A stretch of DNA of 64,000 nt from Asterochloris sp. CNOR1 (taxonomy: Eukaryota; Chlorophyta; Trebouxiophyceae; Trebouxiales; Trebouxiaceae), in assembly GCA_963969365.1 (NCBI GenBank), contig OZ017760.1:62001-126000 (forward strand), read 5' to 3'. The translations under genes were made by a program, and so were the position numbers. The notes beneath the pieces are model-generated. The model did no database searches. It saw nothing but the letters and a program-made list of their open reading frames with translations, and had not been told where the DNA came from. Every line of letters begins with the position of its first letter. The stretch's first letter is position 1. Of the stretch, positions 1-64,000 are shown in pieces.

Positions 1-2755
1 AACAGCAGGAGAGCCTTGCCTGCGCGAGCACATGGCAGGCAGATCCAGGGATGGCAGTGTGACCCAATGCCTGGATCAGCCAGTCAAGTCCGAGCAGTCA
101 TGTGGCCAGCAGGTGCTGTTTTGAGGCGATGAGGCTGCAGTGCTCACTTGGAGGCAGCATGAGCATTGGCAGCATGTGCTGGGCTGCAGCCAGGCCCAAT
201 GGCTGTCTTCATGCAGATGCACAAGCAGCCACACAGGACTTTGACCTGCCCAGCATGCTGCCTCAGACCAAGGGCCGGCATGTCTTCGTCAAAAAGTGCC
301 TGTGGCTGCCCTGCAGGCAGATGCAAAAGCTGCCTCCCACGCAGGCCTTTGTGCCACCCAGTATGCTGGCCCAGACGGAGGCCCTCTTGGCAGCATATCG
401 CGCTTTTGAGCACAATGACATGCCCTGCGATGTCCACGGGATCGCGATCGGCGAGGACCGCCGCATAGGTGAGGCGCCTTTGCCATGCATGCATTTGGCT
501 GGGAGTCAGGCGTCCCCAGCAGCCATGAGTTCCGTGCCAAGGCAGCCAGAGGCTACACAGCTTGCAATATGTGCATCTGATGGTCCCAGTTAATTGTCCT
601 CAGAAGCCCACCACATGTCCACTCTGCTGTCAGCATGTCCAAGTCTTAGTCTAAAGGGCTCTTCTCCCGACAGTCAGATCCTTGCCATTGTATCCTCTTT
701 TGTGCGCAGGCAGCTGGACGGTGCGCTTTGTTGCCTTGTCTCCTCACCAGGCTGCCTGCTGCCTGCTGTTTCCTTAGCACCAGAGCTTCTCCTGACAGCT
801 GGACTTTCTCAGCAATGTCTCCTCTGATGTGCACAGGCAGCTGCATGTTGCGCCCCTTTGCCACCTGTCGCAAAGTGCAATTCCAGGGCTGCCTGCTATC
901 CTTCAGACGCCACACCCTCTACCTTCAGTCAGACCTCCCCTCTGATGTGCGCAGGCAGCTGGACGGTGCGCCCCTTTGCGACCTGCCACACAGTGGCCTC
1001 CCAGGGGTACCTGCTGTCCTCCAAGCGCCAGAAGCTCAAGCCTGAGTGGCAGGGGCGCCCAGGCGCGGAGATCAAGGGGGCCAAGCTCGCCGGTGAGGTG
1101 CGCACACTGTCTGGAGGTGGCTACGGTCTGCACCCTGTGAGGGGGTTTCTGGTGTAAAGGTCAGGCTGGAGGCTGGGTGCTTAGTGCTGGGGCTAAGCTC
1201 TCGGACTGCTGTGTGTTGCATGTGCACATACACAGTCACTTTAGCTGCCCCTAGGCGGCGGCTAAGCTTGTCACTGAGTTGCCATGTGCTAACCCTGACA
1301 GTGCCTGCTTCTGAAGTGTGTTCAATGGCCTTGTGCAGCATGTTGTCGCATCCTGGGGTCATAGGTGCCCTTCTCTCAGAGATGAGTGCAGCCAGGCTTG
1401 CAGATTGGGCACACTGCAGGGTACACACATTGTCAAGATGGCTTCAGCCACGTCCACCCGAGCCAGGTAGCAGGGGTGGTGGTAGTTGCCGATGTGCTCA
1501 CGTCACAAATTTGCCTTGGCTTCTGAGGCGGCCGCCCTGTCCCTTGACAAGGTACAGGTTGCCCTCACAAGTCAAAACGTCACACTCTGCCTTGCAGCAG
1601 ATCACCCAAGAGATTTGTAGCAACAGGGTTCGTCTGCATCCTTGACTTTGTGCCTTCACCATTATCTGCCTTCTGGTTGCTGTGCAGGAGATCACCCAGG
1701 AGGTCACTGTCCCAGAGATCGCCTTCACCGGCGACACCACCACCGACTGGATCTCCATGCCGGGGAATGAGGAGGTTCTGAAAGCCAAGCTGCTGATCAT
1801 GGAGCTCACCTTCCTGGACGACGCAGTCAGCGCCGAGCATGCCAGGGTGATCCCCAGCAGGGTTGTATGCATGCAGCGCCAAGCATGCCAGGGTCAGCCC
1901 CAGTAGGGTTCTGTGCATGCAGCGCCGAGCATGCCAGGGTGAGCCCCAGCAGGTTCCTATGCATGCAGCCCTACAGGTCAAGCCAGGGTTGCACTGAAGC
2001 TGGCAACCAGGGCCAACAATGTGTGTGCAGCAGGAGTCATGACAGCCAAGGTTGAGCAGTGCAAGCTGCTCATCATTGCTTTGGCAAGCTCAGGGGCAAC
2101 AGAAGTGCATGACAGGGGATCCATTTCAAGGCACTATTAAGTGGTGACTGCGGCTTATGGTGGGAGCAGGAAAACTGGTGTGCTTGCGTGCCTTGCACAA
2201 AATGCAGGCAGGTTGTCCTGTCCCTGTCAGAATGTTCAAGAATGCAGGCAGAGATCGTTGAACACGGACAAGAGTCCCCCCAATACCATGAACCCAGGAT
2301 GTCCTGTTGCTGTCAAGTGGCACAGGGTGGCCGCTGGCCTGCTGCAGCACAATTGTACAACCCTGTCTTCCAAATTCAGTGGCATTGTGCCGCTGCAGCA
2401 TTGCAGCCTGCATCAAACTGGCTACGTCTTGCAGCATGTCTGCTCATCAAAGGTGGTATGGGCCTTTGACAGGAGCGCCTACATGCACAAGCCACATGCA
2501 CGAGCTGCCTCAACATGCAGCTGCTCGCCCCGCCCGGGGGCAACATCCTGATGCCTTGCCCCATGCTGCCTGCAGAAGCATGGGCACACCCACATCGATG
2601 AGCTGGTGCAGCACGCCGACAGGTTTCAGAACGAAGCCATCCTGTTGATGCACATCAGCGCACGCTACAGCCGGGACCAGGTGGTCAGACTTCTGGAACA
2701 GAAGCTGCCTCCAGAGCTGCACAGCAGATGCACGCCCATGCTGGAGGGTTGGTGA
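1..2755 (+). CDS. tRNase Z, short plant type (3' part; 5' end outside window)
   Basis: Zinc endonuclease that removes the 3' trailer from precursor tRNA. Four exons join in phase: 345-468, 955-1097, 1688-1846 and 2576-2755 (stop TGA 2753-2755), giving about 201 residues. The joined protein follows Arabidopsis TRZ1 in order: an AAYRAF segment, FATCHTVASQGYLL, then PEIAFTGDTT with a metal-site Asp, ELTFLDD, EHAR, HGHTHIDE, and ILLMHISARYS near the end. These are the C-terminal half motifs of the metallo-beta-lactamase fold. The HxHxDH metal motif must lie in exons before the window, since short tRNase Z is about 280 aa and roughly 80 N-terminal residues are missing. Exon 2 is ended at 1097 (GAG before GTGCGC) because only that donor keeps phase with exon 3. 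Introns 1, 2 and 3 all carry decayed copies of flanking exon ends. Short form rather than long form is inferred from length and similarity. Confidence 0.85.
710..1000 (+). repeat. Tandem copies of a tRNase Z exon start in its upstream intron
   Basis: The true exon begins at 955 after GTGCGCAG. Two decayed copies of the same acceptor and exon start begin at 710 and 836, so spacing is 126 and 119 bp. Shared words include the GCAGCTGGACGGTGCGC block and CCCCTTTGCGACCTG-like text. The copies carry substitutions that break the reading frame, so they look like remnants, not alternative exons. Confidence 0.75.
1831..1968 (+). repeat. 46-bp exon-intron junction repeated three times
   Basis: Units at 1831-1876, 1877-1922 and 1923-1968. 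Each holds the last 16 bases of the tRNase Z exon (CGCCGAGCATGCCAGG type), a GT donor, and about 30 intron bases ending ATGCAG. The first unit spans the real exon end at 1846. Copies two and three are nearly intact and offer competing GT donors and AG acceptors. Confidence 0.85.
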
Positions 2756-3634
2756 CGCAGGCGTCAACCTGTGAGGGCAGTGGTACGCTGGAACAAGGGC
2801 GGGGCATGCAGCAGAGGTGCGCTGGGGATGGTGGCTGACTGCCTGTCAGGATTTGGCAGGTGGCACAGGTGCAAACGGGTGCAATGCTAAGGGGCCCCCA
2901 ATGGCAGCTGAGCACTTGGGCAAAGCAGGCGGTCAGAAACATAATGCAGAGTATCGGACAAGAAGTGCTGCAGGGGCAGAAGTGATACAGGGTAGTAATC
3001 AATGTGCACGGCGATATGCTTGATATCGGCAGGCAAGGAGTAAAGGTGCAACAGACTGCAATGGTCGTTAGTTTAAAGGCAACTGCAAGCAGCAAGCTCA
3101 ATTGCTTGTTTGTGACCTGGACAGGCGTTTGCCTGCGTCTGCCCTGCATGAGAGGCTTGGGTTTTGCTATAGGGATTACTACTGGTCTCACAGCTATGTG
3201 GCATCACCTTTCAGCATCACAATCATCATTGCAGCAGTATCAGGGCACCACAGCTTCAGCTCAACAGCTACCTCCTTCCTGCCAACCCTTGGAGATGTCC
3301 ACTACTTGCAGGGACTGCAGCAGTGGCCACAGACCTGCCAGCTGGCGGCAGGCAGGGTGTACTACAGGGCTGCGCCACCTGAAGAAGCACTTAGATGCAG
3401 CATTCACTGCCTGTGATGGAGCAAATGACTTGCGCCTGGGGCTTGCGGCGGGAAGGGTACCTTCCAGACCACTGCACAGTCCAGAAGCTGGTCAGCTAGG
3501 TGCCCTCAGCTTCATAGGATTGAAGACATGAAGAAGAGTCCTTCCTCATTTATTCCAGCAGCTGTGCTGTGTGTCATTCTGGTCATGACAACATGGCATT
3601 CCTTCAACAGTAATGTACAAGACTGGAGCACCTT
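2756..3634. other. Intergenic / 3' flanks, no supported gene
   Basis: Lies between the tRNase Z stop and the stop of the next minus-strand gene. Open frames exist on both strands (for example 3004-3531 plus and 2685-3191 minus) but none shows a recognisable domain, consistent splice borders or family similarity. Probably two converging 3' untranslated regions. Confidence 0.5.
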
Positions 3635-5777
3635 TCAGGCAGGGTGGTCTGTGGTGCTCAGTTTGAAAAAGTCCTCTCTGAGAGAGCGAACCTCTTGCAT
3701 AAGCTGCTCCTCGTGTGCACAGCGCATGGAAGTCTCTTGCTGAAGCCAGTCCACCTGGCGTTGTAACCAGGTGTTGTGCTGGGTCAGCGTCTCCTGCAGC
3801 AACAACCGCAGGCATCTCAACAGGTGATGCCATCATGGGTTGGCTGGATGCCTGCAGAGGAGTCCTTTGGTACCAAGTGCCATATGAAGCAAGACATTCT
3901 GACACCACAGCTTTTCCTGCAGCAAAACCAGGCAGGCATTCCCAGCAGGCCTAGTATGGGTTTGATGCACACTTGGCACTGGATTATGCTGTCCCTGAGG
4001 GAGACAGTCTTGTTCTCTGCCAGGTCCTTGACCCTCAGGGCAGGCTGACTGTGGCAGATAGCTTGACAAAGCGAACTTCCTGTGGTTTGCAGGACAACTT
4101 TCTTATTTATGTTCAGATAGGTCACCAGGACCCTGCGCTGCACGCGCTGCTTCTCCACAGGCGGCTCTGTGCAGGCAGGCAGCGCCTGCTGGATGCTACA
4201 GTGCTCCAAATTCACATGACACTCACCTTATCTGCATGTAGGGTGGTCACCATTGCTCTGAGCTGCACGCATTGCTGCTCTGCAGGCAGCTCTGTGCAGG
4301 CAGCCAGCGCCTGCTGCAAGTCTGTGTCCATGCTCTGCACTGCAGGAGGCTGCAGTGACTGGACTCCCCAGCTGCCATGCTGCAGAGCTGTACCTCCAGA
4401 GGCTCCAGCAATGGACCGCTGGGCCTCTGACTGGCTGCTGTCAAGCTCTGCACCTGGCTGCTGCTTGGCTGGGCCGGCGCCTTCCTGACTGCAGAGGGAT
4501 CCTGCAGACAGAACCTCAAGCTGTGGCTGGGGCCCCTTGATGCACAGACAGCCTGGTGTCCATGCGGTGGATTTAGGGTACATGCCCTAGCAGAAGCGTA
4601 AATTTCTATGCTTGGCATGTGCGCCGACCTGCTGCGGCAGCACACGTTCCCCTTACAAAGCATGAGGCGTGACATGTTGCTGGTGAATCATGCTTGAACA
4701 CTGTGGATGGCTGGCAAGCTTGATGCCAGTGCATGGCAGATGTGAGACTGACAGGATCTGACAGGTATTACGCCGGTATGCAGTAAAGAAGCCAGGGTTG
4801 CAAAGGCGGGCACCAGTGATGGTGTTGCCCCTCTGCACGTGTGCACAGCATCACTCCAGCAAGTTGTCTAGCAACTAAACCCAGCCGTAAGCACCTGTGT
4901 GAGGGTGACAAGGACATCGCAGGCAATGCCTGCCAACATGGGTTGCAATCGTCCCTCCTCATAAGGGCTGTGTCACTGCTGAAGCTGAGGCATGAACTGG
5001 ACGTTCACACATGCACAGCACCGCCCCATCAAGGTGTTCAGGTGTAAAAGGACCCAGCCATGAGAACCTGTGAGGATGGCATTGAAATCGCAGGCAATCC
5101 TGCCAACGAGAGTTGCAATGGTCCCTGCTCACCAGGGCTGGGTGGGGTGGCTGTGTCACTGCTGGTACTGAGGCGTGAGCTGGGCGCCGCCCACGCCTGC
5201 CTGGCCTCCCTGACGTCGTTGCCGTCAGCGGCCTCGGGCTGTGCCTCTTTCTCACCTGCAGAACCAAGTGTGGTGACTGCTCAGGATACCCCATGCAGGC
5301 TTCCCTGCCCAAGTAACAAGCACCGTCAGGCTCTGATTCTCTCTGACCTACAGACGCCATGCGCTGCAAAGTTTCTCATCTGCAGATGCTGCTGCTCTGC
5401 AATCATTGATTGCATTCAGAAGGAAGCTGTCTCCAGCAGCATCAAGTTCAGTGTAAGTCGTGGCCTCATTCTGTGGCAACCATCTTCTTGACAGACATGC
5501 TGGATAGCGGTGGCTTGATGTGGCCATGCAGGCAATTTTATATGTTTGGTCGGTGACGGGGATGTCAGCCGGTCACACAGCATGTAGCAAAGCAGTGCAG
5601 CACAAAGTGGCTCACTGTAGAGCTGTCGGAGCGAGGCTCCTGCCTCCCTCTCCTCTCGATAGGGGACAACTTGTGGATCGCCAGTCCTAGGCCTTTTGGC
5701 GCAGCAGATGCAGAGGCCACTCCAGAAGTGGGGCCAGCAGCGTGAATGCGAGCTGTCGTGCAACAGCACAAGTTTGC
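3635..5777 (-). CDS. Unrecognised protein with C-terminal coiled coil
   Basis: I do not recognise this protein. Four minus-strand exons close in phase: 5616-5777 (tentative), 5133-5255, 4227-4501 and 3635-3793 (stop 3635-3637), about 239 codons. The last exon is clearly coding in style: a Gln/Glu/Leu-rich helix with heptad spacing (TLTQHNTWLQRQVDWLQQE, then EEQLMQEVRSLREDF), typical of a dimerising coiled coil. The exon at 4227-4501 is Ala/Gln/Ser-rich. The exon at 5133-5255 is acidic and polar (GEKEAQPEAADG). Borders use CTGCAG acceptors and GTGAG donors. The 5' end is not found; 5778-6100 may hold more. Introns contain decayed copies of exon ends (about 4110-4190 copies the end of exon 4227-4501; 4860-5000 copies 5047-5180). 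Without expression data the model is provisional. Confidence 0.45.
4860..5185 (-). repeat. Direct duplication of an exon end plus intron
   Basis: About 135 bases at 4862-4999 match 5047-5180 with scattered changes. Shared text includes the GCAGGCAATGCCTGCCAAC-like block and GGCTGTGTCACTGCTG. The 5133-5255 exon ends inside the second unit with a GTGAGC donor at 5127-5132; in the first unit that donor is mutated. Confidence 0.7.
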
Positions 5778-6425
5778 CTGCAGGTGCACATGCAGATGAT
5801 GTTGAGTGGAGGAAGTGCTGCTGCCATGCCCTTGGCTACTTTACTGCATGATGATTGCGAGTTGGCTCCCATGCTGATTGCCATGCCATGCAGAGGCTTG
5901 GCAGGTGAGTGACACAGGCCATGGCGGGTGATAGTGAAAAGGCTCACGAGGGCTCAGAGGGTCCTCGTCAGCTGCACTGGTGACCATCCATGTCAGACGT
6001 TGTGCTCGTGCCTTGGGCTCGGTGGCGTTGACCTAGAAGTAATATGACCTAAAACGAGCCAGATTGAGTCGGTAGCTGCTGGTCTTCCGACAGACTCAAG
6101 ATACACTATAGCACCTGCTGCAGAGCTTGCGCTCGCTGCAGCTTCCTATCGGCATGGCCTCCCAGTGCAAACTTTCTCTGCGGTTGCCTCGTGATGGGAA
6201 GATGTGTACCAATCCCCGCCTGCACGCTCAGCACGGGTGCCCATCATGCAGGTACATGCCTTACAGAGCTGGAAACACTTTCTGGCCTGCAATGAACGTT
6301 GGCCTCATGCTTTGCAGGGCCAGACCTCATTCACTGCGGCCTGTGAAGGTTAACGTGGACTACAGGCCAGGGCATGTGCAGCCATCGTCTTCTTTGTAGT
6401 CTGCTGACAGCCCCTGGTGTTGCAG
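5778..6425. other. Unassigned stretch between genes
   Basis: Probably holds the 5' end of the minus-strand coiled-coil gene and the 5' end of the plus-strand ATPase gene. A possible plus-strand first exon begins with ATG 6154, but its phase does not join the exon at 6426, so I do not assign it. Confidence 0.35.
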
Positions 6426-8149
6426 GCCCTCTCTAACTTCTTTGACAGCTCTGACTTCTATGACAGCTGTGACTTCTTTGCCAGGCCTGATGACTATGCC
6501 AGGGATGACTTGTTCTTCGGCAGAGAAATCGAGCAGTCTCTCCTGCTGGCTCAGCCCAGACGAAGTCCTACAAGTGTGCTAGTCCTTGTGGGACCTCATG
6601 ACAGCGGCAAGACGCGGCTGCTGAGGGAGGTGCTGACCAGGAAGAAGGAGCACAAGGGTCTGGTGACGTTTGTGGATGGACGGTATGGATTGATGACTGA
6701 TGCTAGCGAGACAGCTGTTCTCAGAAGGCAGGGGGCAAGGCAACTTGCCGAGCTGAAGCACATGATCAAGACGTCGGGCAAAGCAGCAGAAGCTGCCGTT
6801 AAACCTGGCGTCCTCAACATGATCAAGTCACTTCTTGGAGTCAAGGTTGACCCCCTTGCGCTGCTGCCAAGCTCGGTGCTGAAGACGCTTGGGGGATACT
6901 CACCCTGCAGCATACATGATGTCATCACAGCCTATAACAGCGTGTTCAGACTCAGCAGCAGCACAAGAATATCGGAAAGCAGCCCTTTGCCTGTCATCTG
7001 TATCGATGAGGCTAATGTCCTCATGGGGTGGCACAAGCATGGTGCAGCTATGCAGGGTGACCTGGATGCCCTGCTCCGTTTTTTTGTAAAGGTGAGAGTG
7101 CCTTTGTTGTGTATGATGTGCTGCTGTCAGAGAGTGCCATGTGTGCTCTGCTGCTTTGCAGGTGAGCAAGGAGGACCGCCAGGCGCATGTGATACTTGCC
7201 GCTTTGGAGGGCAGCTTCATTACCTGGCTGACAGAGAGTAGGTGTGCAGACTTCAATTGGCTGGTGCTCTCATCGCTGCGCTTGCTTACGTCCTTGGTGC
7301 AACTGCAGAGCTGGCCAGTGAACCCATCGAGCCTCAGGTGATTGGGGACTTCCCAGAGGCAGAGGCACGCATCTGTCTAAAGCAGAACATGGGTGCGAGC
7401 ACCACCGATGCTGAGTGGGCTGCAATCTTTGAGGTGCGTGTCCATGCAGGTATCAAGGCGTTATATTTTGCTAAGCCCCTGACCTTGAGCGCACTGCAGG
7501 TATGATCAGACGGCTGCCGCCTGCCACCTTACCCTTCAGTTCTGTGCAGGTGTGTACAGGCAATGCAAAAGACCTGCCGCAGGCTGCTTGTTGCCATTCA
7601 GCAGTTTGCAATGCGCAAGGATTGGACACAGGGTGGGTCATGTTTGTGATGCCACCATGGCCTGAGCTTCTATAAGCCAAGACAACTTAGGGGCGCCCTG
7701 TGAGCACGTCTTGCCGTGCTGCAGCATTGCAGGAGGTGTGGTGCTCCCCCATGAATGAGGTGGAGTCTGGCCTCCGGGGAGACTTTCTGTGGCGGACAGA
7801 GCAGTATCGCACCATGCTGCGGCTCATTCTGGAGTCTGAACATGCAGCGGTGATTGCTCAAGATGCATACCGGGAGCTAGACCCAGGCGGCAAGCAGGCT
7901 GTGCAGGCCATGGTGAAAGCGAATCTGATCAGCTACAGGTCCCCATCAGGTGATTGAAGCCTACACTGGTATATAGAGGCCCCTCAGACAGTGCCTGTCC
8001 CAAGTTGCTTGACATCCACTGGCCTTGCAGACTGGGCAAGGGACATCCCTGTTGAGGCGTTTGGCCCCTTGCGGCTGCCTGTGGTGACAGCGCCCTCATC
8101 AGCGTCCCTGTACTGTATGCGCCGCCGTCAGAGGCGCGATGCCCTCTGA
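6426..8149 (+). CDS. P-loop ATPase, ATPase_2/STAND-like
   Basis: Nucleotide-binding protein of the archaeal-type ATPase_2 (AAA/STAND) class, found scattered in algae; substrate unknown. Exons 6426-7091, 7162-7237, 7309-7433, 7733-7938 and 8032-8149 (stop 8147-8149) close in phase, about 397 codons. Exon 1 shows the domain order: DLFFGRE (the family's GRE motif), Walker A GPHDSGKT, and Walker B PVICIDEA. Later exons give IGDFPEAEA and EVWCSPMNEVESG. A segment at 7550-7580 reading VCTGNAKDL resembles the GGNP-type turn of STAND ATPases and may be one more exon, but I could not close its phase. Exon 1 begins right after TTGCAG, so an upstream exon with the start codon is expected. The end may also extend into a coiled-coil exon near 8303-8468. 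Confidence 0.7.
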
Positions 8150-8302
8150 TCAGTGCACAGGTAAGATGCCAGTGACGGTGGTGGGTGTAGCAGGCAAGCT
8201 TGGAGGCCGACCTTGCTGAATGGCGCTTTGCATTGTTGAGCCGCAGCTAATGGTGTGAGCGATGTGCTGCAGGCGGCATCCAGCCCACCTCTTGCTGCTT
8301 CA

Positions 8303-8468
8303 GAGTCCTCCCAAACTGGAGCAGCTAAAGGATGGCGAAGAAAATTCATCAAGTGAAGAAGACATTTTGAAACTCGCGCAGAACCAAGCCAGAGGCAAGA
8401 TGAGTCACCTGCGTGCAGAGGTGTTGCAGCTGCAGGAGGAGATGCTGGTGCTGCGTTGTAAGTCATGA
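8303..8468 (+). CDS. Coiled-coil exon, possible 3' exon of the ATPase gene
   Basis: After a CTTCAG acceptor at 8302 an open frame runs SPPKLEQLKDGEENSSSEED, then a Leu/Glu/Gln helix (HLRAEVLQLQEEMLVLR), and stops at 8466-8468. Composition and heptads suggest a coiled coil. The frame needs phase 0, and no convincing phase-0 donor was found in the 8032-8149 exon, so it may be an alternative 3' end or part of something else. Confidence 0.35.
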
Positions 8469-8808
8469 ACTATGAATATAGCAGTTGTCAGGAAGTGACA
8501 GCCGTCAGTTTCTGACAACTGCTATGTTCCTAACTTACCAGCATTTAGTGTGAGGCTAGTACTGGTTCACTGATGTGAGTTAGTGGCTGGTACAAGCCTG
8601 TAACTTACAGACTAGGTGGAACACCGAGCTGGCAGTCAAAACCTTGCCAGGGTGTCACATCGTGCTTATAGACCCTAAAGGCTTTCCAGCTCTTGTTTTG
8701 TCCTGGTCGCATTGCATGCTATCCAACTGCAACCACAGTGTGAGGAGTGCTTTGTGCTTGGCTCACCCCAGGTTCATCAGAATAGGAAGGCCCAGCAGAT
8801 CTGGTCAC

Positions 8809-11800
8809 ATGAAGCGAAAAGCTGCAGCTGATGCCAGGCCTGTGGAAGGGGCCGAGCAAGCTCCATCAGCACGTGCAATTCCCCATGCTATCATGGAGCC
8901 TGTGAGAGTGCCAGGTGCCCAGAAGAAAGCTGTGTGCAGGGCCTGCACATCCAAACCTGGGGTTGACAGCCAATGCGAATGTGCTTTCCCTGTATGCGTC
9001 AGCCTGTTGGCATGACGGTCATGGCTGGTCCTGCACAACCACACCCGCAGCCTGTCCCTGCATTATGAATCTGCAGACAGGCGCTGAGCCCAGATATTTG
9101 CCAAGCAGGACTTATACTGCGTGACCACACTTTCAGTCTGCCCCTGGACCACACCGATGCTGGAGGCCCCACAATTGACGTGTTCGTGCGGGAAGTCACA
9201 GCTGCAGGGTGTCCAGATGCAGCTGCCATGAGCCGCCCAGCACTGTTATACCTCCAAGGTGCTGAGCCATGCCAACAAGCTTGCTGCTGTCACAGCTGCC
9301 CTCTACATGTGCGCCGTGGGCATGCAATTGTCAGCCCTGGTTGCACACTCGCACCTGCAAGGGGTGCAAACAGCCCTGGCCTTGCAAGCTGCTGTTGCCA
9401 CTTCAAAGCAAACAGTGCTCCTGCTGTCTCCCAGTGGGCCATGCCGTGAGGCCTCCCGCCCCATACAGATCGGAGCATGGCCCACGGCGGCGGGTGGCAT
9501 CCACACTATTGTTGCCATTCCAATGGAAAGTGTCAAGCATAGCTGACCCGATGGATTGCTGGGGCCACCAGTTAGCTGACCCTACAGCAAATGCTTGCTA
9601 AGAAGAAATCAACTCATGGCTGTCCCTGCTGTTGCAGGTGGGCCAGGCCATGAGGCATCCCGGCCCATGGAGGCCAGTGGGTGGCTGAAAGTGGCCACTG
9701 CCACCCACAGAGTGCTCCTCCTGGACCAGAGGGGCACTGGGCGCAGCTCGCGCATCACTGTCGACAACCTGCCCCTGCGGGGCACGCCACAGCAGCAGGC
9801 TGACTACCTCCAGCACTTCAGGTACCCTGGGGCACCATCTGTGGGTCCCCTCCCCGCAGCGGGCAGCCTCCTGCAGGGCTGGTGGGTCAGCAGGGCTTCA
9901 GGCTGTCAGGCTGTGCCTCTGTGGGGGCCAACCCCACAAGTACTAGCTATGTGCTTAGGTGGGACTGCCGTTCAGATGTCATAAAACTGGTCCTGTCCTC
10001 GCAACAACTTTCTAGAGTTTCAGGTGGGGCTGTGTTAGAGCTCATTATTGTGCGCAGCTGCAGCTGCAATGTGCAGGGGCCTTTTGTGTGTGCACCAGCG
10101 CCTCCGGTGAATCAAGATCCCTGCTGCAGGGCTGGCAGCATGTGAGGGACTGTGAGCCGCATGTTTCGGGCCCCGCTGTAGGGCTGAAGGCGGCTGCTGC
10201 TGGGCCATGGCTGGCTGCTGAGGGCTGCTGTCATTGCTGCCTGCAGAGCTGGCAGCATTTTGGGGGACCGTGAGGTGCTGCGCCAGCAGTTTCTGGGCCC
10301 TGCTGTGGGGCTGACTGCACTGTGAGGGCTGTGAATCTCCATGGCGGTTGCTACTGGGCCTTGGCTGGCTCCTGAGGGCTGCTGTTATCGCTGGCTGCAG
10401 AGCTGACAGCATAGTGAGGGACTGTGAGCTGCTGCGGCCGCAGTTGCTGGGTCCGACAGCCCCTGACGGTGGGCGCTGGACGCTGCTGGGGCAGAGCTTT
10501 GGCGGATTCACAGCTGTGACCTACCTGTCCTTTGCACCCTCAGGTCAGGCAATGCCCAGCATGCTGAGTCGGGGGCAGCTATTCGATGCTTGGAGGACTT
10601 GGAGTTGGAGGCTGATGCCAGGCTACTCAATCCATGCACAGCGAGAGGGTGACTGCTGGAGGTTGACCCTTCATAATGGCTGCTGAAGCGGCACACTGTG
10701 TGAACCAAAAGAACTGCATCACAACTCCATCTCGACACGCCATCTGCGGACGCTGAAAGGTGCCCTCCTTGCATGCAGTGCAGGGCTGAAGGCAGTGATG
10801 CTCACAGGCAAGTCGTGCAGTGAACAGGTCCTGTGACATGTGCGATGCTCAGTTTTGGCATGCTGTAAGCAGCTTAGCCTGAAGGTGCAGCCTGTCTTGA
10901 CTCCAGCTGTCTGGGGAGAGCGGCCAGAAATCCAGCTTGACTTGCTTTGCAGTTGCCGTTGTGGCCATCAATTGTTGCAGGTGGCACTGCCACCAGCCAC
11001 CCAAGTCCCCTTCCCCAGGCATTCGTTTTTCCCCTCCCCTGCATAAGGCACTGCACCTCCATCTCCACAAGCCCTGGCCAGCAATGCAGTCGGCTGGCGC
11101 TGCTTGCGTGATCCTGTGGGGGGCCCCATCACCTACATCAGAGTCCCTCCCTCTGCCGCTGCACCAAGCAGGGTGCTCTGCCCTGCCTGACCTGCTGGCA
11201 GCCCAGCGTCTGCATGTCTTGGTCCTCAGCTTCACATGTGTGGTCTGCAGGGGGACTTCCCCCAGCCATCTCAGAGCCCTGTGCAGCTGCCACAACCTAC
11301 CAAGCCACCTTTCGACGGGTCCTGGCAGCCAATCAGCGCTTCTACCAATCGTTCCCTGGGGATGCTGCGATTGTGCGGCGCATAGTGCTGTACCTAGCCA
11401 AGCAGCCTGGGGGTGGCCTGCAGCTGCCCAATGGCGATTTGCTGACTGTCAGGTGCGTAGGCTAGCGCTGACAGGCAGTCTGTCATGGCTGGCTTGGGTG
11501 ACCAGAGGTCCTGTGCAATTGGGCATGGCTGACGTCTGTGGCCACCCTACAGCTGCCCTGCAGCTATTCGCGGACTTTAAGAAGCATGGTGTAGTGCATG
11601 GGGCACAGATGCCTGCATACATGGGCACTGCACCCAGGCCTTGGCTGCTCTGCTGGGCTCGGTGATGTCCTGGCTGGCAGCCTGCAGTTGGCCTGCAGCT
11701 GCTCAGAGGCAATCCGCTGACTTCAAGGAGCATGGCCTAGTGCTGGCGTACAAAAGGCTACCTACCGTGCACTGCAGCTGGGCCTCAGCTGCACTGCAGC

Positions 11801-14292
11801 TGGAACACGGTTGATGATGCAAAAAAACTTAGTAAACCAAGAACTGCCTGAAATGCGTATCAGAGAACGGTTGTGCGGCGGATGAACAATGTGCTGAACA
11901 GCCTGCACCGGCCCACTCACCTGCTCCCTTTGCTGCCTGCAGAGCCTTTCAGTTGGCCGCATGGGTGGCTGGCCACTGTGTCTCTGCTACTAGCGTGACC
12001 TCTTACCTCTTCTTGCACTGCCTGCAGGGCCTTTCAGGGGGCTGGCATCTTGCTGGGGGCGGGCGGTGGAGCTCAGCGGCTGCACTGGATGCTGGAGGGC
12101 GCCTTTGATGAGGAGCTGCAGGCGCTGACTCCCAACTTCCTTGCGGTGAGCCTGGCCCAGCGTGCAACACGCCTCTGCGGCACCACAGGATAGTCTGCTC
12201 GCACAGCTTTGCCTCCTATGGGAAGCTGCCTGCGCTGTCGCTATGTGTTTGCTGTGGACCTGTGGCTTTGGGGAGCCACACAGGGCTGGGCGCTGCACCT
12301 GCTGCTCTAGTCCATATGTGCAGCCTGCACTGCACCATCTGTCTCTGTCCTACATGCGAAGATGTCAAGTGTTTTTGTGTGCATGCTGCATTAGGGGCCA
12401 GTGCCGCACCTGCTGACAGGCTGCCGTTGCACACCCTCACAGGTTGCCAGCATCTCTGCTAGCCTGAACCACATACTGGCTTTGCTTCCTGCCTGGACCG
12501 GTACCCCTGCGAGTGGGGGAAGTATTGGCTGCCAGGGCGACCTGTGCTATTGGCAAGCTCTGACAGGCCCATGCACGCCTGATGCACTTCTCTGCAAATT
12601 TATTTCTGCAGGAGTGGGGAGCCACGCAGAGCTGGGCGCTGCACCCACTGTACGCCATCCTGCATGAGGCCATTTACTGCCAGGGGCGGGCCTCACTGTG
12701 GGCTGCGCAAACTGTCCGTGAGGTGCGCTGCCCACCGCTGCATGCATGTCATGCTTCGAGCGGGCATGCCGGAAGTTCTGTGAAAGCCTGTGACTGTTTG
12801 CGGTCAGCACACGGCGTCTGCAGGTTGTGCATTTATCAGTGTCAATGACTCAGGCTGCAAGCTGTGCGGTGGCTGTGCTGCTGTTGCATGCATTACCCCA
12901 CCCAGGGGAGCATGACCCGCCTCAAAGTCGGGTCCAGAGTCGCAAGAAGCCTGCATGAAGGGGCCTCATGAGTGGGCCAAAGGCAGGCACAGGCCATCCT
13001 CTGGGGACTGCAGCATGCCCTTGCAGGCACGCCCAGCTGATCTGTTCAGACTGCAATGTGCGTGCTCCCCTGCAAGCGCTGGCCATGGCCAGCTGACCTG
13101 CTTGCGCCATTGGCGAGCCAGCGTTTTTGTGAGGAACAGACGTCTTTGCGAGTATTGCAGACTATCTGCAAGCTTTGCTGCCTGCTGCTATCGAACCCAA
13201 TGTCGCTGCAATCGAACCCACTGTGCTGCTTGTGCATGCACAAATGTGGTACAGCAGGGCACCTGCCTCCATTTGTCAAACATGGTCTCAACTCATTCCA
13301 GCCTCAGCTGGCTGGGTGTCTGCAAAGCTGCATAGCCGGCCACATAAAGGGCTGAGCTGGGAAGCAAGAAGCAATGCATTCAGACCGGTGACCTGCCTGT
13401 ACCTCTGGCTTGCAGTGTGGAGGATTCAGGGAGGAGTTTGATGCAGTGGGTGCTGCCCAAGCAGGCAGGGATGTCATGTTCACAGGTGTGCACAAAGCCC
13501 TATCAGTGCCGGCACTGGCACCCCTTGTGGGAGGGGTCTGACATTCAGGTCTGCTGCCAGACAGGTCTCGCCCAGCACCAGCTCCTGTACAGCTGATGCA
13601 CAAATGCCAATTGGTCACCTGCACTGCCACATTAGTCTGGCCTAGCCCCAGCTCCAGTACAGCTGATGCACAAACGGGAAAAACACATTCACACTGCAGG
13701 CGAGATGGTGTTCCCCTGGATGTTCGAGGACTTCGCAGCGCTCAGGCCGTTCAAAGTGAGCCCTGCCTGGCCAGTTGACATTGCATAATGAGGCAGAATG
13801 CGCTACTCCCCTGGTCTTCTGAGGCCAAATTGGGAGCTTGACACTAGAACTTGGGGCTGCTGGCTGTGCCATGCTTGCCTGAGGAACCAGTGCTGTCAGT
13901 GGCAGAGTGATGGCCCTGCAGGAGGCAGTGGACTTGCTGGCTGTCAAGCCAGCCTGGGCCTCAGGCTGCACAACATCACCCTGATGTAGAGCTTTTGGCT
14001 GCTGAAAGTTGCTGCTGACATGCTGCAGGAGGCAGCAGACTTGCTGGCTGCCAAGTCAGACTGGCCCAAGCTGTACGACACGGCCCAACTTGAAACCAAT
14101 GAGGTGCCCGTCGTGAGCGCCACATACGTTGATGACATGTATGTGGCCTTTGATCTTGCTGAAGTAACGGCGCGGCTCATCAGAGGCCTACGCCAGTGGA
14201 AGACCAACGAATTTTTCCACAGCGGCATTCGTGATGATGGGAAAGCTGTGCTCACTAGGCTGTTTGGCATGCTTCAGGGGGATGTACTCTAG
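8809..14292 (+). CDS. Prolyl aminopeptidase (proline iminopeptidase), alpha/beta hydrolase
   Basis: Serine peptidase of family S33 that removes N-terminal proline from peptides. Eleven exons: 8809-8914, 9109-9258, 9638-9821, 10401-10543, 10784-10807, 11251-11452, 12028-12145, 12612-12722, 13416-13485, 13700-13755, 14029-14292. Every junction closes in phase and yields 475 aa, the usual size. Motifs in order: FSLPLDH near the N terminus; LYLQGGPG (oxyanion loop, about 83-89); LLDQRGTGRSS; nucleophile GQSFGG with Ser about 179; LSFAPSGLK; LTGGLPP; NPxYALLHE-type block (HPLYAILHEAIYCQ); FPWMFED; then Asp in TYVDDMYV (about 423-424) and His in NEFFHSGIR (about 452), completing the triad. Start: ATG 8809 (MKRKAAADARPV), first in-frame Met before VPGLILRDHTF. 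No clear targeting peptide. Exon 5 is a 24-nt microexon with a GC donor. Introns carry copies of exon starts. Confidence 0.93.
10130..10470 (+). repeat. Copies of a prolyl aminopeptidase exon start in its intron
   Basis: The real exon starts at 10401 (AGCTGACAGCATAGTGAGGG). Decayed copies start at 10130 and 10247, both preceded by CTGCAG; spacing 117 and 154 bp. The copies keep GCTGGCAGCAT and GTGAGG..CTG blocks, but in-frame stops and indels rule out use as exons. Confidence 0.75.
10784..10807 (+). other. 24-nt microexon with GC donor
   Basis: Encodes the GLKAVMLT core of the family's APSGLK..LTGGLPP segment, bounded by GTGCAG and by AG|GCAAGT. Leaving it out breaks both the reading frame and the conserved motif, which strongly supports it. 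Confidence 0.85.
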
Positions 14293-14592
14293 GCCTGACA
14301 CCTGCCTTGACAAGCAATAGCCTCTGTCGGGTGCTGGCTTGTCTGTGTGAGGTGTGACTCAGACCTGCCTGCCTGCATCTGAACCTGTGAGAAGCTTCTC
14401 ACTGTGTAAAACCCCCGCCCTGACAGTGGCGCAGCGGTGGCCACTATATTCATGGCCAGCGCCTGAGTCATGTCACCGCAGATTCCGTCATCGCCTTGAC
14501 AGGCAGAGCATCTAAGCAGGCCAATATTGCTGACAGTGCAGCAAAGTCACCGCGTTGAGGCAGTGCAGCCTGCAGAAACGCCCATCTGAAGT
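14293..14592. other. Gap between prolyl aminopeptidase and CDPK
   Basis: About 300 bp holding the peptidase 3' flank and the kinase promoter/5' leader. Apart from a TGTAA motif at 14405-14409 nothing distinct is seen. Confidence 0.5.
14405..14409 (+). terminator. Possible TGTAA polyadenylation signal
   Basis: TGTAA is the usual chlorophyte poly(A) signal. It lies 113 bases after the prolyl aminopeptidase stop, a reasonable distance, but a 5-mer can occur by chance. Confidence 0.35.
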
Positions 14593-17500
14593 ATGGGCAA
14601 CTGTCTAGCACCCCAAGGGGAGAGCAAAAGTCCTGCCCAGAAGTCACCTGGCAAAGGAGCAGTCAATGGTACGGCGGTGAGCCTTGTAAAGTGGCAGAGC
14701 AATGCACTGCCAATGGCCTGAGATGGCCAATGCGCAACAGCAGGTTACCCAGACTCAACGATGCAATGTTCTGCACTGCATCATAGTGTCAGCCTGCACC
14801 TCAGCGCTGCCTTCTCAAAAAGAGCTGCATGTGCAGCTGCAGCAGACCTCTGGACAAAAGCAGCAGTCAGCAGCGCCCTGCCATGCCTTGATGCAGCCAG
14901 CTGCACCCGCCTTCCATTGTTTGTCCCGGCAGGACACAAGGCAAGCATGCAACTGTGGTCAGTGAGGGCAGGGGCTACAGGGCTTGCTGCTGCATCGGAC
15001 GTCATCAGAACTCATGCTGCAGAAGCAGTGACATCCGGTTATCAAATCAGTTCATGACCATCTGTGCATCACCCTGAGTCGGTTCTGCAGGGGTCGCCCG
15101 GCAAGCAGAGTGCAGCTGCGCCTGTCTCAGGGCACAAAAGCACAAAGTCCAGCAGCAACGTGCTAGGACGGCAGACGGAGGTGAGCCAGTGCTAAGCACA
15201 CGGGGGGGCGGCTGGCGGCGCCACTGCCGGCCTGCATTGGCCAGGTGCTTGCCACGTGCCTTTGCACAGCAGTTACCAGTAGGCAGTAACCCCTAGCTCT
15301 GAGCCTGCAGCAAGCTCAGGCACAGCCTGGGGGGCCTGGCACGACCGTCAGGATTCTGGGGTCTGTTGGCAACGCCCACCAGGGAGAATTTGCAGTACAG
15401 GTGTTTTCCACTTTTAACAGGCCTGAGCATGGCATCAGCACGTGCTGGGTCAAAGTACCCACATTTTCTCGACGCTGCAGCCTTGGCAGGACTGCGCCCT
15501 GAAGCTGTATGCCACGCTGCAGGCAGCGTCTAGACAGCCTGTCATCCTTTGCTAACAGTGTGTGACCCCGCTGTACATGCAGGACAGGGGTTTAGGCTGG
15601 GGATAGCCTGTCACACATGTCTGGGAGAGGCTTGCCGGACGCAGCGCACTTGTTGTGGCTGCTGGGTATGCCAGGTTGCAGGTTGATGCCTGTGCACCAG
15701 GCACCGCAAGGCTGAGTCCGAATGCTGAGGAGTCGATTCAGCTGCACGCGCCGTGCAGGGTGTGAGGCGGGGAAGGTCTGGCACCAGGTGCTTGGCAGAG
15801 GCTTGCCAGTGTGGGGTCGCACTGTTCAGCCCTGCTGCAGTCCACTCGTCTGTCACACTATGCACGGCTGGGCCTGGACGCTGTGGCATTGTGCCTGCAG
15901 GACGTGGCCCAGCTGTACACTTAAAGGGCAATTTGGCATTACGCGCCACACCTCAGTCAGATCGTTCAGCCCTGCTGCAGGCCGCCCATCTGCCAGGCCA
16001 TGGTTGGCTGGGCCTGAACGCTGTGGCACTGTGCTGTTAGGAAGTGGCCCAGCTGCACACTTGAATGGCAGTCTGACATCACGCGCCACACCACCCTCAA
16101 CCCTGTGGCACTGCGTCGCCTGCAGGACGTGACCCAACTGTACACGCTGGGCAGGGTGCTGGGCCGGGGCCAGTTTGGCACCACGCGCCTAGCTGAGGAC
16201 AAGGGCACGGGGGAGCACCTGGCCTGCAAGTCCATCTCCAAGCGCAAGCTCACGTGAGTGCCAGGCCTCTCACTAACCAGGTTGGCATTGAGGCTGGCAT
16301 GCCAGGTTGGCCTCATGCACAAGCTGTTGTCAGAGGACTGCCTGCAAAGGTACTGCCAGGCAATCATCACAGCAAAATTGTGCAGGTTGGCAGCCCTGGG
16401 CTGGCTTGCTGGTCGCTGCCGGCCTGCAGGGATTGTTCCTCAAGCGCAAGCTCAGATCTTCGCACATGCCAAGAGGCCCTGCCCTACCTTGTTACGTGGT
16501 TGCAATCTGCACCCTGGCCAGGTGCCACGCGGGCTGCTTTGGGTTGTTCCCTTGCCATTGGCCTGCAACAACACTGACCGTGTGTGAGGGCCAGGTGGGC
16601 AGACTGATACTGCAGCCGGGTCTGCTGGCATGGTCAAGGTGTCGTCAGTGTATATCTCAATGCTCAAGGCACCAGCCAGGCTGCTGCCTCACGTGTCCTG
16701 TCTGATGCCCTGCAGGTCGCTGGAGGACATAGAGGATGTGCGCCGCGAGGTGCAGATCATGCACCACCTGTCCGGCCACGAGAACATCACAAAGCTGAGG
16801 GGGGCCTATGAGGACAGGCATCATGTGCACCTGGTGAGCTGAGAGACAGGATGGATGAGGCATGCATTTGTCTGAGGTGCTAAACTGCATTGCAGGAGCA
16901 GGAGGGTATCACATGCACCTGGTACTTGGGCTACTGTGCAACTTACACGCCTCCAGGCCCATAGGGACATGCTTCCATGCTTTGCAATCTGGCATGCTTC
17001 CTCCGACAGGGGTACCAGGAAAATTCTTGACACCTCTAAGGCTCACTTTGTGTTGGAATGGGTACATAATCTGTAAAGCACTCCATGCACCCTGCAGGTG
17101 ATGGAGCTATGTTCAGGCGGGGAGCTGTTTGACAGGATCGTTGCAAAGGGGCACTACAGGCAAGGCAGCTATCGTCTGGCTTGCACAGGCAGCAGCTTCT
17201 GCCCTGCATGAGCTTGTGTGGCAGATGCCAGAGCGCCTGACTCACCTACGTCGACTGGCTGAGGTGTATATGACCCGAGGTCCTTCTGCCAAAGCCCCCA
17301 GACTTCTGGCTGCTGACAGGCAGACGTCCAGGCTGGCTGGTCCAATCTTACTGGCTGACCTTTACAACACAGCACACTACCACCGGTGGACGTTGCTGCT
17401 GACAATGCTGCCTGTGCCTGCAGTGAGAAGGATGCAGCCCAGATGGTGCGCACCATGCTCAAGGTGGTGGCTCACTGCCACTCCCTAGGGGTCATCCACA

Positions 17501-20500
17501 GGTGCGCCTACGCAGCTGGCGCCTTGCCGTGTGCCAGTCATGGTGGCTCTACCTGCACAGCCTCTGTCTTGGCTGCACTGGGGCTCAGCGTGTGCTGCAT
17601 CCTGTGCCGGCCAGACTCTCACGTGGGCCCTTCTTCGTGCATTTGTCAGCAGCGGGGCTGCAGCCTGGTGCCCCAGGCCTTCTTGAGCTCAATCTCAGCT
17701 TCTTGGGGCGGGGAGGCCACTGTCGTCGCAGGCCATGTCCTGCTTCGCCCCACCCCTGGTCTCAGCTTTCTTGGTGTATGGGGGATCAGTACACTGCCAT
17801 GGCAGGCCATGTCCAGCTCTGCTCTACCCCTACCTGTCTCTGAGCCCATGAGCAGATCTGCACGGCGGGCCCTGTTTGCGTGTCAGTCCCTGCTGGGAGC
17901 GAGAGCTCCTGTCCCTTTTCCAACTAATTCCAACTGCTCCTGGGCACTGCAGGGACCTCAAGCCTGAGAACTTCCTGCTGGCGACCAAGGCCTCGGATGC
18001 AGAGCTGAAGGCCACAGACTTTGGCCTGTCGGTGTTCTACAGGCCAGGGCAGGAGTTCAAGGACATCGTGGGCAGCGCGTACTATGTGGCACCCGAGGTA
18101 AGCTGTGGCCACCCTCCCTGACACAGTGGGCCTGTTGCACATGTTCCTCCATATGGGGCATGCAAGACAGCCTCATGACCATGTCCCTGGGCGGTGCGCA
18201 GCATATAGTTGCTCAAGGCTGCAGCGCCCTCAAGGGCAGCTGGGAGGAGCAAGAGCGACATGGGTCGGCCGAACATCTGCAGCGCATGGGATGCAGGAGC
18301 GCAGCCAGGCTCTGTCCAGCACTGGACAAAGTTCTGATGCACTCCTGCTCAGCAGAAGCTATGGGGCTCCCCATGAGCTGGATTCCATGCAGCGCTTCGC
18401 GGTCTCTGCTTCACTCACTGAGGGCCCCGCCAACCGCTGCAGGTGTTGCGGCGGCGCTACAGCTCCCAGGCAGACATCTGGTCGTGCGGGGTGATCCTCT
18501 ACATCCTGCTGTGTGGGGTGCCCCCCTTCTGGGGCGAGAGCGAGCAGCAGATCTTCGACTCCATCCTGAAGGGGCACCTGGACTTCACCAGCGACCCCTG
18601 GCCCCACATCAGCCATGAGGCAAAGGACTGTGTGCGTCAGATGCTCACTCAGGTAAGAAAGTTGTGCACAGGGACCAGAGTGGGAGCAGGCACATTTTTA
18701 CAGTGACCAGTGTGGGACCATGTCATCACATGTCAGGGACTGCATGCCCCAGATGATGAGGCAGGTGCAGAGGGCACAGCGCTCAGCCCACAACCTCATG
18801 CCCCTCCCTGCAGGATCCTTGCTTCCCACAGACATGGGCCAGCTTCTACGACTGGGCCACCCAGTTCTGACTTGGCTGACGGACTTCACCATGTGTGTCC
18901 CTGCAGGCCTCCAGCAGGAATGGCCAAGAACCAGTCACATTTTGCAGCACGATGTGGATTCACATGGACAGGACTGCAAGTCTGCACAGCCCACAAAGGA
19001 TCGCCGACCGCCCTTCGTCCCTTGCACTCTGCAGGACCCCCGCAAACGTGCGGACGCCAACCGTGTCCTGCAGCATGAGTGGATGCGCGAGAACGGGACG
19101 GCCAGCGAGCGCCCGCTGGACAACGTGATCCTGAAGCGCATGCGCGGTTTTGCGGCCATGAACAAGCTGAAGAAGGAGGCTCTCAAGGTCATCGCGGCGG
19201 GGATGACCTCGGAAGAGATTGCAGGGCTCAGGTCCATGTTCCAGGTGGGCTGTCGACTTCTGATCTCACTCCTTTCACCATAGCTATAAAGGGCTTGCTG
19301 GCTGCGGCCGGCCAGGCTGTGTTGAGCAGCAGTTCATGTGTTAGGAGAGGCTTCGAATGGGATTGGAGGAATTGGGTTCGGGTCACGCCGCTGTGAGCAG
19401 CCGTGCGTGTTTTTGGACAGACAGTGACAGGGATTGGAGGACACCTGGGCTCAGGTCAGGCTGCTGCCAGGCTGCTTTGGGCAGCTGTTCATGTCATGGG
19501 AGAGACGTTGAAAGGGACTGGAGGGCACTGGAGCTGGGTCATGCTGCTGAATGGCTACGCTGCTGGCTGGGCGCACTCAGATGGGAGCCCCTGTCTCTGT
19601 CAGGCTATACTCTGGGTGGGCCATGCCACCCTTGTGACCTGAGGGCGCACCCGCATCTTGATGGGTCCCGGAAGCTGACTCAAATTTGATCGGTGGCCTA
19701 CTTGCCCTGCACATGACCTCACACTGCAGCGGATCTAAGGGGAGGAGAGTGAACTACCGCGTCACCTGTCCTTAGGCCTTGCCCTGCCGCCGCACAGCAT
19801 GGTCAAGCAGAGCAGGAGACCTGTGCTGGCTGATTGCAGTCAAGTCCTGTACACTCAGCAGCTCTGGCCTGCCCCTGCAGGGCATGGACGGCGACCACAG
19901 TGGGACCATCACAGTGGAGGAGCTGAAGGATGCCATGAAGCGGCAAGGCAGCCCCGTGGCCCAGGACGAGCTCAACACTCTGGTGGCCAGTCTGGATGTG
20001 GACAACAGCGGTGAGGCTGTGCACTTCATCCATTACAGGGGCGGCATTCCTATACTGCAAAGCAGTGAAGCACTCAACACCATCATGTTGCCAGCATGCT
20101 GCAATGGCATTGCAGTGTCATGTGGTTTTGGAAAAGCTCAACACTTGATTGGCATCCCTTCAAAGTGAACGATGTTTTCCGTATCTGCAGTCAGATGCAT
20201 CTGGGTTGCATGGCAGATGCTCTGTGTGCCTTGCTGCACAGGTCTGCTTCCTGGAGCCAGTTCTCAGCGAAAGCCCTGCAGCTGCCTGCAAACATATTGC
20301 TCAATGCTACTGACCTAAAGCAGGGATGCCCCTCAACATTTTAAGCAGTCTTGCATTCCTCCAGCATGGCCACCTCAGCACACTTCTTTCCTGCTGCAGG
20401 CACCATTGACTACGAGGAATTTTTGGCAGCCACAGTGAACCTAAACTATCTGGAGAAGGAGGACACCATGTTCAAGGCCTTCTCTTACTTTGACAAGGAC

Positions 20501-22236
20501 GCCTCCGGCTTCATCACCCGCGAGGAGCTTGAGGATGCCCTGCGGGTGGGCCTCCGCTTTTCCATTTCATGTTTTCCATGAGGCAGCTCAACTTGTTGTG
20601 GACTGCCATCAGCCAGGTCAATTACAGAGACTGGTGGCAATGCTTGAGTTGAAGGGTCAGGAGCTGAGGGTTCAGGATGCATGGTGGGCATTGATGGATG
20701 TGCAATTGTTGTGCGGCAGAGGGCATGTTCTGGAAAATGCCAGCTGGGCTGCAGGGCTGTTTCCTGCTCTGTTTCCTGGAGAGCATGGCATGGTGGTGCT
20801 CGTTATGACAGGGTAGGAAGCAGTAGGAAGAGGCAGGGCAGGATGTGGAGTTGTCATCTGACATTAGATGCTGCTATGGATGTTCAGGGTGAGGGGCCTT
20901 TGGTTGATCAGTCTTGACTTAGGCAAGGCGGCCTCTGCCTGCAGGCTGTGCAACCAGCAAGCCACCATCAGCCTGCAATCCCCTGCACTGTCCTCAAGAT
21001 TTTGGGTTGAAACATGACTTGATGATGAGAGAAGGCACTCCTCATAGTGGAGGGAAGTTGAAAGATAGCCATGGCACCCTGAAGCAGCTGATGCCTTCCC
21101 TGCTGCCTGAGCCTGCTGTTCCAATGTGGCTGCAGAATGCAGGGGGCAGCGTGGTGGCCGTTCCTTTTTCTCGAAGAGCAGCTGCTGCCCCTGCTGCCTG
21201 AGCCTGTTCATGCTGTGTGATTTCTTCAGGGAACGTGGACTGCATTCAAGCCGAAGCTGGGCGCTTCTTCTGTGCCTGCTGTCCACGCCGTATCATGCTG
21301 CCGTGCCACCTGCAGAAAGTGGGAGGCGGCACCTTGGATAAGGACATTCAGGGCATCCTTGCAGATGTTGACAGGGATGGCGATGGGCGTATTGATTACG
21401 AGGAGTTTTGTAACATGATGCGGCAGGTGGGTCTGCTATTCACATGTCATTTGTAGGTGCGATGTGTGCGACTCAAAAGGTTGCTTCAACCCAAAGGAGT
21501 GCTAAAGCACAATTGCAACAGTTAGGATAGTGGATGGAGTGGTTTGGGTGCCAGACTCTGGCCTGGCATCCCCAAACTGCGTGAGGGCTGCAGCGCTATC
21601 TGTTGTGCCATGAAGCTCAGCTGCCCGGGTGGGGCAGGATTCAAGAACAGCGCAGGCTATTGTCCAGATGCTGCCGCAAGCATCTGAAGTGGCGGCTGTG
21701 CATAATGCTGACATGCAAACAGTGCTCGGCTGGCGTCCATATTCCCCCATGCCTGTCTGCCTGATGCTGACAGGCCAGCTTGGCAAGATGCCTACACCAC
21801 TCGAAATTCTCGTGACTCAGTGTGTGCATGACTGCACAGCTTGTTTGAGACCGGGCAGACCGCCGCAAACCTCACACATTGCATGGTGTTGCTGGCAGCA
21901 CCTAGCCATGCAGGGCCATCACACCTGCCACATCCTGGGAGTGTTGCAAGGCTGCATGAGGCACTGCACCAAGTAGAAGCACGCGCCTCCGCAGGGGTTG
22001 CCTCTATAGTCAATCAGCAGATTGTTAGGTCATGCAGGCCCTCTGGGCTGCATTCCTGGCGTGCACCTACTCTTTAAATGAAATCTTCCCGTGCGCTCAA
22101 AACACAAATTGTTGTGCTCGCTCTTCAGGGCAATGAGGCCATCTCAAAGAGCGCATCAACTCTGAGGCACGGCATCGGGCAGAGGACGCGGACCTCCCCC
22201 ACCAAGCCTTCCAGATCTGGGGAGGGCCGACACTGA
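14593..22236 (+). CDS. Calcium-dependent protein kinase (CDPK)
   Basis: Ser/Thr kinase directly activated by calcium. Thirteen exons: 14593-14676, 15091-15180, 16126-16253, 16716-16833, 17098-17159, 17424-17501, 17953-18097, 18443-18652, 19035-19244, 19881-20010, 20400-20545, 21316-21426, 22129-22236; all phases close, 539 aa. The N terminus MGNCLAP carries Gly2 for myristoylation and Cys4 for palmitoylation, so membrane anchoring is likely. Kinase domain: GRGQFG loop (about 71), ACKSI lysine (about 93), HRDLKPEN (D188), DFG (209-211), VAPE (232-235), [19 protein letters not shown] junction domain (about 320-375) precedes four canonical EF hands with loops at about 378-389, 414-425, 450-461 and 486-497. 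A Ser/Arg/Thr-rich tail of about 35 residues follows. Intron 5 (17160) starts with GC. Intron 2 contains two decayed copies of exon 3. The family is certain; the specific target is unknown. Confidence 0.96.
15901..16253 (+). repeat. Decayed tandem copies of the CDPK glycine-loop exon
   Basis: Copies of exon 3 start at 15901 and 16041; the real exon starts at 16126. Each copy keeps GTGGCCCAGCTG.ACACTT and CACGCGCCACAC-like blocks around the place that encodes GQFGTTR in the real exon. Both copies contain early stop codons and one has TTAG in place of CTGCAG. The flanking CTGGGCCTGxACGCTGTGGCA block repeats as well. Confidence 0.75.
19330..19560 (+). repeat. Three imperfect tandem units in CDPK intron 9
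   Basis: Units of about 80-90 bp share a GGGATTGGAGGA / GGGACTGGAGGGCA block followed by TGGG(T/C)TC.GGTCA.GC.GCTG. They do not clearly match the neighbouring exon, unlike most intron copies here. Confidence 0.55.
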
Positions 22237-23117
22237 GGGGTGTCTAGTGCCAGCGTTGCATGTTGCAGTGGCATGCAGCCATGGCGCGACCATGCTGCAA
22301 CGGCATGCAGTGATGTCAATCTAGGTGTGCCAGGGGGCACTCCCATCTATGTGAAGGGCATGAATGCTAATCTATGTCTGGGTTGCGCACCACACATACA
22401 GTCTGGTCTACTGACCTGTCCCTTATTCCTGTTTCTCTCCCTTCTCACTGTTTGTGATGCATGCAACATGCTGACTGACCTTTTCCTCCTGCTTGCATTG
22501 GAATGTGTAAATAAGTGGCATTGAGCAATCTGGGAAGTCTGGGATTGTTGCCTGGCCTGCCAAGCAGCAGCAAGAAGCTGTCAGCATTGCTTGCCTTGAG
22601 CCAGGCGCCTGGGCTTAGGCCTAGGCTTGGTGAGCAGATCTGTGTCACAGTCTGCTTGGCAAGACTCGATAGAACCGGAAAAATAAAAGTGGTTGACAAC
22701 GCTCAGCCTCTCAGGATTTGCTGCTCAGCAGCTGAATGTCAGAAAGCTGTTTTGCAGATTGCATGTATAGGGTTGTCAAGCTGGCGATCCTGCACCTTGT
22801 CCAGAAAAGGGCAATTGACTTCAGGCAAGTGCCAGAGAAAGGATGGCTGCCAGTCATGCTGAATGTACTTTATAAGCCTAGATGGCAGCTGCACAACTGG
22901 TATTGAAGCTTTGACAATGGAATCTATGATTCCTCACCAAACCAGGTGCCTGGCATGCAACTGTTCGTCCAGTTGACTGACTGAATGACTTTAAACGGAC
23001 TAGGTAAGACAGCCATATCAAGTCACACCATCTGACAGCAGGGAAGCAGAGCCTGTCTGCAGAGGAGGCAATAGCCATATAAAACATGAATGTAGTGTCA
23101 AGCGCAGCTGACTTGGT
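22237..23117. other. Converging 3' flanks of CDPK and TMEM53, no gene seen
   Basis: About 880 bp between two stop codons facing each other. Contains a TGTAA motif at 22506-22510 in the right place for CDPK. No open frame with recognisable similarity. Confidence 0.5.
22506..22510 (+). terminator. Possible TGTAA polyadenylation signal of CDPK
   Basis: TGTAA followed by AT-rich sequence, 270 bases after the CDPK stop. Motif match only. Confidence 0.35.
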
Positions 23118-26100
23118 TCACGGGGCTTTCTGAGCAGAGCTTGTGGCCTTGTCAACAGCAACCGATGGGGCAGTAAAGCCCAGCTTGCTCTTGAAAAATT
23201 GCTGGATTATGGTCACATACTCTGTTGGGTGCTCCTTAAGGTGCCCAACATGCCGGCTCTCAGCCCACACCTTTCTGGTAATATCTCCACCTCTGCAACA
23301 GAGACAGTTCTCTGGGTTGTCATGTTTTCCCACAGAGCATGAATATGCCACCATCAGGCCTAGGCACCAAAGGTGATGACAAGGCAGCAGCTTCAAAACG
23401 GCGTCTGCACACCTTAAGTGGCACAGAACCACGACAAACACTTTTGACAGAAACCCAAATGGAGCCAAAGACCCTACTGAGAGGTGCTGCCAATGCAGCA
23501 GCTTATATATGTTGCGCGTCATGGAAGGCATACCCAGTCTGGAGGCAGGCACCATAGCCTTTGACAAGAGGCAGCAGTGTGGGACACAGGTGCCCACATG
23601 GCCCAACCTGGTAGCTGAAGAGGAGGGTGGTTCAGAGCTGCAGTGCCTGGAGTGCTGAGACTGTGCCAGAGGTCGGCACCAGAGCACACACATGGGAGCT
23701 CACCTGGACTCCCTGATGGCCAGCAGCGGCTCCAGCTCGTTCACGTCACACAGCGGGTCGTTCCTGCTGTAAAGGTACAGCTCTGGGCAATTTGTGCTGT
23801 GGTAGACCGCATAGTTCCTGCAGGGGCACCCTCGCATGCAGCACGATATGACATTGGGTGGGGCAGCAAGGCGTCATTTCACACTTGCGTCCTTGGGGGA
23901 CTCCATAGCTTCCTGCAGAGCACTCTCACGCGCAGCAGGCTGCAACATAGGGTCAGGCAGCAAGGCGCCGAGTCACTCACAGGCCCGCCAAGCATCAGGT
24001 CATGCTGCCAGCAAGGGCCTCACTCAGGCTCTGTGCAGATGATGTGAGCCCCTGAAGTTCTTTTGCTTATAAGCTGACTTGGGCGTGCACAGCAGCAGGT
24101 GCCCACAGGTCATGTGTTGAGCTGACATGGTTCGACAGTATAACCCTAGAGACAACCAACTACAATTCAAGGGTTGGTACTCAGGCCCTGCCTTCAGCAG
24201 CAATCTGATCACTCGCAAGGCGGCCTGAAGTCTGCTCACTGGCAGAGGGATGGCCACCAGACAATTGACACTTTGCACAGCAGCGTGGACGCTGCTGCAG
24301 CAATGCAGGCAGCCCAGCCCAGAGTGACAAAACCACAGGAACAAGAAGGGCCACTGCGGCTCCTTGCCAGAAGCCAAGCACCAAAGCTCCTCAGCACCAG
24401 GCACACTGCTACCAAGAGGGAGTGCTCCTCAGCCCAGGCCACTTCTGACCCGCAACACCTGAGCTTAGAGCCCTGCTGGCATTGCTAGTTGTGCACCTGC
24501 TTGGACATGCAGCACGAGTATGTGCTGCTCTGTGCTCGGTCTACCCTCCTGCATTGCCGTTCAATAGAAGGCCTCTCCTCCGCAGTTTTTGCAGAAGCTG
24601 AGGTGCAGTGACACGAGGCTGGCCCTTTTGAGGCTTACCAGAACCGGGACGGCCAGAATCCTATCAGTGGCTTGACCAGCGTCAGCATGAACACCCCCAG
24701 GATGAAGGCTGCCTGGGCCACAGCTGCGGCCAGCCAAGGCTGGCCCTCCGCAACTGCACGAGCGCCCACCATGAGGTGCATGTAGCAGGGCGAGGAGTCA
24801 AATATGACACCCCCAAAGGCCTGTTGCAGCGGCTTGTATCTGCAAGGGCAGGCAACCTTTTGAGGTAAGCAGCAGGTGCAACAGAGGCAGCCGCCCACAG
24901 GGGCATGTCTAGGATCAGCAGCTGCAGCTGACATGATGAAAATCAGAAAGGAAGCTGGGCTGGACGACATGAGCATTTGAGAAGCAGGAAACGTGCAAGA
25001 GATGACGCTCCAAGGGCCTCCTGCAACGGCTTGTATATACATGGCAGGCAGCCCTTCGGATCGCCCCCTTCAGCAGCATGAATCGGCAGGCCAGGTAGTC
25101 TCTCAGCTTGCCCCCTGCAGCAGCTTGGACTTGCAGGGCAGTCACGCTTTGGGGGCTTAGGTCAGGTTGCTGGCATGCTGCCATGGTGGGGCATCCTCCT
25201 GCAGAGACCAGCAGCTATAGGGCTGCTGGCATGCTGGAACAGAGGGCAGGCGGCGTGTGCAGTTGATGGCGAACATAGCAAGAGCCTCCCACACCTACAC
25301 AGCTGACAGGGTGATAAGTGTCAGCAAGATACAACAGTGGGCAGGTTGGGGCAAGTCATGAAATGCTCATCATCAGAGCGCAGGCGAGGCTCTCCTGCTG
25401 GAAGTCTTGTGGCTGCAGTGTTGATAAAGCCAGGGCAGCTTCAGGAGGGCTGCAGGTTCTGTCAGGCTGCAAAAGAAGGCTGCACAGCCTCAAGCAGGCA
25501 GCATATGCAGCAGGGGAGGGGCACATGCACGCTAGCATCCGTAGCGCTTAGCCTAGCTGAGAGAGCTTGCTGTGATCAGGGCAGCAGACGACTGCACAGA
25601 TCTGCTGGAACAACATAGCCGGAGAGTGCAGGGAGTGCAGGGGCTAATAGAGACAGAGTGCCTATGCACATGTGTCTCACCTCTGCTCTGAGACCATGAG
25701 TCGCACCAGGGCTTGCTCGATGGCAGCTCCTCCATTGCTGAAGCAGTAGATGACCAGCCGCCTGCAGGCAGGAACTGCAGTCAGTCTGCATGCACCTCTG
25801 ACGGGCTGATGCCGTACTGCTAAGAGCAAGCCTCTGGCAGCTGTGAGCCACGATGGCACATGATTGGATCATCGGGGGGCCCACATGACATGAGCCCAGG
25901 TTTCCCACCACTCTCTGCAGGCCACTGTGGGACGTCAGGCATGCAGGCCTGCTGCTGACCTCTGTTTGCAGGCTCCCGTGTCCAGCAGGGAGTCCAAGAG
26001 CTTTGCCGCAAAAGCCTCACGAGCCCTGTCCAGGGGGTGGAATGCCAGCACTGTCTGTGCTATTGCCAGCATGACTGGGCATCCCATGTCAGTCATCACC

Positions 26101-26280
26101 TGTGGGCACATGGCACTGCATCAGTCTGGATGCAGGTCTGGCACCTGCATTTGCTGCACCACGCTGAATTCACGGGAAGTAGGGGCTCACCTGCCCATAC
26201 TTTTGCAGTGTTCTCATGCGGCAGTTCACCCACCCCAGGCAGATTACGAATGGCGCACTGGGTTCAGACCTGTCTGGCAT
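23118..26280 (-). CDS. TMEM53 / DUF829 family protein
   Basis: Alpha/beta-hydrolase-like protein of the DUF829 (TMEM53) family; animal TMEM53 sits in the nuclear envelope/ER, function in algae unknown. Six minus-strand exons close in phase: 26191-26280 (ATG 26278-26280), 25960-26099, 25681-25761, 24639-24839, 23704-23796, 23118-23292; 259 aa, close to the family's size. Motifs: N-terminal strand FVICLGWVNCRM; LVIYCFSNGGAAIEQ with Ser85 at the nucleophile position; GVIFDSSPCYMH, the DUF829 signature; a hydrophobic stretch AAAVAQAAFILGVFMLTLV that may lie on or in a membrane; LYLYSRNDPLCDVNE with the acid; and ESRHVGHLKEHPTEY with the His near the C terminus. Shares a divergent promoter gap with the PAS1-like gene. 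Confidence 0.88.
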
Positions 26281-26634
26281 GACATATTTGAATGGAGATG
26301 CCATGGCTACAATCAAGCTCTTCTGCTGTGGCAAGATCGGCACAGGTGCCGTCTCAGGCTGATCACGATGTGAAATTATATGTGCCGTTCAAGAAGCACG
26401 ATGATGTACCCTGAGTTCACCAATCTTTTCTTGAGTTGGAGCTGCTGCCTACACAGGGCTTTGATTTGGGGCTGATGCTCATTGGGGATTGAGGTGACAC
26501 GATCCCAGCAGATGTCCTTCTGTCCGAGAACAAGTGATTGCCTCTTGCCTTCTTGCAGCCATCGATCCATCTTGGTTTCAATAGTGAGCACCACCTGCTG
26601 GTAGGACCCCAGTCACTGCTGTAGGGCAGCAGAG
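26281..26634. promoter_or_regulatory. Putative bidirectional promoter, TMEM53 / PAS1-like
   Basis: 354 bp separate the two start codons on opposite strands, so both core promoters and 5' leaders must fit here unless there are untranslated first exons. No TATA box or other clear element was recognised. Confidence 0.4.
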
Positions 26635-29600
26635 ATGGCTGCCGAATTCAAAGCATACATCAGGAGGCTGCAGATCGCCCCCAAAGTCGAGGATTTTGAG
26701 CCAGAGCTGGACAATAAGAATGAGGCTAAGGACTTGGAGCTTAGGTGGGCAGCTGCAGCATCCACAATCTTGGTCACACTCAGCTTGCGCTATTCCGGCA
26801 CAAGTCATGGAGCTCAGGCTTCCTGGCAGCTTGTTCAGCAAGTGGCGTTCTGGCTGCCTGCAGAGAGCAGCAGGACCTCAACAGAGGCGTTGTCATGCGC
26901 GGAAGCATAGTGCCTGGGGAGGGCAGGCACAACCCTGTAGATGGTGATCTGGTGAATGCTGCTGCAGCCAAGTCCCATCTATGGAGACCTGCTCAATCTC
27001 AGGGACTGGGGTTCAGGGGCTTAGCAAGACTGACAGGGGCCCACAGCTTTTCCGTGAATCAGGTTGCAGCATCCAGCGTTGTATGCGCCAGTGTACGATG
27101 GCTTGGTTCCCGCTTCTGGGTGCTATTCTGCTGCAGGACATGCTCAGTGCCCCAGTGCCATTGGCACCTGCAGGGTTCAGCTGGCAGGCATGCTGTGTGT
27201 TGGGCCGCAGATGAATGCACATGGCTGCTAAGTCATTATAGCTTGGGGGTTGCAGAGGATTCAGCGGCTCAGCGCCCCCTCCTCCACTCACATCTGCAGG
27301 CCACAGTCCACGTCATCACCCGCAGCCCAGGTGGGCAGAACCTTTGGAGCATGTGAGAGAGTTATCCCTTCTTTAGTTGCAGAGTGCACGTGCAGGCATG
27401 CTGAGTGCGCACCACTGCCTGCAGGTTACAGTGCATGACATCACCTGCAGCCCAGATGGGCAGAGTCTGTGAGGCACGCAGGCCCATCTGACCTTGCAGA
27501 TTACACTTGCAGACATGCTGACTGCCCAACAGTGCCTGCAGGTCACAGTCACATCATCACCCACAGCCCAGATGGGCAGATTGTGTGAGGCACCAGGGCC
27601 GTTTGGAACTTGCAGGTTGCACTTGCAGACATGCTGCCTGCCCATCAGCGATTGCAGGTCACAGTTCACGCAATCACCCACAGCCCAGATGAGGCAGACT
27701 GTGTGAGGCACACGGGCCCATCAGAAGGTACAAATTGCATCTGCGGGCGCGCTGACTGCCCACCAGTGCTTGCAGGCCACAGTTCACGTAAATCACCTGT
27801 GGCGCCGACAGCCAGACCCTCTGGAGCATGCGGGAGCAGCCATCTCATCTGAACTTTCAGACTGCACTTGCAATCTTGTGATCATGCTGAGTGCCCATTG
27901 CTGCCTGCAGGTCACAGTCCATGTCGTCACTCGCAGCCCTGACGGCCAGAACCTGTGGAGCACGCGGGAGCAGTTTGGAGGCAGCGGGCTGCCCCTGGCT
28001 TTCGTGATGGGCAAGGGCCGGCGAGTCCCCAGAGGCTGGGAGCTAGCTCTGTATGGTGAGGTGCAGACCTGCCAGGCCCAGTGATGATGCAACAACAAAG
28101 AAGTCGTCTTTCTCAGCGGGATGCGCAGGCAAGGGAGCTGGCACTGCATGCTGAGGCATTGGAACAGCACTGGGGTGCTGACTGAAATCACCTTTTCCTG
28201 CTGCCAGCCAGGTCTAACTGTGCAGCCCGCCCGCCTTTGCTGAGCGCAGTCACGCATTGCTGCCTGCAGACATGACAAAGGGCGAGCGCAGCCTGCTGCA
28301 GATCAAGCCAGACTATGCATACGGCCACAGGCTGTGCCAGCTGCCACCACCGGCGGGCATTGATCCAAAGGCCACCCTGCACTTTGACATGGAGCTGCTC
28401 CAGATCTACCCCAAGGAGGATGTGAGGCTTGCAGGCAGAGACCAGGACTTGATCAAGCTCATAAAGCTCGAGGCTGATGTCTGGGAGTCGCCAAGACCGC
28501 CTTTTGAGGTGGGTGTGACAGTTTGAGAGGTCAGCCAAAACTTCAGCTGTGACAGGCTGTTCTGGCTGCTTGACGAGGTGCAGCTCAGTGCCTTTGCGTG
28601 CAGATTTCCACAAGCAGAGGCATCGGCTGTCTGAATCTTGAATCATTGCAAGGATTTGTGGGCTTTGTGGTAGTAGACACGACATGAGCAGGCTCTTGGT
28701 GCTTCATGCAAACGGCGTCAGGTTGCTAACGGCACCTGTCAAGGTGCGCATTTCTGAGGCAGGTCCTCCATGATTTTGAAGCAGGGAGCTGGTGCATGGC
28801 TGCTGCTTTATTTATAGCGACTCTTGTTCTCAGACGACTGTCAAGTGCCAAGATCTGAGCCTGCAACCAGCGCCATGCTGCAAGCAAAGTCGTTGCTGCA
28901 TGTCTGCTCCCTTTGCGAAGGCTTGGCTGCCTGCCCACCGGTGAGGGCCTGCAGGTGAGTGTCAGTGCTGAGTGACAGTGCCAGCTATCACAGGCGTCCA
29001 TGGACCACAAACATGGCTGCAAGGCTGACCCGGTGTGCAGTGCAATCCATCTACGCCTGCAGGTCAAGGTGCAGTGCCGAGTGAGGGAGCCTGCAGCCAG
29101 CGGCGTCCTAGGGGCAGGGAAGGTGCTGTGGCAGACAAAGCCCAATGGGCCGCTGGAGTTCAAGATGGGCGCCGGAGCTGTGCCCTTGGGTGCGCATGTT
29201 TGCGTCGTCTGTGGAACCCATGGCTGTACAAGCCTGCAGTCTTGTGGGTTGGGGAGGTGTGGCGGATGTTCGTGCACCAGGCAGGGAAATGAGTTCGACT
29301 TAGCAAGCGACGCAAAGGAGTGCCGACAGACCAGGCAGGGAGGCAGGTTGCATTTAGGTGTGGACCAAGGGGGTTTTGCATGCCTGCGCATGGGTGGTCA
29401 TACATCATGCAGGGCAACAAGTCACAAGTAGCAATGGGCGCTGAAGCGTCGCCTGTAAGTGGGTCAAGCATAGAGTCTTAGCAGAGGGATTCTTTTTGAT
29501 GTAGTGTTGTGGCAGCCTGCAGCAGATGAAGAACCCGCAGAAATAGAAGGGGAAGCGCTCATCGCTCATGTGCCCAGTTCTTGCACTGGCAGCAATGACG

Positions 29601-32600
29601 TCACTTGAGATGGCGTTGGCCTCACAGGCATCGACAAAGCCACGTCCTTGTTCAGGAAGTGCTCACGCGTTGTTTGCCTGGTCTTTGCGCTTGCATGAGT
29701 CTCAGTGCCATCACAGGTCTTGAGGAGGCACTGCTTCACACTGTGAAGCGCAAGCGTCCAAGTTGCAGGTTTCAAATCCGTGCAATGTGCCAGCAACTCC
29801 TGCAGGTTACAGAATGCCCTGTCGGCTTGCAGGTGTTGAGGAGGCTGTAGGATCCACAGTCAAAGGGGAGCAGTCCATCATTGTGTGCCCGACTGAGCTC
29901 CTTGAGCAGGGCGAGAACAGCCTTGTCCCCAAAGTGACCACTAGGGCAGACCGTGTGGAGCTGGAAATCGAGCTCCTCAGCTACACACAGGTAAGCAGAG
30001 TACCCTCCTGCCTGTGTGTTCAGTGTTGGGGTACCTGAGCGATGCGATGTGGTGCTCCCAGACTGGCTGCCGCAGCAGGTGTGGCAGGCTGAACAGCTGT
30101 GCGGCGCAGGCTTGTGCACCCTGCGATGTTGCATCAGGTGAAGCGAAGCAACGACTGCAATATAGCAACATCTGTCTGCTTGTGCACCGTTGTCGGCCTC
30201 CAGCAAATAAAGTACTCAACTGCCTATTTGCGTGGGCAGTCCTCGGCCCCCAGCATACTATCATGTAGGCTACTTCACCTGTTCCTGTAGATCAGGGGCC
30301 TCCAGCAAGCTGTTACTGGGCTGCTTCACCTGTAGTTGCAGATCAGAGACCTCCAGCAAACTATCATGTGGGCTCCTTCACCTGCAACTGCAGATCAGGG
30401 ACCTTACAGGGACAGGGGAGGTCACCAAGAAGCGTCTGCGTGAGGGTGAGGGGCAGTTCCCGGTGGACTGCCCGGTGGAGGACTGCCCGGTGCAGGTGCA
30501 CATCAGGTGAGGTACATGCATGGCCACACTGCAGGGGCAGCCAGATGCTGCCTTGCAGCTTCAAAGCCATGTGCCCTGCGTGGCCAGCTGTGGGGCCAGG
30601 GCCCTCACTGGCCATCTCTAGACAGGTGCAGACGCCAGCTTAGCTTGAGCACAGGGGTTCAGACCCTAGGATCTAGGGTTAGGCTATGTGGCCGTCTGCA
30701 GGGCATTCAGGGCAGGCAGGTCAGAACCTTTCCTGGACACTCATGGCCCAGACGGCAGTGGCAAGCCTCTTGCCTTTGACACAGCCATGGGAGTCGTGCC
30801 AGAAGCTGTAGACCTGGCAGGCAAGTCGTGTGACTAAGATGTGATTTTGGGTTGACCAGGCCATAGGGGAACAGACTCTTTACAGATCTCGTGAGCCGCT
30901 CTGGTCACGCCCGAGCTCAGCCAAAGCCAGGACTTGGAAGAGGCACAGCAGTGGCACCCAGCAGCTGCAGCCTGGCCATGCTTGATGCAGGGCCTGTCAC
31001 ATGTCCTGGCGCCTGCCTTGGCATGTTGCTCAGGGCTGCTGCTGACATGCTTGCTGTGCCTTGACAACCACGGGGTGCATGCCTGGCGCCCTAAAGTGTG
31101 GTATCTGCCTTCTCCACCGCATGCATCAGATGGCTGCAAAGCCATAGCTGATCTCGCAGGATGCACGTGGGTGACAGGTCTGTGTACGGCTCCCACGCAC
31201 AGTGTTGAGCTCTACTGTTGGTCCCACGTCTTCTCATTTGAGGGTGACTGCAGCACAGGGAGCAGCTAAAGTGAGCTGAGCTGAGCTGAGAGAGTTTGGT
31301 TGTCTGCAGTGCGACTCATGTGCGTCAAGGAGGTCTCCCTCATAGAGAGCAACAGCAGGTCAGCCTGCCTTTCTGTGGCTCCACCACCACGCAGCATGGA
31401 TAACGTGCTGCAATCAAACAGTCTGCATTGCGCTTCCAGTGCCATGCAGACAGTCTGTGCTGGTGGCCGTATCAGCAATGTGCTGTCTGTACTGCTGCTG
31501 GCATACAGCATGAGCAGCGCTGTTCCATGCCTGGTTGCCGTCCTTCTGTGTGGCTGCTACCAGCAGGGAGCATGAGCAGATGTCTGCGACAGATAGGCTG
31601 TCTTGTAGCCACTCACACAATCATTTGCTGAGCTAACATCAGGCAGCACAAGTAATGGCGTGCATCGACCCAGTGTGTGTACCTGCGGTGCAACAGTCAG
31701 GCCGTCTTCACCGTCTGTTGCCAACAGCAGGCAGCATGAGCAATGGCATACAGTGACCCGTTGGGTGAAGCTTTTTAGTGAAACATGACTTGAACTTTGC
31801 TGCAGGTATGCATATGATGGGCGCCCAGACAGGCCACCTGACCTGCCGGAGGGGGCTGCTGTGGACTTTGAGGTGGAGCTGATCAGCTTTGAGAGGCAGC
31901 CCCACTGGCAGAACGAGGAGCCCGACAAGAAGATACGACATGCAGGCAAGGCTTGCCCCTCTTTGCAAAGGCTGGCTCAGGCTTTTTGGCGCTGGCTTCA
32001 CAGGGTGCAGGCTTTGCAGGGGTGTGCAATGCAAAATGTCTGCAGGATCTCGGCAGATTTATATGCTACCTGCCTCAAAGGGGAGTGTTTTGTCAAAGCA
32101 TGCAATCTCTGTGCATCCGTCAAACGCATCACACTGTGTAACAGTTACCTGCAATCTGTTTTGACAAGCAACTTCGTGCTAAGGGTGTCAATGGCGCAAG
32201 CACCAAGCCTGTGTCTGCTGTGCCTTGCGGCCTGAGTCTGAGTGTTCTGCAGTACCAGACTAGTTGCCCTGGCAGCACATAATGCATGCCAGAGCACAGC
32301 GCCGCACGAGTCAGCAAGTAGAGAATTTCCTGGTGCTCATGGGGTGGCCAGGCACTGTGGGCCAACGGCCATGCTGGCTGCCTGTCTGCAGGCAGGCTCA
32401 AGGACTTGGGCAACCAGGCGTTCAAGGCTGGGCAGAACCGGTTTGCCAAGCCAAAGTGGGAGCGGGCCATTCGCCTCATGGACCGTCTGCTTGATGCAGA
32501 AACAGAAGAGCAGGTGGGCCCACAGAGGCTTGTGCTGTAGGCTGTGTGACGCTTGTCAGTCTCCAAGGTTTGGGGTCTGGCAGACTTTTGCCACAGGCTG

Positions 32601-34233
32601 CCTCCTGGACTGCCTCTTGAATGCTAGATGAGGATTAGGGAAGCATTTAGACCCTCTTTGTGTGGCATGCTGCTGGTCATCTGCGGTTGTGTGATGGACA
32701 GCTGCTGTCTGCTTGATGCTGAGGTAGTTGAGCAGATGAGCTGCCCAATTGTGTGTGCTCCAGATGCCAAGCCTTGCCTGTGGCCCCAGGCAGAGCCTCA
32801 CTGCTGCAGGGCACTTCCAGATGGCTGATAGCTGTTGTCCTCATGTAGCGTCTGCCAAGCTGCTGTATCTCCTTCCCAGCAGGCTGTGGCGCCCCACTAA
32901 CCACTCCTGAGGATGTGCAGGCACCAGCCATGCATTTCATTTCATGGAAAGAATGGTAACAACAAAGCGTGGGATCTCCCGCTGCTGCTGTCCCCGCCTC
33001 CTCGTTCGGTTCTGTGCAGCCTCCCTGGCATGTCTTTTGAATGCCACGGCGGCTGCTGGCTTTGCTGCAGAGGCGACCAGGGGCCTTGTCCACAACTTTG
33101 CGTGTGGCTGCTGTGCAGATACGCGCCAGCAGTGACATCAAGGTGGCCTGCCTCACCAATCTGGCGCTGTGCTGCCAGAAGGAGCAGAAGTTTGGGGAGG
33201 CGCTGACCTGGTGTGAAAAGGCCCTCAGGTATGGGCTGCTGCTGCAGACCGCAACCTGCCCAACTGCATGCATGTCACGCCATGTGACCCACATGATGAG
33301 CTGGCATGCATGTCACCCCACGTGATCAGCTGGCAGGAGTCTGGGGATGCTGTGCTGACCTTGGGCGAGAACCTCTGCAGGTCAGGCTGCACATAGCTGC
33401 AAAAATTCACAAAACCTTTCAAACAGCAGCACAGGGCTGCATACGGCGCTTCCTCCCAGCCGCAAGCAGTATTCCCCTGTTCTCCATCACTCTGGTTGTC
33501 AGACAATCATCGGTGCTGCTTGTCCAGCGTGAAGTTGCAGCATGATGCCAAGTTGCCTGCCGACAGGTAGCAGTCAGACCTGGCCATTGCTGTTGTGCTG
33601 CAAAGCTGCATTGTCCTCCCGCTGCCCGTGGGAGCAGCCGGCCTGGGTGCTGCTGCTCAGCCTTGTAGCATCGCCACCCAACTGCAGCGCCAGGCTGGCT
33701 GCATGCAGGCAGCAGCCAGACCTGAACTGTGCCACACCAAGCAGCTAAGGCCCGTGCATGCAGGAGCAGCCGGCCTGGGTGCTGCTGCTCAGCCTTGGAG
33801 CTGCAGCACCCGACTGTGCACCAGGCTGCCTGCCTGCAGGGAGCAGCCAGACCTGAATGGTGTCGCACCAAGCAGCTGTGGCCCATGGAGCAGCTGGCGT
33901 GGGCGTCGCTGCTTGGTGTCAAAGCTGCACTACCCACCTGCAGCACCAGGCTGGCTGCCTGCAGGGAGCAGCCAACCCTGTGTCTGGCTGAGCCGAATTG
34001 CAAAGCCCCTTGCCTGCAGGGAGCAGCCGGACCTGGGCAAGGCCTATTGGCGGCGGGCTCACGCCCACGCACCCCTGGGCAACTGGGACGATGCATTTGC
34101 AGATCTAGAAACATGCAAAGAGAAGGATCCTGGCATGGCCAAAAATGTGGAGGCTGAGATCCTCAAATTTCAGCATCAGCAGCGCTCAGCAAGTGTCAAG
34201 CAGAAAGCCCAGTTTGGCAAGTTTTTCAAGTGA
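26635..34233 (+). CDS. PASTICCINO1-like immunophilin (three FKBP domains + TPR)
   Basis: Multidomain FKBP of the plant PAS1 type, which links cell division and very-long-chain fatty-acid elongation in plants. Thirteen exons: 26635-26744, 26864-26951, 27911-28055, 28270-28508, 29063-29189, 29833-29990, 30394-30506, 30702-30820, 31310-31358, 31806-31945, 32392-32513, 33119-33228, 34020-34233; all phases close, 577 aa. FKBP-like domain 1 begins near VRPG-type SIVPGEGRHNPVDGD and ends LHFDMELLQIYP; domain 2 ends VELEIELLSY; the join RDLTGTGEVTKKRLREGEGQ and FPVDCPVEDCPVQVH matches PAS1 closely; domain 3 has YAYDGRPDRPPDLPEG and VDFEVELISF. Three TPR units follow (KDLGNQAFKAGQ; CLTNLALCCQK; KAYWRRAHAHAPLGNWDDA). 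Plant PAS1 is about 635 aa and ends in a calmodulin-binding and membrane segment; this one stops at QFGKFFK, so the anchor is missing. Introns 8 (30821) and 10 (31946) start with GC. Confidence 0.9.
27300..27975 (+). repeat. Six-fold tandem array of a PAS1 exon start
   Basis: The real exon 3 starts at 27911. Copies start at 27300, 27425, 27542, 27658 and 27776, each after TGCAG; spacing 125, 117, 116, 118 and 135 bp. All translate to versions of VTVHVITRSPDGQNLWS, but copies 2-4 hit TGA within 20 codons, copy 1 ends at SM-stop, and copy 5 has an inserted base. Each unit also repeats about 60 bases of intron end (a CACTTGCAGACATGCTGA-like block). Confidence 0.9.
29717..29760 (+). repeat. Single decayed copy of PAS1 exon 6 start
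   Basis: CACAG then GTCTTGAGGAGGCACTG at 29717 mirrors GCAG then GTGTTGAGGAGGCTGTAG at 29833, including the following CACAxTGxxAAG block. Spacing 116 bp. Confidence 0.65.
30291..30410 (+). repeat. Three short-period copies of PAS1 exon 7 start
   Basis: ATCAGGGGCCTCC at 30291, ATCAGAGACCTCC at 30342 and the real ATCAGGGACCTTAC at 30394, each after TAG or CAG and each preceded by GGCT(G/C)CTTCACCTG. Period 51-52 bp. Confidence 0.8.
33709..34060 (+). repeat. Five copies of the last PAS1 exon start
   Basis: Copies of GGAGCAGCCGGACCTG start at 33709, 33764, 33840 and 33964; the real exon starts at 34020. Blocks between them (GTGCTGCTGCTCAGCCTTG; CTGCAGCACCAGGCTGGCTGCCTGCAGG) also repeat. The real copy is the last and only intact one. 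Confidence 0.85.
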
Positions 34234-34371
34234 AGCTAGGCACTTAAGGTTTCAGGGTGGCACTTGCTGCGTTTCATTCATTTCATTTCCAGCACTGCTC
34301 TCTGCTCTGCTCACTTGTCACACTGTATCGTGCACTCGCTGACTGACTGAAGTGAACGCAAGGGCCCAGCA
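34234..34371. other. Short convergent gap, PAS1-like / FabZ
   Basis: Only 138 bp lie between the two facing stop codons, so the 3' untranslated regions of the two messages probably overlap. Confidence 0.5.
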
Positions 34372-35869
34372 TCACTTGCCCATCACAAGTGTCATGTCGG
34401 CCTCACATACAAGATCAGAGCCCACATATGCTGTGCCCTTGAGCTTTGCAATCCCAAAGCGAGGGTTGAACTTGATCATCTCAGCCCGCATCATCTGCAT
34501 CAGTTTAGGACCAGTGTAAGCAGCATCACATGCAGAGCATCTGCCTTTGAGCTCAGCACGGGACACAAGTCAGTGAGCCGCGACGGCACTGCAGCGGCTG
34601 AATGCTGCCTGCGCCATAGGACATTGCGGAACCTCACCAAGGTGTCGCCGGGAACCACAGGCTTACGCCACTTCACGCCGTCCACACCGCCAAAGAAGAA
34701 ATTGTTTTTCTGCTTCTCTGCACTGGGATCTAGCATGACAATGCCGCCCAACTGAGCCATGGCTTCCACCTGGAGGACCCCTGCAGGGCAGGCAGGACTG
34801 TATAACCAGACTTCCAACACGCAGGTGACAGCGAGGGAAGCCTGGTCCAGCAGCTCTGCAGGGCCACAAGTCTCCCTACAGGGCAAGCATTGCAGGCCTC
34901 AAGAGCAGCATTTGGAGCTTCGGTGAAGTGACCAACACGGCAGCAGCAGGGCCAGTTTGCGCCACAAGAAAGCCATAGGTGGAGTGCAGCACAGCATCAG
35001 AGCGGTGACACAAAGGCGGCGCTGGAAACCTCAGCCCCAGCAGGTGAGCAAGACATGCGCCAGCAGAGGTCTCATCTGCACAATCCCTGCAAGGTAAACC
35101 AGCTTGTAGTGACAACTCCGAATACAAAGCCTGCAGCCCGGATCTATTCCCCCTGCTCAGCTCACACCAGCAGAGCACACAACACACAGTAGCTGTGCTC
35201 TAGGCGGGGCGACGACCTTGCGGTTAGCCTGCACAGGATGTCTTCTGCACTGGCAACAGTGCCCCTGGGACGTGGCCAATGACCTTCTTGTTGATTTGCT
35301 GAAGCAGCAGCAGGGGCTGCTGCCGACACTGGCAGTGCAACCAAACTTGCCTGGGTGGATCAATCACTCAGGAGAGATATCAAGTGAACATGCTCAGGCA
35401 GCAGCAGGGAATGCCACTGACACCATGGGCCTTGCCTGGCATGATAGCCCGCTCAGGGAAGTGGCCATTGAAGAATTGGTCATTTGACGTGACATTCTTG
35501 TACCCCACAGCGAACTTGCCCTGCTCCCACTCAATCACTCTGTCAACTAGCAAAAAGGGATACCTGCAATGGCCAGGGCAGGTCAGGGACCGTAGCACTG
35601 TGCTCAGCACCACCAGTTCAAGCAGTCAAGTCAATGCACACCGTCCACCTGTGGGGGAGGATCTTCTTGATGGCCTCAATGTCATACACTGCCTTGTGGT
35701 GCTGCCCTGATTTGTGGGTCTCTGCGGCTGGTGCAGCTTCGGCTTTGGCGGTCAAGGATCGTCTGTGCCTCCTGTGACATGAACGGTGCAGACGAGCCTG
35801 CACAGTACCTGCTCTGCAGTGGCATGCAGGCACCTGATGCTGCACGATGTGACTGTGCATGCCCTGCAT
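34372..35869 (-). CDS. fabZ: 3-hydroxyacyl-[ACP] dehydratase FabZ, plastid
   Basis: Hot-dog-fold enzyme that dehydrates 3-hydroxyacyl-ACP in type II fatty-acid synthesis, in algae a plastid pathway. Minus-strand exons 35649-35797, 35436-35563, 34638-34780 and 34372-34494 (stop 34372-34374) close in phase; a tentative first exon 35834-35869 (ATG 35867-35869) would give about 192 aa. Motifs: [11 protein letters not shown], then YPFLLVDRV; catalytic His in [12 protein letters not shown]; catalytic Glu in [26 protein letters not shown]; and [14 protein letters not shown] near the C terminus, all typical of plant FabZ. The Arg/Ser/Ala-rich segment before IEAIKK ([15 protein letters not shown]) fits the end of a plastid transit peptide. 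The intron after exon 35436-35563 begins with GC. The true start codon is not certain. Confidence 0.9.
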
Positions 35870-36953
35870 TTGAGACGTGCCTAACCTCTCAGATCATGCC
35901 TGCATCCAGTATCCTCTTGATATTGCCTTCTTGCATGCGCTCTTGAAGTGCAGCTTCCTGACGGTCATCCAAGGCAAAGTGTGGTAGGGGCCCCGCAAGT
36001 TGCATGCATGCAATGCATTGGCCTCAGGTGGGCAGAGGCTTTGCCCCCACCCCGTCCAACAAACCAGCTCTGCCCAGCACAGCTGCCAAAGGGAGGCCAT
36101 CAAAGCAGAGGATGCATATCAAGACTGCCGCCCAGGCTGGCAGCAATGACGCAGGCCCTGGCAGCAATGATGCAGGCTCTGGTGAGACAACATCATTGGT
36201 GATCAGTGCGTGCAGGCTGGTCCAGGGAAGCACTCTATGTGTGCTTCTGATCTCTAAGGCTGCATGGATTAAGAGCTGCACAGCAGAGCATTCCAAGCAG
36301 TGTCGCAGCCAATCACTGTGCTGGCATCCCACAACCTGTGAAATTGAGGTCATGCAGCAGGACTGCCTTGCTGTGCAGGTGGGGACGCAAGTCAGGAGAG
36401 CCAGTGGCAGAACGCGGCATTCCCAACCTATCTGCAGGTCAGTGTGCACAGCGAAACAGCTGCAGGAACTATGCCTGGAGGCCTGGCTGCTATGGCTATT
36501 GGAAGGCGCGACACAGGCTGTGGCCAAGGATTCACAATTTCCTCGCGCCCTAATGCGGGCGGCCTTGCAAGATGCCTAGACATGATCATCGTCCTGTCTG
36601 AGCTTGACACTGTCACGTACCTCACCTGCAGAGCACTGCAGGTGAGCAGCACTGATAGCCTTGGCAGAACAGCTCCTGACGCCTGCAGAGCAGGGTTGCT
36701 GACTTCTGCAGTGGGGGGGGGGCGGCGGCACGTTCTCCCTGTGATTGGCCAAACAGAACAACAGGCACCTGCAGGCAGAGCACTGCGCCCAAAGCACCGC
36801 AGAGCAGCCTTTGCCAGTCCTCAGAACAGCAGCAAAGTAATCAGCAACCCCCTGTCAGCAGGGCAGGGCCGCATTACAGTCCTGAGTTTGATCTACTCTC
36901 TTGAACGCCATGTTCTACAGGACACATGTTCACGCTTTTCCAGTTGCCTGCAG
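35870..36953. other. Divergent region between FabZ and serine acetyltransferase
   Basis: Must contain the FabZ promoter and the 5' exon(s) and promoter of the acetyltransferase gene. Open frames on both strands exist but none could be joined in phase with confidence. A run of ten G at about 36713-36722 is the only striking element. Confidence 0.4.
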
Positions 36954-39900
36954 AGCGAGGTGGACGATTTCTGCCAGTCCTGGGATGAGGCCCTGCAGCG
37001 GGAGGAGCGCCGCCAGTCTGAGGACTCCCACCGAGACAACTCCCGCATCAGCCGCTCCGCTGTGACGGTGGACAACCCAGTGTGGCAGAAGATGCGGTGA
37101 GGCACATATCTGACTTCAATTTTGGTAGCTGGTGTTGCCCAGTGCAGCAGCGCTGTTGAAGGAGCCTGCCCCTGGATCCAACATATCCCTGGCAGAATCA
37201 GAAGTCAGCCCTTCTGCATTAGGTGCAATCCACAGGCCAGTGCTCCTGACAGGGCTTGACTGACCACTGATCTAAAAGTGTTGCCGCCCCAGTCTGGCGG
37301 AAGGTGCAGCGAGCCCTGCTGCTGTCTTGTGCTGCTGTAGGCCATGCACCTGGCAAAGCTTGATCAGCTGCTCACACAGGACAGCAGGCATTTCTGCATG
37401 CCATCCCATTGCGGGTGGTTGCACAGTGTCCTCAGCCGTGACAGCAAACAATGAGGTGTGGCAGGAGATGCAGTGGGCTTGTATGCCGTGCACATTCTCA
37501 GCTGCTAAAGGTTTGGCATCTTGAGCTGTTGGAGGCTGCTTTGTGCTGAAGTCCTCAGAAGTGCTGAATGCTGCATGTTGCAGCGTCTGATCACAGGTGA
37601 GACAGCATGTTGTGCTGCTTTGCAGTTCCCACAGCTTCTTGCTGCCTCTGCAGGAAGGAGGCGACAAAAGACGCCGCGGAGGAGCCTGTGCTGAGCAGCT
37701 TCCTGTATGCGAGCATCCTGTCGCACAAGACCTTTGGGCAGAGCCTGGCCTTCATCCTGGCCAACCGCCTGAGCGAGCCCAACATGATGGCAACGGAGTT
37801 GATCGATATATTCCACGAGTGAGGCTTGGTGCAGGGATGGTGCTGGGGGGCCACCTGGGCCCAGCTAGGCATGCACAGCTACTTGGCAGGTGCAGCTTCC
37901 TGCTGACAGGCAGGGTGGTGCAGGGGCCGGCTGCTTGAGCCAAAGCAATGTGCTGACAAGCCAATGTGTCGGCAAGAGAGCTGATTCAAGGGGACGGGCA
38001 CTGCACCATGCAGCTCACAAGCTGCTGCAAAACCAAGCATGCTCACCAGACTCATTGCAAGTGGCCAGCGTGCAGTAGGGTGGCATTGCCAGGATGTTGA
38101 ATATCTGAGCAAGCTCAGCATGATGGCTTCTGAGACCCGTTTTGCACCAGCTCAGAGGCTCTGCAGGGGTGAGGTGCTTGCCTTGGGCATGGGGTACGCT
38201 GGATTTGGCGCTGCACAAACTCATTGCCCTTTGACACATGGTGCACAGCTGGACAAAGATGGCTGCTGCCTGGACTGTGCTGGTTGACACCTGGCCTGGG
38301 TGCATGCATCCTGAGAATGTAGCAGCGCCCTCTGGTGCCTGCCCAGAGTGCTACGTGAGGTCCAATATGGCCGTGGCGAGGAATGTTGCAACCTGGAATG
38401 CGGCAGCAACAGCTCTGGAGCCTGCCCAGCATGCTACGTCAGGGGCACCCAAGTCTACAGTTGCCCAGGGTGCTACATGAGGTCCCCCAAAGTCCACAGC
38501 TAGCGAAGGATACTGGCATCCTGTATGCAATGTTCTTCACAGCGGTCAGACCCCAGACGCCGTTGTCTAGGCAGGATGCTTTCATGCCAGGACATTGGCC
38601 CAAGGCAAGCAAGCCGATCAAAATGGCACCCTCGGAAGCCAGGAGCCCTCTGTGGCACTCACAGCCTCGACTGCTGCCTGCAGCGTGCTAAATGAGGTCC
38701 AGGAGATCGAGCAGGCTGCTCTGGCAGACGTGATTGCCGTCAGGGAGCGGGTGAGCCAGCCCTGCTGTCCTGCAGTCGGTCACTGGTTCTGCACTGTGGC
38801 AGTTCCTTTCAGCCTGACACTACAGTTTGCAAACAGATGGGGCTGGTCCACTCCCGCACAGTCTCAAGACTGGCCTGCGCTGTGTCTGCAGTGCCTCTGC
38901 ACCATGCAAGGCATGCCTGCTCCAGTGATCGGGCAGTGCAGCCCAATGGGATGCAATCCCTGCAGTGCATGCTTTGTGCTTGCGCTGGTGGCGTGAGCCT
39001 GTCGGTCGCTGCATCAGCCCCCATGCTTAAGTGGCCAGCCATCTGCTGCTGCCGACCTCAGCCAGTGGGCCCCCTACGAACCTCCGCCTGCAGCACCTCT
39101 ACTGCTTGATCCACAAAGGCCAGCCTGCGCTGGGCCTGGAACAGACAGCCTCCTGTCCAGTTGTCGCCGCAGGCAGGCGCTGCTGACAGCAAGCCCTTGC
39201 CACAGGCAGGCAACGGACTGCCTGCGCCCAGGACAGAGCCACAGGAGGCGGTTTCCAGCTCCTGGGGCCTCATGCTGCCCCTGACTCCAGTCATGACCCA
39301 CGTGCAGAACCCTGCCCTCTGTGGCTGCAGCGCAGCCCTGGGTGTCCACAAGGAGGCTAGCCCCCTGGTACTGCTGTGCTCACGCAGTCCTCTGGCCCGT
39401 GCAGGACCCCAAAAGGCGGCTGTGGGGGGTACAGGCATCCTGCTGCCGGTGTCACCTCTTACCGTGCAGGGCCCAGCGCAGGGGCCTTCAAAAGCAACAC
39501 ATATAAAAGTCTGCTGCTGACTCTGGCCCTCTCCACGTGCAGGACCCTGCCTGCGGCAGCTACAGCGCAGCCCTCCTTTTCTACAAGGGGTACCACGCGC
39601 TACAGACGCACCGCATTGCCAACGGCCTGTGGCAGCGCGGGCAGCGGGTGCTTGCAGAGGACCTGCAGTACAGGTGAGGGACAGACACTGCCCTTGGCAA
39701 GCATTGCGGTTCAGCAGAGCTCACGAGCCGATCGGCCGTGCAGGACATTCACACCCTTACCCTTGTGCCAGCCATCACCACCCACCCATTTTCTGTGAGA
39801 CCAGCCAGGCTCTGCCTACTGTGACCATCCAGGCTCTCATGCAGCCACTTGTCTCCTGAGCAGCCAAAACAATCACCAATCGAGGCCTCCCCGACCCACC

Positions 39901-42900
39901 CACCAAAGCAGCTGCCCAAGCCTCTGTTCCTATTGCCGCCTGCAGGGAAGACAGCTCTGTTTGTGAGCGTCCAAATGGGGGTGCAAATACATTCATCAGG
40001 CTTGTGGTGCCATGCTTCTAACCTTTCTAGCAACCACCTTCATGTGATGCTTGCAGGACCAGCCAATCCTTGGCAGTGGACATCCACCCAGCCGCCAAGA
40101 TTGGAAAGGGCATCTTACTGGACCATGGCACTGGGGTGGTCATTGGCGCGACGGCCGTGGTCGGGAACAATGTGTCCATGATGCAGAATGTGACACTGGG
40201 AGGTGAGAGCAATGGCAGCAGTGACCTGAGGCACATGTGAGGCTGCTGCGGTGGGGGCCAGTGCTCATGTGGTGCAAAATGCGATACGGCGAGATGCAGG
40301 CAAAAGAAGGCAGTGCCAGATTGCGGGGAGACATGTGCGCCAGCTCATCATGTGTTGCACCTGGCACAGAGCTTCACGAGGCCTGCAAGGGCACAAGCTG
40401 CGTCTGGGCGGCCTGCCTGCGAGGCATGTCCTCATATCCCGCCTTCAGCAATGTCAATGACATGGAAAGGGATGTCCATCTCCCTGCAAGCGTTGAACGA
40501 TGACAAACCCACTATCTGGATTGCAGGCACTGGAAAGGAGGCTGGCGACCGCCACCCCAAGGTCAGCGACAATGTCCTGATCGGGGCCAACGCGACCATC
40601 CTAGGCAACATCAAGATTGGCAAGGGGGCTCAGGTGGCGGCGGGTGAGGGCTGTGTTGCCTCCTTGCATGTAGTGTACAAATTGCAGTAAGCGTGCACAT
40701 GCATGATCACAGGAGCAGACCTGCAGCAGTGTCAAGCCCGGTGCATGATGCGTCCAGGGTCTGCATGACCATTTTGGCTACCTTGTGACAAGGCGCTGCG
40801 GATGGCAGCACATCAGTGCAGCTTTGGTTTAACACAGCACCTGCCTCCAAGCAGAAAGCCATACTATTTGGGCTGAAGCATGTGTGGCGGTGCAAGCAGG
40901 GCTGCATATGCCATCTGGCTACCATGTGGCGAGGCACTGCAGCTAGCAGCACATTGGTACAGGTCTTAGTTGAACATAGCACCTATCTGTAGAACACAAG
41001 CCAACTACTTGGGCTGAAGCATGTGTGGCGGTGCAGGGTCGCTGGTGCTGAAAGACGTGGCGCCAAAGACGATGGTGGCTGGCTCGCCCGCAAGAGAGGT
41101 TGGCAAGGTCACAGGTGAGCACAGCATTAGTTGTTCAGCTGCATATGTTGAGACCAACACCTGGAGGCATGGCTGACTTGCCTCCAGGGGCAGTCAAAAA
41201 AGCCCTGCATGAGCATTCCAAGGAGATGTCAGTGCTTGTCACAGGGCACACAGCCTCATCCACACAGCTTGCAGGCATAATCAAAGCTGCAGTGACAGGT
41301 CCTTGTCTTCACAAGCCTCCTGGGGGCAGTGCCTGACATGTGCAAGTTCTTCTGATCCTGGCTGCCTCCCAACAACTGCAAATCCTGACAATCTTTGGCT
41401 GGCACTCTACCTGCGCGCAGATGCCACGGACTGGTGAGTGTGCTCAGCAGCGGCATGATGCTGTTTGCACTGCTCATGCTCATGCCCATGCATGCACCTG
41501 CACGCCTGGACTCGGGTTCTCCAGGGCTGACCCGAAGAATCCCTGCGGTCAATGGCGACAACACTGCCTGCCAGCTTGTCAGGTCTTCGGCATGATTGCT
41601 TGGGTGTGGCATGTGCAGGCAATCCTGCGCTGAAGATGCAGCACTGGATCAAGAGCCTGCCGCATGACAACCTCGCCAACGAGTGGGAGCACATGATCAG
41701 AGACAAGTCCAATGTGGCGGCTCAGCACAGCGCTCAACTGGCTCAGCAGCAGCAGCGGCAGCGGCAGGAGCAGGCTGATGATGCCCAGTCTGACACCCAG
41801 GCAGCCAAGAAGGTAAGCCCAGCAGGCCGCTTGGCAGGTGTGCTTGACTCTGCAGTGCTGGGGGTCTGCGAAGATGCTCAGCTGACTCAGCAGGCAGCAG
41901 CACGAGCAGGCTGCTAAGTGTTGAGAAGCAAGCAGACAGCGAACTTGGTCAACCCTCCAAACCAGCAGCCCAGAGTGCTTATTCATTCCTAATGATCTTT
42001 GTGAGGAAACAGCTGGGGCATGGATCTGGTGCTCGTCGCAAAAACCGAGGCAGGAGCTGAGACAGCAGTGGAGGCTGCAGCAGCATGTAGCCCTATCTGG
42101 CAGCAGCATGTGCGCTGTGGCTGGGCAAGCTCAATGACTGAGCTTGCCATGCTTGGTGGACTGCAGGGCGGTGGCGCCAAGGCTGAGGCCGCAGCTTGGA
42201 TCCAGGCATGGCGGGACTCTCAGAGCCAGGCTGGCCAGCCTGTGCACAGCGCTTTGCCTGCAGCACAGACCGCTGCAGGAGCAGGCCCACCGCCCTCCCA
42301 GCAGACTGCTGCAGGTGCGTCTTACTTTGACAATGAGTGGCAGCATGGGCAAAGTCAGATGCTGGGGCAGGCTGAGCAGGAGCCAGATGGGAGTGGTCAG
42401 GGTCTGCTGCAGCCCTATGCAGGCTCTGCCGTGGGCACTCAGGATGTTCCTGGCAGGACTGGTGCTTTGCATTTCCCAGTGCTGCTGCTCTCAGAGCGCA
42501 AGAAATGCAACTCTGTGCCTGTCCTGTGTTTGAGACTTTGATAGTGAAGTCATTGCAAGGTGCTGTGCAGGCAACACCCAGCTGAGGCCTGAAGCCAGTG
42601 CCCAAGGTTGTGGCAGACCGGCTGGGTGGTGCAGATCCAATGCAGCGCAAGTGCTAAATTGATTGACAGATTGAGTGGTGCTGTGCAGGCAACACCAAGC
42701 TGGGGCCTGCCCTCATCGCGTGCCTTTGATCCCTGGCAGACTGGCTGGGCATGCTATGCAACCAAACAGATGCAGCACAACTGTCTGAGGGCAATCAAAA
42801 ACTGGTTGACAAAAGCATGGTGCTGTGCAGGCGACACCAAGCTGAAGCCTGACCCTAGCATGCGGCCTCAGTCCCTGGCAGACTCGCTCGGCATACGAGG

Positions 42901-45900
42901 CAAGCCAGATGCAGGCGCCAAGTCCCAGACCTATGCAGAGTCGCTGGGCCTGCGTGGGAAACCCGACCCAAGCGCCCCGTCCCAGACGCTGGCAGAGTCA
43001 CTCGGGTTGCGCATCCGTCCCGCAGCCAATGCCAGGCCGCAGTCGCTGGCAGACTCTCTCGGGCTTAGGTGGGGATGTAGGCAGCTCTCTGCACTGTCCT
43101 CCCTTTCTGTTGCTGGGCCTGTGCAGCAAGTCTCAGGCGATGGCAGAGCCACTCTGGCTGCGCGTCAGGCCAGGCCATGCTAAGCGCAGCCAGCAGCAAT
43201 TACTGGCAGTCCACAGTCGCTGGTAGACTCTCTGGGGCTCAGGTGGGGATGCAGGCAGCTCTCTGCACTGTTCCACACCTTCATTGCTCGACCCTGCGCA
43301 GCAAGTCTTAGGCGATGGCAGAGCCACTCTGGCTGTGTGTCAGGCTGGGCCATGCTAAGGGTAGCCAGTCGCAATCAATGGCAGGCAGCAGTTGCTGGTA
43401 CACTCTCTGGGGTTCAGGTGGGTTGCAGGCAGCTCTCTGCACTGCCCTGGGCATGTGTGGCTTGGCCTGCGCAGCAAGTGTCTGGTGCTGGACCTAATGG
43501 CTGAGTCGCTCAGGCTGCGCTTATGCTGAGGGCAGCCAGTAGCACTTCAGATTGCCAGGCAGCAGCATCCTTCTGTCCACAGTAGCAAGCTCAACTCAGG
43601 TGCATGTCTCCTGGACCTGTGCAAAGTCACTGGGGATATGCAGCTGCAAAAATGGGGCTTCCAACAGCCTGTGTCGATATTAGGCATCTTTGCCACTGCA
43701 TGCATGCACTGTAGCTCTGTCCACCCTCTCGCTCATGGTAGGTAGGGGCTTATCTAGACCTGGCAGTGCCTGTATGAAGCAGTTGTTACCATGTGCGTCG
43801 GCGACTGCCCTGCAGCAAGGAGTGTTTCAGGCTCCTACCGCCTGTGCCATGCCTGAAAAGGGCCTGAGAGGGTGTCCTTGGCGCATGAGTGTTGCCGCAA
43901 GGCTCTTGTGACCCCTCTCACCCGTTCTCATTTCAGCCTTCTCAGACTGGTTTTGTGTGGGAGCAAGCTGGCAGTGAGCTGCATGTCCTCTGCAAACAAT
44001 GTTGTGTCTGTGCAAGGGCAGGCAGGCAGTGGGCTTGCAATTGATGTGATGTTGCAAGCCATGCACTCAAACCAATTTGCCTGTGCCAGGGCCAGCCAGC
44101 AGCTGGCTCCAAGTCCTTGCTGCACACAGTACTGCAAATGCTTCCCATGAGGTCATCTGTCTGTGCAGGTGACGATCTGGTGGCAGGTCCCATGTCTGGT
44201 TCGACTGTACTGCAAGCCTGTTCAATGCGGTGAACCACCCATGTGCAGGGGCAAGCCAGCAGAGGGGTCCCGGGCACAGAGCCTCGCAGACGCGCTGGGG
44301 GTGACAGAGGCGGACAGGCAGTGGCCGCGGCAGGGGGACGTTGAAGTCGATGAGGCTGCACAGTCTGGCGAGGCCCCGCAGGAGCCTGCTGCCCAGCCCG
44401 CTACTGAGCAGCTGCAGGCCCCTGATGGCGCAGCAGATGGGGCAGGCAGCCCACAGCTGCAGCAGGCCGAGAGTGCTGCCACCAGCAGTGGCACAAACGG
44501 GGCTGGTGGGGGCGGGCCCCAGCAGCAGACGGTGCCACAGTCATCTGCTGGGGTTGAGGCACGGCAGGACTCTAAGCCTGTCCTGTACAGCATGATGGAC
44601 GGTGCTCTCCAGCTGGAGCAGCAGCCTGCCAACTCTCGAGGCAGCGCGCCGACCACTGCAGGGCCGCAGGGGAGTGTGCAGGCCAGCAGTCGTGGTGCCC
44701 AACCACCTGCTGCAGGCGCAGCAGCGGCGGCAGAGCTGGGAGCGGCCTCAGCAGGCAGCCCGTCTGCCAGCAGCAGCAGAGGGGATGCAGACGACAGTCA
44801 GAGCAAAGCCGCCCAGTTGGAGGCGGCCTCTCATCTCAGCCCCGCTGGGCCGCAGGGTCTTCACCAGGAGCTGGCCTCTGTCTCCCATGCGGCCGCTGAT
44901 GCAGGTGCCAAGGTGCAGGCCAAGACTGTGAGCAGCAGACAGGAGCAGCTGCCTCAGAACAGCCCTGCACGTGGTGCTGCTGCTGAGCAGCAGCACCTGC
45001 CGGGTGATGAGGCTCAGCAGCAATCTGCCCAGGAGGCCACTCTGCCTGCTGAGGAGCAGCCACCCCAGAGCAGCAGTGCCGCGGAGTGGATCGCAGATTG
45101 GCAGGCTGGGCAGCCACAACAGGTGAGAACATTATGTTGAAATTTTAGCCTGCCGGGCCTGGTCTGCCTGCGAGAAATTTGCTGCCACTGCAGTGGCTGG
45201 TCAAGGGCCGGTCAACTGCACAGATGCTGGGGCCTCAGATGCGAAGGAGCTATGCTGTCACAGCTGACACATTGCCTGAGGGAACTGCTGCCTAGGGGCA
45301 CCTGATGCTGCTCAACTGAGCAGAATGGCCTGCCCCACAAGTCAAGGCCTGGCCAGGGCTTGTGCTTTGCAGATGGATCAGCCGCCAAGCTGGGATGTTG
45401 GGGTCTGTGGCGTCGTGCAGAGCCTCACTGCTCCCGGGGCTGCTGCAGGAGGCGCACCAGGAGGCGAGCGACGCAGCCATTCAGGCTCAGCAGCATTCAC
45501 CTCAGCAGCAGCAGCGCTCCGAGGCTGAGCAGCAGGCCAGCCACCAGCCCCCCGCTGCTGCGCTGGAGGCGCTGCAGGAGCGCAGCAGGCAAGCACTGGG
45601 ATTGAACATGAGCAGTGCTGGCTGTACCCCATGCATTGTGGCCCAAGACCTGTCAAGTGAAGGCAGCACCCTGTGCTTTGCAGTCCGTTGTATGTGTGTC
45701 GGCAGTGGAATCACGGCCAAAATTTGAGCAGATGACCACTCATGCCTTAGTGGGTGCTCACCAGCCAGGGTGACAGCATTGACTCTTGGTCAGTGAAGTT
45801 GCTTCCCTGCTGCTGCTGAGGGCGGGGAGGGTGCTTGCCTGCAAGGTGTTGGCTGGACACTGCGTCAGTGCCTGTGACAGCTGTCCACTTCTTCCATCCT

Positions 45901-47846
45901 GTTGCCTATCAATGAAGCTGCTGCTGCTGATTGCATCTACTGCTGCCTGCCTGCAGCCTGACAGACGAGACAATGTAGAGAGAGCCCCTGACTCTGGGGC
46001 AGAGGTCACTTGACTCCTGCATCTGTGCTGCTGCTGAGCGCAGCTTTGGTGTCTGCCTGCACTCTGACAGGGGAAGCCAAGCTGGAGGCAGCTTCTGACT
46101 CTCTGCCAGAGCTACTGGACTCCTGCATCCGCGCTGTGACTGGGCGCAGCTTTGGTTTCTTTGGTGTGACCATGCCTCAGGTCCAATGCCTGATCTGTGC
46201 CTGCAGTTTGACAGGGGAAGCTAAGCTGGAGGCAGCCCTCGATTCTGTGCCAGAGCCGAGGCGGGATCCCTCGTACCAACCACCAGCCGCTGCACTTGAG
46301 GCACTCGTGCAGCGTGGCGGCCAGGCCACAGCAAAGGATGCCAGGTGGGACGGGCTAGCATTGCTTGCTATCTCAAGTGCCTGTTGGGGCCAAGGGTTCA
46401 GAGTATTGGCAGATGCGGCAGCCAAGGGGAGGCCGGGTAGTATTAACCCGATGCAAGTTGGTTTAAACAGCCACTGCTGGCGTCTGGGGGCATGCTGCTG
46501 ACCAATTTCTCACTGAAAGTTGGACAGGCAAGCTGCAGTGGATGAGCATGGCGATGAGGCTGCAGCGTGATTCCTGGCGTTCTCCTAAAAAGTGCATTAT
46601 ACAACAAGTTGAGGAGAGAGGCGGTGAACAAGCTTTGTCGTACTGCCATGCTTTTGTGCAGGGACTCTCAAAGCAGCATAGCCTCCAGTGTTGGGTGGAT
46701 GAGTGGCCCATCAAGAGTCTGTCTGGCATCCTACACTGCCGCGCCTTTCTTCAGGGACTGACAGAGCGGCGCAGCCTTCAGCGGCGGTGGACGCATCTCC
46801 TCACAAGTCTTTGTCAATGGCCTGTCTGGGACAGTGCCATGCTGGTGTGCAGGAACTCTGAGAGCAGCATGGCCTCCACCAGCAAAGAGACAGAGGCCAC
46901 GCCGCCCCTGGCTGCAGATGTCAGCCCATCCACTGGGTCTGGCACCAACGGGCACAGGGTACACCCTTCGAAGCCACAGGCAAGCTGTAGCAGCACCCCT
47001 GTGCATGGCAGCAATTGCCTTCATCTCAAGAGTAGGAATTAGTCGACCTCTCTGGCGACCATTGACTGCCGGTAGCTTGCATCTGCACAATGTTTGACGC
47101 CCTGTGGTCTCCTAAATTGTGCAGCAGCACCAGGGAGATTTCTCTGCAAGGCTCTGGAATGGTCCTGCCACAGAAGGCCTCTAAATGGTAGTACCCATTG
47201 CATTTCGTAGCTGTTGGTGGTTCATAAGCCTTCAAACATGCTGGCACCTAAGGCGAACCACATCTGCAGCAGTTGCACACTAGGCGTATCACCCGCTACT
47301 ACCTGTGCAAGTAGAGACCTCACCATCAAGCTCCAGGGTGGATGCAACCACACACAAATTTCCAGATCAAGCCCTGAAGTGTCCGGGAGACAGGCATGGC
47401 CCACCCAAGGTCAAGTCTGTTGGATGGAGAGGCCATGCTCTGGTCTTCCATCATGCAACCACTTGACTTTCCAGAAAAGTGCCTGTTTTGTGCCTGCAGG
47501 CTGCTCAGCACCTGAAGCCTGACGCGCGCCTGCTCCAGCCTCCCTCACTTGAACAGGTGAGGGAGGGGCAGCCCAGTAAGCCTGAAGCCCCAAAGCCCAC
47601 TGAGCCGGTGCAGAAGAACAAGAAGAAATTCTTTTCTAAGGTGGGTCTTTAGAACTGCTTGAAGTGCCCCTAAGTGACACTGTGTGGTGGATCATGCACC
47701 AGCAGCCCTGTCGAATTGTCGTGTTCTGGCCTTATAAGGGAGACTCGCTAGGCTACAGCTGTCCTTTTTGGCCACAGGCTTCATCTCCAGAGAAGGCAAC
47801 AAGGCATGACGGAGACTCCCCCTCTGAGTGGGACTACTCAATTTAA
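36954..47846 (+). CDS. Serine O-acetyltransferase with very long low-complexity C-terminal region
   Basis: Makes O-acetylserine from serine and acetyl-CoA, the first step of cysteine synthesis. Visible exons: 36954-37096, 37654-37818, 38684-38750, 39543-39673, 40057-40202, 40527-40643, 41037-41114, 41619-41812, 42167-42314, 42831-43068, 44249-45122, 45449-45588, 46207-46344, 46853-46979, 47500-47640, 47778-47846 (stop 47844-47846). All phases close: at least 971 residues; the start codon lies upstream and is not found. The first 282 residues are a normal enzyme: [54 protein letters not shown] (D157-H158 of E. coli CysE), DRHPKV (His193), then left-handed beta-helix repeats to [11 protein letters not shown]. 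About 690 Gln/Ala/Pro/Ser-rich residues follow. The protein ends SEWDYSI, like the plant tail (EWSDYVI) that docks into O-acetylserine (thiol)lyase, final Ile included. Introns at 45589 and 46980 start with GC. Confidence 0.9.
38340..38700 (+). repeat. Copies of acetyltransferase exon 3 start
   Basis: GAGTGCTACGTGAGGTCCA near 38346, GCATGCTACGTCAGG near 38430 and GGGTGCTACATGAGGTCC near 38468 resemble the real GCGTGCTAAATGAGGTCC at 38684. They are short and diverged. Confidence 0.6.
40770..41060 (+). repeat. Two-unit duplication ending at an acetyltransferase acceptor
   Basis: About 140 bases from GGCTACCTTGTG (about 40777) recur from GGCTACCATGTG (about 40917). The second unit ends in the real acceptor at 41036. 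Both units contain GGGCTGAAGCATGTGTGGCG; in the first the CAG is spread to CAAGCAG. Confidence 0.75.
42571..42860 (+). repeat. Three copies of the repeat-exon start of the acetyltransferase
   Basis: TGCTGTGCAG followed by GCAACACC(C/A)AGCTG at 42571 and 42689, and the real GCGACACCAAGCTGAAG at 42831. Spacing 118 and 142 bp. Text resembling the first 19-residue repeat (CCCTGGCAGACTGGCTGGGC) is still visible in copy 2. Confidence 0.8.
42831..44310 (+). repeat. Five 19-residue protein repeats, LADSLGLR type
   Basis: Inside the acetyltransferase coding sequence. Five back-to-back units of exactly 19 residues: four in exon 42831-43068 and the fifth at the start of exon 44249-45122. Consensus [G/L]KPDxxxxxQ[S/T][L/Y]A[D/E]SLG[L/I]R. 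The intron falls inside the last codon of unit four. Such a short repeated motif looks like a docking or assembly element; function unknown. Confidence 0.9.
43040..43440 (+). repeat. Three copies of an exon end plus donor, 175-bp period
   Basis: The real exon ends at 43068 in GCTTAG|GTGGGGATG. Copies of the LADSLGLR-coding end plus donor finish at 43242 and 43417, spacing 174 and 175 bp, with the same downstream GCAGGCAGCTCTCTGCACTG. Here the real junction is the first copy. Confidence 0.85.
45957..46260 (+). repeat. Copies of acetyltransferase exon 13 start
   Basis: CCTGACAGACGAGAC at 45957, CTCTGACAGGGGAAGCCAAG at 46062 and the real TTTGACAGGGGAAGCTAAG at 46207; the middle copy has lost the G of CAG. 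Spacing 105 and 145 bp. Downstream GACTCCTGCATC and GCGCAGCTTTGG blocks repeat between copies 1 and 2. Confidence 0.8.
46662..46900 (+). repeat. Copies of acetyltransferase exon 14 start
   Basis: GGACTCTCAAAGCAGCATAG at 46662 and GGACTGACAGAGCGGCGCAG at 46755 precede the real GAACTCTGAGAGCAGCATGG at 46853. Spacing 93 and 98 bp. Confidence 0.8.
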
Positions 47847-48665
47847 CCAGCCTGTTTAGGTCAAAGGCCTCTATTGTGAGCGTGAGGTGTGAGGAGATTG
47901 AGGTTGCCTCCACATATAACAGAAGTTGTTCAAATGCCATTATCGTCTGCATTTGACAGTTTGCAGAGAAATGCTGTCCTCTTGAACTGTTGTATGAAGA
48001 ACTGAGAGAATTGTTCATGAGGGCGCCCATTAGACTCTCAAACGACCTGGGACCTCATGATGATGAAGCATAGTTCAGACATCTATTTAGTGTCAAAGGA
48101 TAGAAGATGCCGAGGTGTGGCAACTGTGCTGCATGAATTGAGCTGAGCTGGTGCTGCAATAAGATGCAAATTCATACTGTAGACTCGGCAGCACTGATAA
48201 AATCTGGCACTGATTCCGTAGAATATTGAAGCATAGAGTTGCCATCTGTGCGTCACTTTGCCATATGTGACCAGACATCATGCTGAATGTGACTTTGCTG
48301 CCACCTGATATGGTGGTATTTGCCTCTGTGTGATGCCTTGGCACAGTGGCTCATGCAGTCATGGCGACATTGTCCTAATCAGTACTGCAAGCATAGCTGC
48401 TTGAGCCTGTTGATCAAGCCATGAGTGCTGCAACACAGCATATGACTGCCCTCATGCTGATGCTCCTGCAATGCAAGGGAGCCTCAGCAGAGAGCACAAC
48501 ATCAAAGCTCATACAGCAACAGTACCTGGATCAATCCGCATCACAAGTTGAACACCCTCCATTGAAACTTCCTCTTCCCAATCGTGCACTGGAGTGGCTC
48601 ATCTGAAAGATTGCCGGGGTAATCAGGGCTGTTGATCAGATAGGGCGAGTCTGCAACTTACAGTC
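47847..48665. other. Intergenic region, no gene seen
   Basis: About 820 bp, more AT-rich than its surroundings. Holds the acetyltransferase 3' flank and the lumenal FKBP promoter. No open frame with support. Confidence 0.5.
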
Positions 48666-51248
48666 ATGAGCATGGCGAAGGTGTCTGCTACCCACCACAC
48701 TGGATCCAGCATCTGCCTGTGGTACGCCAGCTTGCCTAGACGATGCAGCACACGGCCAATGGCTCAGCAGGCTCTGCATGCAGCTCAGCATCCTGCAGAA
48801 CTCAGCAGAAGGAATGTGCTCAGTAATATGGCAGCTGCTGCTTTGCTTGTGGCTGGGACTGCAGCCGGGCCTGCTGCCGCAAGCAGCGCAGCTGTACCAG
48901 CAGCAGCAAAAGACTTTGTTCAGACAGAGTCAGGCCTCAGAGTGCAGGACGTCAGGTCAGTGCAACACTGTGGCCGCTGTGCAAAGCTCCACCAAGCAGC
49001 TGACATCAATTGCTGTGCTGTCCTCTACAGGGCAGGGTCTGGAGCCACTCCTCAACAGGGAGACAACGTCTCAATACACTGGTCAGGCTATACAGCAGGT
49101 GACTCCCCAATTGCAGCCATGGCAGCCACTCACGCTTCGGAGGACAAGGTCTGCATAAGAAATCTTTCTCATGAGGCATGTCCCACTGCTGCCTCATGCT
49201 CTGGCTGCAAAGCGCCGCACAGCAACCCTGCAATATTGTTGTTATTGCCACCAGAGCAGCCACTGATGCTGTGGCCTGCACAGCACCCCTTCTCACATTG
49301 CACGTCGAACCATTGCAGCCACTCGCATCTTGAATGATATGGACTCCTCAGGACATCAACTCCCAAGGCATCTCCCACTGCTGCCATGGCAGCCACTCAT
49401 GCTTTGGCTGTAATGCTTTGCACATCACCCCTGCTCACAATGCATTTTGCACTGCCGCTATGGCGGCCACTTGCCCAGCACTCCTCCAGGGCTGGTGGTG
49501 CCTCTATATGCATGCATCCTCTATAGGCATGCAGCCTTGGGAGAGGCACAAACGTTCTGGCCTTGTGCTGGAGCATGTCAGGCACTCGGCCTGCTCTGCA
49601 GCCACCAACCCCGCAGCACTGACTGCTTGCTGACACTGTGCTTGGCTTGCACCCTTGCAGGCTATCAGGCAAAGCGCATTGACAACACAAGTCGGCGGGA
49701 CGAGCCCTTTGACTTTGTTCTGGGGCAGCATCAGGTGAGGCTGGGCGCCAGCCTCAAGCAACCACGGCATATGAGCTTGACAGGCTGCGCCAGAAAAGAC
49801 TGCCACTTGTCTGCCCTCCTTGGCTGCCCAGTACTGCCCAGAGTGGTTTGGGGCAGGGCAGGGCCACTCCTGTCCATTCAACAGGAGCGAGTTCCCGTTC
49901 TTGAGTGCCAGGGTTGAGAATTTAGGCGTGTCTGCCACGGCGCCCATTGTGGTCTGAGCTGTTGGCTGCAGTCTGAGGGCGCCTTGCAACACTGCTGCTG
50001 ACTTCTGCTGCTTGCTCAAAAAGCCGAGTTGCGGGTTGCAACTCGGGCAGAGCAGTGCATACTGGCGTCCTGCCCTGCCGTTGCTGTCTGCTCAGCCTGG
50101 ACCGCCCAGTCCTCTTTCCAGCCGGGGGCAGAATTGCTTGCTGAGTGGCGGCTGTTGACTTGCAGGGCTCACTGCCTGCACTGCCTGCTTGGCCATGACC
50201 GCCTACTCCCCCAACAGGGGAAGTGTTTGGTCAGAATGCCTTGCTTACTGATGGCTGCTCATTTGCAAGACACACCATGCCCCTCCTGTGCTGCCTGCTC
50301 AGCCCAGTGTCTTTGGCAGTGCGGACCACGTGCACACATGATGGCCCGCTTCCCTAGCGCTGCCCACACGTGCTCCACAATGCCTTGTGCTCCAGGCTCC
50401 TCCAGGAAGAGAGGAGGCAGTTCTGGGGCTCCAGCAATGGACCATTGCTGCTGCGCAAGGGTCCTGCCGGGTCCTCACTATAGGGCTGCAGGCCTCTCCA
50501 GCCAGGCTGCTGCAGGCCACTCCGTCCAAGACACTGCACTACTTGAGGTTTCAAAACGTGATGCTTGGCAGTCCAGCCACCGCTGTGGTGGAGTTGGACA
50601 GGTCGCCGCCTCTGGCTCCTGTCGCCTGTCCCTGATATTCGCAGGTCAATTCTGTCTGCAGGTCATCCCAGCCATTGAGGAGGCAGTGCTGGGGATGCAG
50701 GCTGGCGGCATCCGCAGGGTTGAGATCAGGGGAGAGCACCCAGAGCTGTCCTACCCCCGGCCCAGGAACGAACGCTTCGGCCCCGATGGCAAGTGAGTGC
50801 TTTGACCCCTTTTTCCATAGGAGGCTCAATGCAGGGTGCTGCCCTGTGAGCCAGCTGTCTCAGCATCCCAAACTTCGATGCTGCCGTTGGCAGGTTAGCG
50901 CTGCACTTGCAGAAGAGAAGCTAGTTCCACTTGGCTGCTTGCCGCCATCCGCCCCCCAGTACCAAGACCTCAAGCTCTGATCACACAGCCTGCACAGGAG
51001 GCTTCTGCTTGCTGTGCAGCTACTACGGCACCAGTCACTCAGACCTCAGGTCATCACTGTGCAGCCTGCATGACACCTGCAGAGGAGGCTGGTACTTGCT
51101 GTTGTGCAGGTACCGACTGGGCCCCCAGCCTCATGACCTAGGGGGTCAGCGAGCCCTTGACTTTGTGCTGGACAATCCCACGCTACAGCCCTTCAACCGC
51201 ACGCTGCTCATAGACATCAGCCTGCTATCTGTACGCAAAAGGTCTTGA
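48666..51248 (+). CDS. FKBP-type peptidyl-prolyl isomerase, thylakoid lumen
   Basis: Single-domain FKBP. Exons 48666-48955, 49031-49098, 49661-49734, 50662-50792 and 51110-51248 (stop 51246-51248) close in phase; 233 aa. The first about 80 residues form a bipartite leader: a basic, Ser-rich plastid transit region, then a twin-arginine signal (SRRNVL, Arg48-49), a hydrophobic core (MAAAALLVAG) and an Ala-rich cleavage region, so Tat export into the thylakoid lumen is expected. Mature domain: SGLRVQDVR, GDNVSIHWSGYTA, PFDFVLG, VIPAIEEAVLGMQAGGIRRVEI, and a C-terminal RLGPQPHDLGGQRALDFVL block shared with plant lumenal FKBPs. Start ATG 48666; the next in-frame Met is two codons later. I do not assign a specific Arabidopsis FKBP number. 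Residues for isomerase activity are only partly conserved, as is common in lumenal members. Confidence 0.9.
50985..51150 (+). repeat. Copy of the last lumenal FKBP exon start
   Basis: TGTGCAG followed by CTACTACGGCACCAGTCACTC at about 51018 resembles the real TGTGCAG then GTACCGACTGGGCCCCCAGC at 51110. The text before it, GGAGGCT(T/G)(C/G)T(G/A)CTTGCTG, is also repeated. About 92 bp apart. Confidence 0.65.
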
Positions 51249-51690
51249 GTAGGCAACCAGTCAATGCTGTCATCTCACCACTACCTCCAAAAACGCCATC
51301 TGGGCTCAGGCTGCTATTGGGGCTTTCCCGCTTGCCAGCTGCACTTCCCCCCCTGATATTGACATTCCTGTTGTCCCCCATGACTCCCTCTGGCCCTCTG
51401 AACCTATCTTACCCACAAATTGTCTTTGGATGCATTCAATGACTGAGACTGTAGCTGAAAGTAAAGTCACGGGTAGGACATGTGGTACAGCAGCAAGTGA
51501 CCTTTGTCCAGAACTGGGATAGCTGAATTTGATGGGCCTGCAGCAGGGGCAGACCAACCGATCCTGGGGGAGAACAAAACTGGGGGCTTGCAAGCAGCAG
51601 TGGTGGGCCGGAGTCTCTTGTAAGGTTGTTCTGGTGGTCTAGAGAGAGTGAGCCCCTTGTTCAGAGGCAACGCAGTGCTGGCAGACTCCA
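51249..51690. other. Convergent gap, no gene seen
   Basis: 442 bp between the lumenal FKBP stop and the stop of the minus-strand gene; converging 3' flanks. Contains a TGTAA at about 51619, far from the FKBP stop. Confidence 0.45.
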
Positions 51691-54600
51691 CTAGCAGTCC
51701 GCTTCTGGTTGCCCAGCCCCGCTGGCCCAGGTGACTAAGGCATCAAGCACAGCCATCTCGCTCTGCTGGCTGGTGAGCAGAGCATTCCAGCTGGACTCAA
51801 AGTTGAGCTGCTGGGGAGACGGCCTGCAGGCAGCATGGGGAATGCTCAAGTATGGGTCACAGGACTGCTGGGGCACTGCGCATGCCACCATCGAACCCAC
51901 GACTGCCGTGGTAGGCATGCACCTCCCAGACTGGTCTGCAGCCCGTTCACACAACACTGCTGGGGGCCAACATGCCAGATGCTGTTTTCACGCAGACTGG
52001 AACAGGTGAGCAGGACCATTGCAAGTTCAAGCAATCCTGTGCAGCATACTGCCGGCAGGCGAAGCTTCAGAGTGCAGCAATGTGGCAGAGAGATACAGCC
52101 CAGGAAAGGAAGCCCACCTCTGCAAAGTCGGGCGGGCTGAGGGCCACTGGGGCTGCCAGGCTGAGCGCTGCGTGTCCACTGCCTCCCTGAGGGGGGCTGC
52201 CAGACGCTCACAGGTGCTGGCAAAGGAGACTCCACTGCCACCGGGAGCAGTCTGCAGACACCAGGGCAATTATATGTAAGTTATATGTAAGTTAACTGCT
52301 CTTGAAGAAATCACAGCGGTGTGCACACCGAGCAAACTACACCTTGAGGCAGCATGGCCACTGCCTCAACATGCACAGCCTGCATGCAGGACGTGGACGC
52401 ATCTCATATGAGATAGCTTGATTTGCTGCAGCCACAGCAGAAACCCACCTGACAACACACCAGAGCCTGCTCTGCTGTGGGCAGCCCGCGCTCCTGGCGC
52501 AGGGCGGCCAGGCGGCGCAAAGCCCTCTCGCGCGGTAGCAGGGGGCGCCCCAGAGCCTCCTCTGAGGGGAGCGCTGCTGATGCCTGCCTGCCATCAGCAA
52601 GGGCGGCAGCAGACTGCCGCGGCTCAGCTGTGGGAGCAGCGCTGCTGCCCCAGCAGGGGCCTGCGGCCGCAGCCCAAGGGTCTGAGAAGGGGTTGAAACC
52701 CTGGGAGGGTTGGCCCCGCTCCCTGCCTGTGGGATCTTGCTGCGAGCCAGGCACCATACCCTGCTGCGCTGCGGCATCGCTCATGCGCTGCTCGAGGTGC
52801 TGCCCCTGGAGCTCGTGCAGGCGGCGGGCGTCGTTGCGCTCGGCGCTCAGGTCGGCGGCCCGAAGCAGCAGCAGAGAGCCTGCAAGGCTCGCTTCCTGCC
52901 CATCACTGGCGCTCCCAGCCTGAGGGCACAGACAGAGAAGTGGTCAGCTGTGGACTGTGCCAGGCAAGGAGAGTGAAGGGTTCAGCTGTGGCCATCAATC
53001 TGACTCCTGAGTGCAGCTGCCTTTGTGAATACATGCTTGTGCAGCAACAGGGCACAGTGCCCAACAGTGTGCGGCGGCTGCCATTGGCAAAGTGGCCAGC
53101 ATATGGCAAAAGCAGCCACATGATCCTCAACAGAAAATGCCATGGCCATAAAAAAGGAAACGGCAGCACTTGAGCGCAAGGCAACATCCCTATGAGAGGC
53201 ATGATGAGGCCCAGGTCTCACACATGAATGCTAGCTGCCACGGTGATGAAGTGTCACACGCAAACAACTAGCCCTGGTCCCCACAAGTGTGCGTTCAGTG
53301 TAGCCTTGGTGCCCTCCACAAGCGAGCGGCCCACCCAGAGAGGACACCCACCTGTGTGCGCCGGCTGCCGTTGGTGATCTGGTGCCAGCGCATGGCGTGG
53401 TAGCGGCTGAGCAGGGCGCAGGCGCTCTGGATGGTGCCCCCGCGCTGGCGCTTGGCTGCCTGCAGGCTGACAAACTCCTCCTGCGCGCCGTCTGCCTCAA
53501 AGCAGGCGCTCCGCAGGCGCCGAGCCCCTGCAACATCAGAGGTGAGCTGTCACGATCTTGAGGGCTAGACACCTAACAGTCTGCTGAGACTTGAACATGG
53601 GCCTCAGATTCTGGCAGAGATTTGCTGGAACCTGTGTGCTGCTGTCGGCACTGCCTCGGAGAGCAGTCAGCTGCCCAGGCCAGCAGCTCTTCACAGGAAG
53701 AGTCAGGTAGGAGTTGGGAAGTAACGGGGTTCACTTCAGCCGCCTCAGCAGGAAAATCAGCCAAAATTGAGAAGCTTGAGGCCACAGCAGCTGGCAACCC
53801 TTACTTGAGATTGTAAAGTGGCCCAGTGGAGCCTCCCAAGGCAACGCAAGCATCTGCTTAATGTCAGTGCAGGCATAGGAGAAACGCTCACGCAGGATAG
53901 CAGTGCCCAACCTGCAGCATGGCATTGGCCACTTGCAGGGCAGCAGCGGCCGACCTGCCAGACAGCAACAGCCTCACATCGGCCTCCAGACGCTGTGAGC
54001 ACCTCCCTGAAGCGCCACTGCGGCGGGCACCAGCTGCACAACAGAAAGCCAACCCTCATGCACAGCGGCCTATGCCTCACCTGAGCCCCCTGACGCTGCA
54101 AGCACCTCCTTGAGGCTGCTGCTGCGGCGGCTTATGGTGCGCAGGGCGCCGCTGACAGCGCGCGAGACATTTCGTGGGGCTGTGCCACGCCCACGACGGC
54201 CGCGCCCGCCACGCGTGGGGGCAGGCAGCTCGTAGTCCTCATCCTGCAGGAGAAGGGTGGCGGTGTTGGTGTGACAATTGTGCCTGGCTTGCTGGGCCAC
54301 TGCAATGTGCACCACCTTGAAATTCGGATGAACTTTCTGAAAGCATGCTAGGCTCAACCCCCCCAATGGATTGTACACCAGGTCAGATTTAGAATGTGTT
54401 GTCAAGATGTGAGGTCAGGCAGCTCTCAGACCTCCTCATTGGAGCAGGCAGAGGCAAAATGTGTCAGCTGCAGTGTGTCCAAGTGCCGATGAAGAAGCCA
54501 AGCAGCGGTGAGTCCTCTCATGATGGAGCGGGCGCATGTCAGCCGCAGTCTAGGAGTGCCACGAAGCACCAAATAGACCCCACTCTGCTGCAGAAAGAAG

Positions 54601-57600
54601 AGCTGATCCTGATGCAGACTGTATGACGCGTGAGCAGCTGAAAGCGCTTGCTTTGCTGTCTGGTCACAGCGTGGGCTGCTCGTCCTTGGAGACAGATTTG
54701 CCAGAATTAGGGGCCTCAGGCCGTGAAATGGGCAAGACAGAGCTACCTCAGATATGCAGCCAGATCTTTGCCCAGGACAAAATGAGAAAGCTGACCCACC
54801 TTGTCAGCATCAAGGGGGGGTGTAGCGTCCAGGGCGTGCTGCACAAAGTCCAAGCCAGCCGGCGACGGCGGGGGCTGCCCCCGGGGAGGGGCATCCTCTG
54901 CAGTCGGGCGCGACGCTCGGAGGCGTTTTCCGCGGCCTCCAAGCTTGGGCGTCTGCAGGAGGACCATCAGCTTCACGAGTGGCCTTCAGTAGCGCTGTGT
55001 TTGCACACTGCTGCTTTCAGTCGCGCTGTGCAACAGCCAGCAGGCAGAGGCTAGAGTCAATTGAAAGAGAGCAGCATGTGGAGGCAGAAAATGTGTGAAT
55101 CTGGTGCTGAGTGGGCCCCGGCAGGCCTGGATGTGGAGCAGGCAGCAGGGCTGCACAGGTGAGGGCTGTGGACAGGGGGGCCTGTAGCATAGCAGCAGAG
55201 CTGAGGGATTGGGGCATACTGGCACATCGTGCAACACACGCACACGCACCAGGCTAAGCTCTGACCGCAGATCTGACCTCAGACACCCCATGCAGGCCCC
55301 ACTGCGAGGGGCAGGGAGCGCAGGTGCCAGGTGCCGCATGGGCAGCAGCTGCCGGCCTGCACAGCCTCATCCACGAGGGGCAAGACTGCATCAGCCCCCT
55401 GCCACGTCAGCAGCCACCTGGCAAGCTGTGCTGATGCAGGTGCTGCAGCGCCTGTCCTGCAAGCCTGTGCCTACTAGATGTACCACATTCAGGAACCACT
55501 GATTGCTACAGGCACTGGTGATGCATTACGTGTGTAAAGCGATGCTTGCTAAGCACACGGGTTTCTTCTGAAGACGGATGGTCTCACGCTGCAGACTGTT
55601 GTCAGCACAGCCCCATGTGGCAAAGTGTGCAGCCAAAGCACCATGTCATAGTCAAGCGCTGTCTGCCCTTCCATCCACGAGCCACACTGGCACGAAGCTC
55701 TGCAACCAAGTTTCTCTGCCTGTAGCAAGGCTCTGCAACATTGACTGTCCAGCTCACTAAGTCCAAAGGTGCCAGCAACCCCCTTGTGGGCCGGGTGCTC
55801 AAGCATCTGCTGCCCCTCAGGCAGCCCTTTCCAAGGCTCTCACCTTGCGCCCTAGTGCCGGCTCCGGGTCCACATCAGGAGTCTCCAGGTCAGCAGCAGG
55901 CTCCGGCGAGTCGGCCTTCACCAGCGCCGGCACGGGCTGCTTTGCCTTGGGGCTGGCCGGCAGGCTGGGGAGGGCTGGAGGCACACCAACCTGCAGGGGG
56001 AGGCATCGTGCAGCCGGTCAGTCTGCGATTAAATAGTGCAGAGGCAGCGTTGAGTGGAATCTAGGCTGGCCAGCGCCCTCCACCAGGGGTGGGCCTTCAG
56101 GTTTTGCGGCTCAAGCTGCCTCACCAAGCAGCGGTGACATGGCCCACATGCTCATGAACCTCTGCCCACACAAGTCTGCTGCACACCTTTTGCAACTCAA
56201 CCCCATGACCACGCTGCCAACCAAAGTAGCAACAGCAGGCATGCAGACAGTCAATACGCCCTCTCACCTGGGAGTAGGGAGTGCTGGGTTCTGATCCCAG
56301 CACCTTCAGCACAGGCTCGGGCTTCAGCGGCAGCTCTGCCTGTGAAGGCTGCTCCGCCTTTGAAGGCAGCTCCGCCTCTTCCCGCTGCTCAGGCGCAGCC
56401 GCGGCAGGCGCGGCTGCTGCGCTCTGCTGCACAGCAGCAGGTGGCGCAGCCGTCGCAAGGGCAGGAACCGCTGCCGTCGCAGCTGCAGCCGCAGCTGGAC
56501 TCCTGCTGGCAGGCAAAGCAGGGGGCGCCTCTTGTGCCTGTGGCCGCGCGAGCAGGCCAGGCGCTGCAGCTGCAGGAGCAGTGGCCACCGCTGGGGCCGG
56601 CGCCGCCACTAAGTCCCCAAACAGGTCCATCTCGACGAGGCGGGCCCCGAAGTTGGTGGAGCCAGAGGCGCGCTGCAGGGTGCAGGCCCGCTTCTCTGGG
56701 ACCTGCTTGGCCAGGGACCCTTTGCCGCTGCTGGGGCCCTTACGGAGGCCGCTGCCCTGCCTCCACGCAGCCCCGCCGGGCTGCGACGGCTGCCCGGCAA
56801 GACCTTCCTCCCGTTTGACCCGCACTTTGGCGAGAGTAGGACGCTCCCGTTCGCCCTTGGCCCCTGGGCGGCTGCCGCCCAGTCCGCCGACGCGCTGCTG
56901 GGAAGCTTGCTGGGCATCCCTTGAGCCGCCCATCTGGCTCTCTGCCCGCTCACGATCCTCCCCAGCGGAGGGGGACTCCACCAGGTCGGCGGTGGACTGC
57001 TCGGACAGCCGATCCGGCAGGCGAGCGCTGACCAGCTCCTGCTTGAGGGGCGGGCCTGCCCCCGCGCTGCTGCTGTGCTCAGGGTGGCTGTCCGCGTCGG
57101 ACAGGACCTTCACGCAGCAAGCGCGGCTGATGTGCCCCTCTGAGGCGGTGTCCTCGGCCCCAAGGTTGAGGCGCGACGAGGTGCAGTGGCTCTGCTTGCT
57201 GCCGTCTGAGCGGCCTGCCCCGTCAGCATGGCCTGCACATGGCAAAAGCGTAACTCGTCAACTGCCTTGTGTGCATGGAAAGCCTGCAATGTCGCCTGGA
57301 GGCCGCAGCGGCTTTGCTTGCTGGCATTGGAGTATCCTGCCCCGCCAGCATGGCCTGCAGTTAGCAGATGATAGTTTGTTGAGCCCTGTGTGCATGACAG
57401 GCCTACAAGATGTCCTGCAGGTAGCAGTGGCTTTGCGTGCTGGTGTTGGGAGTGCCCTGCACTGTCACATTGCCTGCACATGGCAGCAGCTGACAGGTCA
57501 GATGCGCTGTGTGCGGCACCAGCCTTCAACATAGTTCTCAGGCGGCAGTGGGCTCCACCTGATGGCGTTGGCAAATGCCCCGCCAGGTGACAGGTCAGCT

Positions 57601-60221
57601 ACCTGTGTAGGTGACAAGACTATGATGGACCAGCAGGGGGCTGGCTGATGTCTGAAGGCTCACCCCTGCCGGCTTGGCCTGGAAATGGCGGGCATGTGAC
57701 AAGCCCACAAAGTGACCCTGGACGTACGTCTATCAAACCTGTGGTTATGCCTGGTGTGCACATCAATTTTGCAGGTGCCAGGTCACACACAGCTAGCCTT
57801 TTTTCAAGCCACAGCCTAGCCTGCAAGTGGCGGCAGATGGGCTCAGCTGACCATGTGTGTGGAGGGCGTGCAAAACTAACCGCCTGTGGCCCTGGCAGCA
57901 AGCACAGCTGCAGTCCCTGTGAGCACCAGCCAAGGTTGGGTGCCAGGTTGGGAAGCTTCTACCACAACAAACAGTGACAGCTGGAAGACCTGTCTTGCAT
58001 ATTGCATCAAACTGCACGTGGCAGCTGACCACAAGTGAGCTGACAGCAAGGCTTAGTGCCCCCAAGCCGAGGGCCTTGCTGCTGCCATAGGTGTTGCCCT
58101 CGCAGCCTTGCCAATGATGGTCTTCCCGAGGGGATATGTTCCTCAGCGGGGTTTCCTGCCAGGCTACCTGCTACCATGAAAGTTGCCTCCCTCCTGCAGC
58201 TTCCAAGCACCACATGTGCAAAATCTGCCTGAACCAGACTGGCAGATGCAGTGCTGGCTGTGCATGTCTGCCACCCTGCTGCTGCCATGCGGGATTGCCA
58301 CGACAATGCCCTCCCAGCCTCCCTGCTGAGCCTGACAGCTGCTTCTGAGGAGGTCCTGCCGGTGCCGAGCAAGACTGCAATAGCAACCCCCTCCCAGCAC
58401 TGCCGCCAAAATACACAATGCCCTCCCCTCGCCTCCCCCCTTCTTGTCGTATTGACATGGCAGCGCACCTCTGCCAGCCTTGCTGCCGCCGTGCGAGACC
58501 GCCTCGCTGCTGTCCTGCGTGTCCGGCGAGTCGCATTTGCCGGGCAGGCGCTTGCTGCGGGCGGCAGGGCGCAGAGATGACTCATCCTCACTCACGCTGC
58601 CGCGCCCCTCAGCATCGCTCATGTCGGAGTCTGCGTCCTCACTCTGCAGGGCACATGACACGAGGGCAAGCTCAGCAGATGACGAAGTTCAGCACAATTT
58701 CGTTGACCTCTTAGTCTGTCAGAGGCAGCTCCAGTTTGCCCAGCTGTTGAGTCCATCTTCTGTAGGGCATGAGAAAACACCTCAGCACTGCTCTACAGCA
58801 AGACCTCTTCAGCACCACCTTGTTGTGAATGGAAGCTGAGGTGAGCTCCCCCTAAATGACACAGATACAGGCCCGGGCTGCGGTCCCATCTGTTGAGCAC
58901 CTAGCACCAGAGCACTCTCGCCACAGCAGAGCCTCGCAGCAGACCACCCTTCCTGTCAGCAAAGCACTCCTGCCTAGCTGCAGAGCCCCCTGCCCAGCAG
59001 CAGAGCCCTGGGGACACCTGGTGCCTACAGGCTGCACTGCCGCAAGCAAGGCAGGCCCAGCCATGCAGCAAGGCCAAGGCCGGAAGCAACTGCCGCCCAA
59101 GATGACCAGACCCTGGTCCTGACTTGTTGCCTGGGTCGGAACCTGAGCCTGCCAGCCTGCACTGCCGTAAACGAGGCATGCCCAGAAATGCAAGCGAGGC
59201 GTGCCCAGGAATGCAAGACGTGGCTGGTGCCAAGATGCCACAGATGATCAGGCCAAGCCTGTGCCTGGATTCCGCTGAGTGAGGGCCTGTGCCTGCCAGC
59301 TGATCAGCTTGCACTGCGAAGGGCAAGGCAGGCACAACAGTGCAGGCACTGGGCCATGCCAAGCATCTGCAGGTCAAGCTGGCGCCAGCTACTGAGAGCT
59401 GGATTTGAAGGCAAGGCTGACCTCGCTGGCATCCATGGATGCGACGCCTTTGAGCCCTGCAGCGCTCTCCTTGAGGGCCAGAGCGAGCTGCTGGCGCTCT
59501 GTGAGGCCTGCAGAGCACATCTAGGGCAATCAGCCAAGTTGAGACAGCTGATTGAGCACAGATGTGTTTCAAGGTGACCTCCAAGCCAGTGCCATGCTGC
59601 AGCTTCGAGAGCTTGCGCGGCCCAGGACATTAGTAGCTGCCCATGTGGTCATAATGAGTGATCTGACAGCATGCCTTTGCTACCTGCCTCATCGGTGTCG
59701 CAGGGAGCAGGCTAGATAGCCTGTCCCGCATGATCTGCTCCCGAACTCCTCAGTGCCACAAACACATGCCGCGCAGACATGCCAGTGCAGCAGGACCACT
59801 GAAAACAGGACCAACACTCTCGCAGTGACCGTCTGCCCGGCCAAGCAGGCACTGGCACTTCATGCAACACAACTGAGGGGCCTGCACAACGAACTCCCGC
59901 CTGCGAAGGCTGCATGCAGTGCTCACGTGGCACGAATCGAGCATCCCGCGGCGCTCCGCGAGCGCTGCCGGCATTCACATGATGTGTGGCCTGCCGCTTC
60001 CCAGCTGGCTGGGCCTGCTCTAGACCTGACTCCCCTGCTGGGTCCAAGCTGTGCTTGATGAGTTTGCGCTTGCGCGCGGATGGTGCTGGTGGCACGCGAG
60101 TGTGCATTCCCGTGGTTGCTGCCGCCCCCACAAAGACGCTCCTGCTGCAACTGGTCCCTGTGAATGCTGCGATCCTGGCTGACTCCTCTGGGCTGGCGAC
60201 TGCGTGTGCGCCTGCAGGCAT
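51691..60221 (-). CDS. Unrecognised long low-complexity, probably nuclear protein
   Basis: I do not recognise this protein. Eleven minus-strand exons close in phase: 59927-60221 (possible ATG 60219-60221), 59422-59507, 58469-58643, 56268-57232, 55844-55990, 54800-54952, 54081-54243, 53352-53527, 52449-52919, 52118-52251, 51691-51823 (stop 51691-51693); about 965 aa. Seen: a basic KRKLIK motif (possible nuclear signal, about residue 50) followed by LTERQQLALALKES helix; acidic Ser/Asp stretch SEDADSDMSDAEGRGSVSED; a 320-residue Ala/Pro/Glu-rich exon; RGGRGRRGRG basic patch; then a more ordered part (ARRLRSACFEADGAQEEFVSL, ACALLSRYHAMRWHQITNG, ADLSAERNDARRLHELQG) and a helical end LNFESSWNALLTSQQSEM. 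Disorder plus the basic and acidic patches suggest a chromatin or RNA protein (inference). An extra 5' exon near 60730-60810 is possible. Confidence 0.6.
57167..57480 (-). repeat. Copies of the long exon start of the unrecognised gene
   Basis: Read on the minus strand, the real acceptor complements 57233-57235. Copies of acceptor plus about 65 exon bases sit with acceptors at 57355-57357 and 57474-57476, spacing 122 and 119 bp. On the plus strand the shared text is CGGCTTTGCTTGCTG and CCTGCCCCGYCAGCATGGCCTGCA. Confidence 0.8.
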
Positions 60222-61748
60222 GGTTCAAAATTGAAACCTCGTTGCAGGTGCGCCAACTCCTGCCAGCAGTCAGCGATGCGGCCTGGCACGCTGACATGCA
60301 GCGGGCAGCCCAGCTGTGGGGAAGAGCAGCGCTGGAGGAAGCTGACAGATGGGTGTGGTGAGAAGACTGTCACACCATGGTGATATGCTGCTGGGCTGAA
60401 GAGAGCGGAGTAATCAGCGGTCTGGCTGCCTGCGCACTGCCCAGGGGCTCAGGCAGTGGCTCAGCTGCCACCACCTGGCACTTTCCCCCAGCCCTGTGCT
60501 GAGGTGTCCACTCGTTGCACCGACAGCCCCGGCTGGAAGTTGAGAGGGGCTGGCTGGGCACAACCTCAAGACCATGCAGGGGGTCGTGCCGCCCTCGGGC
60601 CGCCCAAACCCGCGGCGTGCGTCCTGCCGCCCAGGCCACAGTGTGTACCTGCCGAGCCCGCGAACCCTGCGCGGGGCTGCAGGGGGGCCCACCTGTTGAA
60701 AAATCATGCCTGGCCCCACATCACTCCCGTAGCTCCTGTGAGATGCCCTGGCTGGTGGGCTGCTGCGCCATCCTGAGGAAGCCCGCAGTGGCAGGCTGCT
60801 GAGTCATCCTCCCCAAACTGTGATGTGTTTGGTTCTTGGGTGGCACACAAGCTGACTGTCTGCTACTGGGTCTGCAGGAGGCGATTGGCAGCTCTGGGCG
60901 CAGGCAAACCCTCAACTGCTAGGGTTTTCCTGCACACGAGTGAGTGCACCAGATGAGGCCACAGGAGACAAGCCCTCTGTTTGACAAGGAGCTGCAAATG
61001 GAATTGTTCGTGCTGTGCCACCTGGAGGGGGGGAGGCCTGCCAGGACCTACACTCCCCTCGAGAAAGCCCATTGACGCTGGCAGGGCTGCCTGAGGCGAC
61101 CCATTTCTTCGGCACTAGGTGGGGCCGCAGACGGTCCTGCGAGCCGTGCCACCATGTTCGACACAACGTTCTAGCCTCGGTCCATCTGAAGACACTGCTG
61201 ATTGGGCACAACAGTAACAGAAAGCCTGAAGAGTCACTTCCCCACTCATCTGTATATGGGGAGGAAGTAGAGCAACAACTCTAAGCACAGACTGGTTGAC
61301 AGCACCTGACCAGCTGCACCAAGTTGGTCAGATCCTTCAGCCCTGTCATCGTGGTCCTGAGTGTCTGCTCGCCTAAGCTATGCAACTTGCATGAATGAGG
61401 TTTGTTCAGAGTTCAGATGGCAATGCTGTCATGTGGAAGTCGGCCCAGAGAAAAGGACTCAGCTGGATGGACATCGTCACAGATCTTGCAAGTCACACAT
61501 CAGGTCAGCTACTCTGGTTCAGCCTCAAGCTCCAGCGCATGTGAGAAGGACTTGGCATTGATGGGTGCATGCCCATTGGCTGCCCCGTTTTGGACCGGCA
61601 AGGGCCTGCAGCAAACGCCAGCTGCTCAGCAGCCTGATGAGTACCGAGAGCCACATCGGACCATAGAGCCGCCAACATGCTTTGTCAGGCACAACACACA
61701 GAGGAGTGTAGGTCGCCAATCAGGTGCACAGAAACATCTGCAGGTCAC
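60222..61748. other. Unassigned stretch
   Basis: Between the minus-strand start at 60221 and the TMEM45-like stop at 61749. A minus-strand open stretch from ATG 60805-60807 (MTQQPATAGFLRM) could be a further 5' exon of the gene below, but I found no phase-consistent junction. Plus-strand frames here show no similarity. Confidence 0.35.
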
Positions 61749-63829
61749 TCACTCGTAGGTCCTCTCTTGACGCTTGAGATACACCTTCATGCCGCAGAAG
61801 ACTGCAGGCAACAGCAAGCATCTCAGCGTGGCTCATTGTGTGTGCTCTGGAAAGGAGCGTCGACTCTGCTGCAGCTTATCATGGCGCCTGTCAGGCCAAT
61901 GGCAAGCTACAACAGCTTTCAGCCACAAGCTTCGTTCTGGCCAGCAGGTTCACCTGTCAAGCTGAGTACCATCACAAACATCCACCAAGTGACGTAGACC
62001 ACTGGGACAAACATGGCTGAGCCATGATAATCAGGGTCCCACTGCATGTTATCTGCAGAGGCAGAAGGTTCTCAGCAGGGGAGCATCATGGCAGCTGATA
62101 CGCAGATGCAACGGGTCGGTACAACATGAAACAGCTACCTGTTGCCTTTCTGAGGCAGCTGTGAGAAGTACAAAGCAGAGACTGCGTAAGTGCACCAAAG
62201 CAGGCTGCTTGGCAGGCCCAAGGTGGCAGCAGGAGACTGTGCTGCTGTCTGCCACAGCCCTGGGCTGACAGGCCCAGGCAGCAGCAGCCCCTGGAATGCT
62301 GAGACAGCCTGAGACACAGCTACATGCAGGGCAAAGCGCAAGTGAGTTGTGCCACAGAAGTCTGAGCACAGCTGACGCAAGAACCTCCCACCCAGCTCTC
62401 ACCTTTGGCAAGCTGCCAGGAGGCAGGCCCAATGAGGCATGCACTGCTGCTGCGCAGGAGAAGCAGGCAGGACTGCAGCTGCAATAACACATTCTGACTG
62501 AACAAGAATTTGGCTACCAAAAGGTGGCACATGCCTTGCATGATGATGGGCCAGCACCAAGCCTGTGCGCACAGCTGTGCTGCCGCTTCTCTTCCCAGCT
62601 TTGTCCGAGATGTAGGCCAGGGCCTGTGGTGCACAACACCAATGCTGAACCCAGCTCTATGCAGCACCCAGATCTGTGCCCACCTCTGTACAGGATATGA
62701 GCCACCTGGACGAGCCAGATGCCCTGCATGATGATGAGCATGGGCCGCGCGGCTGCCAGAAGGAAACTGTTGGGGCGGCATGTCTCCCCCACGATGACGA
62801 CAAAGGTGCACAAGATTGTGATGACCAGCAGGGTGTGCACCCTCACATCCAGCTGGGCCCCCTGCAGGCACGACACCAGGAGAGCGGTAGCTCCTGTACA
62901 GGGCGTCAAGGGGTGGCATGGCACCTGGTTGTGCCTGATCTGTCTGGCAGGCTAGATGCGGGTGAAAGCCACTGCTATGGTCTGCAGAGCGGCAGGCAGC
63001 AAATGAGACAGAGGTGACAAGCGCAAGGATGACAGGAAGTGTGACCGACCTCTGACCGGTGCGCCTGCAGCAGGCAGGCAACTCACACGGATCTGACGCA
63101 TTTGCAGCCTTGCGCATGCAGGCTGCCTGAGCTGCCACCTCTGCAGGCGCGGCCAGGTCAGTCGTGGATGCTCAGCGCTGCCAACAACGTCATGCAGCAA
63201 TCAAACAGTGCTGTCTGCCGCATATTGTAACGCTCTACACGTACAGGCGACCAGCCGCGGGTGAAGACAGCGGCATTGCACACCAGGGTCAGAACCTACC
63301 TGGAGGTGGAAGGCAAAGAGGAGCCCCTCTACGAGCACAGCCATGCTAAGGGATGCCTGCAACACATGCGACACTTCTTAGGTCACCTGCCATCTAGGAT
63401 CAGCAGCAACCTTGCAGGTAGAGCATTTGACCACAGGCAGGTATGTAAATGTATAGTTGCGAACAGGCTGCATAGACAGGTGCTTTCACTGCGTAACGAT
63501 GGCACAACAGCAGGCTCACATGCATGACACCTGGCAGCGCTGCACAACGTAGCATGAAGGCTGCAGCAGCAGCACAGCCTCTGCACGCACTGCATCCCCT
63601 CATTTACTCACATGCTCAATGCCGTGGGGCATATGGGCACAGCTCCACTCAGCAGCTACATCAATCCACACAGCTCCCTGAACTCACGTGGTCAATGCCG
63701 CTGGGCATGTCAGCATAGTGGCACAGCAGGTCCACAATGCCTGACAGCAGAAAGGCTAGGTACATGGCCGAGTGCTGCCAGTCCACGAGGTCGTGCTCCA
63801 CAAAACGCCCATCCTCCCCATACAGGCGG
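61749..63829 (-). CDS. TMEM45/DUF716 family membrane protein (5' end beyond window)
   Basis: Multi-pass membrane protein of the DUF716 (TMEM45) family, present in plants and animals; biochemical role unknown. Minus-strand exons 63688-63829, 63300-63356, 62684-62861, 61954-62052 and 61749-61801 (stop 61749-61751) join in phase; about 176 residues. Family marks: DWQHSAMYLAFLLSGIVDLL with His in the first helix, MPSGIDH, VEGLLFAFHLQG, LDVRVHTLLVITILCT, a helix around GIWLVQVAHILY, and WDPDYHGSAMF followed by VVYVTWWMFVMVLSLTG. At least five hydrophobic segments are visible. The C terminus is short and basic/acidic (KVYLKRQERTYE). Exon 63688-63829 starts in phase 2, so upstream exons exist; part of one is probably at about 63955-64000 (SPRLDSFATE). 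The stretch near 63920-63945 is a decayed copy of the 63829 exon start. Confidence 0.85.
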
Positions 63830-63869
63830 CTGCATGTAAGGAGGGGCAGGGCTAGACGCGCCTTGTGCA

Positions 63870-64000
63870 CTGGCAAAGTTGAGTGTTGTCAAATGCCAGA
63901 AGCGCCTACTGACACTCCACAGGCCCCACACAGGCGGCACCGCAATGCAGCAGGGCCAGCCACCTCAGTGGCAAAGCTGTCCAGGCGCGGGCTGCTACAG
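63870..64000 (-). other. Intron with exon-start copy and possible upstream TMEM45-like exon
   Basis: Minus strand: GCCGCCTGTGTGGGGCCTG (about 63920-63940) copies GCCGCCTGTATGGGGAGG at the start of exon 63829, about 105 bp away. Beyond it an open stretch SPRLDSFATE followed by a GTGGCT donor may be the previous exon, cut by the window edge. Confidence 0.4.

Follow-up and report, generated by a model that had tools for sequence, protein, structure and literature searches.

The window, a 64-kb stretch of the Asterochloris sp. CNOR1 genome, holds 64 of the 323 predicted introns in the 314-kb sample on which our intron counts are based, and its genes include an FKBP/TPR gene and a DUF829 gene. The named proteins most similar to those encoded here come from trebouxiophyte green algae. 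About one sampled intron in five carries decayed copies of its own edge, consisting of the splice site and some 50 exon bases; those in the window are collected in Table 1. The gene models are ab initio and our own, with known errors: some merge neighbouring genes, one contains two in-frame stops, a false exon was called at 27300, and citrate synthase is short by about 33 residues. At the 955 junction the gene finder's exon start at 907 is probably wrong. Copies flank the exon ending at 43068 on both sides.

Table 1. Junction copies, arrays and one overlooked exon in the 64-kb window.
Feature	Position	Strand	Evidence
Upstream copy of acceptor and exon start at 955	694..726	+	94% over 33 bp to 939-971; equalled by 0/3,758 random pairs
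955 junction, second copy upstream	818..912	+	80% over 95 bp to 936-1030
46-bp x 3.1 array, from the last 19 exon bases across the donor at 1846	1828..1969	+	87% matches
Upstream copy of exon start at 10401	10123..10160	+	90% to 10394-10432; sequence inspected directly
10401 junction, copied upstream with about 54 exon and 58 intron bases	10189..10300	+	85% over 112 bp, offset 154
Downstream copy of exon end and donor at 11452	11677..11745	+	75% to 11402-11470, offset 275
Upstream copy of exon start at 12612	12269..12299	+	94% over 31 bp
Upstream copy of the 14029 junction	13916..13975	+	82% over 60 bp, offset 107
Two-unit array (140 bp), copies of the 16126 junction	15824..16092	+	Repeat scan, random-pair test
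Copy of exon start bounded at 24839, DUF829 gene	25010..25056	-	Score 42, offset 197; Pfam DUF829
FKBP/TPR gene exon 2, absent from the gene finder's model	26864..26951	+	Translation EQQDLNRGVVMRGSIVPGEGRHNPVDGD, by eye in agreement with Myrmecia bisecta P0001; end base placed by GT donor, probable
Five decayed copies of acceptor and exon start, upstream of true start 27911 (FKBP/TPR)	27294..27905	+	75-83% identity to junction, each above all random pairs; inspected directly; single-copy in genome
About three 52-bp units ending over exon start at 30394	30247..30404	+	Repeat scan, random-pair test
Array, unit about 131 bp, copies of exon start at 34020	33631..33980	+	Random-pair test; single-copy in genome
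Upstream copy of the 39543 junction, absent from the original list	39298..39353	+	79% over 56 bp, offset 235
42831 junction, two copies upstream	42555..42775	+	Random-pair test; inspected directly; single-copy in genome
Two downstream copies of exon end and donor at 43068	43204..43565	+	78% over 370 bp, offset 174; inspected directly
Copies of the 46207 junction	45919..46160	+	Random-pair test; 45957 copy marginal; gene finder began exon at 46044
Upstream copy of the 46853 junction	46644..46687	+	86% over 44 bp, offset 191
Copy of exon end bounded at 54081, absent from the original list	53971..54026	-	79%, offset 103
Two copies of acceptor and exon start bounded at 57232	57305..57571	-	Offsets 122 and 240

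The original prediction had listed 16 coordinate sets as clear cases, from which 32 copy-to-junction pairs were drawn and scored against 3,758 random window pairs, with shorter pieces where copies lie less than 90 bp apart and with intermediate positions in the 27300 and 33709 arrays that are the analyst's estimates. Twenty-nine pairs outscore every random pair, 29717/29833 and 45957/46207 are borderline, 2 of the 3,758 scoring as high in each case, and 46755/46853 drops from the list, no copy being present there (score 14). The proposed check, alignment of introns to their own flanking exons against shuffles, was carried out in the 314-kb sample with 60 bp of pure exon as query and a score of at least 34 as threshold. 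Exon starts match their own adjacent intron in 33 of 323 introns and exon ends in 31, as compared with 0 of 3,230 control draws for starts and 0 of 3,230 for ends when introns of other genes are used, 0 of 1,615 for shuffled introns and none for reverse-complemented ones. These counts uphold the central claim that tandem duplications spanned splice sites and that one of the copies was retained, while the tally of at least 20 introns in nine or more genes shrinks to 17 of the window's predicted introns in six gene models, among which fused models mean that the true gene number may be higher. Copy sets were also correctly said to be private to their intron: three arrays searched genome-wide (27294..27905, 33631..33980 and 42555..42775) each match only themselves. 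Given the model errors described above, the repeats could be suspected of being products of misassembly, low-complexity sequence or faulty gene models, but assembly errors yield near-identical copies, whereas 50 of 52 sites are 65-85% alike; scans of shuffled sequence return no matches or, in one scan, 1 against 389 real pairs; and solved relatives agree with five junctions, P0001 with another. An artefact is hardly credible, and the repeats are real.

Copies of exon starts lie upstream and copies of exon ends downstream, as had been predicted, with matches on the wrong side (score at least 34) limited to 1 of 286 for exon starts in the downstream intron and 1 of 286 for exon ends in the upstream intron. 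This fixed directionality is the expected outcome of geometry plus selection. The copies comprise an intron part, the splice site and an exon part in direct orientation, 73 of 89 matches extending at least 5 bp over the junction. The smallest offset per cluster has a median of 108.5 (quartiles 91.5 and 149.75; 112 clusters), and the supposed clustering of spacings at 105-126 bp dissolves, that interval containing 19 of the 112 clusters and being merely part of a broad range.

Copy-bearing introns are longer than others (594 versus 393.5 bp, p=3e-9), a comparison that is partly built in because holding a copy demands a long intron; once the offset to the copy is subtracted they measure 369 bp and the difference is gone (p=0.88). 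The extra length is about that of the copied stretch, which agrees with the predicted growth of introns by tandem duplication. The companion suggestion, that introns move their borders, finds no support: protein alignments cover 5 of 8 copy-bearing junctions in three conserved genes and all 5 are continuous with solved distant relatives, junction 27911 is continuous with Myrmecia bisecta P0001, and the spare copies have diverged in the manner of noncoding DNA.

That decay is visible in a mismatch of 14.5% between copies and exon at codon position 2. Exon-intron offsets are random with respect to frame (32/26/31 of 89 modulo 3). Both results bear on the idea that the spare junctions are functional, as decoy or alternative splice sites under selection, to which the splice consensus and exon sequence retained by copies in many introns lend some appeal. 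The two bases of the copied AG persist in 29/37 and 26/35 cases and those of the copied GT in 27/30 and 22/30, much as adjacent exon bases do, in counts where alignment ends favour matching bases and weak constraint could hide; we regard such a function as improbable. Of the 11 pairs lying wholly within exons (8 places), 10 preserve the reading frame, a filter partly favoured by the gene finder itself.

Our first scan was a blastn comparison of each chunk with itself, which near-identical neighbouring copies escape (an exact 141-bp duplication that it overlooked was recovered by k-mers); the age of copies was therefore analysed with a diagonal scan and Tandem Repeats Finder instead. Nearly all the copies are old, a feature that the original prediction had passed over. 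Only 2 of 52 sites reach at least 85% identity, compared with 147 of 150, 135 of 148 and 77 of 138 simulated copies carrying 0.5, 2 and 5% change per lineage, a scarcity of young copies that contradicts steady duplication and puts most of the activity in the past. Repeat-directed mutation left no sign in the substitutions (372 transitions, 293 transversions; C>T plus G>A 221 versus 151 in reverse).

The 112 duplication clusters divide into 66 exon-intron, 19 intron-only, 12 intergenic, 11 exonic and 4 exon-intergenic, so tandem duplications of the same kind also occur away from junctions, which the original prediction had likewise not remarked and which speaks against a process aimed at junctions. 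Other aspects of their distribution give grounds for considering that junctions are true hotspots, where a process linked to splicing, transcription or exon chromatin copies exon edges. Pairs that cross a junction number 91, against 48.0 +/- 6.6 with shifted labels; the 66:19 ratio of exon-intron to intron-only clusters compares with about 0.4-0.7 under a small-indel model, for which maximum likelihood gives an enrichment of about 6-fold (logL 81.5 versus 67.8 without enrichment); and copies extend no more than 60 nt into the exon in 61 of 80 cases overall and in 54 of the 60 that touch the junction, a larger share than modelled, at both intron ends and regardless of exon length. Only a model with larger intron indels brings the junction excess near expectation, best-fitting settings still giving 1.1- to 5.6-fold (three observed values entered this model as 49, 18 and 51, for which a recount gives 50, 19 and 52). 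Were units 25% shorter than offsets, the depth limit would largely vanish as well, with a predicted share of 0.64-0.71 against 0.76 observed. Junction targeting is unlikely, if deserving of some weight. In a related scenario, splice junctions were duplication hotspots during a past pulse, when some mechanism linked to splicing or exon chromatin repeatedly copied roughly 50 nt of exon with adjacent intron, enlarged the introns of this lineage and then nearly stopped; this we also consider rather unlikely.

The probable explanation is that short tandem duplications, mostly past and filtered by selection, lengthened introns wherever they crossed a junction. Such duplications, with offsets mostly of about 70-150 bp, would have arisen along the chromosome, mostly in a past period whose timing relative to species splits we infer, and selection would have sieved them, leaving exon-internal survivors that nearly all keep the frame. 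Where a duplication crossed a junction, one copy would stay attached to the remainder of the exon and the spare copy would fall in the intron. The exon-attached splice site would still be used, presumably from right after duplication, giving an unchanged protein and an intron one unit longer. The spare copy may then decay like other intron DNA, remaining recognisable longest beside its conserved exon partner. A DNA-repair route, such as fill-in repair of staggered breaks, may have supplied the duplications; plant patch-repair work reportedly bears on small tandem duplications from break repair.

Longer introns are usually ascribed to inserted mobile DNA, and many introns here preserve a readable trace of another route. 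A duplication on a splice junction is potentially invisible to the protein, yet it always adds to the intron. Because a copy next to a conserved exon remains from every event, the rate, timing and filtering of small duplications could be measured genome-wide, and one could locate on the algal tree the point at which the activity apparently ended.

Several known systems invite comparison. The repair of 3'-overhang breaks is described as giving rise to small tandem duplications (PMC8355091, in outline), a plausible source of blind tandem duplications here; that process is not tied to introns, and breakpoints here are heavily decayed. Direct repeats of 4-30 bp around both intron borders have been read as insertion marks (PMC11782384, as summarised there). 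The repeats of the window share their position at borders, but here the copying involves a single junction, in many cases repeatedly, and lies on its intron side. The homogenised near-identical units of classical minisatellites are largely lacking, 2 of 22 long-period arrays having a match of at least 90%. Introners, alike between genes, occupy many introns per genome, often in green algae (PMC9860276, in summary); many introns of one genome are affected here too, but sharing between genes is absent, as the controls and single-copy arrays above indicate.

PMC3443670 and PMC4974935 treat tandem duplication as an established origin of new introns, which raises the question of whether introns were created here, from an AGGT-bearing exon piece or by mobile introners, instead of growing. 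In the AGGT tandem-genomic-duplication model, as outlined in PMC3443670, a new intron is made from exon sequence with its ends drawn from two copies. A small tandem duplication and splicing that keeps the protein intact are common to both, but the duplications here fall on junctions already in place and add length to introns already present. Birth needs a copy beside the other splice site, yet of 60 copies a single one comes within 20 bp of that site; the copies already include a formed junction with intron bases, and the single-copy arrays speak against introners, making creation very improbable. There is also a likeness to the potato RdRp gene, in which, on the outline in PMC4974935, a tandem duplication over an intron-exon boundary produced a new intron and inserted exon sequence, the duplicated piece comprising, as here, the 3' portion of an intron, splice signals included, together with the 5' portion of the exon that follows. 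There a single gene is concerned, whereas here both intron ends and about a fifth of sampled introns are affected, the spare copy sits inside an existing intron, and the covered junctions are unchanged, with no sign of a new intron or inserted exon sequence at them. No description of widespread intron growth by duplicated junctions was found among the titles and abstracts listed for one open-licence library, and the intron growth proposed here would be a variation on known tandem-duplication mechanisms.

Some introns in this sample carry decayed copies of their own splice junctions, and these copies are real and private to the intron that holds them. Same-strand local matches scoring at least 50 number 38 in the window and none in three shuffles. 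The original prediction offered 16 coordinate sets of such copies (32 pairs); 29 pairs beat every one of 3,758 random pairs; of the remaining three, two are borderline and one is missing. A broader comparison of introns with their own exons used 60 bp of pure exon sequence, free of any splice motif, as the query. Among 323 introns, 33 exon starts had a match in the intron before them and 31 exon ends one in the intron after them, against 0 of 3,230 draws from other genes' introns for starts and for ends each. Own introns gave no exon match when reverse-complemented and, when shuffled, none in 1,615 comparisons each for starts and ends. Genome-wide, three arrays matched only themselves, and the proposed privacy of each copy set thus stands.

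These counts rest on the predictions of an ab initio gene finder trained on 264 kb (the window, C15:62001-126000, and C15:126001-326000 of the same contig); contigs 1, 3, and 8 contributed a further 50 kb, giving 314 kb (~0.6% of a 56.4-Mb, 21-contig genome) and the 323 predicted introns. The finder settled on clear splice signals (acceptor TGCAG/G, donor AG/GTGAG) and, in the 264 kb, returned 31 genes and 311 exons; introns there have a median length of 423.5 bp. The encoded proteins have their relatives among trebouxiophyte green algae (citrate synthase: best named match Coccomyxa viridis, 69%; FKBP: Myrmecia bisecta, 44%), and Pfam domains in window models comprise FKBP/TPR, protein kinase, serine acetyltransferase, and DUF829. 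Copies occur in 61 of the 323 introns (17/64 in the window; 44/259 outside it, including 7/43 on other contigs) and in 20 of 37 intron-bearing gene models. Duplication clusters are sparser off C15 (12 in 50 kb versus 100 in 264 kb).

Either end of an intron can carry copies (37 three-prime and 30 five-prime junctions); they contain the splice signal with usually no more than ~60 nt of exon. Mismatch to the exon is 17.4, 14.5, and 20.9% at codon positions 1, 2, and 3, indicating that no codon position is constrained in the copy, and copied AG and GT are retained about as often as adjacent bases; on these grounds we take the copies not to code for protein and not to be retained as splice sites. 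Mutually exclusive exons are rejected, since a copy brings a single splice site and an incomplete exon.

The same duplications also arise without junctions: 66 of 112 clusters are exon-intron; another 19 lie wholly in introns, 12 between genes, and 11 in exons, and the last 4 are exon-intergenic. Blind duplication followed by protein selection would leave frame-kept exonic offsets and frame-random exon-intron offsets. Of 11 fully exonic pairs (8 places), 10 have offsets that are multiples of three, a preference that the finder itself shares; exon-intron offsets modulo three number 32, 26, and 31 of 89. Because duplication across a junction would place the spare copy in the intron, it would also account for the predicted fixed order, exon starts upstream and ends downstream, to which exceptions are 1/286 each way.

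Junction-crossing pairs are in excess (91 observed versus 48.0 ± 6.6 under random placement). A mixture-of-ages model with small indels only needs ~6-fold junction excess; with larger intron indels, which wipe out intron-only pairs fastest, best-fitting settings give 1.1-5.6-fold. Exon depth is also restricted, with 61 of 80 copies (54 of 60 reaching the junction) ending within 60 nt. Best-fitting models predict less, 0.43-0.58 (0.51-0.71 for junction-reaching copies); shortening the units by 25% raises this to 0.64-0.71 (0.71-0.79). The limit may reflect selection against decoys long enough to pass as exons, or it may come from a junction-coupled mechanism.

The predicted growth of introns by junction duplication is supported by length: medians are 594 bp for the 61 introns with copies and 393.5 bp for the 262 others (p=3e-9), a difference partly built in because a short intron has no room for a copy (of the 115 introns shorter than 350 bp, just 3 have one). 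Once the offset to the copy is deducted, 369 bp remain, which does not differ from the length of copy-free introns (p=0.88; 65 introns, exon-only matches scoring at least 34).

Citrate synthase, tRNA pseudouridine synthase, and a kinesin together have eight copy-bearing junctions. Five align continuously to solved relatives; two lie in an unaligned insert, and one falls at a break where ~33 missing residues point to a missed exon. In the FKBP/TPR gene, the agreement of a missed exon with the related Myrmecia bisecta protein P0001 places the whole copy array within an intron.

Coordinates of individual features (window numbering unless a contig is given)
Position	Feature	Remarks
26864-26951	exon missed by finder	reads EQQDLNRGVVMRGSIVPGEGRHNPVDGD; joined to 27911 follows P0001 (compared by eye)
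27294-27905	FKBP/TPR copy array	
27300	finder's 31-bp exon	rejected as decoy copy
46054	exonic pair	probably a junction copy
9616-20808	single gene model, two in-frame stops	seems to join two genes; Pfam backs protein kinase in second part
62952-64829	gene model	no Pfam domain found
52270-52294	exact 11-bp unit TTATATGTAAG, 2.3 copies	unusually AT-rich amid GC-rich region
C15:260760-300725	very long model, 71 exons, 4,940 residues, no internal stops	may be a fusion of neighbours
C15:299809-300090 (L019:3809-4090)	exact 141-bp tandem duplication	in intron already holding old junction copies
C15:167085-171767; C1:511154-515288 (L022-L023)	dispersed ~4-kb repeat, two contigs, 92-94% identity	possibly a mobile element

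The copies are old. Among 52 sites aligned over at least 60 bp, 50 show 65-85% identity, one 85-90%, and one at least 95%; simulated copies changed by 0.5 or 2% per lineage were returned by the same method at 85% or more in 147/150 and 135/148 cases. Tandem Repeats Finder agrees: of 22 long-period arrays 2 reach 90% or more, whereas 8 of 54 short-period arrays reach 98% or more. Steady production would give young copies at least as numerous as old ones, and we therefore infer that duplication activity was much higher in the past. No event in the sample is more clearly recent than the 141-bp duplication. Copies bear no sign of repeat-directed mutation.

Prior work accepts that new introns can come from tandem duplication (PMC3443670, PMC2891723, PMC4974935); one potato duplication described there spans an intron-exon boundary. 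Among the titles and abstracts listed from one open-licence library, none described junction duplication as a widespread route for lengthening existing introns.
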